Position numbers and translations under genes: made by a program. Below are positions 1 to 64,000 of a stretch of DNA of 64,000 nucleotides, piece by piece. The notes under the pieces were generated by a model. The model was not told where the DNA came from, ran no database searches, and was given only the letters and a program-made list of their open reading frames with translations. Source of the stretch: Thioclava sp. ES.031 (GTDB taxonomy: Bacteria > Pseudomonadota > Alphaproteobacteria > Rhodobacterales > Rhodobacteraceae); the NCBI RefSeq assembly GCF_002563775.1, contig NZ_PDJO01000001.1, forward strand, positions 1,250,001 through 1,314,000, given 5' to 3'. Numbering within the stretch: position 1 is the first letter of the stretch; each line of letters opens with the position of its first letter.

Positions 1-517
1 CATCTTCCTGTCGGGGCCGGTCCATGACGGCATGTCGACCCTGATCTGCGCGCAGCTTCTCTTCCTCGAGGCCGAGAACCCGAAGAAAGAGATCGCGATG
101 TATATCAACTCGCCGGGCGGCGTGGTGACCTCGGGTCTCTCGATCTACGACACGATGCAATACATCAAGCCGAAGGTCTCGACCCTGGTGATCGGGCAGG
201 CGGCGTCGATGGGCTCGCTGCTGCTGACCGCGGGCGAAAAGGGAATGCGCTTCTCGCTGCCCAACAGCCGCGTCATGGTGCACCAGCCCTCGGGCGGCTA
301 TCAGGGTCAGGCGACCGACATCATGATCCACGCCCGCGAGACCGAGAAACTCAAGCGTCGCTTGAACGAAATCTACGTCAAGCACACCGGCAACGACTAC
401 GACACGATCGAGGCCGGCCTCGAGCGCGACAACTTCATGTCCGCCGAAGAAGCGAAGTCCTGGGGTCTGATCGACGAGATCCTCGAGAGCCGCGTCAGCG
501 ACGACGGAGAAAAGTGA
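1..517 (+). CDS. clpP: ATP-dependent Clp protease proteolytic subunit ClpP (5' end outside window)
   Basis: Serine peptidase that forms the barrel-shaped proteolytic core of ClpXP/ClpAP in the cytoplasm. The reading frame is already open at base 2, so only the C-terminal part of the protein is present. The nucleophile Ser lies in GQAASMGS (codon 206-208) and the catalytic His in VMVHQPSGG (codon 281-283); a downstream acidic stretch ([11 protein letters not shown]) carries the region of the third triad residue. The glycine-rich INSPGG segment that shapes the active site is also present. The gene is followed after 118 bp by clpX on the same strand, the usual partner arrangement. The true start lies upstream of the window. 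Family assignment is certain. Confidence 0.97.
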
Positions 518-561
518 TCCCCCGGCTTAACTTCGGGGCGATTTTGACATTGAGGTGACGG

Positions 562-594
562 TTGGCCTGTCCTAGTCTTGATGGGACAGGCCAA
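562..594 (+). promoter_or_regulatory. Perfect 11-bp hairpin in the clpP-clpX spacer
   Basis: Arms TTGGCCTGTCC and GGACAGGCCAA pair without mismatch around an 11-nt loop, 41 bases before clpX. No T run follows, so this is not a standard terminator. It could be an mRNA processing or stability element between clpP and clpX, or a protein-binding dyad. A TTGACA hexamer at 544-549 lies just upstream, but I see no well-spaced -10 box. Confidence 0.5.
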
Positions 595-635
595 TTCACG
601 AAGCCCGGGGGCAGCCCGGGCAGCAGAGGTAAGAG

Positions 636-1901
<1,266 letters not shown>

Positions 1902-1925
1902 TCGCGGCGCTGCCAAAGATTGGAC

Positions 1926-1952
1926 AAGGGGCGAGCTTCGGCTCGCCCCTTT
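1926..1952 (+). terminator. Rho-independent terminator after clpX
   Basis: AAGGGGCGAGC and GCTCGCCCCTT form an 11-bp stem closed by a TTCG tetraloop and followed by a short T run, 25 bases after the clpX stop codon. Confidence 0.85.
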
Positions 1953-2031
1953 GCGTTTGCGACATGTTTCTTCTCGCGCGGCGCGGTTTGCGTTAATCTC
2001 GCGCGCAATCCCCGCGCAGAAGGGCACTATC

Positions 2032-3102
2032 ATGAGGCAGAGCTTTGCACCGCTCGCGACGGGGCAGGACAATAATCTAAATCTGATCCGTCTGGTCGCG
2101 GCATTCTGCGTGCTCGTGTCGCATGCCTGGCCGATCAGCCTCGGGCCGCAGGCGCTGGAGCCGCTGGAAGCGACCACCGGCTTCAGCCTCGGCGCTCTTG
2201 CGGTCTTCGTCTTTTTCGCGATCTCGGGTTTTCTGATCTCGGCGAGCTTCGAGCGCTCCAGCAGCCCGTGGCGCTACGTCCGCGCCCGCATCGCGCGCAT
2301 CTACCCCGGGCTGATCGTCTCGATTTCTCTGGTGACCTTCATCATGGGGCCGGTTCTCACGCGGCTGTCCCCGATGGACTATCTCGCCTCGACCGACACA
2401 TGGCGGGCGTGGCTTGGCAATGTGAGCTTGCTCCGGCTCGACTACCATCTGCCCGGCGTGTTCGAGAATAATCCCTATCCGACCGTTCAGGGTTCGCTCT
2501 GGACGCTACCCGTCGAGATGCGGCTCTATGTGGTCGTGGCGCTGATCGGGGTGCTGGGCCTGTTGCGCAAACCGCTTCCGCTGATGGGGGCTGTCGCGGT
2601 GGGGCTTTTCGCGCTGCGCCAGACCGAAGGGCTCGAGTTTACAGGCGCTTATGCGCTCCGCTCGCTCTGGTATCCGGGGCTGCCCTTCTTCCTTGGCATG
2701 GCGCTTTACCTGATGCGCGCGCGTATTCCCGCTTCGGCGATCATTGCATTTGGCCTCGTCGTTGTGGCGGTGATCTCCGCGCATGGCCCTCTGGCGTATC
2801 CTGCGATGGCGCTCGCCACCTCCTACGGTGCGCTCTGGCTCGCGGGGCTGCCTTCGGGACGTCTGCGCGAGTTCAACCGGGCAGGGGACTATTCCTACGG
2901 TGTCTATATCTACGCCTTCCCGATGCAGGGGCTGGTCGTGGCGCTCTTGGGCGAGATGGGCCCGCTTTCGAATATCGCGCTCGCCACGCCGATCACCCTC
3001 GCGCTCGCGGTGCTGTCTTGGCACTGGGTCGAGCGTCCGGCGATGAGAATTCTGCGCCGCAAGCCAATTCCGCAGGCAAATTCCGCCTCGCAGACGCCCT
3101 GA
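2032..3102 (+). CDS. Acyltransferase family 3 membrane protein
   Basis: Integral-membrane acyltransferase of the OafA/YrhL (acyltransferase 3) family, which typically O-acylates surface or exported glycans. The N-terminus [19 protein letters not shown] has the family pattern of a first helix ending in an invariant His. The following arginine-rich segment ([14 protein letters not shown]) and about ten hydrophobic helices across 356 residues fit the family. The open frame extends to 1864, inside clpX, but I chose the ATG at 2032 because the family motif starts right after it. No glycan-biosynthesis genes lie nearby, so the substrate is unknown. It stands between clpX and a conserved housekeeping block and may be a local insertion. 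Confidence 0.85.
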
Positions 3103-3173
3103 TCCCCGCACGGGCACTGGACCTCGACGCCCCAGCGGATATAACAGGCGAGACGCATTGCGGAGGTTGCCCC

Positions 3174-3548
3174 ATGAAGTTTCTGCTTCGAATTCTCACC
3201 TGGTGGAACGGCTCGACCGTCGGCACGCAGCTTTTCACCGCGCGCAAGGGCGTGAAAGTTGGCGAGGACGAGCAAGGCAATATCTATTACCGCACCAAGG
3301 ACGCCAAGCGCCGCTGGGTGATCTATAACGGTGAAAGCGAAGCGAGCCGCATCCCGCCGGACTGGCATGGCTGGATCCACTTCACCTATGACGAGCCGCC
3401 GACCGACAAGCCGCTGGCCCACAAGCCTTGGGAAAAGCCGCATGAGGAGAACCACACCGGCACCGAAGCGGCCTATGTGCCGCCGGGGTCGATTCGCCTC
3501 GCGCATCCGGTCGAGCGCCGCGATTACGAGGCTTGGCAGCCCGAGTAA
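3174..3548 (+). CDS. NADH:ubiquinone oxidoreductase subunit NDUFA12
   Basis: Small accessory subunit of respiratory complex I found in alphaproteobacteria and mitochondria (17.2-kDa subunit, B17.2). Family signatures visible are the N-terminal [13 protein letters not shown], then [17 protein letters not shown] and the [11 protein letters not shown] motif. At 124 residues it has the normal length. The start at 3174 follows GGAGGTTGCCCC. mlaD follows after 12 bp, so the two are probably co-transcribed. The gene is far from the nuo operon, as is usual for this subunit. Confidence 0.95.
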
Positions 3549-3560
3549 GGCCACCCCGCT

Positions 3561-4031
3561 ATGAGCGAAAACCGCACCGAGATCATCACCGGCGCGATCG
3601 TGCTGGTCGTGGCCCTGGGCTTTCTGGTCTGGGCAGGGCGCGGCATGGGCATCGGCGCCGATGGCGGCTCTTATCCGCTGCATGCCTCCTTCCGCTCGAT
3701 CGGGGGCGTTGTGCCCGGCACTGACGTGCGGCTTGCGGGCGTGAAGGTCGGGACGGTGACGGATGTCGCGCTCAACCCGAAGACCTTCTTCGCTGACACG
3801 ACGATTTCGGTGAAAAACGGCGTCGCGCTGCCCGAGGATACGGTGATTGCCGTGACCCAAGACGGGCTCCTGGGCTCGAATTATATCGACTTGATCCCGG
3901 GCGGGGCGATCGACGACCTCAAGCCCGGCGATGAAATTCTCGACACGCAAAGCGCGGTCTCGATGCTGAACCTGATGCTGAAATTTGCAGGTGGCGGCAG
4001 TGGCGACGGCGCAGGGGAGGGGGCGCAATGA
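3561..4031 (+). CDS. mlaD: Outer-membrane lipid asymmetry protein MlaD (MCE domain)
   Basis: Periplasmic, membrane-anchored MCE-domain protein that carries phospholipids between the outer and inner membranes as part of the Mla ABC system. Residues about 8-25 form one hydrophobic anchor, followed by an MCE domain with PLHASFRSIGGVVPGTDVRLAGVKVG. The 156-residue length is typical for MlaD. The ATPase and permease partners (MlaF/MlaE) are not in the window. Its stop overlaps the next start (ATGA, 4028-4031), which implies translational coupling to the DUF2155 gene. Confidence 0.93.
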   Translation: MSENRTEIITGAIVLVVALGFLVWAGRGMGIGADGGSYPLHASFRSIGGVVPGTDVRLAGVKVGTVTDVALNPKTFFADTTISVKNGVALPEDTVIAVTQDGLLGSNYIDLIPGGAIDDLKPGDEILDTQSAVSMLNLMLKFAGGGSGDGAGEGAQ

Positions 4032-4438
4032 TCCGCGCTTTGGTTTTGATCGCGGCGCTCGTTCCCGGGCTCGCTGCGGCGCAGGACTTCACGCCAGCGA
4101 CGCCGGATGACCAGATCCCGCAAAATGAGCCCGCGAAAGGGCTCGCCGACGGCACGGGTGCGATGCTGCGCGGGCTCGACAAGGTCTCGGGTGTGGCCTC
4201 GGATATCAATCTGAACGTCGGGCAGAGCGTGAAATACGGGTTCATCACGGTGACGCTGCGCGAATGCCGCTACCCGGCCGACGATCCGTCCTCGGATGCC
4301 TATGCCTATGTGACGGTGACCGAAGAGGACAAGCCGCAGCCGGATTTCGCAGGCTGGATGATCGCGTCCAGCCCGGCGCTCTCGGCGCTCGATCACCCGC
4401 GTTACGACGTCTGGGTCATCCGCTGCAAAAGCGACTGA
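4028..4438 (+). CDS. DUF2155 domain-containing exported protein
   Basis: Protein of 136 residues with a short signal peptide (MIRALVLIAALVPGLAAAQ) and a DUF2155 domain (GQSVKYGFITVTLRECRYP, then the SSPALSALDHPRYDVWVIRC block). Two Cys residues, one in RECRYP and one near the C-terminus, could form a periplasmic disulfide. The function is unknown in the family. It is coupled to mlaD by ATGA overlap and runs 37 bp into the 3' end of the convergent aat gene, so the two transcripts overlap tail to tail. Confidence 0.9.
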   Translation: MIRALVLIAALVPGLAAAQDFTPATPDDQIPQNEPAKGLADGTGAMLRGLDKVSGVASDINLNVGQSVKYGFITVTLRECRYPADDPSSDAYAYVTVTEEDKPQPDFAGWMIASSPALSALDHPRYDVWVIRCKSD

Positions 4439-5040
4439 GGCGCGGGGATCGCGCCTTCCGTGAAATCGCATTCCCGCGTCAGCGCCTGAGCCAGACGCGC
4501 GCGATATTCGATCCGGGTCACTTCGATCGCGCCCATCGATGCCAGATGCGGCGTGATGTATTGCGTGTCGAGCAAGGTGAACCCGGTCTGGCGCAGCCGG
4601 TCCACCAGATAGGTCAGCGCCACTTTCGAGGCATTGGGCCGCCGCGAGAACATGCTCTCGCCGAAGAACGCGCCGCCCAATGTGATCCCGAAAATACCGC
4701 CCGCGAGCTCACCGTCCTGCCAGACCTCAAGGCTATGCGCGAAGCCTGCGGCGTGGAGCTGATCGTAGAGCGTGAAGAGCGGGCCGTTGATCCATGTCTC
4801 GTCCCGGTCGGCGCAACCTTCGACCACGCCCCGAAATGCCGCGTTTGTTGTAATACTGTAATCGCCGCGCCGGATTACCTTCGCCAGAGAGCGCGAAATG
4901 TGGAATTTGTCCAAGGGCACGATCCCGCGCAGCGCCGGGTCGAACCAATGCAATTGCGGATTGTCGCGGCTTTCGGCCATCGGAAAGATGCCCTGCGCAT
5001 AGCCCGCCAAAAGTAGTTCCGCGCTCAACCTGTCCGTCAT
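4402..5040 (-). CDS. aat: Leucyl/phenylalanyl-tRNA--protein transferase
   Basis: Transfers Leu or Phe from tRNA to N-terminal Arg/Lys of proteins, marking them for ClpAP through the N-end rule. Motifs seen are LLLAGYAQGIFPMAE, LHWFDPALRGI, HISRSLAK, and the family core GELAGGIFGITLGGAFFGESMFSR. The start MTDRLSAELL (212 residues) was chosen because it matches the family N-terminus; an upstream in-frame start at 5109 would add a 23-residue extension without similarity. Its 3' end overlaps the DUF2155 gene by 37 bp. Confidence 0.95.
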   Translation of the reverse strand: MTDRLSAELLLAGYAQGIFPMAESRDNPQLHWFDPALRGIVPLDKFHISRSLAKVIRRGDYSITTNAAFRGVVEGCADRDETWINGPLFTLYDQLHAAGFAHSLEVWQDGELAGGIFGITLGGAFFGESMFSRRPNASKVALTYLVDRLRQTGFTLLDTQYITPHLASMGAIEVTRIEYRARLAQALTRECDFTEGAIPAPQSLLQRMTQTS

Positions 5041-5111
5041 TATCTTGCCCGGTTTTCCCGTTACGCCTAGGCTCGCCAACAAGATGAACCAGAGCGGGGC
5101 CGAGCGCAAAT

Positions 5112-5822
5112 ATGGGTTTCTACGATTTCCTCCCCGAGATCGACCGATACGCTGAAGATCCCGGCACGGTGGAGCGGATGAACCTGCGCCACAAGATGAT
5201 CATCAAGCCGCTGGAACAGGAGATCGCGGGCAAGCGCGTGCTCGATCTGGCGGCGCATGATGGCCGCTGGGCCTATGCTTTCGCGGCGGCGGGCGCGTCG
5301 GAAGTGGTGGGAATCGAAGGGCGACAGGAGCTGATTGACCGCTTCGATCAATTCCCCCGCGCGCATCTGCGCGAGAAGGTGAAGCTGATCTGCGACGACA
5401 TCTTCGACGGGATGCAGAAGCTGATCGACGCGGGCGAGCGCTTCGACGTCGTGGGCGTCCTCGGTATTCTCTATCACGTCATGGACCATTTCCGGCTGTT
5501 CCAGCTGGTGCGCCAACTGGGGCCGGAACTGGTGATCGTGGACAGCGAATTCGCGCAGCGCCCCGGCCCGGTCATCCTGCTGATGCGCGAGCGCACGGAT
5601 AACGAGCTGAACTCGATTCCGCAGATCGAGGGCCAGGAAAAGGCGCTGATCGGCATCCCGTCCTTCCCGGCGATGAGTGCGATGGCCGATGTGCTCGACT
5701 ACGACTGTCACTGGCTGGACTGGGATCAGATCGGGCAAGGCAAGCGGCAGCATATCGGGGATTACTATCGCCCTAAGGACAAAGAGAAAAAGCGCGGCAC
5801 CTGCCTGCTGACCCCGAAATGA
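5112..5822 (+). CDS. Class I SAM-dependent methyltransferase
   Basis: A 236-residue protein with a Rossmann methyltransferase core: motif I GKRVLDLAAHDGRWAYAFA (a variant with HDG in place of GxG), the acidic ribose-binding residue in EVVGIEGR, and the motif IV-like FDVVGVLGILYHVMDH. The rest of the sequence gives no clue to the substrate. The arrangement resembles small-molecule or tRNA-modifying methyltransferases, but I cannot choose between them. It is divergent from aat with only about 70 bp between starts and ends at a shared terminator with accC. Confidence 0.8.
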   Translation: MGFYDFLPEIDRYAEDPGTVERMNLRHKMIIKPLEQEIAGKRVLDLAAHDGRWAYAFAAAGASEVVGIEGRQELIDRFDQFPRAHLREKVKLICDDIFDGMQKLIDAGERFDVVGVLGILYHVMDHFRLFQLVRQLGPELVIVDSEFAQRPGPVILLMRERTDNELNSIPQIEGQEKALIGIPSFPAMSAMADVLDYDCHWLDWDQIGQGKRQHIGDYYRPKDKEKKRGTCLLTPK

Positions 5823-5853
5823 AAAACGCCCCCGAAACCGGGGGCGTTTTCAC
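5823..5853. terminator. Bidirectional terminator between methyltransferase gene and accC
   Basis: AACGCCCCCG and CGGGGGCGTT pair around a short AAAC loop, with A's before and T's after the stem, so it can serve both the plus-strand methyltransferase gene and the minus-strand accBC operon. Confidence 0.88.
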
Positions 5854-5867
5854 AAATTTCGAACCGA

Positions 5868-7211
5868 TCAGAGATTCTTTTCGAGCCACCGTTCGAGCCA
5901 GTGGATCGAGTAGTTGCCGCTCTGGATATCGGGCTCCTGCAGGAGCGCGTTGAACAGCGGCACGGTGGTGTCCACCCCGTCCACGATCAGCTCGCCAAGC
6001 GCGCGATGCAGACGCTGCAGGGCCTCGTGGCGGTCGCGACCATGCACGATCAGCTTGCCGATGAGGCTGTCGTAATAGGGCGGGATCGAATAGCCGTCAT
6101 AGAGCGCGCTATCCATCCGCACGCCAAGGCCGCCCGGCGCGTGGTAATGGGTGATCTTGCCGGGGCAGGGCGCGAAGTTCGGCAGCTTCTCGGCATTGAT
6201 CCGCACTTCGATCGCGTGACCGCGGATCGAGAGCGTGTCCTGATCGAATTCCATCGGCTCGCCGGCGGCGACCTTGATCTGCTGGCGCACGAGATCGACG
6301 CCGAAGATCGCCTCGGTCACCGGGTGTTCGACCTGAAGACGGGTGTTCATCTCGATGAAATAGAACTCGCCATCCTCGTAGAGGAACTCGATCGTGCCCG
6401 CGCCGGAATAGCCCATCTCACCGATCGCGTTGGCGCAGATGCTGCCGATACGGGCGCGCTCTTCAGGGGTGATCGAGGGGCCGGGGGCCTCTTCGAGCAC
6501 CTTCTGGTGGCGGCGCTGGAGCGAGCAGTCGCGCTCGCCCAGATGGACGCCGCGGCCCTTGCCGTCGCCGAAGACCTGCACCTCGATATGGCGCGGCTTC
6601 TGCAGGTATTTCTCGATATAGACTTCGTCATTTCCGAAGGCGGCTTTCGCCTCGGAGCGCGCGGTGCGGAACGCGACCTCGAGCTCTTCTTCGGATTTCG
6701 CGACCTTCATCCCGCGACCGCCGCCGCCAGCGGTGGCCTTGATGATGACGGGGTAGCCCATGTCACCGGCGATCTGCTTCGCAGCCTCGGTGTCGGGCAC
6801 GCCACCCGCAGAGCCCGGAACGACCGGAATGCCAAGGTTCTTCGCGGTTTCCTTCGCGGTGATCTTGTCGCCCATGATGCGGATATGGGCGGCCGACGGG
6901 CCGATGAAGGTGATGCCGTGATCTTCGAGCACCTGCACGAAGGCGGCATTCTCGGACAGGAACCCGTAGCCCGGGTGAATCGCCTGCGCGCCCGTGATCT
7001 CGCAGGCCGCAACGATGGCGGGCACCGAGAGGTAGGATTGCGTCGAGGAATTCGGGCCGATGCAGACCGATTCATCGGCCATGCGCACATGCATCGCGTC
7101 CGAATCCGCCGTCGAATGGACCGCGACCGAGGCGATCCCCATCTCGCGGCAGGCACGGATCACGCGCAGCGCGATCTCGCCCCGGTTGGCGATCAGGATC
7201 TTGTCGAACAT
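5868..7211 (-). CDS. accC: Acetyl-CoA carboxylase, biotin carboxylase subunit
   Basis: ATP-grasp enzyme that carboxylates the biotin on AccB in the first step of fatty-acid synthesis. The protein has 447 residues, as expected. The N-terminal FDKILIANRGEIALRVIRAC is the classical start; KATAGGGGRGMK is the glycine-rich ATP loop; EVQVFGDGKG, RDCSLQRRHQK (bicarbonate/biotin site) and FIEMNTRLQVEHPVTE (metal-binding and catalytic Glu/Arg) are all intact. It follows accB with 10 bp between, so the order is accB-accC in one operon. Confidence 0.98.
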   Translation of the reverse strand: MFDKILIANRGEIALRVIRACREMGIASVAVHSTADSDAMHVRMADESVCIGPNSSTQSYLSVPAIVAACEITGAQAIHPGYGFLSENAAFVQVLEDHGITFIGPSAAHIRIMGDKITAKETAKNLGIPVVPGSAGGVPDTEAAKQIAGDMGYPVIIKATAGGGGRGMKVAKSEEELEVAFRTARSEAKAAFGNDEVYIEKYLQKPRHIEVQVFGDGKGRGVHLGERDCSLQRRHQKVLEEAPGPSITPEERARIGSICANAIGEMGYSGAGTIEFLYEDGEFYFIEMNTRLQVEHPVTEAIFGVDLVRQQIKVAAGEPMEFDQDTLSIRGHAIEVRINAEKLPNFAPCPGKITHYHAPGGLGVRMDSALYDGYSIPPYYDSLIGKLIVHGRDRHEALQRLHRALGELIVDGVDTTVPLFNALLQEPDIQSGNYSIHWLERWLEKNL

Positions 7212-7221
7212 ACCGGCCCCC

Positions 7222-7728
7222 TTATTCGACGATCATCAGGGTCGAACCGTATTCGACCGGCTGACCGTCATCGACGAGGATGCGCTTGACCGTGCCCGAT
7301 TTCGGGGCGGGGATGTGGTTCATGGTTTTCATCGCTTCGACGATCATCAGCGTCTGGCCTTCCTTGACCTGATCGCCGACCTTCACGAAGGCCGATGCGC
7401 CCGGCTCGGGCGAGAGATAGGCGGTGCCCACCATCGGCGAGGCCACGGCGCCGGGGTGATCGGCGGGGTCTTCGACGGGCACGGGCGCGGATTGCTCGGC
7501 GGCTGCGGATTGCGCGGCCGGAGCCGCTGCGGGCGCCGGAGCAGGGGCTGCTGCGGGCGCGGGGGCTGCAGCGTGCACGATGTTGGTCTGTTTCGACACC
7601 CGCACTTTCAGGCTGTCATCTTGCGCGTAATCGCGCGTCACGGCGATTTCCGTCAGCTCGTTCGCGTTGAGCAGTTCGGCAAGGGCCTGAATGAAGGCCA
7701 CGTCGTTGTCACGGGTATTTTTGGTCAT
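7222..7728 (-). CDS. accB: Acetyl-CoA carboxylase, biotin carboxyl carrier protein
   Basis: Carries the covalently bound biotin of acetyl-CoA carboxylase. The C-terminal lipoyl/biotinyl domain includes [17 protein letters not shown] and the biotinylation site EAMKTMNHI. The middle is an Ala/Pro-rich flexible linker, and the N-terminus is [21 protein letters not shown] chose the start [10 protein letters not shown] (168 residues) because GAGGACC precedes the ATG; an in-frame start at 7827 would add 33 unrelated residues. Operon with accC. Confidence 0.97.
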
Positions 7729-7861
7729 GCGGTCCTCGAAGGGTGCTTTGAAATGGAGCCCATTCTGCGGGGCTCTTTGGTGCTGGAGGCGGTTATACGC
7801 GAGGTAACGCGCGGTGAAAAGCCGCATCGGCCGTCCTGATGTCAGGGTTTCGCGATCTCGT

Positions 7862-7917
7862 GATTGCCCGATAATTGAGCAAGGGTGGGGTAGGGGGCGC
7901 TGAACTACCGGGCAATC
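7862..7917. repeat. 9-nt inverted repeat in the accB-preT spacer
   Basis: GATTGCCCG (7862-7870) and CGGGCAATC (7909-7917) are perfect complements 38 bases apart in the divergent region between accB and preT. They could form a long stem-loop in the accB leader or mark a binding site. Little more can be said. Confidence 0.4.
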
Positions 7918-7961
7918 GGGCGGGAATTGGCGACCCGCCGCACTGCGGCATATTTTACCAC

Positions 7962-7975
7962 TTGATAAAATTCAA
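7962..7975 (+). promoter_or_regulatory. FNR-like box upstream of preT
   Basis: TTGATAAAATTCAA matches the FNR/FnrL consensus TTGAT-N4-ATCAA at 9 of 10 positions. It ends 47 nt before the preT GTG start, compatible with an activator site near -41.5 and a short leader. It overlaps a second AT-rich dyad (ATTTTA...TAAAAT, 7952-7971), so another regulator is possible. Confidence 0.4.
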
Positions 7976-8022
7976 TCCTGTGCGAGCGTAGGGAACAAGA
8001 AAAACTGACAGGGAGCCCGCAA

Positions 8023-9366
8023 GTGTCCAATAGCCAGCTCACCGAAGGGATCGCGCCAGCACGGCTCGACCCGGAAAGCTACTGCACCAATTTCGCCGAT
8101 CACGCGCCGCCGCTGGGGACGCAAGAAGCCCGCATCGCGGCCGATCGCTGCTATTTCTGCTATGATGCGCCATGCATGGAGGCATGTCCGACCGCGATCG
8201 ACATTCCGCTGTTCATCCGGCAAATTTCGACCGGGACGCCGGAAGCCGCGGCGAAGACGATCTTCGATCAGAACATCATGGGCGGCATGTGTGCCCGTGT
8301 CTGTCCGACCGAGAATCTCTGCGAAGGCTCCTGTGTCCGCATGGATTCGGAAGGCGAGCCGGTCGAGATCGGCGCGCTGCAGCGTTTCGCGACCGACACG
8401 CTGATGGCCAAGCAAAGCCACCCCTACACCCGCGCCGAGCGCACGGGCAAATCGGTGGCGGTCGTTGGGGCCGGGCCTGCGGGTCTCGCCTGTGCGCACC
8501 GTCTCGCGATGAAGGGCCACGAGGTCACCGTTTACGATGCGCGCTCGAAGCCGGGCGGGCTCAACGAATACGGCATCGCCAGCTACAAGGCGCCGGGCGC
8601 ATTCGCGCAGGCGGAAGTCGACTGGCTGATGCAGATCGGCGGCATCACTATCGTCGAGAACTGGCAGCTGGGCCGCGCCGGCGACGGCGATCTGGCCGAG
8701 CTTCTGGGCGACTACGACGCGGTCTTCCTCGGGATGGGCCTGTCGGGCGTGAACGCGCTGCGCCTCGAGGGCGAGGATAAAGACGGCATCCGCCCTGCGA
8801 CCGAGTTTATCGCGGAGCTGCGTCAGGCCTCCGATCTGGCCGAGCTGCCGATCGGGCGCGACGTGGTCGTGATCGGCGGCGGCATGACGGCGGTCGATGC
8901 CGCGGTGCAGTCGAAACTGCTGGGCGCGCTCAACGTGACCCTCGTTTATCGCCGCTCGCGCGCCGAGATGCCCGCCAGTACGGTCGAGCAGGAGCACGCG
9001 CTCACCCATGGCGTGAACATCATCGAGAACTCCGCCCCCATCGCCATCCATGGCAACGGCGCGGTGCGTCAGGTCGAATTCGCCTACACGAAGAAAGGCC
9101 CCGACGGTCTGGAAATGACCGACGCGACCTTCAAACTGTCCGCCGATCAGGTCTTCAAGGCGATCGGTCAGACGCTGGGCGACATGCCTCCGAAGGTCGA
9201 AGTCGCGGGCGGCAAGATCAAGGTGGACGGCGCAGGCCGCACCTCGATCGAGCGGGTCTGGGCGGGGGGCGATTGCACCCATGCCGGCGAAGACCTGACC
9301 GTGACGGCGGTCGCGCAGGGGCGCGATGCGGCTGAAGAAATCCACCAATTCCTGATGGAGGGCTAA
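8023..9366 (+). CDS. preT: NAD-dependent dihydropyrimidine dehydrogenase, PreT subunit
   Basis: Electron-transfer subunit of the heteromeric bacterial dihydropyrimidine dehydrogenase, which reduces uracil and thymine to the dihydro forms with NADH. At 447 residues it shows an N-terminal Fe-S domain (CYFCYDAPCMEACP, then CARVCPTENLCEGSC), an FAD-binding GAGPAGLACAHRLA and a second nucleotide-binding VVIGGGMTAVDAA, like the glutamate synthase small chain. The start is GTG at 8023, after CAGGGAG. preA follows 3 bp later, so the two subunits are made together. Confidence 0.95.
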   Translation: MSNSQLTEGIAPARLDPESYCTNFADHAPPLGTQEARIAADRCYFCYDAPCMEACPTAIDIPLFIRQISTGTPEAAAKTIFDQNIMGGMCARVCPTENLCEGSCVRMDSEGEPVEIGALQRFATDTLMAKQSHPYTRAERTGKSVAVVGAGPAGLACAHRLAMKGHEVTVYDARSKPGGLNEYGIASYKAPGAFAQAEVDWLMQIGGITIVENWQLGRAGDGDLAELLGDYDAVFLGMGLSGVNALRLEGEDKDGIRPATEFIAELRQASDLAELPIGRDVVVIGGGMTAVDAAVQSKLLGALNVTLVYRRSRAEMPASTVEQEHALTHGVNIIENSAPIAIHGNGAVRQVEFAYTKKGPDGLEMTDATFKLSADQVFKAIGQTLGDMPPKVEVAGGKIKVDGAGRTSIERVWAGGDCTHAGEDLTVTAVAQGRDAAEEIHQFLMEG

Positions 9367-9369
9367 GAG

Positions 9370-10671
9370 ATGGCCGATCTGACTTCTGAATTCATCGGTA
9401 TCAAATCCCCCAACCCGTTCTGGCTCGCCTCCGCGCCGCCGACGGACAAGGAATATAATGTCCGCCGCGCGTTTGAAGCCGGTTGGGGTGGGGTCGTGTG
9501 GAAGACGCTGGGCTCGGAAGGTCCGCCCGTCGTCAACGTCAACGGCCCGCGGTATGGCGCGATCTATGGCGCGGATCGCCGTCTGCTCGGTCTCAACAAT
9601 ATCGAGCTGATCACCGACCGCCCGCTGCAGACCAACCTGCGCGAGATCAAGGCGGTCAAGCAGGACTACCCGGACCGCGCGATCATCGTCTCGCTGATGG
9701 TGCCCTGTGACGAGGATAGCTGGAAGGCGATCCTGCCGCTGGTCGAGGAAACCGGCGCCGATGGGATCGAGCTGAACTTCGGCTGTCCGCACGGTATGGC
9801 CGAGCGCGGCATGGGCTCCGCGGTGGGGCAGGTGCCCGAATATATCGAGATGGTCACCCGCTGGTGTAAGCAATATTGCAGCCTGCCGGTGATCGTGAAG
9901 CTCACGCCCAACATCACCGACATCCGTCGTCCGGCGGAGGCCGCCAAGCGCGGCGGGGCCGATGCGGTCTCGCTGATCAACACGATCAACTCGATCACCT
10001 CGGTCGATCTGGACGATTTTGCGCCGGAGCCCACCATCGACGGCAAAGGCACCCATGGCGGCTATTGCGGTCCGGCGGTGAAGCCGATCGCGCTGAACAT
10101 GGTGGCCGAGATCGCGCGCAATCCCGACACGGCCGGTCTGCCGATCTCGGGCATCGGTGGTGTGACCACCTGGCGCGATGCGGCAGAGTTCATGGCGCTC
10201 GGGGCTGGCAATGTGCAGGTCTGTACGGCGGCGATGACCTATGGCTTCAAGGTCGTGCAGGAAATGATCTCGGGCCTCAGCGATTACATGGATCGCAAGG
10301 GCTTCACCTCGACCTCCGAACTGGTGGGCCGCGCGGTGCCGAACGTGACCGATTGGCAGTATCTCAACCTCAACTACGTCACCAAGGCCGAGATCAATCA
10401 GGACGATTGCATCAAATGCGGTCGCTGCTACGCCGCTTGCGAAGACACGTCGCACCAGGCGATCGCGGTGACCGAAGATCGCGTCTACTCGGTCAAGGAC
10501 GAGGAATGCGTGGCCTGTAACCTCTGCGTCGAAGTCTGCCCGGTCGAGTGCATCACGATGCGCAAGATGGACAAGGGCGAGGTGGATCCGCGCACCGGCG
10601 AGACGGTCGGCGACTACGCCAACTGGACGAGCCATCCCAACAACCCCTCGGCTGCGACGGCAGCCGAGTAA
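9370..10671 (+). CDS. preA: NAD-dependent dihydropyrimidine dehydrogenase, PreA subunit
   Basis: Catalytic FMN subunit of the PreTA enzyme. Residues 1 to about 310 form a dihydroorotate-dehydrogenase-type barrel; the loop ELNFGCPHGMAERGMG carries the Cys expected to be the proton donor in the dihydropyrimidine dehydrogenase family. The C-terminus has two 4Fe-4S motifs, CIKCGRCYAAC and CVACNLCVEVC, for electron transfer from PreT. The 433-residue length is normal. It catalyses the first step of the reductive pyrimidine pathway whose later enzymes are encoded at 12-20 kb. Confidence 0.96.
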   Translation: MADLTSEFIGIKSPNPFWLASAPPTDKEYNVRRAFEAGWGGVVWKTLGSEGPPVVNVNGPRYGAIYGADRRLLGLNNIELITDRPLQTNLREIKAVKQDYPDRAIIVSLMVPCDEDSWKAILPLVEETGADGIELNFGCPHGMAERGMGSAVGQVPEYIEMVTRWCKQYCSLPVIVKLTPNITDIRRPAEAAKRGGADAVSLINTINSITSVDLDDFAPEPTIDGKGTHGGYCGPAVKPIALNMVAEIARNPDTAGLPISGIGGVTTWRDAAEFMALGAGNVQVCTAAMTYGFKVVQEMISGLSDYMDRKGFTSTSELVGRAVPNVTDWQYLNLNYVTKAEINQDDCIKCGRCYAACEDTSHQAIAVTEDRVYSVKDEECVACNLCVEVCPVECITMRKMDKGEVDPRTGETVGDYANWTSHPNNPSAATAAE

Positions 10672-10681
10672 GGGCAGGGGC

Positions 10682-11323
10682 CTAGCGGGTCACGTCGAGG
10701 TTCGGCGCGACCTGCGGGGCAACCTGAGACCATCCCTCCTGCGACGCGCCGCTCCGATTATCGGAGGGCGCGTCGTTTTTAACTTCTGCCTGCGGCGCAG
10801 GCTCGGCACGCACCTCCTTGGCGGTGTCGGGCGCTTTGACCTCCGCGCGTTCCTCCGTCGTTGTGTCGGTGGTCTGGATCGCGTCGGCGGGCTGCACGGG
10901 CTCCGGGGCCGGGGCATCCGAGGTCTCCACGAGGTCCGGCGCTGCCCAGAGCGCAGCGGCCTGAGCCTCGAGCGGCGTGACCTCGAATGTCGGGATCGGG
11001 CCGGTCAAGGCATCGGGGTCGGGTCGCGCGCCCCCGTCGCGTCTGCCAAGTGAACGGGACGGTTGGTTTGCATCCTCCGTGCCCCGATCCTGTCCTTCCT
11101 CCTTCAGCGCGCTGGCGCCGCGTGCCGCGCGCGCTTCCAAGGCGCGCACTTGCTGTGCGCGATCCTGCGACGTTTGCGTGTCTACATTCGCGCCGAGGCC
11201 GCCGTTGGTATTGGCCGCATTCGCCGCCGCCTCCACCGTGCTGGCAGGCGCTGTCTTCGGGGCCGCCACCGTCAACAGAGGCGACCACCCGACCTGAGGC
11301 ATCAACCCCGAAATCCGGTCCAT
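10682..11323 (-). CDS. Hypothetical low-complexity protein
   Basis: An open frame of about 213 residues, rich in Ala, Pro, Glu, Asp and Thr with no recognisable domain, signal peptide or membrane segment; it looks disordered. I prefer the ATG at 11323 (MDRISGLMPQ) because GGAG lies 6 nt upstream; a start at 11335 is also possible. It is convergent with preA (10 bp between stops). Other long frames overlap it, so coding status is not certain. Confidence 0.5.
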   Translation of the reverse strand: MDRISGLMPQVGWSPLLTVAAPKTAPASTVEAAANAANTNGGLGANVDTQTSQDRAQQVRALEARAARGASALKEEGQDRGTEDANQPSRSLGRRDGGARPDPDALTGPIPTFEVTPLEAQAAALWAAPDLVETSDAPAPEPVQPADAIQTTDTTTEERAEVKAPDTAKEVRAEPAPQAEVKNDAPSDNRSGASQEGWSQVAPQVAPNLDVTR

Positions 11324-11435
11324 CCCGAGCTCCATATTCCTGCGCCCCCACGCATCCTCAGACTGCGCCGGGGGCGTTACCGGACCGTTAAGATCAGGCG
11401 GAAACTTGGGGGATAGTTACGGAAGGCTTAACCGC

Positions 11436-12086
11436 TCACGGCGCGAGCAGCCGCGCGAAGAGCATATCGAGGAACGGCGCCGCCCCTTCGATCGGATCCT
11501 TGCCTGGGCCGAGCACCGCACGCACCTGCGTGTCGAAATCGGCGTAATGCTGGGTCAGCGCCCAGATCGAGAAGATCAGGTGATGCGGATCGACCGGGGC
11601 AAGACGCCCCTCGGCGATCCAGCCCTCGATCACCTTGGCTTTCTCGTCCACCAAGGTCTTGAGGTCGGTGGACAATCCCGCGCCCATCCGAGGCGCGCCC
11701 TGCAAGACCTCGTTGGCAAACAGGCGGCTCTCGCGCGGCATCTCGCGGCTCATCTCGAGCTTGCGGCGCATGTAGCGCATGATTTCCTCGCGCGGCTCGC
11801 CCGCAGGATCAATCGCGCGCAGCGGCGCAAGCCAGATATCGAGAAGCCCTTCGAGCAGCGCCGCGTGGATCGCCTCTTTCGAGGGAAAGTAATAGAGCAC
11901 GTTCGGCTTGCTCAGCCCGGCTTCCGCCGCGATCTGGTCGAGCGTCGCGCCGCGGAACCCATGCGCGGAGAACACGTCCAGCGCCGCCTCGAGAATCTTG
12001 CCGCGATTGACCTTCTGTATCCGGGTCAGCGGGCGCTTGCCGTCATCGTCGCTGGTGAAGTCGCGCGGGTCGAGGTCGTCTGCCAA
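11436..12086 (-). CDS. rutR: TetR-family regulator, RutR-like
   Basis: Probable pyrimidine-responsive repressor. The helix-turn-helix lies at GFRGATLDQIAAEAGLSKPN followed by LYYFPSKEAI, and the C-terminal half carries the RutR-type block GRLAPVDPHHLIFSIWALTQ and HYADF. RutR of E. coli binds uracil through this C-terminal domain. The chosen start is TTG (12086) after GGGAG; the protein is 216 residues. It is divergent from the aminotransferase gene, with a TGACC-N4-GGTCA dyad between them that resembles the known RutR box TTGACCANNTGGTCAA. The target set is inferred from context. Confidence 0.85.
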   Translation of the reverse strand: MADDLDPRDFTSDDDGKRPLTRIQKVNRGKILEAALDVFSAHGFRGATLDQIAAEAGLSKPNVLYYFPSKEAIHAALLEGLLDIWLAPLRAIDPAGEPREEIMRYMRRKLEMSREMPRESRLFANEVLQGAPRMGAGLSTDLKTLVDEKAKVIEGWIAEGRLAPVDPHHLIFSIWALTQHYADFDTQVRAVLGPGKDPIEGAAPFLDMLFARLLAP

Positions 12087-12220
12087 ATATTCGTCTCCCA
12101 GTTCGTGTTTTATGTTAACCGAAGCGTTACTGCGGGATCAATCGCTACGGGGCAGCAGAGTGCGCTTTTAGAGCGCATTGAAGGCCGCTTGACTGGTTCC
12201 TAAGCTGTGCTAGCGTGAGT

Positions 12221-12236
12221 CTGACCGTTCGGTCAA
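12221..12236. promoter_or_regulatory. RutR-like operator 1
   Basis: CTGACCGTTCGGTCAA contains the perfect inverted repeat TGACC-N4-GGTCA. It lies in the divergent region, 52 nt before the aminotransferase start. Two more copies of the same dyad occur in front of the carbamoylase gene. Confidence 0.75.
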
Positions 12237-12288
12237 ACTAGACAATCCGGCCGCGTCTCGACCCGGCCGCCCGACCGGAGTTTTTCCC

Positions 12289-13614
12289 ATGGCGCTCGAC
12301 CGCAAGTCCCCCAACGATCTCAACGCTTTCTGGATGCCATTCACGGCGAACCGCCAGTTCAAGAAGAACCCGCGCATGTTCGTGGGCGCGAAAGATATGC
12401 ATTACACCACCTCGGACGGGCGTCAGGTGCTCGACGGCACGGCCGGTCTGTGGTGCTGCAACGCGGGCCATTGCCGTCCGAAGATCACCGAGGCGATCCA
12501 GAAACAGGCGGCCGAGCTCGATTACGCGCCCGCCTTCCAGATGGGCCACCCGATCGCGTTCGAGCTGGCCAACCGCATCCTCGACATCGCGCCCGACGAG
12601 ATGGCGCATGTCTTCTACACCAATTCCGGCTCGGAATCGGTCGAGACAGCGCTGAAGCTCGCCATCGCCTATCACCGTGCACGCGGCGACGGTGCCCGCA
12701 CCCGTCTGATCGGGCGCGAGCGCGGCTATCACGGCGTGAACTTCGGCGGCATCTCGGTCGGCGGTATCGTCACAAACCGCAAGGTCTTCGGCCCGCTCGT
12801 GCCGGGCGTCGACCACCTGCCGCACACCCATCTGCCCGAGGAGAACCGCTGGTCGAAGGGCTGCCCCGAGCATGGTGCGCATCTGGCCGACGATCTCGAG
12901 CGCATCATCGCGCTGCATGGCGCTGAGACCATCGCGGCTGTCATCGTGGAGCCGGTCGCGGGGTCGACCGGGGTGCTGCTGCCGCCGAAGGGCTACCTGC
13001 AGAAGCTGCGCGACATCACCAAGAAGCACGGCATCCTGCTGATATTCGACGAGGTGATCACCGGTTTCGGACGCACGGGCGCGGCCTTCGCCGCCGAGAA
13101 ATACGGTGTCGTGCCGGATATGATGACCACCGCGAAGGGTCTCACCAACGGCGTGATCCCGATGGGTGCGGTGCTGGCGACGGCTGAGGTTCACGACGCC
13201 TTCATGAACGGCCCCGAGCATATGATCGAGCTGTTCCACGGCTACACCTATTCGGGCAACCCGATCGCCGCTGCCGCCGGGATCGCGACGATCGAGACCT
13301 ATCGCGAAGAGGGGCTGTTCGAGCGGGCCGCCGAGCTTGCCCCTTATTGGGAAGAGGCGCTGCATTCGCTCAAGGGCGTGCGCAACGTGATCGACATCCG
13401 CAACGAGGGTCTGATCGGCGCGGTCGAGCTGGAGCCGATCGCGGGCGAACCCACGAAGCGCGCCTTCTCGGCCTTCCTGAAGGCCTATGAGAAAGGCATC
13501 CTGATCCGGACCACCGGCGACATCATCGCGATGAGCCCGCCGCTGATCATCTCGAAAGAGCAGATCGACGAGCTGGTCGGCACGCTCAAAGAGGTGCTCG
13601 AAGAGGTCGAGTGA
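12289..13614 (+). CDS. Omega-amino acid (beta-alanine):pyruvate aminotransferase
   Basis: Class III PLP-dependent aminotransferase of 441 residues. The PLP lysine is Lys283 in TTAKGLTNG; FDEVITGFGRTG carries the Asp that binds the PLP nitrogen, and NSGSESVETALK is the phosphate/cofactor loop. The N-terminal LNAFWMPFTANRQFKKNPR is typical of omega-amino acid:pyruvate transaminases. With PreTA, dihydropyrimidinase and an N-carbamoyl-amino-acid hydrolase encoded nearby, the likely role is beta-alanine (or 3-aminoisobutyrate) to malonate (or methylmalonate) semialdehyde. The substrate is inferred from context. Confidence 0.92.
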   Translation: MALDRKSPNDLNAFWMPFTANRQFKKNPRMFVGAKDMHYTTSDGRQVLDGTAGLWCCNAGHCRPKITEAIQKQAAELDYAPAFQMGHPIAFELANRILDIAPDEMAHVFYTNSGSESVETALKLAIAYHRARGDGARTRLIGRERGYHGVNFGGISVGGIVTNRKVFGPLVPGVDHLPHTHLPEENRWSKGCPEHGAHLADDLERIIALHGAETIAAVIVEPVAGSTGVLLPPKGYLQKLRDITKKHGILLIFDEVITGFGRTGAAFAAEKYGVVPDMMTTAKGLTNGVIPMGAVLATAEVHDAFMNGPEHMIELFHGYTYSGNPIAAAAGIATIETYREEGLFERAAELAPYWEEALHSLKGVRNVIDIRNEGLIGAVELEPIAGEPTKRAFSAFLKAYEKGILIRTTGDIIAMSPPLIISKEQIDELVGTLKEVLEEVE

Positions 13615-13638
13615 TCGGGCTCAAGCCGAGGTAGCAAG

Positions 13639-13668
13639 ACGGCCGCGCAGGGATTGCGCGGCCGTTTT
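13639..13668 (+). terminator. Terminator after the aminotransferase gene
   Basis: ACGGCCGCGC and GCGCGGCCGT form a perfect 10-bp stem with a 7-nt loop, followed by a T run. The dispersed repeat (copy A) begins immediately downstream. Confidence 0.85.
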
Positions 13669-13680
13669 CTGTTTGGGGTG

Positions 13681-13837
13681 CTGAGGGCGGCGCCCGACCT
13701 CGGGTGGGCGCTATGCGCGGATGGTGGGTTGGCGCTTTATCTTGCAAGCCCGCAAGTCGGTCGTACCCGCGATGACGTCGCCAGTGCGCCCTCCCGGGGG
13801 GAGGTCGGGCGCGGCCCGGGGCTGGTCGCCCCGCGCC
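13681..13837 (+). repeat. Dispersed convergent-junction repeat, copy A
   Basis: One of three copies of an element of about 157 bp (others at 49547-49704 and 50882-51038). Shared blocks include TCGGGTGGGCGC, GCAAGCCCGCAAG, TGCGCCCTCCCGGGGGGAGG and GGGCGCGGCCCGGGGCTGGT followed by CGCCCCG. Internal inverted segments (GCGCCC...GGGCGC and GGGGC...GCCCC) could fold into hairpins. This copy lies between the 3' ends of the aminotransferase gene and the VOC gene. I see no ORF of its own. Confidence 0.85.
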
Positions 13838-13864
13838 ATTCCAGCGTACGAGAAGGAGCCTCCC

Positions 13865-14446
13865 TCAATACGGGTTCTTCGCCCTGCGATCCTCGGACCG
13901 AGATTGCTGCGAGCGCTCCACGATCATCTCGATCGCATCGGCCAGATGTTCCTCACCGATCGCCTTGTCGCCGCTCGCCACCCGGATGCGATGCGCTTCG
14001 ATCATCACCTCGGCATGGGACGATCCGCGCGGCGGCTCGAACTTGTAGGTCGCCAGTTCGATCAGCAGCCCCAGCGGATCCTTGAAATAGATCGAATCCA
14101 TGAAGCCGCGATCCTTCACGCCGGAATGCGCGATCCCGCGCGCATCGAGCCGCGCCACGACCTGCCGATGCGTCGCCATCGAGACGTTGAAGGCGAGGTG
14201 ATGCACGCAGCCCGGATCGGTGGGGGTGCGGTCATGGACGGGCTTGCGGCTCTCGTTGGTGAAAACGGTAATCAGCCGCCCGTCGCCCGGGTCGAAATAG
14301 AGATGCCCCTCGTCGGCATTGTCCAGATTGGGTTGATCGAAGATGAACGGCATCCCGAGCAGCCCTTCCCAGAAATCGATCGAGCTCTGCCGGTCCGCTC
14401 CGGTCAGCGTGATGTGATGGACGCCCTGCACCTGCATCTTGCGCAT
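13865..14446 (-). CDS. VOC-family (glyoxalase/dioxygenase-like) protein
   Basis: A 193-residue metalloenzyme-fold protein. VQGVHHITLTG opens the first beta-alpha-beta-beta-beta module with a candidate metal-binding His; GCVHHLAFNVS opens the second with another; and PLGLLIELATYKF supplies the terminal Glu. This arrangement fits ring-cleaving dioxygenase-like VOC proteins. The C-terminal 40 residues are charged and unlike the core. The start follows AGGGAGAAAGAC. No substrate can be assigned; it breaks the run of pyrimidine genes, so a link with them is uncertain. Confidence 0.85.
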   Translation of the reverse strand: MRKMQVQGVHHITLTGADRQSSIDFWEGLLGMPFIFDQPNLDNADEGHLYFDPGDGRLITVFTNESRKPVHDRTPTDPGCVHHLAFNVSMATHRQVVARLDARGIAHSGVKDRGFMDSIYFKDPLGLLIELATYKFEPPRGSSHAEVMIEAHRIRVASGDKAIGEEHLADAIEMIVERSQQSRSEDRRAKNPY

Positions 14447-14619
14447 GTCTTTCTCCCTATCTCTCTTGCGACCAAGTTAACCCATGCTGGGCGCAGGTCT
14501 AGAAACAGGATCTGTGCGGTGCCGCGCGAAACCCCGCCGAGCGCTGCCGCGCCAAACTGCACGATCTTGTGGTGGCGGGGGCGGGGATTATGTTGCACGG
14601 CAATGTCCGGAGACTCGCG

Positions 14620-15438
14620 ATGCTGCGCCTAGCCTTTTTCCTCGCCCTGATCTGCCCGCTGCCCGCGATGGCCGAGCTGGTGCCCTGCGAGACCTCCATT
14701 CGCGGCAAGACCTATTCCTACGTCTATGACGCGGAGAACGCGGCGCTGAAGGAAAGCCGCTCGCTGCGCGAGAAGCTGTTTGGCGAGAAGGGGGAGGTGA
14801 CCTGCCCGGCGCTGGTCACCCTGCGCGCGCTGACGCCCGAGATGGACGACGAAAGCCGCGCCCCGTTCTGTCTGCAATGGTACAAGGAGGCCGAGACCTA
14901 TCTGGGCTACGACCGGGGCGAGCGCGACGCCTACGGGCTCTGCCGCAAACCGTCGAAAAGCATCTGCGAACGTATCAAGGGCACCGCGAAGGCCGCAGGC
15001 GATCTGCGCGACGAGGCCGAAAGCGCCGTGGGCGATGCGGCGAGCAAGGTTCTGGGCAAGAAGATCGGCGGCATGATCGTCTCGGATCAGGCCGACAGCC
15101 TGCAAAAGAAGCTGCGCGATGCGGGGCTTGGCGTGCTGGCTGGGGCCTCGGCGCCAGCCCTCGCGGCCACGGCGGTGGTCGTGGGTGGCGCGATTTACGT
15201 CTGTTCGGATATCGGCGCCGAGGCGGTGGGGCTGGAGGCCGATCCGGTCGAGCCGACCTCGGATGGGGCGGAGCTTCTGGGCGCGAAACTGCCCGAGACG
15301 CATCTGCCCGCGGGCGTGGCCGGGGCGCCAATGCGCCCGGTCGAGACCGAGACGCTGCCCGCCGCGCCCGAGGCATCGGAGGAGGCCTCGCAAGCCCCGG
15401 CGCCGGAGGCGTTTGAAGGCGTCGCGGTGCAGAAATGA
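14620..15438 (+). CDS. Secreted hypothetical protein
   Basis: A 272-residue protein with a clear signal peptide (MLRLAFFLALICPLPAMA). The mature part has several Cys residues (LVPCETS, VTCPAL, FCLQW, YGLCRK, SICERI) that may form disulfides. A hydrophobic Ala/Gly-rich segment follows at about residues 165-200, and the C-terminus is acidic and rich in Pro, Glu and Ala. I do not recognise a family. The ATG at 14620 is preceded by CCGGAGA; earlier in-frame starts lack the signal peptide. It is convergent with the outer-membrane barrel gene and shares its terminator. Confidence 0.75.
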   Translation: MLRLAFFLALICPLPAMAELVPCETSIRGKTYSYVYDAENAALKESRSLREKLFGEKGEVTCPALVTLRALTPEMDDESRAPFCLQWYKEAETYLGYDRGERDAYGLCRKPSKSICERIKGTAKAAGDLRDEAESAVGDAASKVLGKKIGGMIVSDQADSLQKKLRDAGLGVLAGASAPALAATAVVVGGAIYVCSDIGAEAVGLEADPVEPTSDGAELLGAKLPETHLPAGVAGAPMRPVETETLPAAPEASEEASQAPAPEAFEGVAVQK

Positions 15439-15439
15439 A

Positions 15440-15463
15440 AAGGGGCGCGAACCCGCGCCCCTT
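15440..15463. terminator. Bidirectional terminator
   Basis: AAGGGGCGCG and CGCGCCCCTT pair around AACC, between the convergent secreted-protein gene and the outer-membrane protein gene. A's precede the stem and T's close it. Confidence 0.8.
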
Positions 15464-15487
15464 CCGGATACCCAATACGTAATTGGC

Positions 15488-16114
15488 TCAGAAGTTGATC
15501 TTCATGCCAACACGAAACTGGGAGAAGGCAAAGCCGCCCGAAGTCACGCTCGGTGCGCTGAAGTCCGGGCTGTCCAGAACGATGTTCATCAGCTCTGCCC
15601 GGAGAGAAATGCGGTCGCTCAGGGCGTAATCGGTGCCGAGGCCAAGTGCGATGCCGGTCTGGGTGTCCGAATATCCGCAATCGGTGGACCCGCAAGCGCC
15701 AGCATCTGCGATCCCTTTGACATGGCCAGCAGCGATGCCTGCAGTGATATAGGGGGTCATCTTGCCCATCTGAGTGCGCGCGGTGACGCGCAGCGTGGCC
15801 AGCCAGTCGGCCTTCATCTCGCAGCCGCCTTCGCCGACAAGGCACGGGGTCGTGCCGCCTTCGATATGGTTGGATTTGTAGTCCCCGGCCGAGATGTCGC
15901 CTTCGATGGCGACATTTTGAGACAGGCTCTTACCGAAGCCCACCGTGACGCCGTTGCCATTGGCATCGAACGAAGTCGAATCGCCCGGAAGATAGTTGTA
16001 GGTCGGCTTGGCGAAAGTCCGGTTGGCGAGAACATAGCCATAGAGGCCTTCGGCCGCCGCGCTTTGCGCGAGCCCCATCAGTGCGATCGCCGCGATTGCG
16101 ATTATTTTTTTCAT
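15488..16114 (-). CDS. Outer-membrane beta-barrel protein (opacity/OmpA-like barrel)
   Basis: A 208-residue protein with signal peptide MKKIIAIAAIALMGLAQSAAA, alternating hydrophobic strands (NVAIEGDISAGDY, WLATLRVTARTQM, ISLRAELMNIVL, FSQFRVGMKINF) and a C-terminal Phe, the usual signal for the BAM complex. Four Cys fall in two pairs that could be disulfides in extracellular loops. It fits small eight-stranded porin-family barrels; the function is unknown. RBS and start are clear, and 144 bp separate its start from the next gene's stop. Confidence 0.85.
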   Translation of the reverse strand: MKKIIAIAAIALMGLAQSAAAEGLYGYVLANRTFAKPTYNYLPGDSTSFDANGNGVTVGFGKSLSQNVAIEGDISAGDYKSNHIEGGTTPCLVGEGGCEMKADWLATLRVTARTQMGKMTPYITAGIAAGHVKGIADAGACGSTDCGYSDTQTGIALGLGTDYALSDRISLRAELMNIVLDSPDFSAPSVTSGGFAFSQFRVGMKINF

Positions 16115-16258
16115 TGTCCCAAATCCCTACAGATTTCACTCGTTGCAGTGGGGAGTTGACACAATACTGTGAACATGGCTCGCATTATGGACGGGTGATG
16201 CAGCCTCAACATCGAGGCTGTTTCATCAATACAACAATAAGTTCAGCCATTTCACCTT

Positions 16259-16921
16259 TTAGGCGACTCCGATTCCTCGCAATACAACCCCTTTCACGCA
16301 GGTCTTCGCCTCTTCCCACTGAGCGTCACTCAGCGGTGCGCCGTCGTTCAACGTCTCGATCTGATGCGAGAAATCGGCGTAGTGCTGGGTGGTGGCCCAG
16401 AGCATGTAGAGCAGGTGATGCGGGTCGACCTCGGCCATTTTCCCCTCGGCGATCCAGCGCCGGATGATCACCGCGCGGCCCTCGGTCCAGTCGCGCAGCG
16501 TCGTCTCGAGGTAATCCTGAATCACCGGTGCGCCGTGCATCACCTCTGAGGCCCAGACCTTTGAGCCGTTCGGGTGATTGCGCGAAATCTCCATCTTGGC
16601 GTCGATATAGGCCCCGATCCCCTCGGCCGGTCCGCTGGCCTCATCGAACACATCCGCCGCTTCCAGCCAGATGTTGAAGATACGCTCCACGACCCGGCGA
16701 TAGAGCGACTCTTTCGTCTCGAAATAGTAATGCAGATTGGCTTTCGGCAGCCCGGCCACATCCGCGATCAATTGCATCGTGGCACCGCCGAATCCGGCTT
16801 CGGCGAAGACCGTTTCGGCGGCTTTCAGGATCGCCTCTTCGGTGGCGCGCCGCGCCTCGGCGCGGCTACCGCGGCTCGCTTGCCCATTTTTTGTGCGCTT
16901 GCCGCTCTCATCATCTTTCAT
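16259..16921 (-). CDS. TetR-family regulator, second RutR-type paralogue
   Basis: A 220-residue regulator resembling the RutR-like protein at 11436-12086: helix-turn-helix FGGATMQLIADVAGLPKANL then HYYFETKESL, and C-terminal GKMAEVDPHHLLYMLWATTQ then HYADF. The N-terminus is basic (KRTKNGQASRGSRAEARR). It is divergent from the carbamoylase gene, with two TGACC-N4-GGTCA operators between them. The likely role is control of the carbamoylase-dihydropyrimidinase-transporter operon and of itself. The effector is unknown: uracil, a dihydropyrimidine or a hydantoin are candidates. Confidence 0.88.
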   Translation of the reverse strand: MKDDESGKRTKNGQASRGSRAEARRATEEAILKAAETVFAEAGFGGATMQLIADVAGLPKANLHYYFETKESLYRRVVERIFNIWLEAADVFDEASGPAEGIGAYIDAKMEISRNHPNGSKVWASEVMHGAPVIQDYLETTLRDWTEGRAVIIRRWIAEGKMAEVDPHHLLYMLWATTQHYADFSHQIETLNDGAPLSDAQWEEAKTCVKGVVLRGIGVA

Positions 16922-16943
16922 TCAAAATACGTCCTGATTTTTG

Positions 16944-16959
16944 TTGACCGAATGGTCAG
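16944..16959. promoter_or_regulatory. RutR-like operator 2
   Basis: TTGACCGAATGGTCAG contains the inverted repeat TGACC-N4-GGTCA. It sits 23 bp from the TetR start codon and is centred 33 bp (about three helical turns) from operator 3, so two repressor dimers could bind on the same DNA face. Confidence 0.78.
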
Positions 16960-16976
16960 ACCGTGGCCCACTCAAC

Positions 16977-16992
16977 CTGACCATACGGTCAG
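16977..16992. promoter_or_regulatory. RutR-like operator 3
   Basis: CTGACCATACGGTCAG, again TGACC-N4-GGTCA, 56 nt before the carbamoylase start. It pairs with operator 2 in the same divergent promoter region. Confidence 0.78.
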
Positions 16993-17048
16993 AAAAAGAT
17001 TCGTCGCAAGAGGGGATAACCCCCACGCAGCCGACAGGGAGTTATGAA

Positions 17049-18299
17049 ATGTCAGCACCCGGAGAAAACCTCCGCATCAATCCCGATCGCCTTTGGGACA
17101 GTCTCATGGAGATGGCCAAGATCGGTCCCGGCGTCGCCGGGGGCAATAATCGCCAGACCCTCACCGATGCGGATGCCGAAGGCCGCGCGCTGTTCCAGAA
17201 ATGGTGCGAAGACGCCGGCATGACGATGGGCGTCGACACGATGGGCAACATGTTCGCGACCCGCGCGGGCGAAGACCCCGATGCGCTGCCGGTCTATATG
17301 GGCAGCCACCTCGACACGCAGCCCACGGGCGGCAAATACGACGGTGTCCTCGGTGTGCTCGGCGCGCTGGAGGCGGTGCGCTCGATGAACGATCTCGGGA
17401 TCAAGACCAAGCACCCGATCGTCGTGACCAACTGGACCAACGAAGAGGGCACGCGCTTCGCTCCGGCGATGCTCGCCTCGGGTGTCTTCGCGGGCATCCA
17501 CACGCAGGACTGGGCCTACGATCGCGAAGACGCAGAAGGCAAGAAGTTCGGCGACGAGCTGAAGCGTGTCGGCTGGGTCGGCGACGAAGAGGTCGGTGCG
17601 CGCAAGATGCATGCGATGTTCGAACTGCATATCGAGCAGGGCCCGATCCTCGAAGCCGAAGGCAAGGATATCGGCGTCGTCACGCATGGGCAGGGCCTCA
17701 GCTGGACGCAGGTGACGATCACCGGCAAGGACGCGCATACCGGCTCCACCCCGATGCCGATGCGCAAGAATGCGGGCCTCGGCATGGCGCGCGTGCTGGA
17801 ACTGGTCGACGAGATCGCCTGGTCGCACAAGCCCCATGCGGTGGGCGCCGCGGGCCATATCGACATCTACCCGAATTCGCGTAACGTGATCCCCGGCAAA
17901 GCCGTGTTCACCGTCGATTTCCGCTCGCCCGATCTGAGCGTGATCGAGGATATGGAAAAACGGCTGCGCGAGGGGGCGAAGAAAATCTGCGACGAGATGG
18001 GCCTTGAGGTGGAATTCGAGAAGACCGGCGGCTTCGACCCCGTCACCTTCGATCCGGCCTGCGTGAGCGCCGTGCGCAGCGCCGCCGAGCGTCTGGGCTA
18101 TTCGCATCGCGACATCATCTCGGGCGCGGGCCACGATGCCTGCTGGATCAACGCGGTCGCGCCGACGGCGATGGTGATGTGCCCCTGCGTCGACGGGCTG
18201 AGCCATAACGAGGCCGAGGATATTTCCAAGGACTGGGCAGGCGCGGGTGCCGATGTGCTGTTCCACGCCGTGCTGGAAACCGCGGAAATCGTAAGCTGA
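17049..18299 (+). CDS. Zn-dependent N-carbamoyl-amino acid hydrolase / beta-ureidopropionase
   Basis: Hydantoinase/carbamoylase-family amidase of the M20 fold. Metal ligands appear in MGSHLDTQPTGGKYDG, TNEEGTRF, ELHIEQGPILE and, near the end, DGLSHNEAED. The likely reaction is N-carbamoyl-beta-alanine to beta-alanine, CO2 and ammonia, the third step of reductive pyrimidine breakdown; an N-carbamoyl-L-amino acid hydrolase role cannot be excluded. I chose the ATG at 17049 (416 residues) because GGGAG lies just upstream. The frame stays open upstream to 16941 but that part covers the operators. First gene of an operon running to the ABC transporter. Confidence 0.93.
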   Translation: MSAPGENLRINPDRLWDSLMEMAKIGPGVAGGNNRQTLTDADAEGRALFQKWCEDAGMTMGVDTMGNMFATRAGEDPDALPVYMGSHLDTQPTGGKYDGVLGVLGALEAVRSMNDLGIKTKHPIVVTNWTNEEGTRFAPAMLASGVFAGIHTQDWAYDREDAEGKKFGDELKRVGWVGDEEVGARKMHAMFELHIEQGPILEAEGKDIGVVTHGQGLSWTQVTITGKDAHTGSTPMPMRKNAGLGMARVLELVDEIAWSHKPHAVGAAGHIDIYPNSRNVIPGKAVFTVDFRSPDLSVIEDMEKRLREGAKKICDEMGLEVEFEKTGGFDPVTFDPACVSAVRSAAERLGYSHRDIISGAGHDACWINAVAPTAMVMCPCVDGLSHNEAEDISKDWAGAGADVLFHAVLETAEIVS

Positions 18300-18310
18300 T
18301 ACGGGCGGAA

Positions 18311-18342
18311 GAGGGGGCGCTGCCCCCTCGGCGCTATGCGCC
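18311..18342 (+). promoter_or_regulatory. Double hairpin between carbamoylase and dihydropyrimidinase genes
   Basis: GAGGGGGC/GCCCCCTC (loop GCT, 18311-18329) is followed directly by GGCGC/GCGCC (loop TAT, 18330-18342), then CACCCCCGGGATATTTG. There is no T run. Sequences of this shape recur in intergenic regions of Rhodobacteraceae; here it may adjust the relative expression of two genes of the same operon by attenuation or RNA processing. Confidence 0.55.
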
Positions 18343-18400
18343 TCACCCCCGGGATATTTGAACCAAATCGAAGGCGGAAGACCTTCGTGGGAGGTAAGCA

Positions 18401-19852
18401 ATGACCAAAGTCATCAAGAACGGAACCATCGTCACCGCCGATCTGACCTACAAGGCGGATGTGCTGATCGACAGCGGCAAGATCATCGAGATCGGCCCGA
18501 ACCTGAAAGGCGACGAAGAGATCGACGCGACCGGCTGCTACGTGATGCCGGGCGGGATCGATCCGCATACCCATCTCGAGATGCCCTTCATGGGCACCTA
18601 TTCGAGCGACGATTTCGAATCCGGCACCCGCGCGGCGCTGGCCGGCGGCACCACGATGGTCGTCGACTTCGCGCTGCCCGCGCCGGGCGAGGGCCTGCTG
18701 GAGGCGCTCAAGCGCTGGGACAACAAATCGACCCGCGCGCATTGCGACTACTCTTTCCACATGGCGATCACCTGGTGGAGCGAGCAGGTCTTCAACGAGA
18801 TGAAGCAAGTTACCGAGCGCGGCATCAACACCTTCAAGCACTTCATGGCCTATAAGGGCGCGCTGATGGTGAACGATGACGAGCTCTATTCGAGCTTCAA
18901 GCGCTGCGCCGAGCTGGGCGCGATCCCGCTGGTCCATGCCGAGAATGGCGATGTCGTGGCAGAGCTGTCCGCGAAGCTGCTGGCCGATGGCAATAACGGC
19001 CCCGAAGGTCACGCCTATTCGCGCCCGCCGCAGGTCGAGGGCGAGGCCACCAACCGCGCGATCATGATCGCCGATATGGCGGGCGTGCCGCTTTATGTCG
19101 TGCACACCTCCTGCGAGGAAAGCCACGAGGCGATCCGCCGCGCCAAGATGCAGGGCAAGCGCGTCTGGGGCGAGCCGCTGATCCAGCACCTCACGCTCGA
19201 TGAGAGCGAGTATTTCGACAAGGATTGGGACCACGCCGCGCGCCGCGTGATGTCGCCGCCCTTCCGCAACAAGCAGCATCAGGACAGCCTCTGGGCTGGT
19301 CTCGCCTCGGGCTCGCTCTCGGTGGTCGCGACCGATCACTGCGCCTTCTCGACCGAGCAGAAGCGCTATGGCGTGGGCGATTTCACCAAGATCCCGAACG
19401 GCACCGGCGGCTTGGAAGACCGGATGCCGATGCTCTGGACCTATGGGGTCGAGACCGGCCGGATCACGATGAACGAATTCGTGGCCGTGACCTCGACCAA
19501 CATCGCGAAGATTCTCAACGTCTATCCGAAGAAGGGCGCGGTTCTGGTTGGTGCGGATGCCGATCTCGTGGTCTGGGATCCGGAGGCGACCAAGACGATC
19601 TCGGCCAAGACCCAGCAATCTGCCATCGATTACAACGTGTTCGAGGGCAAAGAGGTCAAGGGTCTGCCGCGCTACACGCTCAGCCGCGGTGTCGTCGCCT
19701 GGGCCGATGGCAAGATCCAGACGCCCGAGGGCCACGGTGAATTCGTCGCGCGCGATCCAGGCATGCCGGTGACCAAGGCTCTGTCCACCTGGAAAGAGCT
19801 CACCGCGCCGCGTCCGGTCGAACGCAGCGGTATCCCGGCGACCGGGGTATAA
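18401..19852 (+). CDS. hydA: Dihydropyrimidinase (D-hydantoinase)
   Basis: Cyclic amidohydrolase of 483 residues that opens dihydrouracil/dihydrothymine to the N-carbamoyl-beta-amino acid. The metal site is complete: GGIDPHTHLEMPFMGT (HxH), the carbamylated Lys in HFMAYKGALMV, His in LVHAENGD and VVHTSCEES, and Asp in VATDHCAFS. The start follows GGGAGGTAAGCA. It sits between the carbamoylase and the importer genes, the second catabolic step. A hydantoin-specific role is possible, but the neighbouring PreTA favours pyrimidines. Confidence 0.96.
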   Translation: MTKVIKNGTIVTADLTYKADVLIDSGKIIEIGPNLKGDEEIDATGCYVMPGGIDPHTHLEMPFMGTYSSDDFESGTRAALAGGTTMVVDFALPAPGEGLLEALKRWDNKSTRAHCDYSFHMAITWWSEQVFNEMKQVTERGINTFKHFMAYKGALMVNDDELYSSFKRCAELGAIPLVHAENGDVVAELSAKLLADGNNGPEGHAYSRPPQVEGEATNRAIMIADMAGVPLYVVHTSCEESHEAIRRAKMQGKRVWGEPLIQHLTLDESEYFDKDWDHAARRVMSPPFRNKQHQDSLWAGLASGSLSVVATDHCAFSTEQKRYGVGDFTKIPNGTGGLEDRMPMLWTYGVETGRITMNEFVAVTSTNIAKILNVYPKKGAVLVGADADLVVWDPEATKTISAKTQQSAIDYNVFEGKEVKGLPRYTLSRGVVAWADGKIQTPEGHGEFVARDPGMPVTKALSTWKELTAPRPVERSGIPATGV

Positions 19853-19858
19853 GGCTTC

Positions 19859-20281
19859 ATGGCGGCCCCGGTCAGTTCCGGCGTTTTGGAGGCTGCGGTC
19901 TATGTCGAGGATCTCGACGCGACCGAAGCCTTCTACGGCGGGCTGCTGGGGCTCGAGCGGCTAACCCGTCGCGACGGGCGGCATGTCTTTTTCCGCTGTG
20001 GCGACAGCGTGATCCTGACCTTCATCGCTCAGGCCACGCGGGAGCCACCCGACCCGGAGGCGGCGCTGCCCGTTCCACCGCATGGCGCGGTCGGACCGGG
20101 GCATGTATGTCTCGCGGCGGAGGCGGAACAACTGAACGAATGGGAACGACATTTGAGGGACAATAACGTGGAGATTGAGGCCGACTTCTATTGGCCGAAC
20201 GGAGCGCGGTCGATCTACCTGCGCGACCCGGCGGGCAACAGCGTCGAGATTGCGGATAAAACCCTGTGGAGGCGCGGATGA
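19859..20281 (+). CDS. VOC-family protein
   Basis: A small, single-chain glyoxalase-fold protein of 140 residues (VLEAAVYVEDLDATEAFYGG at the start; RSIYLRDPAGNSVEIADK at the end, with the terminal Glu). It lies 6 bp after the dihydropyrimidinase stop, and its stop overlaps the ABC ATPase start (ATGA, 20278-20281), so it is built into the pyrimidine operon. No known step of the pathway needs such a protein; it could act on a toxic aldehyde or on a side product, but this is a guess. Confidence 0.88.
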   Translation: MAAPVSSGVLEAAVYVEDLDATEAFYGGLLGLERLTRRDGRHVFFRCGDSVILTFIAQATREPPDPEAALPVPPHGAVGPGHVCLAAEAEQLNEWERHLRDNNVEIEADFYWPNGARSIYLRDPAGNSVEIADKTLWRRG

Positions 20282-21066
20282 CGGCAGCACCGGTAATTCA
20301 GGCCCGCGGGCTCAATCTGACTTTCCAGACGGGGGACGGTTCGGTTCACGCGCTGAAAGATATCGATCTCGATATCGAGAAGGGCGAATTCGTGAGCTTC
20401 ATCGGCCCTTCGGGCTGCGGCAAGACGACCTTCCTGCGGTGCATCGCGGCACTGGAGACGCCCACGGGCGGCTCGCTCACCGTGAACGGCATCTCGCCGG
20501 AGGAAGCCCGCAAGGCGCGCAGCTACGGCTACGTGTTCCAGGCGGCGGGTCTTTATCCTTGGCGTACGATCGCGGGGAATGTGAAGCTTCCGCTGGAAAT
20601 CATGGGCTATTCCAAGGCGCAGCAGGAAGAGCGTGTTGAAAAAGTGCTCTCGCTCGTCGACCTCGAAGGTTTCGGCAAAAAGTTCCCCTGGCAGCTCTCG
20701 GGCGGCATGCAACAACGCGCCTCGATCGCGCGGGCGCTGGCCTTCGACGCCGAGATCCTGCTGATGGACGAGCCCTTCGGCGCGCTCGACGAGATCGTGC
20801 GCGACAAGCTCAACGAAGAGCTTCTCAAGCTCTGGTCGGCCACCAACAAGACGATCGGCTTCGTGACCCACTCGATCCCGGAAGCGGTCTATCTGTCGAC
20901 CAAGATCGTCGTGATGTCGCCCCGTCCGGGCCGCATCCACGAGGTGATCGAGAGTACGTTGCCGAAAGGGCCGCGTCCGCTCGACATCCGCGACAGCGAG
21001 GAATTCCTGCAGATCGCGCACCGGGTGCGCGAGGGGCTTCGGGCGGGGCATGCCTATGATGAATGA
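20278..21066 (+). CDS. ABC transporter ATP-binding protein (nitrate/taurine/pyrimidine type)
   Basis: A 262-residue ATPase with Walker A GPSGCGKTT, Q-loop region FQAAGLYPWRT, signature LSGGMQQR, Walker B ILLMDEPFGALDE and switch FVTHS. It belongs to the SsuB/TauB/ThiZ-like group. The start ATG is coupled to the preceding gene by ATGA. Together with two permeases and a binding protein downstream it forms an importer, which from position most likely takes up a pyrimidine or pyrimidine derivative. The substrate is inferred from context. Confidence 0.93.
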   Translation: MTAAPVIQARGLNLTFQTGDGSVHALKDIDLDIEKGEFVSFIGPSGCGKTTFLRCIAALETPTGGSLTVNGISPEEARKARSYGYVFQAAGLYPWRTIAGNVKLPLEIMGYSKAQQEERVEKVLSLVDLEGFGKKFPWQLSGGMQQRASIARALAFDAEILLMDEPFGALDEIVRDKLNEELLKLWSATNKTIGFVTHSIPEAVYLSTKIVVMSPRPGRIHEVIESTLPKGPRPLDIRDSEEFLQIAHRVREGLRAGHAYDE

Positions 21067-21160
21067 CCGCATGACCGACACCCGGACCGGGCGGGACTGC
21101 GCGCCGCTCTGGGCCTCGCCAAAGGCGCGTTCGGCCAAGCCGACGTGGAGGGCGGTCTGA
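21056..21160 (+). CDS. Possible 34-residue small ORF coupled to both ABC genes
   Basis: An ORF begins ATGATG inside the last codons of the ATPase gene and ends with TGA at 21158-21160, whose A is the first base of the first permease ATG. It would encode 34 residues (MMNDRMTDTRTGRDCAPLWA and 14 more), hydrophilic and without membrane segment. Double overlap suggests that ribosomes traverse it to reach the permease start. It could be a coupling leader without a functional product. I do not recognise the peptide. Confidence 0.35.
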   Translation: MMNDRMTDTRTGRDCAPLWASPKARSAKPTWRAV

Positions 21161-22023
21161 TGAAGATGATCGCACCCGTTCTGACGGTTCTGGCCGCGAT
21201 CCTGCTGCTTTGGTACGCAGCCACCGTCTGGATGAATTCGCAATGGACCTACGATCAGGCGGCACGCGCCGGTGAAGAGGTCACGTTCTCCGAGCTTGTC
21301 ACCGACACGCTGACCCAGAAACGCCCCGTTCTGCCCGCCCCGCATCAGGTGGCTGTCGGGCTGTGGGAAGGTGTGGCCGGGCAGAAGATCACCTCCAAGC
21401 GCAGCCTCGTCTTCCACGGCTGGATTACGCTCTCGGCGACGCTTGCGGGCTTCGCGCTGGGCACCGGTCTGGGCATTCTGCTGGCGGTGGGCATCACCCA
21501 TAGCCGGGCGATGGACCTGAGCGTGATGCCCTGGGCAATCGCGAGCCAGACGATCCCGATCCTCGCCATCGCGCCGATGGTGATCGTGGTTCTCGCGAGC
21601 CTCGGGATCACCGGGCTGCTGCCCAAGGCGATCATCGCGGCTTACCTGAGCTTCTTCCCCGTGCTCGTCGGCATGGTGAAGGGGCTGCGCGCGCCCGATC
21701 ACATGCAGCTCGATCTGCTGAAGACCTATAATGCGAGCCAGGGCGCGACCTTCTGGAAGCTGCGGCTGCCGTCGTCGATGCCGTACCTCTTCGCCTCGCT
21801 GAAAGTGGGTGTGGCGGCGAGCCTCGTCGGCACGATCGTGGCCGAACTGCCGGCGGGCGCGACCCGCGGGCTGGGCGCGCGGCTTCTGTCGGGCAGCTAT
21901 TACGGGCAGACGGTGCAGATCTGGTCCGCTCTGTTCGCAGCGGCAGCGCTCGCGGCGATCCTCGTGGTGGTGGTCGGCATCATCGAACAAATCACCCTCA
22001 AGCGGATGGGGATGGTGCAATGA
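21160..22023 (+). CDS. ABC transporter permease 1
   Basis: A 287-residue inner-membrane permease of the SsuC/TauC/ThiX type. An N-terminal helix is followed by a periplasmic region with LPAPHQVAVGLWEG and about five further helices; the coupling loop includes DLLKTYNASQGATFWKLRLP, which resembles the EAA motif. The start ATG at 21160 follows GGAGGGCGGTCTG. It overlaps the next permease by ATGA (22020-22023). Two different permeases suggest a heterodimeric channel. Confidence 0.92.
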   Translation: MKMIAPVLTVLAAILLLWYAATVWMNSQWTYDQAARAGEEVTFSELVTDTLTQKRPVLPAPHQVAVGLWEGVAGQKITSKRSLVFHGWITLSATLAGFALGTGLGILLAVGITHSRAMDLSVMPWAIASQTIPILAIAPMVIVVLASLGITGLLPKAIIAAYLSFFPVLVGMVKGLRAPDHMQLDLLKTYNASQGATFWKLRLPSSMPYLFASLKVGVAASLVGTIVAELPAGATRGLGARLLSGSYYGQTVQIWSALFAAAALAAILVVVVGIIEQITLKRMGMVQ

Positions 22024-22868
22024 GCTGGCTTATTTTCGCAATCGTCTTCTGGCTGGCGGCCTGGGCGCTCAATACCTGGCTTGCGCGCCATCACGGCTCG
22101 GAGCGTTGGGCGCGTTTCCTGATCCCGGCTTTGTTCGGCATCACCCTCCTGCTTCTGTGGGAAGGTCTGGTTCGCGGGCTGAATATCAGCCCGGTGATCC
22201 TGCCCGCCCCGAGCCAGATCGCGGCGAGCCTGATGGCCTCGACCGATGTGCTGCGCGAGGATTTCGTGCAGACGATCCTGAAAGGCGCGCTGTCGGGCTA
22301 TATCATCGGCTGCGGCGCGGCGGTGGTGGTGGCGATCCTGATCGACCGCTCGCCCTTCCTGCAACGCGGGCTGCTGCCGATCGGGAATTTCGTCGCGGCC
22401 CTGCCGATCGTCGGGATCGCGCCGATCCTCGTGATGTGGTTCGGCTTCGACTGGCAGTCGAAAGCGGCGGTCGTCGTGGTCATGGTCTTCTTCCCCGTTC
22501 TCGTGAACATGGTGGCGGGTCTGGCGGCCACGAATGCGCTTCAGCGCGACCTGATGGCGACCTATTCCGCAAGCTATTGGCAGGGGCTTTTCAAAATGCG
22601 TCTGCCTGCGGCGATGCCGTTTCTCTTCAACGGGTTGAAGATCGCGACGACACTGGCTTTGATCGGTGCGATCGTTGCCGAATTTTTCGGCAGCCCGACG
22701 AAAGGAATGGGCTTTCGCATCTCGACCGCGGTGGGGCAGCTTGATCTGCCGCTCGTGTGGTCGGAAATTACCGTTGCGGCCCTCGCGGGCTCGGGCTTCT
22801 ATGGGCTTGTCGCCCTGATCGAGAAGCTGGTGACTTTCTGGCACCCGTCGCAACGGGCCCGGACGTAA
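22020..22868 (+). CDS. ABC transporter permease 2
   Basis: A 282-residue permease paralogous to the preceding one: LPAPSQIAASL in the periplasmic region, a hydrophobic core with IVGIAPILVMWFGF, and the EAA-like loop DLMATYSASYWQGLFKMRLP. It is coupled to permease 1 by ATGA overlap. The C-terminal helix ends in a polar tail. Part of the same importer as the ATPase and the binding protein. Confidence 0.92.
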   Translation: MSWLIFAIVFWLAAWALNTWLARHHGSERWARFLIPALFGITLLLLWEGLVRGLNISPVILPAPSQIAASLMASTDVLREDFVQTILKGALSGYIIGCGAAVVVAILIDRSPFLQRGLLPIGNFVAALPIVGIAPILVMWFGFDWQSKAAVVVVMVFFPVLVNMVAGLAATNALQRDLMATYSASYWQGLFKMRLPAAMPFLFNGLKIATTLALIGAIVAEFFGSPTKGMGFRISTAVGQLDLPLVWSEITVAALAGSGFYGLVALIEKLVTFWHPSQRART

Positions 22869-22939
22869 GGGCAAGGAAGAGCCTGAGAAAAACCTAAAAT
22901 CCCGGGCGTAAAGATCCGGGGCCAACAGTGGAGTAAAAG

Positions 22940-23926
22940 ATGAAGAAACTGATCGCAGGGGTGGCCGCAAGCCTCACCATGGCGGGGGCCGCATGGGCCA
23001 ACGAGGACGTAACGCTGCAGCTGAAATGGGTCACGCAGGCCCAGTTCGCGGGCTACTATGTCGCGCTCGACAAGGGCTTCTACGAGGATGCGGGGCTCGA
23101 CGTGACCATCAAGCCGGGCGGCCCCGATATTGGGCCCGAGCAGGTGATCGCAGGCGGTGGCGCGGATGTCATCGTCGACTGGATGCCGGCGGCGCTGGCG
23201 GCCCGCGAGAAAGGGCTGCCGCTCGTGAATATCGCTCAGCCCTTCAAGAAGTCGGGCATGATGCTGACCTGCCTCAAGGAAAGCGGCATCAAGACCCCCG
23301 AGGACTTCCCCGGCCATACGCTGGGCGTGTGGTTCTTCGGCAATGAATACCCGTTCCTGAGCTGGATGAACCATCTCGGCATCTCGACCGAGGGCGGCGA
23401 CGATGGCGTGACCGTGCTCAAGCAGGGCTTCAACGTCGATCCGCTGCTGCAAAAGCAGGCGGCCTGTATCTCGACCATGACCTATAACGAGTATCTGCAG
23501 GTGCTCGAAGCGGGCATTCAGCCCGACCAGCTGGTGACCTTCAAGTATGAAGACGAAGGCGTCGCGACGCTCGAAGACGGCCTTTACGTGCTCGAAGAGA
23601 ACCTCAAGGACCCGGCCTTCGTCGACAAGATGGCGAAATTCGTGAAGGCCTCGATGGAAGGCTGGAAATACGCCGAGGAGCATCCCAAGGAAGCTGCGCA
23701 GATCATTCTCGACAATGACGAGACCGGTGCGCAGACGATGGAGCACCAAGAGGGCATGATGGAAGAGGTCGCCAAGCTGACCGCTGGCTCGAACGGCACG
23801 CTCGACCCCGCCGATTACGAGCGCACCGTCGACGTTCTGATGTCGGGCGGTTCGGACCCGGTCATCACCAAGAAGCCGGAAGGCGCTTGGACCCATGAGG
23901 TGACCGACAAGGCTGGCCTCGAATAA
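22940..23926 (+). CDS. ABC transporter substrate-binding protein (NMT1/THI5-like)
   Basis: Periplasmic binding protein of 328 residues with signal peptide MKKLIAGVAASLTMAGAAWA. The start of the mature chain, LQLKWVTQAQFAGYYVALDK then GFYEDAGL, is the hallmark of the NMT1/THI5-like family, which binds pyrimidine precursors (ThiY), riboflavin (RibY) and related rings. That makes a pyrimidine ligand plausible. It lies 71 bp after permease 2, with a small CCCGG/CCGGG hairpin in the spacer that may allow higher expression of the binding protein. It ends the operon before a strong terminator. Confidence 0.93.
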   Translation: MKKLIAGVAASLTMAGAAWANEDVTLQLKWVTQAQFAGYYVALDKGFYEDAGLDVTIKPGGPDIGPEQVIAGGGADVIVDWMPAALAAREKGLPLVNIAQPFKKSGMMLTCLKESGIKTPEDFPGHTLGVWFFGNEYPFLSWMNHLGISTEGGDDGVTVLKQGFNVDPLLQKQAACISTMTYNEYLQVLEAGIQPDQLVTFKYEDEGVATLEDGLYVLEENLKDPAFVDKMAKFVKASMEGWKYAEEHPKEAAQIILDNDETGAQTMEHQEGMMEEVAKLTAGSNGTLDPADYERTVDVLMSGGSDPVITKKPEGAWTHEVTDKAGLE

Positions 23927-23950
23927 GAGAGACGCTCTCGCGAAACACGA

Positions 23951-23979
23951 AGCCCTCCGGTGCGCCGGGGGGCTTTTTC
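23951..23979 (+). terminator. Terminator ending the pyrimidine ABC operon
   Basis: AGCCCTCCGG and CCGGGGGGCT pair with one G-T wobble around TGCG, followed by five T's. Confidence 0.88.
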
Positions 23980-24034
23980 ATGTTCGGGGTTTCTTAAGAG
24001 GAATCGGTTTTGCTGAGCGGCAGGAGGCATTCGC

Positions 24035-24499
24035 ATGGCCGATCGATCAATGACCGCGCAACGTGCGCGAGCCCGCGCACGGGCCCGCAGGCGCCAGCAG
24101 CGCACACACCCGGCCCTGACCGCGTTCTACGCGGTCCTCGTGATCGGGGTTGCCGGTGGACTGTTCTTCCTTGCCTGGAAAAGCCAGTTCGCGGCCCCGC
24201 CGAGCTATCTCTTCGACACGCCGACCCAGCCGATCGAGGCGGCCTATTGCCTTGCCGTAGTACGCGGGCTCTCGGGCGGCGGAAGTGGGGGATATATCGC
24301 GCAGGCGCAGGATTTCTGGCTGCAACGCCTACTGAATTTCAGCGGCGATGTCGCGGGCAATATCGCGAAGGGCGAAGACGCGCTCGGGCACCATCTCATT
24401 GGCAGACCCGTGCCAGATCGCCAATGGCTCGTCGACGCGATGGCTGCCTGCTCCAACCGGGCCGTGAATTACGGGGCGCATTTCGGGGCCTTCGATTAG
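24035..24499 (+). CDS. Hypothetical single-pass membrane protein
   Basis: A 154-residue protein with a strongly basic N-terminus (RARARARARRRQQR), one transmembrane helix (about residues 28-47, FYAVLVIGVAGGLFFLAW) and a soluble C-terminal domain with two Cys (AAYCLAV, AACSNRA). The start follows AGGAGG. I do not recognise a family. It is convergent with the MscS gene. Confidence 0.7.
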   Translation: MADRSMTAQRARARARARRRQQRTHPALTAFYAVLVIGVAGGLFFLAWKSQFAAPPSYLFDTPTQPIEAAYCLAVVRGLSGGGSGGYIAQAQDFWLQRLLNFSGDVAGNIAKGEDALGHHLIGRPVPDRQWLVDAMAACSNRAVNYGAHFGAFD

Positions 24500-24543
24500 C
24501 GCCGGGATGCGCAGGCTTCACGCAAGACGGATGGGGCAAGCGC

Positions 24544-25707
24544 TTATGTGGACGGCATCTCGCCGGATCGTGCCTCGGAAGGTGCGGCTTCGCCGGAGGA
24601 CGCGCCGAGGAATGCAGCCTCCGCTGGCGAGAGATCGGCCCGGGTGCGGGGCAGGGCGAGGGGCATCTTGGCCTGAATCCACGCCACCAGCTCCTCGCGG
24701 ATATGGCAGCGCAGATCGAAGGTGCGCGGCCCGTTGCGTGCGGAGGCGAGGATTCGCACCTCCATCACCCGCTCGCGGAAATCGGTCACCTGCAGGGCAA
24801 AGACCTTCCCGTCCCAGAGCGGATCGGCGCGGGTAATCTCTTCGGCCTTCGCGCGGATCGCGGCGACGTCGGCCGTGTGGTCGAGATAGATCATGACAGT
24901 GCCGATCAGATCGGCGCTTTCGCGGGTCCAGTTCTGGAAGGGCTGCTCGATGAAATAGCTCAAGGGCACCACGAGCCGCCGCCAATCCCAGATGCGGATG
25001 ACAACGTAAGTGGATGTGATCTCTTCGACATTGCCCCATTCGCCCTCGACGATCAGCGCATCGTCGATGCGGATCGGCTGGGTCAGGGCAAGCTGGATGC
25101 CTGCGAACAGGTTCTTGAGAACCGGCTGCAGCGCGAGGCCCACGACGATACCCGCGGCCCCGCCCGCCGCCAGAAGCGACACGCCATATTGGCGCACGGC
25201 GGGGAAGGTCATCAGGGCGGCTGCGACCGCGAGGATCACGATCATCACCTTGGCCACGCGCATCAGGATGCGGGTCTGGGTGACGTGCTTGCGCGCCAGC
25301 AGGTTGTCTTCCGCGTCGAGCTTGAAGCGCCGCAGGTGGATCGTCGTCCAGATGTAGAGCGCGGTATAGGCGATCCAGGCGAGGCACAGGATCAGCGCGA
25401 CCAACAGAATATGGGTGATTGCACTGGTGACTGCGGCGCTGGCGGGCGCGAGCCCGTTTGCAAAGCCAAGCGCGGCGATCAGCAGGATCAACCGCATCGG
25501 CTGCGCCCCGCGTGCAACCAGCGAGCGCCAGAACAGATCGCGATCGGCCACCGCGCGGTTGAGCGCTGTGAACAACACCCTAAACAGCAGCAACGCGATC
25601 AGCGCCGCCGTCGCATAGGCGATCAGCGCCACGGCCCAGTCCGGCAGGAATTTCTGTGCCGTATCGATGGCGCTGGCCAGTTCGGTCTCGATCGTCTCGG
25701 GCTCCAT
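24544..25707 (-). CDS. Small-conductance mechanosensitive channel (MscS family)
   Basis: A 387-residue membrane protein with four to five predicted helices, the pore-lining/beta-domain junction GGAAGIVVGLALQPVLKNLF then AGIQLALTQPIRIDD, and the beta domain GEWGNVEEITSTYVVIRIWD. The C-terminal domain is soluble and ends in an acidic Ser/Pro/Glu-rich tail. Channels of this family release solutes on hypo-osmotic shock. No operon partners are evident. Confidence 0.93.
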   Translation of the reverse strand: MEPETIETELASAIDTAQKFLPDWAVALIAYATAALIALLLFRVLFTALNRAVADRDLFWRSLVARGAQPMRLILLIAALGFANGLAPASAAVTSAITHILLVALILCLAWIAYTALYIWTTIHLRRFKLDAEDNLLARKHVTQTRILMRVAKVMIVILAVAAALMTFPAVRQYGVSLLAAGGAAGIVVGLALQPVLKNLFAGIQLALTQPIRIDDALIVEGEWGNVEEITSTYVVIRIWDWRRLVVPLSYFIEQPFQNWTRESADLIGTVMIYLDHTADVAAIRAKAEEITRADPLWDGKVFALQVTDFRERVMEVRILASARNGPRTFDLRCHIREELVAWIQAKMPLALPRTRADLSPAEAAFLGASSGEAAPSEARSGEMPST

Positions 25708-25878
25708 TCGGGTCTCCGCAAATTGCCGCGCGCTATGCTGCGCTGCCGCATTGATGATGGCGCATCGGGCGGAGCTGTCAAATCGGGCCGGAAATTGACG
25801 TCGATCATAGAGCGAACAGGCCGGGAATGTAGAATGACACGTAGGGAAATCGTCCCATGCCGAGAATTGGAGAGAGCC

Positions 25879-26046
25879 ATGAAAAACCGCTTTTTCGCAA
25901 CCGCCGCACAGCTTGGAGCCGTCGTCGCACTGGTCGCGCTTGCAGGCTGTGCGCAGCTTGAACGCGATATCGGGGAATGCGAGCCGGGTGTCGGGGGTAT
26001 GTCGGGCATGGCCACGGTCACACCCTCTGGAACGGGACCCTGCTGA
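25879..26046 (+). CDS. Small lipoprotein
   Basis: A 55-residue protein with a lipoprotein signal (MKNRFFATAAQLGAVVALVA then LAGC), a short acidic mature part (AQLERDIGECEPG) and a Gly/Thr/Pro tail. The ATG at 25879 follows GGAGAG. The lipobox Leu-Ala-Gly-Cys supports export and lipidation. The function is unknown. Confidence 0.65.
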   Translation: MKNRFFATAAQLGAVVALVALAGCAQLERDIGECEPGVGGMSGMATVTPSGTGPC

Positions 26047-26120
26047 GGCCCTGTAAACCGCTGTAAAACTATTTTCTTCTTCTGCACTTGTTTGTAAAAA
26101 CGGGTGCAGGAGGAGTTTAC

Positions 26121-27479
26121 ATGGCCCGTTCCCCGCTGACCGGCACCCGCATTCGCGAGCGGCGCAATGCGCTTGGCTTGAAGCAGGCCGAACTGGCGCG
26201 GGCCTCCGGCATTTCGGCGGCCTATCTCAACCTGATCGAGCATAATCGCCGCCGGGTCAGCGATGCGCTGATCGAGCGGATCGCGGGCGCGATGGGCGTC
26301 GATTCGGTCACGCTGGGCGAGGGGGCGGAGGGCGCGCTGTTCGCAGGGCTGCGCGAAGCGGTCGCGTCGCTGGAACTGGCCGAGACAGGTAACGGCAATG
26401 GCGCGGGCACCGCTAGCCAAGCCGCGCCCGATCTCGACCGCATCGAGGAATTCGTCGGTCGCTTTCCCGCATGGGCCGCGCTCTTGGTGAACCGTCAGGC
26501 GCGGCTGGCGGAGCTGGAGCGCGTGGTCGAAACCTATGCCGAGCGCATGGCGCAGGACCCGTTCCTGCTGACCTCGCTGCATGAGGTACTCTCGGCGGTG
26601 ACCTCGCTGCGCTCCACCGCCGCGATCCTTGTCGAGACCGAGGATATCGAGCCGGAATGGCGCGCGCGGTTTCTCAACACGATTCAGGAGGAAAGCCTGC
26701 GCCTGTCGGGAACGGCGGAGGCTTTGGTCGGCTATCTCGACGAGATGGAAACCGCCGAGACCGGCCTGTCCTCGCCGCAAGAGCAGCTCGAGGCGTGGCT
26801 CGAAGCGCGCGGCTGGCATTTCCCGGAACTGGAGGGTGCGGGGACCGACCCGGAGGCGCTGATTGCGGGCGCACCGGAACTGGCCTCTGCCGCGGCGCGG
26901 GAGCTGGCCCGCAGCCATCTGCAGTGGCAGGCCGCCGATGCGCGTGCCTTGCCGCTCGATCCGGTGCTGGCGGCGCTGGCCGAGCTCGGCCCCGATCCGG
27001 GCGCGCTGGCGGCGCGCTTCGCGGCGCCGCTCGCGCAGGTGTTGCGGCGGCTCGCGGCCCTGCCAGCAGGCGCGCCGGGTTTGGGGCAGCCGGGGCTGGT
27101 GATCTGCGACGGCTCGGGCACGCTGACCTTCCGCCGCGCAGCCCCCGGGTTTCTGCTGCCGCGCTTCGCCGCCGCCTGCCCGCTCTGGCCGCTCTATGAG
27201 GCGCTAGCACGGCCGATGCAGCCGATCCGGGCGCTGGTCGATATGGCGGGGCGCTTGCCGCAACGCTTCCTGACCTATGCCGTCTCCGAGCCGCGCCCGA
27301 CGGGGTTCGACGGTCCGGTGCTGATGCGCGCCACCATGCTGATCCTGCCAGCGCCTGCACAGAGCGCTGATGCACCGGCGCGCCCGATCGGTGCGTCGTG
27401 CCGGATCTGTCCGCGCGGCGAGTGTCCGGGGCGGCGCGAGCCTTCGATCGTCGCGGATGCGTCGGCGGGGAGGGCGTGA
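26121..27479 (+). CDS. XRE-family regulator, short-chain fatty-acyl type (ScfR-like)
   Basis: A 452-residue transcription regulator. Residues 5-65 form an XRE helix-turn-helix (RIRERRNALGLKQAELARAS then GISAAYLNLIEHNRR). The C-terminus has the Cys-rich signature CRICPRGECPGRREPSI of the DUF2083/ScfR group, which in relatives controls acetyl-CoA, propionyl-CoA or glyoxylate-cycle genes. I cannot see the IrrE-type metal motif in the central region. Start after AGGAGGAGTTTAC. Three TGTAAA repeats (26052, 26062, 26093) lie upstream and could be autoregulatory sites. A receiver/kinase pair follows. Confidence 0.85.
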   Translation: MARSPLTGTRIRERRNALGLKQAELARASGISAAYLNLIEHNRRRVSDALIERIAGAMGVDSVTLGEGAEGALFAGLREAVASLELAETGNGNGAGTASQAAPDLDRIEEFVGRFPAWAALLVNRQARLAELERVVETYAERMAQDPFLLTSLHEVLSAVTSLRSTAAILVETEDIEPEWRARFLNTIQEESLRLSGTAEALVGYLDEMETAETGLSSPQEQLEAWLEARGWHFPELEGAGTDPEALIAGAPELASAAARELARSHLQWQAADARALPLDPVLAALAELGPDPGALAARFAAPLAQVLRRLAALPAGAPGLGQPGLVICDGSGTLTFRRAAPGFLLPRFAAACPLWPLYEALARPMQPIRALVDMAGRLPQRFLTYAVSEPRPTGFDGPVLMRATMLILPAPAQSADAPARPIGASCRICPRGECPGRREPSIVADASAGRA

Positions 27480-27530
27480 GGGTTTGACAGGGCGCGACAC
27501 GGTGGCGATAGTCGGGTGAGGGGGATGGCT

Positions 27531-27926
27531 ATGGCGCAAAGACAGGTGCTGTTGATCGAGGACGAGCCGCATATCGCGGAGGCGATCCGGTTCATCCTGA
27601 CGCGTGCGGGCTGGACGGTGTCGGTGCTCGAAGACGGCGCGCGGGCAATTGCGCGCATCACCGGCGATCCGCCCGACGCAATCATCCTTGATCTGATGCT
27701 GCCGGGGCGCTCCGGTCTCGAAATCCTTGCCGATATGCGTGCGGATGCCGCGCTGCGCGATTTGCCCGTTCTGATGCTCAGCGCGCGCGGGCAGGGGCGA
27801 GACCGCGATGCCGCGACCCGCGCCGGTGCGACAGCCTTCCTCGCCAAGCCATTTGCCAATGGCGACGTGCTCGACCAGCTCGAAGCGATCACCGGCGGGG
27901 GCGCTGCGCGCCGGGAGCCCGCCTGA
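27531..27926 (+). CDS. Single-domain response regulator (CheY-like)
   Basis: A 131-residue receiver domain without an output domain. The acidic pocket is Glu10-Asp11 (LLIEDEPHI), the phospho-acceptor Asp54 (IILDLMLPG), then LMLSARG and the conserved Lys in FLAKPFA. The start at 27531 has GAGGGGG 6 nt upstream; an ATG at 27525 and a GTG at 27516 are alternatives. Its stop overlaps the next start by one base, and it lies two genes before a hybrid symporter-kinase, so it is the likely phosphorylation target of that kinase. Confidence 0.9.
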   Translation: MAQRQVLLIEDEPHIAEAIRFILTRAGWTVSVLEDGARAIARITGDPPDAIILDLMLPGRSGLEILADMRADAALRDLPVLMLSARGQGRDRDAATRAGATAFLAKPFANGDVLDQLEAITGGGAARREPA

Positions 27927-28264
27927 TGCCGCAGACGGGCCAGCCGCTCTTTCTTGCCCGCCGTTCCTATCGCCGCCGCCGCCTGATGGATGCGGCGCGG
28001 CTTTTGCCGATTGTCGGGCTGGTGCTGATCATGATGCCGGGTCTGTGGCATCCGGCGCAGACCCCGGTGCCCGATACCGGGCGCGGCGGGCTCTACCTTT
28101 TCGCGGTCTGGATCGTGCTGATCCTCGCGGCTTTCGCCATCTCCCGCGGGCTTGGCCCGGTGCTCAACGCAGAGGACGTGCCCGAAGGCAATGGCGAGGC
28201 CGAGGGCCCAACCGACGCCGCAACCGCCAGCCGCGCGTCGGACGCGCCGCCGCCGGAGGGCTGA
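27926..28264 (+). CDS. Small two-helix membrane protein
   Basis: A 112-residue protein with a basic N-terminus (RRSYRRRRLMDAARL), two hydrophobic helices (LLPIVGLVLIMMPGLW and LYLFAVWIVLILAAFAISRG) and an acidic disordered tail. It is coupled to the receiver gene (TGATG) and separated by one base from the kinase gene, so it is part of a three-gene signalling unit, possibly an auxiliary to the symporter part of the kinase. This role is inferred from position only. Confidence 0.82.
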   Translation: MPQTGQPLFLARRSYRRRRLMDAARLLPIVGLVLIMMPGLWHPAQTPVPDTGRGGLYLFAVWIVLILAAFAISRGLGPVLNAEDVPEGNGEAEGPTDAATASRASDAPPPEG

Positions 28265-28265
28265 G

Positions 28266-30992
28266 ATGCCCTTCAATAATCTCGTCGCGGTCTGCCTGAC
28301 CTATGTGATCGTGCTCTTCTCGGTGGCGTTCGTGGCCGAACGCCGCGCGCAGCGCCGCCGTTTGCGCTTCCTGCGCTCGCCGGTGATCTACACGCTCTCG
28401 CTGTCGATCTACTGCACCGCCTGGACCTTCTACGGCGCGGTCGGCTACGCGGCGCGCTCGGGGCTGGAATTCCTGACGATCTACCTTGGCCCGACGCTGG
28501 TCTTCGTCGGCTGGTGGTGGGTGCTGCGCAAGCTGGTGCGGATCGGGCGCACCCATCGCGTGACCTCGATCGCGGACCTGATTTCCAGCCGCTACGGCAA
28601 GTCGAACACGCTGGGCGTCATCGTCACGCTGATGTCGGTCGCCGCCGCCACGCCCTACATCGCGCTGCAACTGCAATCGGTGACGCTGAGCTTCGGCGTC
28701 TTTGCGGCTGGCACGCCCGAGGGCTGGGCGCTGCCGGATCAAGGCGCGACGGCGCTGTGGATCGCGGGCGGGCTCGCGATCTTCACCATCCTCTTCGGCA
28801 CGCGAAACCTCGACGCGAACGAGCGGCACCATGGCGTCGTCACCGCGATTGCGCTGGAGGCGGTGGTGAAGCTGGTCGCGCTGGTCGCGGTGGGCGTCTT
28901 CGTCGTCTGGGGGCTGGGCGGCGGCCCGATGGACATGCTCTCGCGGATCGACGCCTCGAAGATCGCGGAATGGGATCTCAATCCGGGACGCTTCGCGGGG
29001 CTGACCTTCGTCTCCGCCGCCGCGATCCTGACCTTGCCGCGGATGTTTCAGGTGCTCGTCGTGGAGAATGTCGACGAGCGGCACCTCGCGACCGCAAGCT
29101 GGGCGTTTCCGGCCTATCTGATGCTGATGAGCCTCTTCGTCGTGCCGATCGCGGTGATGGGGCTGGAGCGGATGCCCGAGGGCGCGAATCCCGATCTGTT
29201 CGTGCTCACGCTGCCGCTGTCGGAGGGGCAGGGGAAGCTGGCGCTGCTGGCCTTCCTCGGCGGGTTTTCCTCGGCGACGTCGATGGTGATCGTCGCTGCC
29301 ATTGCGCTCGCGACGATGGTCTCGAACCATATCGTGACGCCCCTGTGGCTGGCGCTACGCCGCGAAGGCCCGCGCGCCCAGGGCGATGTGCGCGGGCTGG
29401 TTCTGGCCTCGCGCCGGGTCTCGATCATCGCGGTGCTGGCGATGGGTTACGCCTATTACCGGATGTCGGGCGGCTCCGAGGCGCTGGCGGCGATCGGCCT
29501 GATCGCCTTCGTGGGCGCGGCGCAGGTTCTGCCGGCGCTGATCGGCGGCATCTTCTGGCGCGGCGCGACCCATGTGGGGGCGGCGGCGGGGCTGGTGATC
29601 GGTTTCGCGCTTTGGGCCTATACGCTCTTTCTGCCCTCGGTCGGCGATGCCGGGCTGATACCGCAGATCGTTCTGGATCACGGGCTGTTCGGGTTCGAAT
29701 GGCTGCGTCCGCATGCGCTATTCGGGATCGCGGGGCTCGACCCGCTGCTGCACGCGCTGTTCTGGTCGCTGCTGTTCAACACGCTGGCCTTTCTGGTCTT
29801 CTCGATGCTGTCTTTCCCCGGCCCGATGGAGCGGCTGCAGGGCGTGGCCTTCGTCAATATCTACGATCAAAGCCCCGCCGCGCGCTCTTGGGTGCAAGGC
29901 GGCGCGGAGGCCGAAGACCTGCTGTCGATGTCGCAGCGGATTCTGGGCGCCGAGCCTGCGCAACATTTCTTTCAGGCGCAGGCGGCGGGGCAGGGCAAGG
30001 CCGGGTTCCTGCCCGACACCACGCCCGATTTCCTTGCCCGGCTGGAGCGGAAACTGGCGGGCTCAGTCGGGGCCTCGACGGCGCATGCGATGATCGCGCA
30101 GCTCACCGGGGGCACCTCCGTGTCGATGCAGGATCTGATCGCCGTGGCGGGCGAGACGGCGGAGGCCAAGGAATACACCGCGCGGCTCGAGGCGAAATCC
30201 GAGGAGCTCGCGCGGGTAGCGCGCGCGCTGCGCGAGGCCAATGACAAGCTGCAGGATCTGTCGGTGCAGAAGGATAGCTTCCTTAGCCAGATCAGCCACG
30301 AGCTGCGCACGCCCATGACCTCGATCCGCGCCTTCTCGGAAATCCTGATGGAGCCCGATCTGCCGGATTCGATGCGCGCGCAATATGCCGAGATCATCCA
30401 CGAGGAAGCGCGCCGCCTGACGCGTCTGCTCGACGATCTGCTCGATCTCTCCGTGCTCGAGAACCGCCGCGCACAGCTCAACGTCTCGGTCGCCAATCTG
30501 CACGATCTGATCAACCGCGCGGTGCAATCGGCCTCCTCGACCCGGCCCGACCGCGCCTTCCGGGTCGAGCGCGATTTCCCGACCGAGCACATGCCGATCT
30601 TCACCGATGCCGACCGGCTGGTGCAGGTCATGATCAACCTGATCTCGAACGCGCGGAAATATTGCGATGCCGAGAAGGCGGTGCTGCGGATCGAGGTGAA
30701 GCGCCGGGGCAAGCGGGTGCAGATCGACTTCATCGACAACGGCGCGGGCATTCCGAAGAAGAGCCAGAAGCTGATCTTCGAGAAATTCGCCCGCCTGACC
30801 GATCAAAGCCGCGCCGGCAGTGCGGGCCTCGGCCTCGCGATCTGCCGCGAAATCATGACCAATCTCGGCGGCACGATCGACTACGTGCCCGGGCAAGGCG
30901 GGGCCGCGTTCCGCATCACCCTGCCGCTGAGACGCAGCGATCTGCGCGCGCCCTCCGACCCGCCTTCGGAAAGCGCGGCCCTTTCGCGCTAA
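28266..30992 (+). CDS. Sodium/solute symporter-type sensor histidine kinase
   Basis: A 908-residue protein. Residues 1 to about 520 form a multi-helix region of the sodium:solute symporter (SLC5/PutP) type (for example YCTAWTFYGAVGYAARSGLE). A linker with a coiled coil follows (about 630-670), then HisKA with H678 in SQISHELRTPM, an N box near residue 790 (NLISNARKYC) and G boxes DNGAGIPKK and GLGLAICRE. Relatives such as CrbS sense or transport short-chain carboxylates or amino acids. The preceding receiver probably accepts the phosphate, and the ScfR-like gene upstream hints at acetate-type signals. The start at 28266 follows immediately on the previous gene. Confidence 0.93.
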   Translation: MPFNNLVAVCLTYVIVLFSVAFVAERRAQRRRLRFLRSPVIYTLSLSIYCTAWTFYGAVGYAARSGLEFLTIYLGPTLVFVGWWWVLRKLVRIGRTHRVTSIADLISSRYGKSNTLGVIVTLMSVAAATPYIALQLQSVTLSFGVFAAGTPEGWALPDQGATALWIAGGLAIFTILFGTRNLDANERHHGVVTAIALEAVVKLVALVAVGVFVVWGLGGGPMDMLSRIDASKIAEWDLNPGRFAGLTFVSAAAILTLPRMFQVLVVENVDERHLATASWAFPAYLMLMSLFVVPIAVMGLERMPEGANPDLFVLTLPLSEGQGKLALLAFLGGFSSATSMVIVAAIALATMVSNHIVTPLWLALRREGPRAQGDVRGLVLASRRVSIIAVLAMGYAYYRMSGGSEALAAIGLIAFVGAAQVLPALIGGIFWRGATHVGAAAGLVIGFALWAYTLFLPSVGDAGLIPQIVLDHGLFGFEWLRPHALFGIAGLDPLLHALFWSLLFNTLAFLVFSMLSFPGPMERLQGVAFVNIYDQSPAARSWVQGGAEAEDLLSMSQRILGAEPAQHFFQAQAAGQGKAGFLPDTTPDFLARLERKLAGSVGASTAHAMIAQLTGGTSVSMQDLIAVAGETAEAKEYTARLEAKSEELARVARALREANDKLQDLSVQKDSFLSQISHELRTPMTSIRAFSEILMEPDLPDSMRAQYAEIIHEEARRLTRLLDDLLDLSVLENRRAQLNVSVANLHDLINRAVQSASSTRPDRAFRVERDFPTEHMPIFTDADRLVQVMINLISNARKYCDAEKAVLRIEVKRRGKRVQIDFIDNGAGIPKKSQKLIFEKFARLTDQSRAGSAGLGLAICREIMTNLGGTIDYVPGQGGAAFRITLPLRRSDLRAPSDPPSESAALSR

Positions 30993-31082
30993 GCCGCGAA
31001 ACGCGGGGCATTTTCAACGCTTTGTAAACCTCGATCTGTCAAAGCTGGGCAATGAGACCCCGAATGCGGGTGGATGGAGACC

Positions 31083-32309
31083 ATGGTTCACGAGCGCGAG
31101 ACATCGGTGCTGCGGCGTAAGACCGAGGCGGCGAAGGCGGTTGCGGGCGCGGCCCCGATCACGCCTGCGCGCGCGATCACGCTCGCGCTTTCGAAGGTCG
31201 CGCAGGACATGCTCGAACTGCCGCTACAGGTCGCCTCGATCGAGGAGGCGACGCGGTCTCTCGCCGATCTGCCCGAGATGCTTGAAGATCTGTCGCTGCT
31301 CGCGGTGATCGAAGGGCCGGGGGAGGCGCTTGGCGTCCTCGCATTGCCGCCTGCCACCCTGGCCACGCTGATCGAGATGCAGACGATGGGGCGGTTCGGC
31401 AAGACCATGCCCGCCCCGCGCAAACCCACCCGGATCGATGCCGCCATCGCCGCCGATTTCGTCGATGCGGTGCTGGCCGAGATCGAAGAGGGTTTGATCA
31501 GCGACCCGGCGATTTCCTGGGCCGGGGGCTTCCGCTTCGCCTCCCATCTCGACGATCCCCGGCCGCTTGGCCTGCTGCTGGAAGATGTCAGCTACCGCGT
31601 CTGGACGGCGCAGCTTGGCTTCGGCACCGGGGGCGAACGCAGCGGCGGCTTCCTCTGGGCGGTTCCGCGCGAAGGGCGGGGCGCCGCGATGCGCCGCGCG
31701 TCCCCGGCTGCGGGCGAAAATCCGGAGGGCGGTGCGGGGCCCAAGGCGGAAAGCTTCACGCCCGAAGATCCCGCGCGCGACTGGTCCGACACGTTCGAAC
31801 GCTCCATTCTGGCGGCCTCCGCGCAGCTCGACGCGGTCCTGCACCGCGTCACGCTGCCGCTGTCTACCGTGCTGGCGCTGCGCCCCGGCACAGAGATCCC
31901 GATCCCGGAAGACGCGTTGGAGAAGATCACGCTCGAGGCGCAGGGACGGCGCAAGCTCTCGCTCGCCCGATTGGGCCAAAGCCACGGGCTACGCGCGCTG
32001 CGCCTGCGCGAGGAAGACGAGGCGGCGAATGGTGCTGGCCGTGGGGCGGACACTTTCGATGCCGGGGCGTCGCCCTATGCGCAGGCTCCGACACTCGACG
32101 AGGTGCCGGGCCTGTCCAGCCTCGGCGATCCGCTCGATCCGGCCTATGACCCGGAGGAGGGCGTCGATGCCGCCCATGCGCCCGAGCCGCGCGGGTTGGA
32201 CGGGCTTGAACCCGACATGGATTTTGGCGAGCCACTCGATCTTGATGCGCTCTCTTCGACGGAAGACGACGACGCGCTGCCGCCGCTCAAGATCCAATCG
32301 GGCATGTGA
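31083..32309 (+). CDS. FliM/FliN-type (SpoA domain) protein
   Basis: A 408-residue protein. Its C-terminal half contains a SpoA/FliN-like beta domain (LDAVLHRVTLPLSTVLALRP then GTEIPIPEDALEKITLEAQG), preceded by a FliM-like middle region with AAIAADFVDAVLAEIEE. An acidic Asp/Glu/Pro-rich tail follows. This fits the FliM/FliN-family flagellar motor switch-like proteins. No other flagellar genes are in the window, so it is an orphan here. GGAG precedes the ATG at 31083; ATG 31074 is a possible alternative start. Confidence 0.78.
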   Translation: MVHERETSVLRRKTEAAKAVAGAAPITPARAITLALSKVAQDMLELPLQVASIEEATRSLADLPEMLEDLSLLAVIEGPGEALGVLALPPATLATLIEMQTMGRFGKTMPAPRKPTRIDAAIAADFVDAVLAEIEEGLISDPAISWAGGFRFASHLDDPRPLGLLLEDVSYRVWTAQLGFGTGGERSGGFLWAVPREGRGAAMRRASPAAGENPEGGAGPKAESFTPEDPARDWSDTFERSILAASAQLDAVLHRVTLPLSTVLALRPGTEIPIPEDALEKITLEAQGRRKLSLARLGQSHGLRALRLREEDEAANGAGRGADTFDAGASPYAQAPTLDEVPGLSSLGDPLDPAYDPEEGVDAAHAPEPRGLDGLEPDMDFGEPLDLDALSSTEDDDALPPLKIQSGM

Positions 32310-32311
32310 TC

Positions 32312-32334
32312 GCACCCCCGCCTTGGGGGCGCGA
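32312..32334. terminator. Hairpin between convergent FliM/N-type and YeeE genes
   Basis: GCACCCCCGCC and the GGGGGCGC segment pair across the 45-bp convergent spacer. It lacks a clear T run, so termination strength is uncertain. Confidence 0.45.
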
Positions 32335-32354
32335 ATGCAGGCTGTGGCGGCGAC

Positions 32355-32855
32355 TTATGCGCCGCGCGTCGCCGAGGTCGCGGGCGTCTCTTTGGTCCCG
32401 TTCTCGCAGGGCGGCACTTCCAGCGTGCTGCGATCCAACAGGCTCAGCCACGCTTTCGCCCGCGGTGCGAGCGCCATCCCGACCCCCATCGCGATCAAGA
32501 ACAGCCAGCCCTCCCAGCCATTGAAGGACAGCGAGCCCATCGCGGGGCCGGGGCACAGCCCCGCAAGGCCCCAACCCGCGCCGAACAGGAGCGAGCCGAG
32601 CACGAGATTGCGGTCCACGAGCCGCGGAAACGGCCCCGGCATCGGCGAGCCCAGCATCGAGGTTTCGCGGCGTTTCGCGAAGATCCAGACGAAGAACATC
32701 ACGCTCACCGCGCCGCCCATCACGAAGGCCAGCGTCGGATCCCAATCGCCGAACACGTCGAGCCAGCCCTGCACCTTTTTCGTGTCGACCATGCCCGCCA
32801 CGAGAAGCCCCGCGCCGAACAGTCCGCCCGATAGGAATGCGAAGAAGTTGCGCAT
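32355..32855 (-). CDS. YeeE/YedE-family membrane protein, C-terminal-type half
   Basis: A 166-residue protein with about four helices. GGLFGAGLLVAGMVDTKKVQ then GWLDVFGDWDPTLAFVMGGA and LFGAGWGLAGLCPGPA are typical of the DUF6691 half of YeeE/YedE transporters, which move thiosulfate or related sulfur compounds; the Cys in LCPGPA is the family's conserved thiol. Its ATG overlaps the stop of the companion gene by one base, so the two are coupled and probably form one transporter. Confidence 0.92.
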   Translation of the reverse strand: MRNFFAFLSGGLFGAGLLVAGMVDTKKVQGWLDVFGDWDPTLAFVMGGAVSVMFFVWIFAKRRETSMLGSPMPGPFPRLVDRNLVLGSLLFGAGWGLAGLCPGPAMGSLSFNGWEGWLFLIAMGVGMALAPRAKAWLSLLDRSTLEVPPCENGTKETPATSATRGA

Positions 32856-33280
32856 CAGATCACTCCCAGAAAATGCCGGAAGATCACGAGGACCAATGCA
32901 CCGCCGAGCAGGTAGAAGGCGGTGGCGACGATCCCGCGCAGCGAAAATCGCGAGATGCCGCAGACGCCGTGGCCCGAGGTGCAGCCATTCGCGATCCGCG
33001 TGCCCAGGCCCACCATCAGGCCTGCGGCTACGATCACCCAGACGGAACTGGTCATATGGGTGTCGACTGTTGTGTAAAGCGGCACGAGAAGCGGTGGCAC
33101 CGCGATCAGCCCGCCGAGGAAGGCCACGCGCTCGGACACGGTCTCGCGGCCCGAGCCGTCGACCAGCCCGCCGATAATGCCGCTTGCGCCCATGATCCGG
33201 CCATTGACCAGCAGAAACAGGCCCGCGCCCGCGCCAATCATCAGGCCTCCGACGAGGCCCCAAATCCAATCTTGATGCAT
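32855..33280 (-). CDS. YeeE/YedE-family membrane protein, N-terminal-type half
   Basis: A 141-residue protein with four hydrophobic helices and the signature RIANGCTSGHGVCGISRFS, whose Cys residues are conserved in sulfur-transporting YeeE. First gene of the two-gene unit with the DUF6691-type half. Divergent from the DksA-like gene; the 194-bp spacer holds an FNR-like box. Many bacteria keep this pair near sulfur-oxidation or rhodanese genes, but none is visible here. Confidence 0.92.
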   Translation of the reverse strand: MHQDWIWGLVGGLMIGAGAGLFLLVNGRIMGASGIIGGLVDGSGRETVSERVAFLGGLIAVPPLLVPLYTTVDTHMTSSVWVIVAAGLMVGLGTRIANGCTSGHGVCGISRFSLRGIVATAFYLLGGALVLVIFRHFLGVI

Positions 33281-33408
33281 GAGCTCTCCCTGTGCTCAAT
33301 TGCGTGTCGAACGGGCTCTCCCGGACCCGTCAGAGTTGTAATGCTAGACCTCACGCCCGTGACGGTGCAAGCAATTTGATATCTGCATATGTGCGTGAGT
33401 GCGACCGG

Positions 33409-33422
33409 TTGATTTGCGTCAA
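33409..33422 (+). promoter_or_regulatory. FNR-like box upstream of the DksA-like gene
   Basis: TTGATTTGCGTCAA matches TTGAT-N4-ATCAA at 9 of 10 positions and ends 52 nt before the DksA-like start codon. It also lies 128 bp from the YeeE start on the other strand and could act on either gene. Confidence 0.5.
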
Positions 33423-33474
33423 AGCGGAGAAATGCTTGCCTGTTTAGGTGGTTGTATCGATCAAGGAGGACAGG

Positions 33475-33813
33475 ATGAAGTCGATTGAAACGCGCAAGAG
33501 CGAACTCGAAACCCGCCGGGCGCAACTCTCGGAACGGATGGCGCAGGTCGAATCCGAGCTTGAGAGCCACGAAGAAAAAGATTGGGACGACGCTGCGATC
33601 GAGCATGAAAGCGACGAGGTTCTCGAAGACCTCGGCCAGTCGGCGCAGTCCGAGATCCGCGCGATCGACGCCGCCCTGGCCCGGATCGAGGCGGGCGAAT
33701 ACGGCTTTTGCGTCACCTGCGGCGAGCGCATCGACGAGGCGCGGCTCGATCTGCTGCCCGCAACGCCGTTTTGCCGGGCGCATGCACCGGGCGCGAAGGC
33801 GACCCGTCAGTAA
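33475..33813 (+). CDS. TraR/DksA-family zinc-finger protein
   Basis: A 112-residue protein with a long N-terminal coiled coil (KSELETRRAQLSERMAQVES) carrying acidic residues (HEEKDWDDAAIEHESDE), then a DksA-type zinc finger. The finger reads CVTC, 17 residues, then CRAH, so the fourth Cys of the usual C4 site is His. DksA homologues bind the RNA polymerase secondary channel with ppGpp. The short length fits the small TraR/YbiI/RHE class rather than full-length DksA. Start after AAGGAGG. An FNR-like box lies 52 nt upstream. Confidence 0.92.
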   Translation: MKSIETRKSELETRRAQLSERMAQVESELESHEEKDWDDAAIEHESDEVLEDLGQSAQSEIRAIDAALARIEAGEYGFCVTCGERIDEARLDLLPATPFCRAHAPGAKATRQ

Positions 33814-33839
33814 CCTCAGACCTATCGTTTCAAAGGGGC

Positions 33840-33883
33840 AGGGGCAGTCATTTGCCCCTGCGCGCATCCCCCGGGGATGCGCG
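33840..33883 (+). terminator. Two consecutive hairpins after the DksA-like gene
   Basis: AGGGGCA/TGCCCCT (33840-33859, 6-nt loop) is followed by CGCGCATCCCC/GGGGATGCGCG (33861-33883), an 11-bp palindrome with a one-base centre. T-rich sequence (ATTTCCCTTTTGTTTT) follows. It probably ends the DksA-like transcript, although the second palindrome is unusually tight. Confidence 0.6.
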
Positions 33884-33968
33884 ATTTCCCTTTTGTTTTG
33901 AACCTGCTTCGCTTTAAACTTCGCGCGGCGGTGGATCGCACGGAATGCCCCGCCACAAGTGGGGGACG

Positions 33969-35966
33969 ATGGCGAACCGGGTGAAATTTCGCACACAGGA
34001 CGGGCTGGCGTGGCTGACGCTCGCAGCGCTCGACGATCAGGGCGCGCGGGCCGGTATCACGGCCCAGATGCGCCGCGCGATCGGCGGCGTGCTCGACCGG
34101 GTCGAAGGCGACAAGAGCCTGCGCGGTCTGGTCCTGCAGGGCGGTGCGGCGGGCTGGCCCTGCGCGCCCGACCCACTGGATGATTTCGACGCGATCACGC
34201 CGCGCCCCGCGAAGGGCGAAGAAGTGCCGAGCCTGTCGGAGCTTTGCCAACGACTCGGGGCGCTCGACCTGCCGGTGCTTGCGCGGCTCTCCGGGCGGAT
34301 CGCGGGCGGTTCGATGGCGCTGGCGCAGGCCGCCGATCTGCGCATCGCCGATCCCGACACCTGTTTTGCGGCGCCAGAATTCGCGCTTGGCGGCTTCGTC
34401 GGCGCAGGCGGCCTCGTGCGGCTTGCGCGGCGGATCGGCGGCGCGCGGGCGCTTGCGATCGTTGCCGCCGGCGAGGAGGTCGAAGCCGAGCCCGCCCGGG
34501 GGCAGGGCCAATGCGACCTCGTGCTGGGCGCGAGCGATCGCAGCCAGATTGCCGCCGCCCTCGACATGTTGATCGCCGAAGGCGTGCCGCGCACCGATAC
34601 CGCGCTCGACGATCCCGCAACCTATCTCAACGATCTCGCGCCGCTGCGCGCGCAGCTGGGCAGCGGCGCGCTTGCACCGGTCGGCGCGCGCCTGTTCGAA
34701 GTGGTCGAGGGCGCGCTGTTGCTGCCGCTCGACGAGGCGCTCGATGTCGAGGCGGTGGCCTTGCAGGAACTGCTTGAAGCGTCGTTGTCGCAGGCGTTGC
34801 GCTACGCCGCACGGGTCACGCGTCGCGCCGCGCATCTTCCCAGCGAGGGCACGCCCACCGCGACCGCGCCGCTGCGCATCGGCCTTTGGGATCAGCCCGC
34901 CGCGATGGCCGGGGGCTTGCTCGCCGCCGGGCACGAGGTCGTCTTCGGCGCAAGCGATCCCGCCGCGATCGAGACGGCCTTTGCCGATATCGCGCGCAAG
35001 CAGGAGATCGCGGTGCAATCCGGTGCGCTGTCGCCCGACATTCGCGAGGCCGATTGGGCGCGGCTTGGCGCGGCGATGACCCGCGAGGGGCTGTCGGGAT
35101 CGGATGCGCTGATCGCTTCGGGCAAAGGGGCATTCCCGCCCGCGCCGCTGAGCGCGCGCAACGCCGAGGATCTGCCCGACGGCGCGGAGGAATTCGGGCT
35201 GCGCTGCACCGGCGATCTGTGTGAACTCGTGCCGCCCGAGGGCGCGGTGCCTGCCGATCTCTACGCGATGGCGGGGCTGCTGCGGCAGGGTGGGGCGCAG
35301 GTTCTGCGTGGCGGGCCGGGCGCGGGCGGCATCGCCGATCATCTGCGCGTCGCCTATATCGCCGCGGCAGAGCGCGCGGTGCTGGCCGGGGCCTCGGTCG
35401 CGCAGGTCGATGCGGCGGTCCGCGAGGCGGGCGGCACGCGTCCGCCGCTGGAGCTGGCCGACCGGCTGGGCGTCGACGCCGTGCTGGAGGATTTCGTGCG
35501 GCTGCATCGCCCGTTCGGCCCGCTTCTCAGCCTGCTCGCGCTCGATGCCGCTGCGAGCGGCGCGCGGCAACAGGGCTTTTACGATTGGTCCGAGGGCACG
35601 CCGCGCCCGGTCCCCGATCAGGCCGAGGCGCTGGCGGCTTTGCGCGACGAGGCCGGGATCATGCCGCGCCGTCTGTCGAATGCGCGCATCCGCGCCCGGA
35701 TTCTGGCCGAGCTTGCCAATTGCGGTGCGGGGCTCTTGCAGCACGCGCAGGCGCATCGGGCGGGCGATATCGACGTCGCGGCGCGCCATGTGCTGGGCTT
35801 TGCGCCGCAGATGGGCGGCGTGATGTTCGCCGCCGACCGCGCGGGCCTTCTCGGGACGCGCAAGCTGCTGCGCGAGCTGGCCGAAGAGGGCGCGCCCGAG
35901 CCGGTCACGCTATGGGATGTGCTGATCCGCAACGGCAAATGCTTCGCCGATCTCGACGACGCTTGA
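33969..35966 (+). CDS. FadB-like enoyl-CoA hydratase/3-hydroxyacyl-CoA dehydrogenase homologue, probably degenerate
   Basis: A 665-residue protein in the two-domain layout of FadB-type beta-oxidation enzymes: a crotonase domain (to about residue 190), a Rossmann-like middle (about 295-420) and a helical 3HCDH C-terminal region. Key residues are missing on inspection. The first catalytic Glu of the crotonase motif (GGGxE) is Ala in GGSMALAQAAD, though the second is kept (AAPEFALGG). The NAD-binding GxGxxG is replaced by LWDQPAAMAGG. The dehydrogenase His motif is not recognisable (GLRCTGDLCELVPP in its place). It may be a non-catalytic homologue or have a changed reaction. ATG 33969 is preceded by GGGGGA; 33945 is an alternative. 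Confidence 0.78.
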   Translation: MANRVKFRTQDGLAWLTLAALDDQGARAGITAQMRRAIGGVLDRVEGDKSLRGLVLQGGAAGWPCAPDPLDDFDAITPRPAKGEEVPSLSELCQRLGALDLPVLARLSGRIAGGSMALAQAADLRIADPDTCFAAPEFALGGFVGAGGLVRLARRIGGARALAIVAAGEEVEAEPARGQGQCDLVLGASDRSQIAAALDMLIAEGVPRTDTALDDPATYLNDLAPLRAQLGSGALAPVGARLFEVVEGALLLPLDEALDVEAVALQELLEASLSQALRYAARVTRRAAHLPSEGTPTATAPLRIGLWDQPAAMAGGLLAAGHEVVFGASDPAAIETAFADIARKQEIAVQSGALSPDIREADWARLGAAMTREGLSGSDALIASGKGAFPPAPLSARNAEDLPDGAEEFGLRCTGDLCELVPPEGAVPADLYAMAGLLRQGGAQVLRGGPGAGGIADHLRVAYIAAAERAVLAGASVAQVDAAVREAGGTRPPLELADRLGVDAVLEDFVRLHRPFGPLLSLLALDAAASGARQQGFYDWSEGTPRPVPDQAEALAALRDEAGIMPRRLSNARIRARILAELANCGAGLLQHAQAHRAGDIDVAARHVLGFAPQMGGVMFAADRAGLLGTRKLLRELAEEGAPEPVTLWDVLIRNGKCFADLDDA

Positions 35967-35995
35967 GTTGACGTGGGTGTTGGGGCAGGGGCGGC

Positions 35996-36211
35996 TCAGC
36001 CGAGGAAGATGCCCAGCACCACCATCATCAGCCCGATCACCGACACGAACAGCGCGCCCATATTGATCGCGATGATCTTTTGCAGCCGTGCGCGCAGCTC
36101 TTCATCGGGCAGGCCGGCACGCTTGGCGCTGGCCACTTTGACGATGCAATACAGGATGCCGAACAGCCCGATCACCGAGACGATGGCCCCTGCCCAGATC
36201 AGATTTTCCAT
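35996..36211 (-). CDS. Small two-helix membrane protein
   Basis: A 71-residue protein with two hydrophobic helices (LIWAGAIVSVIGLFGILYCI and INMGALFVSVIGLMMVVLGI) joined by a charged cytoplasmic loop (KRAGLPDEELRARLQK). It is conserved-looking in layout but I do not recognise a function. Divergent from the GapR gene; convergent with the FadB-like gene. Confidence 0.75.
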   Translation of the reverse strand: MENLIWAGAIVSVIGLFGILYCIVKVASAKRAGLPDEELRARLQKIIAINMGALFVSVIGLMMVVLGIFLG

Positions 36212-36417
36212 TGCGGCCTCCGAAAGTTGCGCGCGCCTGCCTATCCCGTCGCGGGGGGTATGGCAAGAAAAACGCAGGCGCCCGCGATCTTCCGGGAATA
36301 AGCGGGAGGGGCGGGCACCCTTCCATAACCCGCCGATCCGCGCGCGCCGCCTCTTGATGCGCGCAGACGCTCGGGCTAGTCAGAGCGCCGACCCCCGTTC
36401 GCAAGCAGGAGAGGCCC

Positions 36418-36669
36418 ATGCCCAACGATGCCGCCTACAATGTCACCGCCGATGAACTGCGTCAGTTTGTCGAGCAGTTCGAGAGCCTTGAAGCCGAGAA
36501 GAAAGACATCGCCGAGCAGCAGAAGGACATCATGTCCGAGGCCAAGGCCCGCGGCTACGACACCAAGGTGCTGAAGAAGATCGTCGCCCTGCGCAAACGC
36601 GACAAGGATGACGTGGCCGAGGAAGAAGCGATTCTCGACATCTACAAATCCGCGCTGGGGATGGGCTGA
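36418..36669 (+). CDS. gapR: GapR-family DNA-binding protein (DUF2312)
   Basis: An 83-residue, highly charged helical protein that matches the DUF2312 family: ELRQFVEQFESLEAEKKDIA, IMSEAKARGYDTKVLKKIVA and LRKRDKDDVAEEEAILDIYK. GapR of Caulobacter forms a clamp around overtwisted DNA and supports topoisomerases during replication. Start follows AGGAGAGGCCC. It stands alone between two unrelated genes. Confidence 0.93.
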   Translation: MPNDAAYNVTADELRQFVEQFESLEAEKKDIAEQQKDIMSEAKARGYDTKVLKKIVALRKRDKDDVAEEEAILDIYKSALGMG

Positions 36670-36717
36670 GCGCCACTGCGCGCCGGGCGATGATCCGGCG
36701 CGAACCGCGCCCTTCGC

Positions 36718-37593
36718 TTAGGGGGCGATGAATTCCACACCGGGCATCCGCGCGATTGCGGCGACGTCGGCATCGTATTGCGCGGTGATTTCGTCGACCA
36801 GCTCATCGGTCCAGCCCGGCAGCGGTGCCTCGATCTCGAGCGCCTCGGGTTGGGCGTATTTGTCGAGGAAGGCCGCCACGATCTTGCGCCGGTGCAGAAC
36901 CGATTTCGGCGGGTTCGCGTCGAAATAGCTGCGCAGCCGTTCGATCCCCTCCTCGGGCATGATCTGACGCAGCACCATCATGTCGCCCTTGAGCGTCTGA
37001 TCCTCCGGCAATCCGCCGACCGAACGCAGCACCTCGGGCCAGATCAGCGGCAAATCCTCGTTGCACCAGATCACGAAGCGCCGCCCGCCCGCGGCTTCCA
37101 CCATCTGACGGATCAGCGGCTCCCAGCGCAGCTCGCGCGGGTCGTGGCCTTCCATGATCTGCTCGTAGCTGCGCTTGGGCAGCCGGGCGACCAGCTGCGG
37201 GATCAGGCTCGCGGGGTTGATCAGCGCGAGATGGAACTCGGTCTCCGCATCGGGAAAGAGGTTCGCGAGCGGTGCGAGCTTGCCCGGCGCCATCGCGTAG
37301 AAGCCGCGCTTGGTGATCACCCGCTCGGGGATGCACAGGAAAAACGCGTGGCTGAACACCAGCCGGTCGAGGACCGGCGCGTCGGTGCTCGCCTCGATGA
37401 TCGCGTCCTGCACATCCTGCGGCGCAGGCCCGCCTTTCAGCGAGACCAAAGCATCGCGCAGCACCATCCGGTAGCTGCGGGGCGCGGGCACGGCGACGCG
37501 GTGAGATTCGAGGAGCCGGTCATTGCTCGACAGCGCGCCCACGATGCGATCTTCATCGGTCGAATGCGCTCCGAGATGGAAAACGACTTTCAT
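36718..37593 (-). CDS. Conserved hypothetical protein
   Basis: A 291-residue soluble protein, KVVFHLGAHSTDEDRIVGAL at the N-terminus, no signal peptide or membrane segment. The opening beta strand and HLGAHSTDE loop recall sulfotransferase-like P-loop folds, but the phosphate-binding loop is not the standard one and I cannot assign activity. Residue composition is like that of the neighbours. It is divergent from the Fbp-type permease gene and convergent with gapR. Confidence 0.7.
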   Translation of the reverse strand: MKVVFHLGAHSTDEDRIVGALSSNDRLLESHRVAVPAPRSYRMVLRDALVSLKGGPAPQDVQDAIIEASTDAPVLDRLVFSHAFFLCIPERVITKRGFYAMAPGKLAPLANLFPDAETEFHLALINPASLIPQLVARLPKRSYEQIMEGHDPRELRWEPLIRQMVEAAGGRRFVIWCNEDLPLIWPEVLRSVGGLPEDQTLKGDMMVLRQIMPEEGIERLRSYFDANPPKSVLHRRKIVAAFLDKYAQPEALEIEAPLPGWTDELVDEITAQYDADVAAIARMPGVEFIAP

Positions 37594-37730
37594 TCTGCGC
37601 GCCTCAATATCGTCTGGCCGGTCAAGCCTTTATTGTTGGCGCTCACTCTAGCCGCTCCGTTCTGGACAGGCAAATGTGTTTCGGGGTAGGAGGGGCGAGA
37701 CAATTCCGACAAAACTGATCGGGAAAGCCC

Positions 37731-39434
37731 GTGCCCAAATCTGCCCAAACCCTCTCGGTCTCCCCTGCGCCTGCCCGGCGCGGGCGCTTGCGTGCGGCGG
37801 GTGGGCTGTGGTCGCTCGGGGCCGTGGTGATCGCGGTGCTGGTGCTGGCGCCGATCCTGGCTGTCGGGTGGATGGCGCTCGATCCGCGCGACAATATCTG
37901 GCCGCATCTGATCGCGACGGTTCTGCCCCGCTACCTGATCAACACGGCAGTGCTGACGGGCGGCGTGGGGCTGCTGGCGTCCGCCATCGGGGCGGGGGCT
38001 GCGTGGCTCGTGGTGATGTATCGGTTCCCGGGGCATCGCATATTGCAATGGCTGCTGCTTTTACCGCTCGCGATCCCGGCCTATGTCGGCGCCTACGCCC
38101 TCACCGATTTCCTCGACTATTCCGGCCCGGTGCAGACCGCGATGCGCGGCGCTTTCGGCTGGGCCTCGGCGCGTGACTACTGGTTCCCCGAGATCCGCTC
38201 GCGCGAGGCGGCGGTCGTCGTGCTCTCGGCTGCGCTTTACCCCTATATCTACCTGATCACCCGCGCGGCCCTGCGCGAGCAATCCGGCGCGAGCTACGAG
38301 GTCGCCCGCGCCCTCGGCACCGGGCCTTGGGGCATGGTCTGGCGCGTGGGCCTGCCGCTCGCGCGTCCCGCCATCGCCGCGGGGGCCGCGATCGCGATGA
38401 TGGAGACGGTGGCGGATTTCGGCGTCGTCGATCATTTCGGCGTGCAGACCCTGACGACCGGCATCTTCTCGACATGGCTTTCGGGCGGTAATGCGGGCGG
38501 GGCGGCGCAGCTCGCGCTGGTGATCCTCGGGATCGTGCTCGCGCTCCTTATGCTCGAGAAGCTCTCCCGCCGCCGCGTCCACTATTACCAAAGCGCGCGT
38601 CAGGCCCGCCCGGTGCAGCCGCAGCGTCTGAAAGGCGTGGCTGGCTGGGTGGCGACGCTGGCCTGCGTGCTCCCGGTGGCTTTGGGCTTCGTGCTGCCGG
38701 TCGCGGTGATGGGCAGTCATGCGCTCGCCAATCCCGAGGCGTGGTTCGGCCGGGGCCTCGGGCTCGCGCTGTGGCACACGATCCTGACCGGGGGTGCTGC
38801 CGCCGTGATCACGGTGACGCTCGCGCTGTTCATGGTCTACGGGGTGCGCCTGTCGGGGCAGCGCCTGCCGCGCGCGGTGCTGCCGCTGACGACGCTGGGC
38901 TATGCCGCGCCGGGGGCGGTGCTGGCGGTCGGCATCCTGATCCCGCTCGCCGGTCTCGATCACATGCTGGCCGACACCGTGCTGGCGATCACCGGCCACG
39001 ATCCCGGGCTGCTGCTGACGGGCTCGGCCTTCGCGATCATCCTCGCCTATGTCGTGCGATTCTTCGCCATCGCCCAAGGCGCGAGCGATGCTGCCTTCGG
39101 GCGCGTGCCGCCCTCGCTGCCGATGGCCGCGCGCTCGCTGGGGCGCACGCCGGGGGGCGTCCTGCGTAGCCTCTACCTGCCCTTGATGCGCGGCTCGGTC
39201 GGCTCGGCACTGCTTTTGGTCTTCGTCGATTGCGTGAAGGAGCTGCCCGCGACGCTGCTGCTGCGCCCGTTCAACTTCGAGACATTGGCCACGCGCACGC
39301 AGGAAAAGGCGAGCCTCGAGAATCTGGGCGATGCCTCGCCCGCCGCACTTCTGGTCTGCGCGGTGGGGCTGGTCGCGGTCGCGATCCTCGCCCGCGCGGA
39401 TCAGGCCCGCGCCGATCTTGCCCGCGCACGCTGA
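37731..39434 (+). CDS. Fbp-type ABC transporter permease (Fe3+ or related)
   Basis: A 567-residue double-length permease with two six-helix halves. Each half has an EAA-like cytoplasmic loop (SYEVARALGTGPWGMVWRVG then LPLARP, and MAARSLGRTPGGVLRSLYLP). This layout is that of FbpB/SfuB, usually for ferric iron and sometimes thiamine or other anions. The start is GTG. No ATPase or binding-protein gene is adjacent, so the partners must be encoded elsewhere. Confidence 0.9.
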   Translation: MPKSAQTLSVSPAPARRGRLRAAGGLWSLGAVVIAVLVLAPILAVGWMALDPRDNIWPHLIATVLPRYLINTAVLTGGVGLLASAIGAGAAWLVVMYRFPGHRILQWLLLLPLAIPAYVGAYALTDFLDYSGPVQTAMRGAFGWASARDYWFPEIRSREAAVVVLSAALYPYIYLITRAALREQSGASYEVARALGTGPWGMVWRVGLPLARPAIAAGAAIAMMETVADFGVVDHFGVQTLTTGIFSTWLSGGNAGGAAQLALVILGIVLALLMLEKLSRRRVHYYQSARQARPVQPQRLKGVAGWVATLACVLPVALGFVLPVAVMGSHALANPEAWFGRGLGLALWHTILTGGAAAVITVTLALFMVYGVRLSGQRLPRAVLPLTTLGYAAPGAVLAVGILIPLAGLDHMLADTVLAITGHDPGLLLTGSAFAIILAYVVRFFAIAQGASDAAFGRVPPSLPMAARSLGRTPGGVLRSLYLPLMRGSVGSALLLVFVDCVKELPATLLLRPFNFETLATRTQEKASLENLGDASPAALLVCAVGLVAVAILARADQARADLARAR

Positions 39435-39482
39435 GCGGCGTCTTGCGCGAAATTCTCAGCCGCGCTATTGCGGGCCCGTCAC

Positions 39483-39558
39483 GCCGGCGTAGCTCAGTTG
39501 GTAGAGCGTCTGATTTGTAATCAGGGGGTCGGGGGTTCGAGTCCCTCCGCCGGCACCA
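39483..39558 (+). tRNA. tRNA-Thr (anticodon UGU)
   Basis: A 76-nt cloverleaf: acceptor GCCGGCG paired with CGCCGGC, D arm GCTC...GAGC, anticodon stem TCTGA/TCAGG closing the loop TTTGTAA with anticodon TGT, T arm GGGGG-TTCGAGT-CCCTC, and an encoded CCA end. It reads ACA (Thr). Confidence 0.96.
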
Positions 39559-39594
39559 CCTCACCGCGCCTGTGGGCGTGCATTGGAGGGCGCG

Positions 39595-40284
39595 ATGGAA
39601 GCTACTGCTCAGATTTCCGGAGCTCTTCCGGGGCGCATGTTCGATGCGCTCGTGCTGGGAGGTCCGGCGATGTGGGCGATTGCGGCGCTGTCGGTGATCT
39701 CGCTCGCGGTGATTTTCTGGAAAATCTGGGATTTGCTGGCCGCCGGTGCGTGGTCGGGCGGGGCGCATAGCAAGGCGGCAATCGCGGCCTGGGCTGCGGG
39801 CGACCCCGACGGGGCCGAGGCGGCTCTCGCGGGACGGCGGTCGTTGCGCGCGCAGCTCGCCCGCGCGGCGATGGCGAGCCTGCGCGATCCGCAGCTTGAT
39901 CGTGCCGGGGCGGAGGCCGAGACGGGCCGCGTTGCGCGCGACCTGCTGGCGCGCGCACGCTCGGGGCTCCGCGCGCTGGAACTGGCCGTGGTGATCGGCC
40001 CGCTTCTGGGGCTTCTGGGCACGGTCGCGGGCATGATCGCGGCCTTCCGCGCGCTGCAGGAGGCGGGCGTTCAGGCCGATCCGGCGACGCTTGCAGGCGG
40101 CATCTGGGAGGCGCTTTTGACGACGGCGGCGGGCATGGCGGTTGCGATCCCGGCGCAGATCGCGCTGTCGGGCTTCGATGCGGTGGTGGACCGCCTGCGC
40201 CACGACATGGAAGACGCCGCGACCCGTATTTTCGCCCGCGCGCCCGCCACGCTCACCGAGCGGCCCCGCGCCGCCGCCGAGTGA
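39595..40284 (+). CDS. exbB: ExbB/TolQ/MotA-family proton channel protein
   Basis: A 229-residue inner-membrane protein with one N-terminal helix and two C-terminal helices (LELAVVIGPLLGLLGTVAGM then IAAFRALQ, and GGIWEALLTTAAGMAVAIPA) that line the proton path in ExbB. The start at 39595 follows GGAGGGCG. First gene of an exbB-exbD-exbD-tonB unit that energises outer-membrane transport. No TonB-dependent receptor gene is nearby. Confidence 0.93.
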   Translation: MEATAQISGALPGRMFDALVLGGPAMWAIAALSVISLAVIFWKIWDLLAAGAWSGGAHSKAAIAAWAAGDPDGAEAALAGRRSLRAQLARAAMASLRDPQLDRAGAEAETGRVARDLLARARSGLRALELAVVIGPLLGLLGTVAGMIAAFRALQEAGVQADPATLAGGIWEALLTTAAGMAVAIPAQIALSGFDAVVDRLRHDMEDAATRIFARAPATLTERPRAAAE

Positions 40285-40294
40285 GGCGCGCGCG

Positions 40295-40678
40295 ATGTTC
40301 GCCTTCGGTCAACCGCGCCCCCGCCGTCGCCCGGCGCTGACGCCGATGATCGACGTGGTCTTTCTGCTTTTGGTGTTCTTCATGCTCGCCTCGCGCTTCG
40401 GGGTGGAGCGCACGCTGGACCTGACCTTGGGTGGCGGCAAGGCGGGCGCGGACTGGTCCGGGCCGCCGCGTCTCGTCGATGTGGGCGAAGGCGGCGCGGT
40501 CAGCCTGAACGGGCAGGTGGTCGCGCTCTCCGATCTGGCAGGCGCGCTGCAGCCGCTGATGGATCAGCCCTCCGATCCGGTCGTGCTGCGTCCGAAAGAG
40601 GGCGATCTGAGCGCGCTGACCCAAGTGATCGAGGCGTTGCGTGGCGCGGGGCTGAGCAATCTGGTGCTGGTGCCATGA
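40295..40678 (+). CDS. exbD: ExbD/TolR-family protein 1
   Basis: A 127-residue protein with a single N-terminal helix carrying the essential Asp (TPMIDVVFLLLVFFML) and a periplasmic domain. It overlaps the next gene by ATGA (40675-40678). Two different ExbD genes in a row suggest a heteromeric ExbD dimer. Confidence 0.92.
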   Translation: MFAFGQPRPRRRPALTPMIDVVFLLLVFFMLASRFGVERTLDLTLGGGKAGADWSGPPRLVDVGEGGAVSLNGQVVALSDLAGALQPLMDQPSDPVVLRPKEGDLSALTQVIEALRGAGLSNLVLVP

Positions 40679-41088
40679 GGCTCTTCAGTGATCCGCCGCG
40701 GCGCAGCCTGCCCGAGCCGCTCTTGCCGATGATCAATGTGGTCTTTCTGCTGCTGATCTTCTTCCTGCTGGCGGCGACGCTCGCCCAGCCGACGCCTTTC
40801 GAGGTCACCCCGCCCGAGGCTTCGGGCGAGGGCAAGGCCGATCCCGGCGCGCTGGTCCTGTTTGCGAATTACGAAGGCGAGATCGCCTATGGAGAGGCGC
40901 GCGGCGATGCGGCGATTGCGGCGCTGGGGGCGGCGGCGCAGGATGCGCGCTCGGACTGCGGCGATTGCGCCGACAGCCTGACCCTGCGCGCGGACGGTCA
41001 GCTTCCCGGCGACGCGCTGGCCAAGCTGATGCCGCAGCTGGCGGGTCTCGGTTTCACCGATCTCAAACTCGTGGTGCAGGGCAAATGA
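40675..41088 (+). CDS. ExbD/TolR-family protein 2
   Basis: A 137-residue ExbD-type protein. In the helix LLPMINVVFLLLIFFLLAAT the position of the essential Asp is Asn (MIN in place of MID), so this copy may not translocate protons itself. The periplasmic part has two Cys (DCGDCADS). Overlaps the preceding and following genes by ATGA. Confidence 0.9.
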   Translation: MRLFSDPPRRSLPEPLLPMINVVFLLLIFFLLAATLAQPTPFEVTPPEASGEGKADPGALVLFANYEGEIAYGEARGDAAIAALGAAAQDARSDCGDCADSLTLRADGQLPGDALAKLMPQLAGLGFTDLKLVVQGK

Positions 41089-41927
41089 CGCTGCGCGGGC
41101 TGGCTTTCGCGGGCGCGCTGGGCGCGGCTTTGGCAGTCCACGCGGGCGTGCTGATGGTCTGGGAACCTGCGCCTGCGGGCGGGGCGCAATCGGCGGGCGA
41201 CGGGGGCGAGGCGCTCGTCTCGCTTGCGCCGTCTTCGCCGTCCATGGCCGCGCAGGTGGCTGAGTGGGAGCGCCCGCCCGAGGTCGCGACGGAGGTTGCG
41301 GCGACGCAGCCTGAGGCTCCAACCGCGCCCGAAGCACCTGAAGCCCCGACCGAGCCGGTCGAGACCGCGCCGCAGACTGCCGCAGCCCCCACGCTGACCG
41401 CGCCACCTGCGCCCGATGCCGCGCTGCCCGAACAGGCCGAGCCCGCGCCGCCCGACATGCCGCGGCCCGAGGCCAAGCCCACGCCGCCTGCGCCGAAACC
41501 GGCGAAGCCGAAGCCCAAAGTACCTGCGAAGAAACAGGCCTCGCAGCCCGCCCCGGCCCAACCCAAGCAGCAGGCGAAGGGGCAGGGCGACACAGGGGCG
41601 GCGGGCGACCGGCGCGCGGCCCCGGCGGCGACGCTCTCGGCGGGACAGATCCGGTCCCTGATGGGATCGTGGGGCGGAGAAATCCGCGCCCGGATCGAGC
41701 GGGCCAAGCAAACGCCCTCCGGGGCAGGCGCGGGCCGCGTGGTCGTCGCGTTGAACATCGCGCGCGACGGGCGGCTCGTCGGCGCGTCGGTTGCGCAAAG
41801 CTCGGGCAATGCGGCGCTCGACCGGGCGGCGCTCGACGCCGTGCGCCGGGCGGGCCGTTTCCCCGCAGCGCCGCAAGGCTTGGGCAAACCCAGCTACAGC
41901 TTCTCCTTGCCGATGGCCTTCCGCTGA
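41085..41927 (+). CDS. tonB: TonB-family energy transducer
   Basis: A 280-residue protein: an N-terminal hydrophobic helix (LRGLAFAGALGAALAVHAGV), a long Pro/Ala/Glu-rich then Pro/Lys-rich periplasmic spacer (KPAKPKPKVPAKKQ), and a C-terminal TonB domain (GRVVVALNIARDGRLVGASV then AQSSGNAALDRAALDAVRRA). This spans the periplasm to contact TonB boxes of receptors. It is the last gene of the Ton operon, coupled to exbD2 by ATGA. Confidence 0.92.
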   Translation: MTLRGLAFAGALGAALAVHAGVLMVWEPAPAGGAQSAGDGGEALVSLAPSSPSMAAQVAEWERPPEVATEVAATQPEAPTAPEAPEAPTEPVETAPQTAAAPTLTAPPAPDAALPEQAEPAPPDMPRPEAKPTPPAPKPAKPKPKVPAKKQASQPAPAQPKQQAKGQGDTGAAGDRRAAPAATLSAGQIRSLMGSWGGEIRARIERAKQTPSGAGAGRVVVALNIARDGRLVGASVAQSSGNAALDRAALDAVRRAGRFPAAPQGLGKPSYSFSLPMAFR

Positions 41928-41984
41928 GCGCGGCTTGCACCCGCCGGCAAGGCGAGGCAGGGTGCGCGCAACCAAGGAGCGAGC

Positions 41985-43157
41985 ATGCCGATCAAGAACC
42001 GTTTTGCCGAGATGCACGCGGAAGCCACCGCATGGCGGCACGATTTTCACCGCAATCCCGAACTGCTCTACGATCTGCCGCGGACCTCCGCGCGCGTGGC
42101 CGAGCTGTTGCGCGAATTCGGCTGCGATGAGGTGGTCGAGGGGATCGGGCGCTCGGGCGTTGTCGGCGTGATCGAGGGGCAGGGCACGCGCCAGGGCGGG
42201 CTACGCTGTGTCGGTCTGCGCGCCGATATGGATGCGCTGCCGATCCGCGAGAAAACCGGCGCTGAACACGCCTCCGAGATCGAGGGCAAGATGCATGCCT
42301 GCGGCCATGACGGGCACACGTCGACCCTGCTGGCAGCGGCGAAATACCTCTGCGAGACACGCGCCTTCGCGGGCCGCGCCGTGGTGATCTTCCAGCCCGC
42401 CGAAGAGGGCGGGGCCGGGGCCAAGGCGATGATCGAGGACGGTCTGATGGAGCGTTTCGGCATCGAGGAGGTCTATGCGCTGCACAACATGCCGGGGATG
42501 GAACCGGGCAGTTTCGGCATCCGCCCCGACGCGATGATGGCGGCGGCGGATTTCTTCGACATCGTGGTGACCGGCAAGGGTGGCCATGCGGCGAAACCGC
42601 AAGAGGTGATCGACCCGGTGCCGATCTCCGCCCATCTGATCCTCACGCTGCAAAGCATCGTGTCGCGGTCGAGCGATCCGCTGGAAGAGATCGTGCTCTC
42701 GGTCACGACGCTGGAGACCGACTCGAAGGCGCTCAACGTGATCGGCAATTCGGTGAGCCTTGGCGGGACGGTGCGCACGATGAGCGCCGAGACCCGCGAT
42801 CTGGCCGAGCGCCGCCTGCGCGAGATCGCGCAGGGGGTGGCTGCGACCCATGAGGCGACGGCAGAGGTCGACTACCGGCGCGGCTATCCCGTCACCCGCA
42901 ACGACGCGGCGGCGGCCGAGGTCGCAGCGCAGGTGGCCGAGGCCGTGGCGGGGGGCTGCGACCGCAATGTCGATCCGATGATGGGGGCGGAGGATTTCGC
43001 CTATATGCTGGAGGTGCGCCCCGGGGCCTATGGCTTCATCGGCAATGGCCCCAGCGCGCCGCTCCATCACGCGGAATACGATTTCAACGACGCGATCCTG
43101 CCTGCGGGCGCAAGCTGGTTCGTCGGCATGATCGAGGCGCGTCTGCCTGCCGAGTGA
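41985..43157 (+). CDS. M20-family amidohydrolase (hippurate hydrolase-like)
   Basis: A 390-residue metallopeptidase-fold enzyme. Metal and catalytic motifs are MHACGHDGHTSTLLAAAKYL, FQPAEEGGAGAKAMI, YALHNMPGMEPGS and MMGAEDFAYMLE. It resembles HipO/AmaA N-acyl-amino acid amidohydrolases. Start after AGGAGCGAGC. No partner genes adjacent; substrate unknown. Confidence 0.92.
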   Translation: MPIKNRFAEMHAEATAWRHDFHRNPELLYDLPRTSARVAELLREFGCDEVVEGIGRSGVVGVIEGQGTRQGGLRCVGLRADMDALPIREKTGAEHASEIEGKMHACGHDGHTSTLLAAAKYLCETRAFAGRAVVIFQPAEEGGAGAKAMIEDGLMERFGIEEVYALHNMPGMEPGSFGIRPDAMMAAADFFDIVVTGKGGHAAKPQEVIDPVPISAHLILTLQSIVSRSSDPLEEIVLSVTTLETDSKALNVIGNSVSLGGTVRTMSAETRDLAERRLREIAQGVAATHEATAEVDYRRGYPVTRNDAAAAEVAAQVAEAVAGGCDRNVDPMMGAEDFAYMLEVRPGAYGFIGNGPSAPLHHAEYDFNDAILPAGASWFVGMIEARLPAE

Positions 43158-43160
43158 GCC

Positions 43161-43568
43161 TCAGCGCATGACCATGACCGCGCATTTCGCATGGCGCACG
43201 ACGCGCGAGGCGGTCGAGCCGATCAGGTAATCGCCAAAGCCCGGACGGTGCGACGCGATCACGATGCAATCGGCCCCGATATTTTCAGCGTAGTCGAGGA
43301 TTTCATGGCCGGGCTGACCTTCGACGATTGCCCAGGCGCCCGCGTCGAACTCTGCCGCGCGCGTGGCGAGGTCTTGCTCCAGCGTCTTGCGCAATTCCTC
43401 CGCATAGCCCTCGGGCATGTAGTTGATCGCATAGGCGGGGACGTCTTCCATCACATGCAGCAAGGTGATGCGCGCTCCGTCGCCTGCCAGCGCCCGCGCG
43501 ACATTGAGCGCGGCATCGGGGTTGTGATCTTCGTCGAAGGCGACGGGCACGAGAATGTTGGAATACAT
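43161..43568 (-). CDS. Universal stress protein (UspA family)
   Basis: A 135-residue single-domain USP. NILVPVAFDEDHNPDAALNV opens the fold and the C-terminal ASHRPGFGDYLIGSTASRVV is an ATP-binding-type loop, ending in HAKCAVMVMR. RBS GGAG precedes the start. An FNR-like box (43623-43636) lies 54 nt upstream, consistent with the anaerobic control known for USPs in other bacteria. Confidence 0.93.
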   Translation of the reverse strand: MYSNILVPVAFDEDHNPDAALNVARALAGDGARITLLHVMEDVPAYAINYMPEGYAEELRKTLEQDLATRAAEFDAGAWAIVEGQPGHEILDYAENIGADCIVIASHRPGFGDYLIGSTASRVVRHAKCAVMVMR

Positions 43569-43622
43569 TGGTTTGGCTCCCTTTCTTTGTCGGGAGCCTG
43601 CCAGACGGTCTGGCCCTGCGCA

Positions 43623-43636
43623 TTGATTTGAGTCAC
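43623..43636 (-). promoter_or_regulatory. FNR-like box upstream of the usp gene
   Basis: On the minus strand GTGACTCAAATCAA matches TTGAT-N4-ATCAA at 8 of 10 positions, with a perfect distal half. It ends 54 nt before the usp start codon. Confidence 0.4.
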
Positions 43637-44088
43637 CCCGGACGGCGGCAAAGACGCCAGATGACGCAAAGGAAGGCGAGAACCGCTCCGCCCCAGAGCG
43701 CGGGCGTCAGACCGGGGCGATAGATCAGGGAAGCGAAGGCCTCGCCGGGCAGCCACCCGCCGCCCGTGGCGGAGGCGAAGCCGCTCGCGACACGCTCGGC
43801 CACCCAATACCAGCCAAGGGCGAACAGCGCCGCGAGAAGGGCCCGCAGCGGCCACGGCCCGGAAATCGCGGCGAGAAGCGCAAGCGGCAGGATCAGGATG
43901 GCGCTGGCCTTTGCGACATCGAATGCGAGGCTCAGCCCCGTGACCGCTCGCGCACGCTCGGCATAGCCCAGCCCTGCGAGCGTGTCGAAATTGCCGAGCA
44001 TCAGATGCGCCCAGAGCGTAAGCGCCACGAGCGCTGCGCCGATCAGACCCGCGCCGAGCGCGCGCGACGCACGCTCGGCAGGTCTCAT
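43633..44088 (-). CDS. Hypothetical four-helix membrane protein
   Basis: A 151-residue protein with about four helices ([68 protein letters not shown]). I do not recognise a family. It is coupled to moaA by ATGA overlap at 44085-44088, so it is downstream in the same transcript. Confidence 0.75.
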
Positions 44089-45092
44089 CCGCCGGTATGG
44101 CTCATGTGGCGCGACATCTGGCCCGAGACCTTCTGGCGCGAATAGTCGAAATCATGGCCTTTGGGCTTGCGCGAGATCGCCTCGCGGATCGCGGCTTCCA
44201 GCGCGGCATCGTCCTCGTTGGCCCGCAGGGGCGCGCGCAGATCGGCGTTGTCTTCCTGGCCGAGGCACATGAACAACTCGCCCGTGCAGGTCACCCGCAC
44301 GCGGTTGCAGTTCTCGCAGAAATTATGCGTGAGCGGCGTGATGAAACCGATCTTCTGACCGCTTTCCTCAAGCCGGACGTAGCGCGCCGGGCCCCCGGTC
44401 GATTCCGCCAGATCGGTCAGGGTAAAGCGTTCGGCCATCGCCTTGCGCACATCCGAGAGCGGCCAGTATTGATCGAGCCGCAGATCGTCGCCCATCTCGC
44501 CCATCGGCATCACTTCGATAAAGGTCAGATCGAAGCCTTCCGCCGCGCACCAGTCGATCAGGGTGAACAGCTCGTCCTCGTTGAAGCCCTTCAGCGCGAC
44601 GGTGTTGATCTTGACCTTGAGGCCCGCGCGTTTCGCCGCCTCCAGGCCTTTGAGCACCTGTTCGAGCCGCCCCCAGCGCGTGATCTTCGCGAATTTGTCG
44701 GCATCGAGCGTGTCGAGCGAGACGTTGATCCGCTTCATGCCCAGTGCCGCGAGATCATCGGCGAATTTCGCAAGCTGCGAGCCATTGGTGGTCAGCGTCA
44801 GCTCGCGCAGATCGCCGGTCTCCAGATGCCGCGAGATCGAGCGGAAGAAGGTCATGATGTCACGCCGCACCAGCGGCTCGCCCCCGGTGATGCGCAGCTT
44901 CTTCACGCCGAGGCGGATGAAGGTCGAGCAGAGCCGGTCCAGTTCTTCGAGCGTCAGCAGTTCCTTTTTCGGCAGGAACTGCATGTGTTCGGCCATGCAA
45001 TAGGTGCAGCGAAAGTCGCAGCGGTCGGTGACCGAGACCCGCAAATAGTCGATCGGGCGGGCGAAGGGGTCGATGAGGGGCGTGTTATCCAT
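44085..45092 (-). CDS. moaA: GTP 3',8-cyclase MoaA
   Basis: Radical-SAM enzyme of the first step in molybdenum cofactor synthesis. The N-terminal cluster motif is CDFRCTYC (CxxxCxxC); the C-terminal cluster is carried by [20 protein letters not shown], and the chain ends in the conserved Gly-Gly (SHTGG) that inserts into the active site. The start [10 protein letters not shown] (335 residues) was chosen over an upstream in-frame start because the upstream segment has no similarity. No other moa genes are nearby. Confidence 0.97.
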
Positions 45093-45224
45093 GTGCGGAA
45101 AGTAAGGTGCGGGGGGCGGGGCGGCAAGGGTGGTCGCGCGGATCGCAGCTGATCGGGGGCCGCGCGGGGGTGACACTGGCTGCGGACTGGGCATAGGCTC
45201 GGCTGAGATTCAAGGAGACTTCGA

Positions 45225-45710
45225 ATGCGCAAAACCCTCGCTCGTCCGATCCTCGCGCTCGTTTTGACGATGCCGATTGCGGGCTGCGCCACGCTCGGGC
45301 TGAACGGCCCGAACGCCGCGGGCTCGGGCTCTGCAGCGGCGCCCGGCGCGGCGGCGACTGCGACCCCGGTTCCGAAACCCAGCGCGAAAACCGCCGATTC
45401 CTTCGATACCACCACGGCAGAACAGCGCGCCGAGGCGGCGAAGAAACCCGTGGGCGGCGAGACCAAGCTTGGCACCACCATCGCGAGCCTTGGCGATCCG
45501 GCCGATCCGGGCTTCTGGGTGAAGACCGGGCTTGTCAAAAGCGAGACCCCCGGCCGGATCGAAGACCCGAAGACCGGCAAATCCGCGAAGGTCACGCTGA
45601 TCCCGTCGGGCAAGGCGGCTGGCTCGGGCTCGGAAGTGTCGCTGCCGGCGCTGCGCCTGCTCGAGGTGCCGCTGACCGATCTGCCCGAACTCACCGTCTA
45701 CAAGCTTTGA
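45225..45710 (+). CDS. Hypothetical lipoprotein
   Basis: A 161-residue protein with a lipoprotein signal peptide (MRKTLARPILALVLTMPIAG then Cys), an Ala/Gly/Pro-rich linker and a small folded C-terminal part (KSAKVTLIPSGKAAGSGSEV then SLPALRLLEVPLTDLPELTV) with Rhodobacterales-like composition. RBS AAGGAG precedes the ATG. The function is unknown; such proteins in this order are often called D-galactarate dehydratase-like or uncharacterised, and I would not go beyond that. Confidence 0.8.
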   Translation: MRKTLARPILALVLTMPIAGCATLGLNGPNAAGSGSAAAPGAAATATPVPKPSAKTADSFDTTTAEQRAEAAKKPVGGETKLGTTIASLGDPADPGFWVKTGLVKSETPGRIEDPKTGKSAKVTLIPSGKAAGSGSEVSLPALRLLEVPLTDLPELTVYKL

Positions 45711-45720
45711 GCGGTTCGCG

Positions 45721-46167
45721 ATGAACCCTCTGCGCGAGATCGACATTCCGCCGCTCTGGCTGGTGCTGTTCGCGGCGCTGGTCTGGGCGCTGGGGCAGGT
45801 CGTGCCGATGGCGTTTCGCTATGATCGCGCGCTCGGGATGATCGCGATCGCGCTTGGGCTCGCACTCATGCTGGCCGCGGTGGGGCAGATGCTGCTTCAC
45901 CGCACCACCTTCATCCCGCGCCGTGATCCGTCCGACCTCGTGACCTCCGGGGTCTTCGCGCTGTCGCGCAACCCGATCTATCTCGGCGACGCGCTGGTGC
46001 TCGCGGGGCTGGCGCTGATCTGGCACGCGCCTTTGGGGCTTCTGCTGGTGCCGGTCTTCATGTGGTTCATCACGCAGCGCTACATTCTCGGCGAGGAAGC
46101 CCGGATCGCCGCGCATTTCGGCGAAGCTTACACCGCCTACCGCGCCCGGACCCGCCGCTGGCTCTGA
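45721..46167 (+). CDS. Isoprenylcysteine carboxyl methyltransferase-like (PEMT family) protein
   Basis: A 148-residue membrane protein with three to four helices. TSGVFALSRNPIYLGDALVL and the final EEARIAAHFGEAYTAYRART are the SAM-binding motifs of the ICMT/PEMT-like family found in many bacteria without known substrates. It follows the lipoprotein gene by 10 bp and may be co-transcribed. Confidence 0.9.
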   Translation: MNPLREIDIPPLWLVLFAALVWALGQVVPMAFRYDRALGMIAIALGLALMLAAVGQMLLHRTTFIPRRDPSDLVTSGVFALSRNPIYLGDALVLAGLALIWHAPLGLLLVPVFMWFITQRYILGEEARIAAHFGEAYTAYRARTRRWL

Positions 46168-46454
46168 TCGAGCCGCGGCATAATGCTGCGCCCGCAAAAA
46201 AAGCTGAAGCCGGTGCAATCGGGTCGCAGCGCGAAATAAACGATCTAACACTCTGATATGAAGTCATAAATCACCCCGATGTTCGGTATTCAATGGTATA
46301 CACGAACCGGTGAGCTGCGCCGTGAACGATTAACAAGGTTTTACGGCCCATCGGTGCTTGTGAAACATTATTGCGCGATGCTAAGGAGTACGACGCAAGA
46401 TTCCGGGTGCGCAGGCCATCGGCTAAACGCACCGCTATCCAAGGGGGAGTTAGA
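46168..46454 (+). promoter_or_regulatory. Leader/promoter region of pntAB
   Basis: A 287-bp AT-richer stretch with no convincing ORF of its own; the pntA frame stays open upstream to 46371 but lacks family similarity there. It should hold the pntAB promoter. I cannot point to a confident -35/-10 pair. Confidence 0.5.
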
Positions 46455-48029
46455 GTGAAAATCGGAGCTCCAAAGGAGATTTTCGAGGGCGAGGCGCGGG
46501 TCGCCATGACGCCCGACTCGGCTTTGCAGCTGCAAAAGCTGGGTCATGAGTGCTTCATCGAGACCGGAGCAGGCGTCCGTGCCGGCTTCACAGACGAGGC
46601 CTACGAGGCCGCGAATGTGACCGTCATCAAGACCGCCGCCGCGCTGTTCAAAGAGGTGGATTTCGTCATCAAGGTTCGCCCGCCGAGCGATACCGAGGTC
46701 AAGCGCCTCAAGCCCGGCCAGACCCTGATCTCGTTCTTCTACCCGGCCCAGAACGAAGAGCTTCTGAAAGCCGCCGAGAAGACCGGTGCGAACGTGATCG
46801 CGATGGACATGGTCCCGCGGATCTCGCGCGCGCAGAAAATGGATGCGCTGTCCTCCATGGCCAATATCGCGGGCTACCGTGCGGTGCTCGAGGCAGGCAA
46901 CAACTTCGGCCGCTTCTTCACCGGTCAGGTGACGGCGGCAGGTAAGGTTCCGCCGGCGAAAGTGCTCGTGGTGGGCGCAGGCGTCGCGGGTCTCGCCGCG
47001 ATCGGCGCTTCGACCTCGCTGGGTGCGATCACCTACGCGTTCGACGTGCGTCCCGAAGTGGCCGAGCAGATCGAGTCGATGGGCGCCGAGTTCGTCTATC
47101 TCGACTTCGAGGAGGCCGCGAAAGACGGCGCCGAGACGGGTGGCTATGCTGCGCCGTCCTCGCCGGAATTCCGTGAAGCCCAGCTTGCGAAATTCCGCGA
47201 ACTGGCCCCCGATATCGACATCGTCATCACCACCGCGCTGATCCCGGGCCGCGACGCCCCGGTGCTGTGGACCAAGGACATGGTCGAGGCGATGAAGCCG
47301 GGCTCGGTGATCGTGGACCTCGCCGCCGAGCGCGGCGGCAACTGCGAACTGACGGTGCCGGACGAGAAGATCGTGAGCGACAATGGCGTGACCATCGTCG
47401 GCTACACGGATTTCCCGAGCCGCATGGCGACGCAGAGCTCCGCGCTCTACTCGACCAACATCCGTCACATGATGACGGACCTGACGCCCGAGAAGGACGG
47501 TGTCGTCGTCCATGACATGGAAGACGACGTGATCCGTGGCGCGACCGTGGCCTATCAGGGCGAGATCACCTTCCCGCCGCCGAAACCCAAGGTAGCCGCG
47601 ATCGCGGCGCAAAAGCCGAAGGAAAAGGCCAAGGAACTGACGCCGGAAGAGAAGCGCGCCGCCGAGGTGGCCGAGTTCAAGAAGCAGACCCGCAATCAGG
47701 TGACGCTGCTCGCCGTGGGCGCGATCGTGCTTCTGGGCGTGGGCCTCGTGGCGCCGGCCAGCTTCATGCAGCACTTCATCGTCTTCGTGCTCAGCTGTTT
47801 CGTGGGCTTCCAGGTGATCTGGAACGTCTCGCACTCGCTGCACACGCCGCTGATGGCTGTGACCAACGCGATCTCGTCGATCATCATCCTCGGCGCGCTG
47901 TTGCAGATCGGATCGGGCTCGTGGCTCGTGATCGTGCTGGCCGCGCTGTCGGTGTTCATGGCCGGGATCAACATCTTCGGTGGCTTCATGGTCACCCGGC
48001 GCATGCTCGCCATGTTCCAGAAGTCGTAA
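46455..48029 (+). CDS. pntA: NAD(P) transhydrogenase subunit alpha
   Basis: Proton-translocating transhydrogenase subunit (524 residues). The N-terminus [19 protein letters not shown] and the NAD-binding [16 protein letters not shown] are alanine-dehydrogenase-like (domain I); RGGNCELT and [14 protein letters not shown] follow. The C-terminus holds four membrane helices ([17 protein letters not shown] and others), so the chain is full-length PntA. The start is GTG, with GGGGGAG upstream. pntB follows after 15 bp. The enzyme makes NADPH from NADH at the expense of the proton gradient. Confidence 0.96.
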
Positions 48030-48044
48030 GAGGGGGAGAGCGTA

Positions 48045-49478
48045 ATGGAAAACGGATTCTCGACCGCCGCCTATGTTGTCGCGGCAGTTCTCTTCATCCT
48101 CTCGCTGGGCGGCCTTTCGGGGCAGGAAAGCGCGAAACGGGCCGTGTGGTATGGCATCTTCGGCATGGGCCTCGCGGTTCTGGCGACGCTGATCGGCCCC
48201 GGTTCGGGTCTTTGGCTTCTCTCGGTCATCCTGATCGCGGGCGGTGGCATCATCGGCTGGTTCGTCGCGAACCGGGTGCAGATGACGGAAATGCCGCAGC
48301 TTGTGGCCGCGATGCACTCGCTGGTCGGTCTGGCCGCCGTCTTCGTGGGCTACAACGCCTATATCGAGATGGCGCGCGTCGGCGCGATGGGCGCGGAAGA
48401 GCAGCACGCGCTGAAGGGCTTTGCCGCTCTGATCGCGCATAAGACGCCGGTCGAACTGTCGATCCTGCGCGTCGAGCTGTTCCTCGGCGTGTTCATCGGG
48501 GCGGTGACCTTCACCGGGTCGGTCGTGGCCTTCGGCAAGCTCGCGGGCAAGGTGACCTCGAAGGCCACCAAGCTGCCGGGCGGGCATATCCTCAATGCGA
48601 CGGCTGCGATCCTCTCGGTGATCCTGCTGATCGCCTTCCTGAACGGGGCAGGGGCCTGGGCGCTGATCGTGATGACGCTTCTGGCCTTCTTCATCGGCTA
48701 TCACCTGATCATGGGTATCGGCGGGGCCGATATGCCGGTCGTGGTGTCGATGCTGAACTCCTATTCGGGCTGGGCCGCGGCGGCGATCGGCTTCTCGCTG
48801 GGCAACGATCTTCTGATCGTGGTCGGCGCGCTGGTCGGCTCCTCGGGTGCGATCCTGTCCTACATCATGTGTAAGGCGATGAACCGCTCGTTCATCAGCG
48901 TTATCCTCGGCGGCTTCGGCGGCGCCTCCGGTCCCGCGATGGAAGTCGAGGGCGAGCAGATCGCGATCGACGCCGACGGCGTGGCCTCCGCGCTGCGCGA
49001 CGCCGATAGCGTGATCATCGTGCCGGGCTACGGCATGGCGGTGGCGCAGGCTCAGCAGGCGGTGTCGGAACTGACCCGCAAACTGCGCAGCCAAGGCAAG
49101 GAAGTGCGCTTCGCGATCCACCCGGTCGCGGGCCGTCTGCCGGGCCACATGAACGTGCTCTTGGCCGAGGCGAAGGTGCCCTACGATATCGTTCTGGAAA
49201 TGGACGAGATCAACGAGGACTTCCCCGACACTGACGTGGTGATCGTCATCGGCTCGAATGACATCGTGAACCCCGCCGCACAGGAAGACCCGAACTCGCC
49301 GATCGCCGGCATGCCGGTTCTGGAAGTGTGGAAGGCCAAGCAGGTGTTCGTCTCGAAGCGCGGCCAGGGCACCGGCTATTCGGGCATCGAGAACCCGCTG
49401 TTCTACAAAGAGAACACCCGGATGTTCTATGGCGACGCCAAGGACTCGGTGAACGCGCTGCTGCCGCTGATCGACTGA
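48045..49478 (+). CDS. pntB: NAD(P) transhydrogenase subunit beta
   Basis: A 477-residue subunit with about nine membrane helices followed by the soluble NADP-binding domain III, including [39 protein letters not shown] and [20 protein letters not shown]. Length and motifs are complete. Ends the operon at a strong terminator. Confidence 0.97.
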
Positions 49479-49500
49479 TCGGCAGGGCAGGGAAATTGGA

Positions 49501-49531
49501 AACGGCCGGTCGAGGGACCGGCCGTTTTCGT
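49501..49531 (+). terminator. Terminator after pntB
   Basis: AACGGCCGGTC and GACCGGCCGTT form a stem around GAGG, followed by TTCGTTT. Repeat copy B starts about 16 bases downstream, in the same relation as copy A to its terminator. Confidence 0.88.
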
Positions 49532-49546
49532 TTGGGGTGATGGGCG

Positions 49547-49704
49547 CTGAGGGACGCGCCCGAGCCTCGGGTGGGCGCTGTGCTTCGCATGTGGCTGGGC
49601 AGTTTATCTCGCAAGCACGGACGACGGCGACACTCGCGATGACATCGCCAATGCGCCCTCCCGGGGGGAGGGTCGGGCGCGGCCCGGGGCTGGTCGCCCC
49701 GTGC
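49547..49704 (+). repeat. Dispersed convergent-junction repeat, copy B
   Basis: Same element as 13681-13837 in the same orientation, between the 3' ends of pntB and the SufE gene. It keeps the blocks CTGAGGGACGCGCCCGAGCC, GTTTATCTCGCAAGC, TCGCGATGACATCGCCAATG, TGCGCCCTCCCGGGGGGAGG and CCCGGGGCTGGTCGCCCCG. Confidence 0.85.
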
Positions 49705-49731
49705 ATCGTCAAAGTTGGAAAACCTAGGGCC

Positions 49732-50160
49732 TTACGCCCCCACGGCCTCACCCGCCAGCTTGCGAATCCGCTCCACCATCGCGCGCAGCCCGTTCGAGCG
49801 CTGCGCCGAGAGGTGGTCGTTCAGGCCCAGACGGCCCAGCTCGGCGGGCGCGTCCACCTTCAGCACGTCCTCGACCGTCAGGCCGGAATAAAGCGCATGC
49901 AGGATCGCGATCAGGCCCTGCACGATCATCGCATCGCTCTCGCCCTGAAAATCGAATCTCGCCTGCGGGCCCTCGCCTTCGATCCGGGGCAGCAGCCAGA
50001 CCTGGCTCGCACAGCCCTCCACCTTGGTCGCAGGCACCTTCACCGCATCGTCCAGCGGCGGCAATTCGCGGCCCAGCTCGATCACGTGACGGTAGCGGTC
50101 CTCCCAATCGTCGAGAAATTCGAAGGTCTCGGCAATCTCTTCAAAGGCTTCGCGCGCCAT
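49732..50160 (-). CDS. sufE: SufE-family Fe-S cluster assembly protein
   Basis: A 142-residue sulfur-acceptor protein that takes persulfide sulfur from SufS. The active-site Cys50 lies in KVEGCASQVWLLP, the family signature, and SNGLRAMVERIRKLAGEAV is the conserved C-terminal helix. I chose ATG 50160, with AGGAG at a good distance; a GTG at 50166 is too close to it. It is away from a suf operon. Confidence 0.94.
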   Translation of the reverse strand: MAREAFEEIAETFEFLDDWEDRYRHVIELGRELPPLDDAVKVPATKVEGCASQVWLLPRIEGEGPQARFDFQGESDAMIVQGLIAILHALYSGLTVEDVLKVDAPAELGRLGLNDHLSAQRSNGLRAMVERIRKLAGEAVGA

Positions 50161-50298
50161 GGTCACTCGCTCCTGGGGATAGGGAATTGCCTATTGGGTA
50201 ACGGGTTCGCGCCCGAGGGTCCAGACGCGGCTTTTCAAAAGCGCCGCAATGGGCTACCACAAATCCGGGTCCAGACCCGGGACAGTATCGGAGCCATC

Positions 50299-50796
50299 AT
50301 GAACAAAGCCCTGATCGCGGCACTTGCCCTGACGCTCACCACCGCAGGCTGCGGCACCATCCGTGACAGCAAGCTCAACCCGTTCAACTGGTTCGGGCGC
50401 GACACGGCCGCACCCGTGCAGACGCTTGCCCCGCGCGGCGGCTACCCCGTGAAGGTCGGCAAGCCGAACCAGCAGCAGGTGTCGCAGGTGTCCTCGCTTT
50501 CGGTCGAGAAGATCCCCTCGGGCGCGATCATCACCGCGATGGGCCTGCCGCCGACGCAAGGCTATTGGGACACCGATCTGGTTCCGCTCAACGACGGCGC
50601 ACCGGATGAGAAGGGCACCGTGACCTATGTCTTCATGGTCTCGCCGCCGCCCGCCGACAGCCCCGATGCGCGCCGGGTGATGAACGCGACGTCGCGCGAG
50701 GTCTCGGCAGCTGCGTTCCTGAGCAATTACAAGCTACAGGGCGTGCGTAGGATCGTGGTGCAGGGCGTGTCGAATGCGCGGTCCGTCGCGCGCTGA
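50299..50796 (+). CDS. Conserved hypothetical lipoprotein
   Basis: A 165-residue protein with lipobox LTTAGC after a short hydrophobic signal, then RDSKLNPFNWFGRD, a motif seen in several Rhodobacterales lipoproteins. The mature domain ends in SNYKLQGVRRIVVQGVSNAR, suggesting an alpha/beta fold. The ATG at 50299 gives the signal peptide; the longer frame upstream does not. The function is unknown. Confidence 0.85.
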   Translation: MNKALIAALALTLTTAGCGTIRDSKLNPFNWFGRDTAAPVQTLAPRGGYPVKVGKPNQQQVSQVSSLSVEKIPSGAIITAMGLPPTQGYWDTDLVPLNDGAPDEKGTVTYVFMVSPPPADSPDARRVMNATSREVSAAAFLSNYKLQGVRRIVVQGVSNARSVAR

Positions 50797-50821
50797 GCTT
50801 GGTTTGATCTGAATAGGTATG

Positions 50822-50848
50822 AGGCTCGGGAGAACCCGAGCCTTTTTC
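50822..50848 (+). terminator. Terminator after the lipoprotein gene
   Basis: GGCTCGGG and CCCGAGCC pair around AGAA and are followed by TTTTTCTT. Confidence 0.9.
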
Positions 50849-50881
50849 TTGTCGAGGCTGCGCGCTTTGTATCTGGGACCT

Positions 50882-51038
50882 GGCGCGGGGCGACCAGCCC
50901 CGGGCCGCGCCCGACCCTCCCCATGGGAGGGCGCATTGGCGATGCTATCGCGCGAATAAACGCCTTGCGGGCTTGCGAGATAAAGTGCCGACCTCAAAGC
51001 GCGGCGACGCGCCCACCCAAGGATCGGGCGCGTCCCTC
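50882..51038 (-). repeat. Dispersed convergent-junction repeat, copy C (inverted)
   Basis: The reverse complement aligns with copies A and B over the full length: GAGGGACGCGCCCGATCC, TTGGGTGGGCGC, TTTATCTCGCAAGCCCGCAA, ATCGCCAATGCGCCCTCCC and GGTCGGGCGCGGCCCGGGGC then TGGTCGCCCCGCGCC. It again lies between convergent gene ends (lipoprotein gene and rnd). Confidence 0.85.
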
Positions 51039-51054
51039 CGTCCGAGGCTCAGCT

Positions 51055-52218
51055 TCACACGTCGATCAGCTTCACCGCGCCGCTATCGGCGGTCAGCGCC
51101 ACTTCGCCCTTGGCCAGACGCAGCGCGTCACTGCCGAAGACTTCCGCACGCCAGCCCTGCAGGGCGGCCACGTCGCGCGTGCCAGCGGCGATGCGATCCA
51201 GATCCGACGAGGTCGCGATCAGCTTCGCGGCGACGCCGGCCTGCTGCGATTTCGCCTTCAGCAGCACCCGCAGCAGATCGCCGAGCGCGGTGTCGACCTG
51301 CAATTGCTGGGCCTGATTGTCGGGACGGGGCAGCTTCTCGTTGGGCATATCCAGCCCTTCGCGCACCGCCGTCAGGATGCCTTCGGCGATCTCGCCCTTG
51401 CGGGCCTCGCGCAGCAGCAGTCGCGACTTGCCCAGCTCTTCGATCGAAGAGGGCTTGGTCGAGGCCAGCTCCAGCAGCGCATCATCCTTGAAGATACGGC
51501 TCCGCGGGATGTTGCGGTTCTGGGCGTAACCTTCGCGGAACTGTGCCAGCTCGCGCACGATGGCGAGGAAACGGCCCGAATTGGTCCGCGTCTTCACACG
51601 CTTCCACGCCTCTTCGGGGCGATTGATATAGGTCTCGGGGTTCAGCAGAACCGCCTCTTCCTCTTCGACCCAGGCATCGCGGCCCGTTTTCTTCAGCTGT
51701 TCGTCGAGGAATTCGTAGATCACGCGCAGATGGGTCACATCGGCGATGGCGTATTTCTTCTGTGCCTCGGTCAGCGGACGGCGCGACCAGTCGGTAAAGC
51801 GCGAGGACTTGTCGAGTGACTGCTTGGCGATCTTGCGCACCAGCGTCTCGTAGCCCACCTGCTCGCCGAAGCCGCAGACCATCCCGGCGATCTGCGTGTC
51901 GAACAGCGGATCGGGGAAGACCTGCGCGTCGGTGAAGAAAATCTCCAGATCCTGCCGGGCCGCGTGGAAGACCTTCACGGTCTCCTTGTGACGGAAAAGA
52001 TCGTAGAGCGGCTCGAGCGAGAGCGCGTCGGACAGCGGATCGACCAGAACGGCCTCGCCTTCGGTCTCGCCATGATTGGGGAGCGCCATCTGCACGAGGC
52101 ACAGCTTGGACCAGTAGGTCCGCTCGCGCAGGAATTCGGTGTCGACGGTGACGTAGGGCTCTTGCTTGGCCTTTTCGCAGAAGGTCGCGAGGGCCTCGGT
52201 CGTGGTAATGGTCTGCAT
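51055..52218 (-). CDS. rnd: Ribonuclease D
   Basis: A 387-residue 3'-5' exoribonuclease of tRNA maturation. The DEDDy site is complete: VTVDTEFLRERTY, FHAARQDLEIFF and YAIADVTHLRVIYEFL. HRDC-type helices follow to the C-terminus. Start codon and length fit alphaproteobacterial RNase D. Transcribed toward repeat copy C. Confidence 0.96.
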   Translation of the reverse strand: MQTITTTEALATFCEKAKQEPYVTVDTEFLRERTYWSKLCLVQMALPNHGETEGEAVLVDPLSDALSLEPLYDLFRHKETVKVFHAARQDLEIFFTDAQVFPDPLFDTQIAGMVCGFGEQVGYETLVRKIAKQSLDKSSRFTDWSRRPLTEAQKKYAIADVTHLRVIYEFLDEQLKKTGRDAWVEEEEAVLLNPETYINRPEEAWKRVKTRTNSGRFLAIVRELAQFREGYAQNRNIPRSRIFKDDALLELASTKPSSIEELGKSRLLLREARKGEIAEGILTAVREGLDMPNEKLPRPDNQAQQLQVDTALGDLLRVLLKAKSQQAGVAAKLIATSSDLDRIAAGTRDVAALQGWRAEVFGSDALRLAKGEVALTADSGAVKLIDV

Positions 52219-52339
52219 ATCGCGCTTTCAATTCGGTGCGGGCTCATCCCGCGCATGTGCAAATTCCCTAGACCTTCATGGGGCAAAAGGGAAGGGCGGC
52301 GCGTGTTGCGGCCCGGTTTGCGTGGCAGAAGCGCCAGTT

Positions 52340-53092
52340 TCAGTGCTGAAGGAGGAACGCGGCCCAGGTCAGCCCGTAGAGGATGGGCTGGTGGATCAGG
52401 TAGATCGGCAGGGTGTGACGGCCTGCGAACAGCGCGACTTTCATCACCCCGCGCGTCTGATCGGGCTGGTAGCGCGCGGCCCGTTTCCAATAGCCCAGAC
52501 GGTCGAGCAGTTTCGCCGCGCCCATGCCGATCAGGAACGGTCCGATCCACGGGAAGACCGGCTCGAAATCCATCGAAGGGCGCCAGTGGGTCGAGAGGCC
52601 CAGCCACCACAGCCACGGGTGATTGAACAGCTCGAAGGCGTAGTTCAGATGCACCCAGACCGCGATCACGCCAAGCGCCGCCAGCAAGATCCACGGCAGG
52701 AACAGAAGTGCGGCACCGATCAGCGAGCTGACCGCGATGGAATGCAGGATGCCGTAATAGATGAAATAATCCGGCATCATCACATAGGTCGCGGCACTCA
52801 CGAGCGCCGCGGCAACCACCACCTTGCCGATCCGCTTCCAGAACGGCGCGGCGCGGAAGCCGTGGCGATGGGCGAGCACGAGGCTCAGCCCAGCCATGAA
52901 GATGAAAGTGCTCGCGACCGCGCGGGCGAAATCGAGAAAGGCCGGATGGAAGACCGTGCCGCGCGGCAGGAAGCCGAAATTCTCCAGATCATAGGTCAGG
53001 TGGAAGATCGCCATGCCGATCAGCGCCACGGCCCGGATCAGGTCGGGGGCGATCATGCGCCCGCGCGGGGCCGTATCCGGGGTCGTTTCCAT
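52340..53092 (-). CDS. DUF1624 / heparan-alpha-glucosaminide N-acetyltransferase-like membrane protein
   Basis: A 250-residue protein with about seven helices and the family motifs IRAVALIGMAIFHLTYDLEN (with the conserved His), STFIFMAGLSLVLAHR, FPWIGPFLIGMGAAKLLDR and GRHTLPIYLIHQPILYG. The eukaryotic homologue acetylates a lysosomal sugar; bacterial members have no established substrate. Stands between rnd and purN on the same strand. Confidence 0.9.
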   Translation of the reverse strand: METTPDTAPRGRMIAPDLIRAVALIGMAIFHLTYDLENFGFLPRGTVFHPAFLDFARAVASTFIFMAGLSLVLAHRHGFRAAPFWKRIGKVVVAAALVSAATYVMMPDYFIYYGILHSIAVSSLIGAALLFLPWILLAALGVIAVWVHLNYAFELFNHPWLWWLGLSTHWRPSMDFEPVFPWIGPFLIGMGAAKLLDRLGYWKRAARYQPDQTRGVMKVALFAGRHTLPIYLIHQPILYGLTWAAFLLQH

Positions 53093-53172
53093 GCGCCTGT
53101 CATGCGCGAAGCGACGGCCGCTCGCAAGCGGAGGCTGCGCATTTCGGCGTGAGCGTGCTCACAGGTGGACGC

Positions 53173-53760
53173 TTACAGAAAGACTGGTGTTCGGTCGCCC
53201 TCGGCGAACCGGCGCAGCACCGCCGGATAGAGGCGATGTTCCTGCACCAGCACGCGGGCCGCCAGATCGTCGGGCGTGTCGCCCGGCTCGATTGGAACGC
53301 GCGCCTGACCGAGGATCGGGCCGTCATCGAGCACCGGCGTCACCTCGTGCACGGTGCAGCCCGCCACCGCATCGCCCGCTTCGATCGCGCGCTTATGGGT
53401 GTGCAGACCGGGATATTTCGGCAGGAGCGAGGGGTGGATATTGAGCATCCGGCCCTCGAACTGCGCCACGAAGTCCGGCGTCAGCACCCGCATGAAGCCC
53501 GCAAGGCAGAGGATATCGGGCTTTGCCGCGAGGATCGGCTTCAGCAGCTCGGCCTCGAACGCGGCGCGATCCTTGCCATAGGGGCGGTGGTCGATGGCGG
53601 CGGTGGGCACGCCCATCCGCGCGGCCTTCTCCAGCCCCGATGCCCGCGCGTCGTTCGACGCGACCAGCACCGGGCGGGCAGGGTGGTCCTCTGCCATGCT
53701 CTCGACCAGTCGAACCATGTTCGAGCCGCCGCCCGAGATCAGGATCGCGACACGGATCAC
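53173..53760 (-). CDS. purN: Phosphoribosylglycinamide formyltransferase
   Basis: A 195-residue enzyme of the third step of purine synthesis. [10 protein letters not shown] is the phosphate-binding loop; [15 protein letters not shown] and [20 protein letters not shown] carry the Asn-His catalytic pair, and [13 protein letters not shown] the Asp. It overlaps purM by ATGA, giving the order purM-purN. Confidence 0.96.
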
Positions 53761-54803
53761 AGCAGCGCGCCCTCGTAGGCGATGCCCTCATTGGACGTGA
53801 CGGTGCCGATGCGGGTAACGGTTTCGCCTTCGCCTTCGAGCAGGGTGGCGATCTCGTCGGCCTTGTCAGCTGCCACGACGACGATCATGCCGATGCCGCA
53901 ATTGAAGGTCTTGAGCAGTTCCGCTTCTTCCATCGAGGCGGTCTCGGCCAGCCAGCGGAACACGCCGGGCAGATCCCACGCACCGAGGTCGATCGTGGCG
54001 CCCATGCCCTCGGGCAGAACGCGGGGCAGGTTTTCGGTCAGACCGCCGCCGGTGATATGGGCGAGCGCATGAACGCCGCCTGCGCGCACCGCGGCCAGGC
54101 ATTGTTTGACGTAAAGCCGGGTGGGCGCCAGCAGCGCCTCGCCCAGCGAGCCCTCATCGAAGGGGCAGTCCGCGTCCCAGCCGAGGCCGGACATCTCGAC
54201 CACCTTGCGCACGAAGGAATAGCCGTTGGAATGCACGCCGTTCGAGCCGAGGCCCAGTAGCACGTCGCCCTCGGCCACGCCTGCGGGCAGGTCGGTGCCC
54301 CGCTCCATCGCGCCGACCGCGAAGCCCGCGAGGTCGAAATCGCCCTTGGAATACATGCCCGGCATTTCCGCCGTCTCGCCGCCGATCAGCGCGCAGCCCG
54401 ATTGCGCACAGCCTTCCGCGATGCCCTCGATGATGCGCGCGGCCTGATCGAGCTCGAGCTTGCCGGTCGCGAAATAATCGAGGAAAAACAGCGGTTCCGC
54501 ACCTTGGCAGACCAAATCGTTCACGCACATCGCCACGAGGTCGATGCCGATCGTGTCGACATTTCCGGTGTCGATCGCGATGCGCAGCTTGGTGCCCACG
54601 CCATCGGTCGCGCCGACGAGGATCGGATCGTTGTAGCCCGCCGCCTTCAGATCGAACAGCGCGCCGAAGCCGCCGAGACCCGACATCGTGCCAGAGCGCT
54701 GCGTGCGCTTGGCTGCGGGTTTGATCCGGTCCACCAATGCATTGCCCGCGTCGATATCGACGCCCGCATCGGCATAGGTGAGGCCCTGTTTTTTCTCGGT
54801 CAT
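53757..54803 (-). CDS. purM: Phosphoribosylformylglycinamidine cyclo-ligase
   Basis: A 348-residue AIR synthetase. Motifs are [49 protein letters not shown] and [19 protein letters not shown]. The start [20 protein letters not shown] is the family start; an in-frame extension to 54953 has no similarity and would run into the tRNA gene. Translationally coupled to purN. Confidence 0.97.
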
Positions 54804-54896
54804 CGCGGCGCACTCCGGCAAGTAAACTCTTGGCCGAAGCCCTAGCGTAACCGCACGCGCCCCGCAACGTCGAAGGGGCAGGCTGTGCGCGCTTTC

Positions 54897-54925
54897 TTGA
54901 CGCGCGCGTGCGGCCTGACTAGAGG
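54897..54925 (+). promoter_or_regulatory. Candidate promoter of the CAU tRNA gene
   Basis: TTGACG (-35) and TAGAGG (-10, weak) with 17 bp between, ending 13 nt before the tRNA. Spacing is good, but the -10 is a poor match. Confidence 0.4.
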
Positions 54926-54938
54926 AATACCCAATGGT

Positions 54939-55015
54939 GGGCCTGTAGCTCAATTGGTTAGAGCAGGGCGCTCATAACGCCTTGGTTGCGGGTTCAAGTC
55001 CTGCCGGGCCTACCA
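54939..55015 (+). tRNA. tRNA with CAU anticodon, probably tRNA-Ile2 (lysidine type)
   Basis: A 77-nt tRNA: acceptor GGGCCTG with CGGGCCT (two G-U pairs), D arm GCTC...GAGC, anticodon loop CTCATAA, T arm GCGGG-TTCAAGT-CCTGC and encoded CCA. The anticodon alone reads Met, but AGAGCAGGGCGCTCATAACG followed by CCTTGG resembles E. coli tRNA-Ile2 more than elongator tRNA-Met, so it is likely a TilS substrate that reads AUA. Confidence 0.9.
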
Positions 55016-55234
55016 GTTTTCCGCCGAAATTTCCGCATCTTCTCGGCTCTGTCGGAGCGACTCTCCCTATGCGTGTCGCTCCGCCCGGAAAGCCCCCATT
55101 TCGCCCAATTTGCGCCGCGCCGCGATCACGAACCCGCGCCAAATGAGGGCCTGTTAACGTCTCTGTAACGATAAAAAACGAGCAGCCGCCCGGACGGCCC
55201 CGGCATTCTCGCACAGACGACTTTGAGACAATCG

Positions 55235-55260
55235 AAGCGGTTTCTCAGCGGAAACCGCTT
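55235..55260 (+). promoter_or_regulatory. Perfect 10-bp hairpin in the RTX-Hint gene leader
   Basis: AAGCGGTTTC and GAAACCGCTT pair around TCAGCG, 28 nt before the RTX-Hint ATG. There is no following T run. It could control translation of the downstream gene or end the tRNA transcript. Confidence 0.5.
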
Positions 55261-55288
55261 TGCGGCAATAAGGTGAAGCAGCGGCGAC

Positions 55289-57448
55289 ATGGCCACGACG
55301 TTCAACTGGATATATCTCGGCGTCCCAACTGACAGAAACGGCACGACCCGCTACCTCGATCCCCAAGAGGGGAATTCGAGCATGGAGAATTACGACCTTC
55401 TCCGAAATGCCACCGCCGGGTCCTCCACCGATCCGCTGTTCAGCCGCATCACCCAAGCTACGCTGATCGACAATGGTGGCGCGTCCGGTGTGCTCGACAC
55501 CAACAACAACATCTCCAACGACACGATCCGCACCGATATCGGCGACGGTCAGGGCGTGCGCGATTTCACCTATGACGGCCTGGTTGTCTATAACACGACC
55601 ATCACCTACACCGACGGCACGACGGCGAATGTGCAATCGGTCGTCGTGCAGACCACCACGGGCGAGGTGTTCCTCGCGCCCGAACTGTCGAACGATGCGA
55701 CGACGGCGGCCTATGAGGCCAAGCCGATCGAATCGATGAGCTTCGGCTCCGCGGCGGCCTTCGAAAACACCAACCTCGCGCAGGATCGCTACGTCACCGG
55801 CTTCGACGACGGCTATGTCGACGGCACCGACGGGGCGGACCGCATCGATGTGAACTACGTCGAGCCGATCGCGAATGGCTCCGACCGCGTGGACAATAAC
55901 GATGCGGGCCTTGCGGGCAGTAGCGGCAATGACGACTACATCCGCGCCTATGGCGGCAACGATACCGTGCTGGCAGGGCTCGGCAATGACACGGTCGATG
56001 GCGGCACGGGCGACGATTCGATCGACGGCGGGTCGGGCAACGACTCGCTGATCGGCGGCGCGGGCAACGACTCGCTCGATGGCGGGGCGGGGACCGATAC
56101 GCTCGACGGCGGCACGGGCAACGACACGCTGCATGGCGGCGCGGGCGGCGATATCCTCTCGGGCGGCACCGGCATGGACTATGTCGACTATTCGGACTCC
56201 GCGAGCCCGGTCGACATCAACCTCGGCGCGGGCACGGCTACGGGCGGCGATGCGACGGGCGACATGCTCAGCGGCGTCGACGGGATCTACGGCTCGGCGG
56301 GCAACGACACGCTGATCGGCTTCGATGGCGCCTCCTCGGACCCGACGGATGGCTACACCAACGTCTTCTACGGCAATGGCGGCGACGATTATATCGACGG
56401 CGCGGGCGCGGATGACATCCTCTACGGCGGCACCGGCAATGATACCGTGCTCGGTGGGTCGGGCAATGACTCGCTTTACGGCGACGCAGGCAATGACAGC
56501 CTCGTTGGCGGCACCGGCAACGACACACTGTTCGGTGGCGACGGGAACGACGTCCTGCAAGGCGGCGCCGGCAGTGATCAGCTCGACGGCGGTGCGGGCA
56601 ATGATACGCTCTCGGGTGGCGGCGGCGACACTCTCGTCGGCGGCGCGGATGCCGACAGGTTCATCGACCTCGTTCCCGGCGACACGATCGACGGCTCGGA
56701 GACGGGCGACGATTTCGACATCATCGACCTCAGCGACTGGGGCTGGGACAACGTCGCCGTGCATCGCGACGCGGCGAACCCGGAAAACGGCACGATCGAT
56801 TTCTATGATGGCAACGGCGCGGTCGTCGGCACGGTCAACTTCTCGAATATCGAAAAGGTCATTCCCTGCTTCACGCCGGGCACGCTTATCGCGACGCATA
56901 AGGGCGAGCGCGCCGTCGAATGCCTGCAGGTCGGCGACCGCATCCTGACCCGCGACAGCGGCTTCCAGCCCATCCGCTGGATCGGCACTCGCGCGCTCAG
57001 CGCTGCGGAACTGCTGGCCAAGCCGGAATTCCGGTCGATCAAGATCGCACCGGGTGTGCTGGGCGCGAACCAGCCCGAGCGCGAGATGCGCGTTTCGCCG
57101 CAGCACCGCATCCTGCTGACCGGTCCGCGTGCGCAGCTGATCGCGGGCGAGCCGGAGGTGCTGGCCGCAGCGCGCCACCTCGTCGGACTGCCGGGGATCG
57201 AGATCGACGAGGAGGCCGAGGCGGTCACCTATATCCACGTTATGTTCGACAATCACGAGATCGTTTTCTCCGACGGGCTCTGGACCGAGAGCTTCCAGCC
57301 GGGGCAGGCGACGATGAACGAGATGGATCAGGCGCAGCGGGCCGAATTGCTCGCGCTCTTTCCGGAACTGGACGGCGAAGTCGAGAGCTACCTCGCCGCG
57401 CGGCCCAGCCTGAAACGCCATGAGGCCCGGATCATCGCGGCGGCCTGA
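55289..57448 (+). CDS. RTX calcium-binding protein with C-terminal Hint domain
   Basis: A 719-residue protein. Residues about 1-205 are a non-repetitive N-terminal part; about 210-455 hold many GGxGNDxLxG-type calcium-binding nonapeptides (hemolysin-type repeats); from about residue 528 ([20 protein letters not shown] then [10 protein letters not shown]) there is a Hint domain, including [11 protein letters not shown] and an [20 protein letters not shown] block. RTX parts usually go with type I secretion. Hint modules can self-cleave, so the protein may be processed. No type I transporter genes adjoin. Start follows GGTGAAGCAGCGGCGAC. Confidence 0.92.
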
Positions 57449-57492
57449 CCCTGCGCGCCCTTGCGTTCCCCCGCTCCGGATCGCTAGAGGGG

Positions 57493-57514
57493 TTATTGAC
57501 CCGTGGATCAATAA
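57493..57514. promoter_or_regulatory. Dyad overlapping the choline sulfatase leader
   Basis: TTATTGA and TCAATAA are inverted 7-mers separated by CCCGTGGA, 15 nt before the betC ATG and just before its AGGAG. It resembles TetR/BetI-type operators in arm sequence, but the spacer is longer than I would expect for BetI. Confidence 0.4.
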
Positions 57515-57529
57515 TAGGAGCGCGCCGCA

Positions 57530-59074
57530 ATGCCTGACCTCGAAACCGCCGCCAAGGACGACAGCAAGCCGCGCCCGAATATCCTGATCCTGATGGTCGA
57601 TCAGCTCAATGGGACGCTCTTTCCCGACGGTCCGGCGGAGTGGCTGCACACGCCCAACCTGCGCAAGCTGGCCGAACGCTCGGTGCGGTTCGAGAACGCC
57701 TATACCGGCTCGCCTTTGTGTGCGCCGGGGCGGGCGGCCTTCATGTCGGGCCAGCTTCCCTCGCGCAACGGCGTCTATGACAACGCGGCCGAGTTCCGTT
57801 CCGACATTCCGACCTATGCTCACCACCTGCGCCGCGCGGGCTACCAGACCTGCCTCTCGGGCAAGATGCATTTCGTGGGCCCCGATCAGCTGCACGGCTT
57901 CGAAAACCGCCTGACCACCGATATCTATCCCGCCGATTTCGGCTGGACCCCCGATTATCGCAAGCCCGGCGAGCGGATCGACTGGTGGTATCACAACATG
58001 GGCTCGGTGACGGGCGCGGGCGTGGCCGAGATTTCCAACCAGATGGAATATGACGACAACGTCGCCCATGAGGCGAAGATGAAGCTCTACGATCTGGCGC
58101 GGGGCAACGATGCGCGCCCGTGGATGCTCACCGTCAGCTTTACCCATCCGCACGACCCCTACGTCGCGCGCAAGAAATACTGGGATCTCTACGAGGATTG
58201 CGACCATCTCGAGCCCGAGGTCGGCACCATCCCCTACGAAGAGCAGGACAATCACTCGAAGCGGATTTTCGACGCCAATGACTGGCGCGAGTTCACCATC
58301 ACGACCGAGGATATCCGCCGCTCGCGCCGCGCCTATTTCGCGAACCTGTCCTATCTCGACGACAAGATCGGCGAGCTGCTGCAGGTGCTCGAAGACACCC
58401 GGCAGGAGGCGACGATCCTCTTCGTCTCCGATCACGGCGACATGCTGGGCGCGCGGGGGCTGTGGTTCAAGATGAGCTTCTACGAGGGCTCGGCGCGCGT
58501 GCCGCTGATGATCTCGGCGCCGGGGCTGGAGCCAGGGCTGGTCTCCGATCCGGTCTCGACGATCGACGTCACGCCGACGCTGTGTGATCTGGCAGGCATC
58601 TCGATGGACGAGATCGCCCCGTGGATCGACGGGCAGACCCTGCTGCCGCAGGCCAAGCGCGAGCCCCGCAAAGAGGCGGTCGCGATGGAATATGCCGCCG
58701 AGGCGTCTTACGCGCCGCTCGTGAGCCTGCGCAAAGGGCGCTACAAGCTGAACCTGTGCAATCTCGATCCCGATCAGCTCTTCGACGTCGAGGCCGACCC
58801 GCATGAGTTGACCAACCTCGCAGATGATCCCGCCCATGCCGAGGCCTATGCCGCGCTGAAGGCCGAAGCCGCCGCGCGCTGGGATCTGGATCGTTTCGAC
58901 GAGGACGTCCGGGCCAGTCAGGCGCGGCGCTGGGTCGTCTACGAGGCGCTCAGCCAGGGCGGCCAATACCCGTGGGATTACCAGCCGCTCAAGAAAGCCT
59001 CCGAGGCCTATATGCGCAATCACATGGACCTTAACGTGCTGGAAGAAAACAAACGTTTCCCGCGCGGGGAGTAA
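57530..59074 (+). CDS. betC: Choline-sulfatase
   Basis: A 514-residue arylsulfatase-family enzyme that frees choline from choline O-sulfate, feeding glycine betaine synthesis. The formylglycine site is Cys64 in SPLCAPGRAAFMSG (CxPxR). Metal-binding LILMVDQLNGTLFP at the N-terminus, FVSDHGDMLGARGL in the middle and the C-terminal QPLKKASEAYMRNHMDLN block, typical of BetC, support the specific name. The gene is not next to betA/betB/betI or a choline transporter in this window. Confidence 0.92.
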   Translation: MPDLETAAKDDSKPRPNILILMVDQLNGTLFPDGPAEWLHTPNLRKLAERSVRFENAYTGSPLCAPGRAAFMSGQLPSRNGVYDNAAEFRSDIPTYAHHLRRAGYQTCLSGKMHFVGPDQLHGFENRLTTDIYPADFGWTPDYRKPGERIDWWYHNMGSVTGAGVAEISNQMEYDDNVAHEAKMKLYDLARGNDARPWMLTVSFTHPHDPYVARKKYWDLYEDCDHLEPEVGTIPYEEQDNHSKRIFDANDWREFTITTEDIRRSRRAYFANLSYLDDKIGELLQVLEDTRQEATILFVSDHGDMLGARGLWFKMSFYEGSARVPLMISAPGLEPGLVSDPVSTIDVTPTLCDLAGISMDEIAPWIDGQTLLPQAKREPRKEAVAMEYAAEASYAPLVSLRKGRYKLNLCNLDPDQLFDVEADPHELTNLADDPAHAEAYAALKAEAAARWDLDRFDEDVRASQARRWVVYEALSQGGQYPWDYQPLKKASEAYMRNHMDLNVLEENKRFPRGE

Positions 59075-59205
59075 GGGCGCGTGGCCCGGAGCGTGCCAGC
59101 CCCGGGCCGATCTCTGGCGCCTTTCACTACCCCGTGAGCGCCTTTCCGGAACGCCGCGCCGCCCTAAGCTGTTGTCCAACCCAACAGGCAGACAGGAGAT
59201 CGACC

Positions 59206-60033
59206 ATGAGCGTTCCGACCCTCACCCTCAATGACGGCATCAAGATTCCGCAGCTCGGCCTCGGCGTCTGGAAAATGGACGATGCCGATGCGCCCGCCAT
59301 CATCGAAAACGCCCTCGACGCGGGCTATCGTCATATCGACACCGCCGCCGCTTACGGCAACGAGGCGGGCGTGGGTCGCGGCATCGCGCAAAGCGGCGTG
59401 GCGCGCGAAGACATCTTCGTGACCTCGAAGCTCTGGAACGACCGGCAGGGCTATGACGAGACCAAGCGCGCCTTCGACGAGACGATGGGCAAGCTGGGCT
59501 TCGACTATCTCGACCTCTACCTGATCCACTGGCCGATGCCCGCGAAGGACAAATATGTCGAGGCGTGGAAAGCGCTGATCGAGCTGCGCGACGCAGGCCG
59601 CATCCGCGCGATCGGCGTGTCGAACTTCCTGCCCGACCATCTCGAGCGGCTGATCGAAGAGACCGGCGAGGCGCCCGCGATCAACCAGATCGAGCTGCAT
59701 CCGCGTTTCCAGCAGGCCGCGCAGCGCGAGGTGCATGAGAAGCTCGGCATCACCACCGAATGCTGGTCGCCGCTGGGGCAGGGCGAGGCGCTCTCGAACC
59801 CGATCCTCACAGAGATCGCGGCGCGCTACGGCAAGTCGGCGGCGCAGGTCACGCTTAGCTGGCAGATCCAGCTGGGCTGCGTGACGATCCCGAAATCCGC
59901 CAATCACGAGCGGATGCGCGAGAATATCGACGTGTTCGATTTCGAGTTGACCGAGGGAGAGATGGCGCAGATCAAGGATATCGACAGCGCGGAAGGCCGG
60001 ATCGGGCCGGACCCCGCCACCGCCGATTTCTGA
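59206..60033 (+). CDS. Aldo/keto reductase (2,5-diketo-D-gluconate reductase type)
   Basis: A 275-residue NADPH-dependent reductase with barrel motifs GYRHIDTAAAYGNEAGVGRG (Asp and Tyr), FVTSKLWNDRQG (Lys), YLIHWPMPAKD (His) and GCVTIPKSANHERMREN (NADP-binding). The start at 59206 follows AGGAGATCGACC; the longer upstream frame is unlike the family. It resembles DkgA/DkgB; substrate range unknown. Confidence 0.93.
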   Translation: MSVPTLTLNDGIKIPQLGLGVWKMDDADAPAIIENALDAGYRHIDTAAAYGNEAGVGRGIAQSGVAREDIFVTSKLWNDRQGYDETKRAFDETMGKLGFDYLDLYLIHWPMPAKDKYVEAWKALIELRDAGRIRAIGVSNFLPDHLERLIEETGEAPAINQIELHPRFQQAAQREVHEKLGITTECWSPLGQGEALSNPILTEIAARYGKSAAQVTLSWQIQLGCVTIPKSANHERMRENIDVFDFELTEGEMAQIKDIDSAEGRIGPDPATADF

Positions 60034-60041
60034 GAGGGCCG

Positions 60042-60521
60042 ATGGGCCATGCCACCCCGGCGACGCAGGCGCTGACCCGCGCCAAGCTCGCCTTCGATCT
60101 GCACGAATATGCCTATGAGGCCGGTCAGGAGAAGATCGGCCTCCATGCGGCTGAGGCGCTCGGAGTGGAGCCTTCGCGGGTCCTCAAGACCCTGATGGTC
60201 GAGGTGGATGGCAAGCCTGCCTGCGCGGTGATCCCGTCCGATGCGACGCTGTCGATGAAAAAGGTGGCCGCGGCCTTCGGGGGCAAATCCGCGAAGATGA
60301 TGGAGCCCGCCAAGGCCGAGAAGCTGACCGGGTTCCACACCGGCGGCATCAGCCCCTTCGGGCAGAAACGCGCAAGCCCAGTCGCGTTTGAGCAGAGCGC
60401 GCTTGGCTATGGCACAATCATCCTGAACGGCGGCAAGCGCGGGCTGATGATCGAAATTCGCCCCGAAGAGGCGCTCTCAGCCGCGCGGGCCGAGGCAAAG
60501 CCCCTCATCGCCGATCAGTGA
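60042..60521 (+). CDS. ybaK: Cys-tRNA(Pro)/Cys-tRNA(Cys) deacylase YbaK/EbsC
   Basis: A 159-residue trans-editing enzyme that hydrolyses mischarged Cys-tRNA(Pro). The core VLKTLMVEVDGKPACAVIPS with the conserved Lys and the GGISPFGQKRASPVAFEQSA block match YbaK. It follows the reductase gene after 8 bp. Its last 7 bases overlap the end of the convergent DUF3422 gene. Confidence 0.94.
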   Translation: MGHATPATQALTRAKLAFDLHEYAYEAGQEKIGLHAAEALGVEPSRVLKTLMVEVDGKPACAVIPSDATLSMKKVAAAFGGKSAKMMEPAKAEKLTGFHTGGISPFGQKRASPVAFEQSALGYGTIILNGGKRGLMIEIRPEEALSAARAEAKPLIADQ

Positions 60522-61837
60522 CCGCCCATCCCCTTGCGGATGCGCCGGATCATCAGCCAGACCGCGAGGATCACGATCGGCGTCAGCCCCGCCATCATCA
60601 GCTCTTTGCTCAGCCCGATCTTCTTCGAGAGCGGATAGGCGAGATAGCCCGCGACCGAGATCGCGTAATAGCTGATCGCGACCACCGACAGCCCCTCGAC
60701 CGTGTGCTGCAAACGCAATTGCAGGTCCGAGCGGCGATCCATGCTTTCCAGCACTTTCTGGTTCTGCGCCGAGCGCTCCACATCGACCCGCGTGCGCAAG
60801 AGCTCGCCCGCGCGCGCCGCCCGCGTCACCATCTGGCGCAGCCGCGTCTCGGCCGAGTTCACCGTGCGCACCGCCGGATCGTAGCGCCGCGCGATGAATT
60901 CGCTCAGCTTCTGACGTCCCTCGAAACGGCTTTCGCGCAACGCCTCCACCCGCTCGCGCACGATCGCCTCATAGGCGCCGGTCGCGGAGAAGCGGAAGGA
61001 GTGCTGCACCGCGAGGCTTTCCAGCTCGGCCGAGATTTCCAGCAGGTCGTGCAGCGTCTCTTCGGCGGAATTGGCGTCATTGCCCATCCCGTCGACGATC
61101 TCGGTCAGCCGGGGATCGAGCGCATTGAGCCGTTTCGACAGGTCGCGCGCCCGCGCAAGCCCCAGCATCGACATCGCGCGATAGGTTTCCAGCTCGCAAA
61201 GCCGCTGCACCGTGCGCCCGATCCGCCCCGGCCCGGTGCCGGGCCGCGCGAAGACGGCAAAGCGCATCTGCCCGTTCGGGTCGATCCGGAAATCGCCCGC
61301 GACCACCGCCGCCCCGTCAAGCACCCAGGTGCAGACGAGGCTCTCGGTGACGAACCATTGCTCCAGCAGCGGCGAGATGTCGTCGGGGTTCTCGGGCAGT
61401 TCCTCGATGCGGATCTGCACCGCCGCGATCCGCCCGCCGGGCGCCGCATCGATCCAGCTGTCGGGGTAGATCTCGGTCTCCGCCGGGTCGAAAGCGCGCG
61501 ACGACACGCCCTTGCCGAAGGCGAGATAGGTGGTGAACTCGGTATGGCTTTCCCACTTCACCTCGTGGCGTCCGATCTTGCCGCCGTAATGGGTAATCCC
61601 CGCCTTCGGCTGCGCCGCGCCATGACGCGTCAGAAGATCGACGAGGTGATCGTGATCCTTGCTGCGGTCGCGATTGGCGGCATCGCGCGGCTCCTTGAAG
61701 GCGACATAGACCGCATGTCCCGGCACGCCGAGTTTCGGATAGGGGCGGGCGTGCAATTCGTTCACGAGCGCATAGCGCTGGGGATGGTCGGGCAGGTGGG
61801 GCTTTGGATCGGCGGTCATCTCATAGGTCTCGCTCAC
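60515..61837 (-). CDS. DUF3422-family membrane protein
   Basis: A 440-residue protein. The N-terminal NELHARPYPKLGVPGHAVYV and HYGGKIGRHEVKWESHTEFT signatures identify DUF3422. A helical region follows, then two C-terminal membrane helices (TVEGLSVVAISYYAISVAGY and MMAGLTPIVILAVWLMIRRI) with a charged tail. The layout recalls CorA-like topologies, but the CorA GMN motif is not seen. The function is unknown. Confidence 0.9.
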   Translation of the reverse strand: MSETYEMTADPKPHLPDHPQRYALVNELHARPYPKLGVPGHAVYVAFKEPRDAANRDRSKDHDHLVDLLTRHGAAQPKAGITHYGGKIGRHEVKWESHTEFTTYLAFGKGVSSRAFDPAETEIYPDSWIDAAPGGRIAAVQIRIEELPENPDDISPLLEQWFVTESLVCTWVLDGAAVVAGDFRIDPNGQMRFAVFARPGTGPGRIGRTVQRLCELETYRAMSMLGLARARDLSKRLNALDPRLTEIVDGMGNDANSAEETLHDLLEISAELESLAVQHSFRFSATGAYEAIVRERVEALRESRFEGRQKLSEFIARRYDPAVRTVNSAETRLRQMVTRAARAGELLRTRVDVERSAQNQKVLESMDRRSDLQLRLQHTVEGLSVVAISYYAISVAGYLAYPLSKKIGLSKELMMAGLTPIVILAVWLMIRRIRKGMGGH

Positions 61838-62319
61838 GCGGGTGTTACCCTCTAGCTGCGGCGAAATTCCCCGCTGATCAAGCGTTTGACGGCATGCATC
61901 GGAATACCGGGCAAATCTGCCACAGCGCCGCGCGGACCGCGACGGGGCAGGGGGCCTAGCCCGACCGATAGTTGTCTGCTGAGTGGCTCCGCTGTTCGCA
62001 ATTGGGGTGGGGGTGGGTTAACTTGCGCCTGCAGGCCTTGTCCCTGCGTCGCCAAGACGCTGCCACTGACAAAGAGAAAGGGCGCGGAGTACATAAGCCC
62101 CTTACCAGATGCGTGGCTGCTCGCGCATTGTCCTCGGATCATGCTTCAAGGGACGATTTGCGATAGACAGACTGCCTGCGATCTGTCAGAGAGATTGAGC
62201 TACGTTACCTCTATCGGTCTTCTGCTTTCCCTACCGGACTTCAGCGAACTCGATCCTGGCCGACTGCGCCACGCTGTTGCACTTCCGCGAACAGGTTGAA
62301 AACTAAAGGAGATCTCACG
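61838..62319 (+). other. 482-bp stretch without a supported gene; cspA leader
   Basis: Between the DUF3422 gene start and cspA. Short open frames exist (61886-62299 plus, 61852-62142 minus), but neither has a recognisable domain or good RBS. The part next to cspA (about 62150-62319) is less GC-rich and may be a long 5' UTR, as is common for cold-shock genes. I see no confident promoter. Confidence 0.5.
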
Positions 62320-62526
62320 ATGGCCAACGGCACCGTGAAATGGTTCAACACCACCAAAGGCTTCGGTTTCATTGCGCCCGATTCGGGCGGTAAGGACGTC
62401 TTTTTGCACATTTCTGCCGTCGAGCGCGCAGGCCTCACCTCGGTGAGCGACGACCAGAAAGTGACCTATGACGTCGAATCCGGTCGCGACGGGCGGGAAT
62501 CGGCGGCGAACCTTCAGCTTGCCTGA
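62320..62526 (+). CDS. cspA: Cold-shock protein (CspA family)
   Basis: A 68-residue OB-fold RNA chaperone with RNP1 KGFGFIAPD and RNP2 VFLHISAVE. Starts MANGTVKWFNTTKGFGF, with AAAGGAGAT upstream. Followed by two strong hairpins. Confidence 0.97.
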   Translation: MANGTVKWFNTTKGFGFIAPDSGGKDVFLHISAVERAGLTSVSDDQKVTYDVESGRDGRESAANLQLA

Positions 62527-62549
62527 ACGGTCAATCCGGATTTGGAACG

Positions 62550-62574
62550 GGGCGCCTTCGGGCGCCCTTTTTCG
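62550..62574 (+). terminator. Terminator after cspA
   Basis: GGGCGCC and GGCGCCC pair around TTCG, followed by TTTTT. Confidence 0.9.
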
Positions 62575-62590
62575 TTGAGCCGAAATTGAC

Positions 62591-62623
62591 AATGCCCTCG
62601 CAGAAATCTGCGAGGGCATTTTG
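62591..62623. terminator. Second terminator-like hairpin, possibly bidirectional
   Basis: AATGCCCTCGCAG and CTGCGAGGGCATT pair around AAAT, a 13-bp perfect stem followed by TTGC, between cspA and the convergent mobilization genes. Confidence 0.75.
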
Positions 62624-62737
62624 CTTCCGAAAGGCTGCCGCACAGTGTGGCTACGTTGTTTCTACAACACATCTGGTAAAGGGCTTGCGGAGTACACCGC
62701 GCCCACTTCCTGTTCGTGTTGGATGATTTAAGCCCCG

Positions 62738-63253
62738 TCAGTCTCCGCTGGCGTTGCCCGATTTCCCGGGCGCAACGCTTGCGGCGCCTTCGTGGCCACG
62801 GGTGGCGCCAGCCTTCTCGATCCGCTGCGCGATCTCGTCGCGCACGACATCCGGGCAGTCGGGATGATTTGCGATCCGCTTGGCGTTGGCGAGCGTGGCG
62901 GCTTCGCTGAACATGCGGAAGAACTCGACTGCCTTGGGGGTACCCGCCAGCTGGGCCAAGACGCTCTCGACGCTTGCGAAGAGCGCTTTGTTCGCGCGGT
63001 CATTTTCGCGGTGTTGATCAAGAGCGATCTGCGCCGTGAGGTTTTCCGCGCGGGCTTTCATTTGCCGTTGGCGGTCGGTCATGCGGTTCCAGTCGATGAC
63101 GGGATGCCGGTGTTTCTGTACCATGTAGTCTAATCCTTTTCTGGCGGCGTCTGCCCCACGCCTGTCGCGGGGCTTCTCGGACGCTGATGATGAGGTGGGT
63201 TCATCGCGCTGAGCGCGGAAATCGAATTCGCGAACTTTTTCATGTTTTCTCAT
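62738..63253 (-). CDS. Small protein coupled to a relaxase gene
   Basis: A 171-residue, mostly helical, basic and charged protein (MRKHEKVREFDFRAQRDEPT, then a helical region with DRQRQMKARAENLTAQIALD and QHREN). No clear domain. Its ATG lies inside the last codons of the relaxase gene, overlapping by 14 nt, so translation is likely coupled. It may be a mobilization accessory protein, but this is inferred from position alone. Confidence 0.6.
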   Translation of the reverse strand: MRKHEKVREFDFRAQRDEPTSSSASEKPRDRRGADAARKGLDYMVQKHRHPVIDWNRMTDRQRQMKARAENLTAQIALDQHRENDRANKALFASVESVLAQLAGTPKAVEFFRMFSEAATLANAKRIANHPDCPDVVRDEIAQRIEKAGATRGHEGAASVAPGKSGNASGD

Positions 63254-64000
63254 CCGGGCCCCGATCGGTGTTGTCGAACCGGTCGCGCGTCGAACGGCGC
63301 CGAAGCGCATTCAGCGGCAACGAAAGCGATCTGCGCGCTTGAGCGAGACGCTGCCGGGCTTTGTCGGGCAGCGTTTTCGCGATCTCGAGAAGCGCTGCGT
63401 CCGCCGTCTTGATCTGGGTGAACTCATCATCGAGTTCGGCGCGTGCTTCTTTGCGTGCTCGTTGTCGGAGAACCTCCAAAGCGCGTCCGAAAAGCGCCCG
63501 CACCGGCGATGGCGTATCGGCTTGAGCGACCTGTGACGCCGTCTCGTTCAAATCGGACACGATATCCACGTGGCCATCGGCCACCGCAGCCGCGACTTCG
63601 AGCACGGACTGAGCCTCTCGCTGCCGCTGCGTGACGGTACGCTCTTGATCTGCGAGCGCCGATTTTTCGGCAGCGAGGGTTTTCTCGGACAGCTTCACCG
63701 CCTTGTCGCGAGTGGCGAGTTCAATCTCCTGGCTCTCGCGCCATTTCCGTGGGCTGACGTGTTCGCGATGCTTCGGCAACGCGATCTCGGTTCCAGAATC
63801 GGTCACCCCTTTCGCGCGCGCTTCGCGGACTTTCCTGTTGTGCTTGAGAGCCTCCCTCAGGGCTTGCTTGCGACGCTCGCCGCGCTGGAGCCCGATCTCT
63901 GCGAACCATGCGCCGACGCTATCTTGCGCTTTCTCATAGCTACGGATCAGCGGATGGACCGCCGGCTGCAGCATGCGCCGACCATCCTTGGTTACGGCAC
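63240..64000 (-). CDS. C-terminal part of a probable plasmid mobilization/recombination protein (relaxase)
   Basis: The frame is open to the end of the window and continues beyond it, so only the C-terminal 252 or so residues are seen. TKDGRRMLQPAVHPLIRSYE then KAQDSVGAWFAEIGLQRGER is typical of the region after the relaxase domain in Mob/Pre-type proteins; a long charged coiled coil follows (LATRDKAVKLSEKTLAAEKS then ALADQERTVTQRQREAQ). The catalytic N-terminus is outside. Identification is by layout and is tentative. Confidence 0.55.
   Translation of the reverse strand, partial: AVTKDGRRMLQPAVHPLIRSYEKAQDSVGAWFAEIGLQRGERRKQALREALKHNRKVREARAKGVTDSGTEIALPKHREHVSPRKWRESQEIELATRDKAVKLSEKTLAAEKSALADQERTVTQRQREAQSVLEVAAAVADGHVDIVSDLNETASQVAQADTPSPVRALFGRALEVLRQRARKEARAELDDEFTQIKTADAALLEIAKTLPDKARQRLAQARRSLSLPLNALRRRSTRDRFDNTDRGPDEKT

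Follow-up and report, generated by a model that had tools for sequence, protein, structure and literature searches.

A dispersed stem-forming repeat that favours convergent gene ends in Thioclava and occurs in either orientation at shared sites

Introduction

A long-standing question is whether REP-like repeats persist as selfish passengers or do useful work at the ends of genes. The described intergenic repeats differ in size, the REP unit being 20–40 nt long with a GTAG tag and ERIC having a length of about 127 bp.

According to the portions of the literature cited here, REP and BIME elements are palindromic, dispersed and extragenic, lie between convergent and unidirectional genes, and have been proposed to act in supercoiling, termination and mRNA stabilisation (PMC3733652, PMC1525189, PMC2817692). 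As far as the cited sections go, the CGTC REPs are mostly alphaproteobacterial, have no known dedicated transposase and often carry a CCA tail (PMC3733652). In the excerpts of PMC2229807 used here, YPAL/RU-2 of Yersinia is about 168 bp, intergenic and not A+T-rich, with internal inverted repeats and termini without TA, and possibly affects upstream transcripts; the CIR repeats of Caulobacter and Brucella are intergenic alphaproteobacterial repeats of about 110 bp with conserved folds and GANTC; and ERIC is an intergenic repeat linked to mRNA stability, its effect being orientation-dependent (PMC2229807).

The element analyzed here belongs to a non-coding intergenic family of approximately 150–160 nt, consisting of a GC-rich long stem, a variable loop and a small 3′ hairpin. 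The family spans many genera, and the copies tested (copies 2 and 3 below) are without an Rfam 15 match; none of the titles and abstracts returned by searches of the open-access literature, subscription papers being outside this scope, describes it. Its shared occupied sites, its interchangeable orientations, and the measurable difference between its conserved and variable columns make the passenger-or-function question testable.

Results

Three copies between convergent genes

A sequence-only reading of the window (the whole 64-kb stretch of DNA analyzed) had reported three copies of a repeat of about 157 bp, which a covariance model recovered with coordinates differing by 1–3 bases:

13640–13669, plus strand: intrinsic terminator of the aminotransferase gene, immediately preceding copy 1 (read in the sequence; script)
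13684–13838, plus strand: copy 1 (155 bp; covariance model), between convergent genes for a class-III aminotransferase (ends 13614) and a Glyoxalase-family protein (minus strand, ends 13865; Pfam names)
49503–49529, plus strand: intrinsic terminator of pntB, immediately preceding copy 2 (read in the sequence; script)
49540–49549, plus strand: weakly conserved 5′ extension of copy 2, about 10 bases before AGGG (upstream sequence counts)
49550–49706, plus strand: copy 2 (157 bp; covariance model), between the convergent genes pntB (PntB; ends 49478) and sufE (SufE; minus strand, ends 49732; Pfam names)
49551–49578, plus strand: 5′ arm of the long stem, copy 2 (covariation, covariance model)
49603–49616, plus strand: conserved stretch TTTATCTCGCAAGC within the variable loop, copy 2 (sequence, Thioclava element counts)
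49653–49685, plus strand: 3′ arm of the long stem, copy 2 (covariation with the 5′ arm in the cross-genus comparison, covariance model)
49686–49700, plus strand: small 3′ hairpin GGGGC-TGGTC-GCCCC, copy 2 (covariance model, sequence)
50823–50848, plus strand: intrinsic terminator of the ORF without a Pfam match, lying 3′ of copy 3 (read in the sequence; script)
50881–51037, minus strand: copy 3 (157 bp; covariance model), between a convergent ORF without a Pfam match (ends 50796) and a ribonuclease D-like gene (minus strand, ends 51055)

The three copies, which are 79–84% alike in pairwise comparison, were detected in the window search with E-values of 4e-22 to 4e-24; the model's other matches were reverse-strand matches of the same copies, the next one elsewhere having an E-value of 0.24. 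Gene calling and Pfam names confirmed that convergent gene ends flank all three, the neighbour of copy 3 being termed ribonuclease D-like for its 3′-5′ exonuclease and HRDC domains (Pfam). Likewise, a terminator and the shared sequence GTTTGGGGTG do precede two copies, with gaps of about 15 bases (copy 1) and about 21 bases (copy 2). The bases shared on the terminator side are in part the repeat's own, since G is found at −6 in 85 and at −4 in 81 of 114 non-redundant upstream sequences (positions before AGGG); judging from this bias, the repeat probably extends some 10 bases farther at its 5′ end than AGGG.

A preference for convergent spacers

The genome of the marine Thioclava bacterium in which the window lies (the own genome) contains 38 model matches, none of them within a called gene; the repeat is confirmed to be non-coding. 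Of 40 initial matches, the allele analysis drops the short 1004426 and the overlapping reverse 1600617, as well as 2221494 (one of two copies in a single spacer) and two hairpin-only places. The 37 spacers that carry an element comprise 21 convergent, 14 tandem and 2 divergent ones, compared with 59 convergent, 285 tandem and 65 divergent among 409 sampled junctions (Fisher p ~1e-8; the background sample held five element-bearing convergent junctions, three of which were subtracted ahead of the Fisher tests). The repeat is thus a dispersed one that favours convergent spacers, as the sequence-only reading had proposed, and tabulating the flanking genes across the genome did not reveal divergent or coding placement as common as convergent, despite the 14 tandem cases.

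Within tandem spacers, the element is antisense rather than sense to the genes by 12:3 in the own genome and 9:5 in other genera (both counted by eye), and by 30:13 among Thioclava alleles, which are not independent. This excess is not predicted by a plain sense 3′UTR role and fits poorly with a folded plus strand.

Of 22 convergent copies, 19 have on at least one side a gene whose stop codon is separated from the element by no intrinsic terminator, and at seven this is true of both sides. In a whole-spacer count, however, at least one terminator is missing in 24 of 33 element-free convergent spacers versus 12 of 22 element spacers; the element therefore does not visibly replace terminators. 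Furthermore, no conserved T run follows the small hairpin (91 sequences) or the long stem, so that the element does not have the form of an intrinsic terminator.

Distribution across the family

Although the repeat had been thought possibly specific to its lineage, 82 of 150 genomes of the family (one per genus, the own genome included) contain model matches; the family is the Rhodobacterales family containing Thioclava, as grouped by the search tool, and the gene caller, trained on the own genome, was applied to other genera as well. In a class-wide draw, only 2 of 144 genomes match, both from the same family. Tandem arrays of the element occur in genome G174. No match was found in phage sequences, and the 13 matching plasmid records are from Leisingera (11) and Paroceanicella (2). 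Of 16 Thioclava genomes, six have no match and three have only 1–5, which indicates that gene ends can do without the element.

A covarying long stem

The two ends of the element pair as a single long stem, and the variable loop between them holds a short conserved stretch, TTTATC being present in 130 of 158 Thioclava elements; in many copies a CCA-like tail follows the small 3′ hairpin. With a hairpin of about 22 bases and a tail coming after the right arm, the long inverted arms would not be terminal. The internal hairpin-forming segments noted in the window are real palindromes, but copy 2 folds with an energy ordinary for its composition (z −0.65), so that the case for structure rests on covariation. 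Across genera, 96.5% of long-stem cells are paired and 12 of 26 pairs show two-sided changes, a count reached in 0 of 500 shuffles and one that collapses when the arms are slid; the covariance model used to find the other genera holds most of the tested pairs and hence favours paired sequences. Pair 6/139, which is absent from that model, nevertheless covaries, with A versus C on the 5′ side (Fisher p 0.009 in the own genome, 4e-6 for 105 distinct alleles), G.G or T.T occurring in 13 of the 105 alleles. Pair 5/140, also absent from the model, is mispaired in 16 of 35 own copies. A local hairpin was rejected as the main fold, only one of its seven pairs covarying.

On the strand running from AGGG to CCA, mispairs are more often G.U than A.C: 28:11 in the Thioclava outer stem, 12:4 in the inner stem, 12:2 at two pairs outside the model and 16:4 in a 30-element set, with no such bias in the small hairpin (5:7). 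This bias suggests folding as a single strand.

Shared sites, differing occupants and probable constraint

The allele set of 162 elements comprises the 37 own copies, 29 of 34 matches in G014, 24 of 35 in G006, 20 of 34 in G012, 19 of 32 in G009, 13 of 22 in G003 and, from G001, 12 listed model matches of 28 plus three shorter BLAST places, together with those from the element-poor G015 (3 of 5), G008 (1 of 3) and G002 (1 of 1). Two loci at contig ends, one each in G008 and G012, were left out, along with 2 of 29 loci from other genera. In element-rich Thioclava, 149 of the 162 elements fall at 38 shared sites, 17 of which carry opposite orientations; five of the 37 own copies lie away from shared sites, and 4 of 13 fetched G003 copies have no counterpart among the own sites.

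Inverted same-site pairs are no closer than unrelated copies (median identity 0.828; at least 0.92 in only 1 of 78), which rejects simple in-place inversion at most sites, although a real inversion is possible at site 3695595 (0.92). In 148 directed comparisons, the copy at the same site came out as the best match in 9.5%, somewhat above chance. A site in these genomes is often occupied by an older and different copy that points the other way.

Among 35 independent same-site, same-orientation pairs with an identity of at least 0.92, 52 of 2205 cells in conserved columns are substituted versus 146 of 1506 in variable columns (chi-square p 3e-22, with cells treated as independent), and the difference persists when the own genome is removed (22 pairs, p 6e-13). 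In the flanks of 36 such pairs, 9.2% of intergenic positions and 12.4% of third codon positions have changed. The rate of change in conserved columns of these retained alleles is therefore roughly a quarter of that in variable columns or in the flanking spacers, a level close to that of first and second codon positions. From this comparison, the element seems to be under constraint at its site.

Discussion

Sites kept between close species, stems that look preserved by selection and frequent reversal together suggest a gene-end job that is independent of direction. We tentatively favour, at somewhat less than an even chance, a REP-like, orientation-tolerant, folded gene-end element, the mechanism of which we infer as follows. 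One or both neighbouring genes would carry the element as the 3′ untranslated end of their transcripts, where it would act as a REP-like gene-end module: its stem would block 3′ exonucleases and help keep two converging transcription units apart. Since such a stem would fold from either strand, either orientation would suffice. The family may have spread by a process that is now old or rare, a new copy having reached, or landed beside, an occupied site where the old copy then decayed. Whether, family-wide, it is the place that is selected while its occupant is interchangeable, any copy in any orientation working and old alleles of both orientations being shuffled between species with the stem kept under selection, is more doubtful, and we regard it as one possible reading.

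We consider it unlikely that the element is purely selfish, that is, a non-autonomous, MITE-like repeat for which convergent spacers are merely the least harmful places and whose ends are conserved only for recognition by an enzyme. Such an origin would fit the large number of scattered copies, each with long arms in inverted repeat, the absence from six Thioclava genomes, the arrays in G174, the presence in many genera, the different, inverted occupants of sites, and the leftover ends beside inverted neighbours (AGGGGC-type remnants at 3310886 and 3695595, hairpin remnants at 1600650 and 2865525). However, the conserved columns of standing copies change little, and recent transposition finds no trace, the closest of 1895 same-genome pairs having an identity of 0.935 with no near-identical copies. 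Target duplication does not rise above the shuffled level: direct repeats of at least 5 bases near the ends, whose exact edges are uncertain, occur in 25.5% of 106 alleles, and shuffling the pairs gives 22.5% (up to 34%). All Y1 transposases that we examined are of the IS200/IS605 type. A Y1 gene of any kind is found in only 3 of 16 Thioclava genomes, among them G009 and G014, and in none of the element-rich G006, G012, G001 and G003. Both Y1_Tnp genes of the own genome adjoin OrfB_IS605, have locus ends unlike the element (by eye) and show no element match at their loci. No RAYT flanked by the element was found at these two loci of the own genome.

Convergent enrichment, free orientation and long palindromic arms would also suit a site acting at the DNA level, for gyrase, topoisomerase, a nucleoid protein or a cruciform, that eases positive supercoiling between converging genes, a role also suggested for certain REP/BIME elements. 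The G.U bias, which points to a folded single strand, the 14 tandem spacers among 37, and the lack of an exact IHF consensus in any of 106 distinct alleles make this quite improbable. That bias, together with the covarying stem, the conserved TTTATC within the variable loop and the antisense tendency in tandem spacers, might instead reflect multicopy genes for a trans-acting small RNA read from the AGGG-to-CCA strand, for which position and orientation matter little. We consider this the least credible of the readings, as the element has no T-run terminator of its own, and site stability and gene-end preference would be left unexplained. Nor does Rfam 15 point to a known RNA: at gathering score the window yields two tRNAs only, and copies 2 and 3, searched with E up to 10, yield weak matches far below gathering scores.

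Returning to the REP-like gene-end element, the likeness to REP/BIME elements that had been suggested from the window holds in part, but placing it in the REP/BIME family proper is not supported. Like them, it is palindromic, dispersed and extragenic, and lies at gene ends. In contrast to them, it is a unit of about 155 nt with one long stem and no tag (GTAG in 12 of 158 elements), and it differs from RAYT-associated REPs in that four element-rich genomes have no Y1 gene and in its roughly 38 copies in the own genome. With the CGTC REPs, as described in the cited part of PMC3733652, it shares a mostly alphaproteobacterial distribution, the want of a known dedicated transposase and, often, a CCA tail; their CGTC tag and stem of 8–9 bp beginning with AT pairs set them apart, CGTC occurring at any position in 55 of 158 elements without preceding the hairpin, and the stem of the element not starting with AT. 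It resembles YPAL/RU-2, as portrayed in the excerpts cited, in its size class, intergenic location, composition that is not A+T-rich, internal inverted repeats and termini without TA, whereas the target duplications and recent filled and empty sites described there for YPAL (PMC2229807) were not found for it. Like CIR in the same excerpts (PMC2229807), it is alphaproteobacterial and intergenic with a conserved fold, although GANTC is present in only 7 of 158 elements. Finally, while the effect of ERIC depends on orientation, according to the same excerpts (PMC2229807), the orientation of this element is swapped at shared sites.

Anatomy and structure of the element

The three copies of a roughly 157-bp repeat that the sequence-only reading had described in the window are present, as determined from the sequence and from R1, a covariance model of the element made from 23 copies:

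13684-13838, plus strand, element copy
49550-49706, plus strand, element copy
50881-51037, minus strand, element copy

Across the Thioclava sp. ES.031 genome (4,019,144 bases, with the window at 1,250,001-1,314,000), we located 39 element places by BLAST, while R1 gave 40 matches at E ≤0.01 and 38 at E ≤0.001. The element has a 5' side of the form AGGG-NN-GCGCCCGA-CCT-CGGGTGGGCGC, a variable middle with TTTATCTCGCAAGCCCG, and a 3' side of the form GCGCCCTCCC-GGG-GGGAGGGTCGGGCGC-GG-CCC; about 10 bases upstream of AGGG are weakly conserved among copies. The right arm is followed by a small hairpin (GGGGC-TGGTC-GCCCC), which also occurs alone or as a remnant, and then, in many copies, by a GCCA tail.

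Of the 30 elements compared for structure, 27 belong to other genera and three to Thioclava; in this set, 96.5% of the cells in a long stem joining the two element ends are paired, and 12 of its 26 pairs show two-sided changes. This stem exceeded all 500 shuffles on each of five measures, its pairing dropped to 41–57% when it was slid by 1–3 columns, and RNAalifold recovered 25 of the 26 pairs. As the model that found these elements already contains most of the tested pairs, we checked one outside it, columns 6/139: in this genome's own copies, T was found opposite A in 4 of 7 cases and opposite C in 1 of 20 (p = 0.009), and the same association was seen among 105 distinct alleles (p = 4e-6), 13 of which have G.G or T.T. 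At the adjacent pair, 5/140, a mispair occurs in 16 of this genome's 35 copies. Stem mispairs are biased towards G.U on one strand, suggesting that a single strand, either RNA or DNA, is folded; this bias is absent from the small 3' hairpin (5:7).

Distribution among relatives

Ten of 16 Thioclava genomes contain the element (38, 35, 34, 34, 32, 28, 22, 5, 3 and 1 matches at E ≤0.001), and no match at this threshold was obtained in the other six. In the family-wide survey, where at most 20 candidates per genome were scored and E-values are rough, 82 of 150 genomes, each of another genus and including our own, match R1. Class-wide, two of 144 do: our own and one more of the same family. Consistent with the model survey, BLAST over our genome and 60 relatives matched 22 of the 61, none beyond the family. 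In one genome, from another genus of the family, elements are repeated head to tail in an array of four and an array of five:

L374, 1281-1980, tandem array, period about 182 bases
L375, 1166-2040, tandem array, period about 182 bases

Position relative to genes

Placement between convergent genes, as read from the window copies, was borne out as a preference by the genome-wide search and the tabulation of flanking genes, based on calls by our own codon-usage script. The 41 places inspected, two of which hold the hairpin alone, all fall in spacers: 22 convergent, 17 tandem and two divergent. No called gene contains one, and the few edges that run into a gene end overlap it by at most 21 bases. 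Spacers with a copy longer than 100 bases (21 convergent, 14 tandem, 2 divergent) were compared with the junctions of a 464-kb sample (59, 285 and 65, respectively) by Fisher tests, which showed an excess of convergent over all other spacers (odds ratio 8.2, p = 1e-8) and over divergent ones (p = 5e-5), but no difference between tandem and divergent (p = 0.75). Ten Thioclava genomes together yielded 106 distinct alleles, which are not independent; 57 of these are convergent, 43 tandem and six divergent. In other genera, 27 usable loci of 29 fetched gave 14 tandem, nine convergent, no divergent and four unclear placements; an annotated plasmid copy lies between convergent genes in Paroceanicella, and one lies between tandem genes in Leisingera.

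No copy occurs in a 1.10-Mb arc of this genome that runs from 3.738 Mb across 0 to 0.820 Mb and surrounds the likely origin (p = 0.00025 under uniform placement). The origin is suggested by GC skew, whose sign switches near 0 and near 2.0 Mb among 20 stretches sampled. Lower-GC stretches of the arc may partly explain the lack of copies.

Other repeats were observed in this genome. In the window, 27-base repeats at 55955-56623, within reading frame 55289-57448, resemble glycine-aspartate calcium-binding (RTX-type) repeats, and two 96-base stretches (11535-11630 and 16370-16465; 78% alike) lie within two minus-strand genes that are possibly paralogs. There are also two IS200/IS605 units with CCCCTTCCAACCTACGGGATTGGTGGGG-like ends:

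L031, 1486-3173, tnpA and tnpB, facing apart
L032, 1486-3173, tnpA and tnpB, facing apart

Apparent constraint and turnover at shared sites

With columns classed on own-genome copies, 35 independent same-allele pairs differ at 2.4% of conserved (52/2205) and 9.7% of variable positions (146/1506). This contrast is unchanged at identity thresholds of 0.90 and 0.94, and persists in 22 pairs excluding our genome and with G/C columns only. In the flanks of 36 same-allele pairs, first, second and third codon positions differ in 2.2%, 1.4% and 12.4% of cases, respectively, and intergenic bases in 9.2%. Differences at the variable columns could be raised by gene conversion between copies; however, they are about as frequent as flank differences, which makes selection the simpler reading.

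All 29 copies fetched, of 34, from the Thioclava genome G014 lie at sites occupied in our genome (28 via both flanks, one via a single flank). Twelve are inverted; one non-inverted copy is ambiguous, its matching spacer holding copies in both orientations. Across ten Thioclava genomes, 149 of 162 elements occupy 38 shared sites, 17 of which show mixed orientation. Same-site pairs in the same orientation (n = 176) have a median identity of 0.885, with 36% at ≥0.92, while inverted pairs (n = 78) have a median of 0.828, with one at ≥0.92. The inverted-pair median is close to that of same-genome copies (n = 1895; median 0.821, maximum 0.935), so inverted occupants are generally different, older copies. 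At site 3310886, for example, our genome and G014 share one orientation and G006 and G009 the opposite one, while G012 has an internal deletion and G015 retains only a few bases. Remnant element ends adjoin inverted occupants, consistent with a new copy landing beside an old one that then decayed. Which species share an allele varies by site, as expected from recombination between species.

Proposed role and comparison with known repeats

In 19 of the 22 convergent copies, at least one neighbour has no intrinsic terminator ahead of the element, which would therefore be transcribed as the 3' end of that gene; in several cases, the element end supplies part of the stop codon. The stem would fold from both strands, and either orientation would be tolerated at gene ends. 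A REP-like role, protecting 3' ends and separating converging genes, would fit both of these properties, but neither the antisense tendency in tandem spacers nor the absence from six Thioclava genomes follows from it.

No earlier description of the family was found in the literature searched. The element failed the tests for REP/RAYT, CGTC REP and CIR membership and, as far as testable, for MITE membership. The family is real and widespread, and apparently under constraint; on this evidence, it appears to behave like REP elements.
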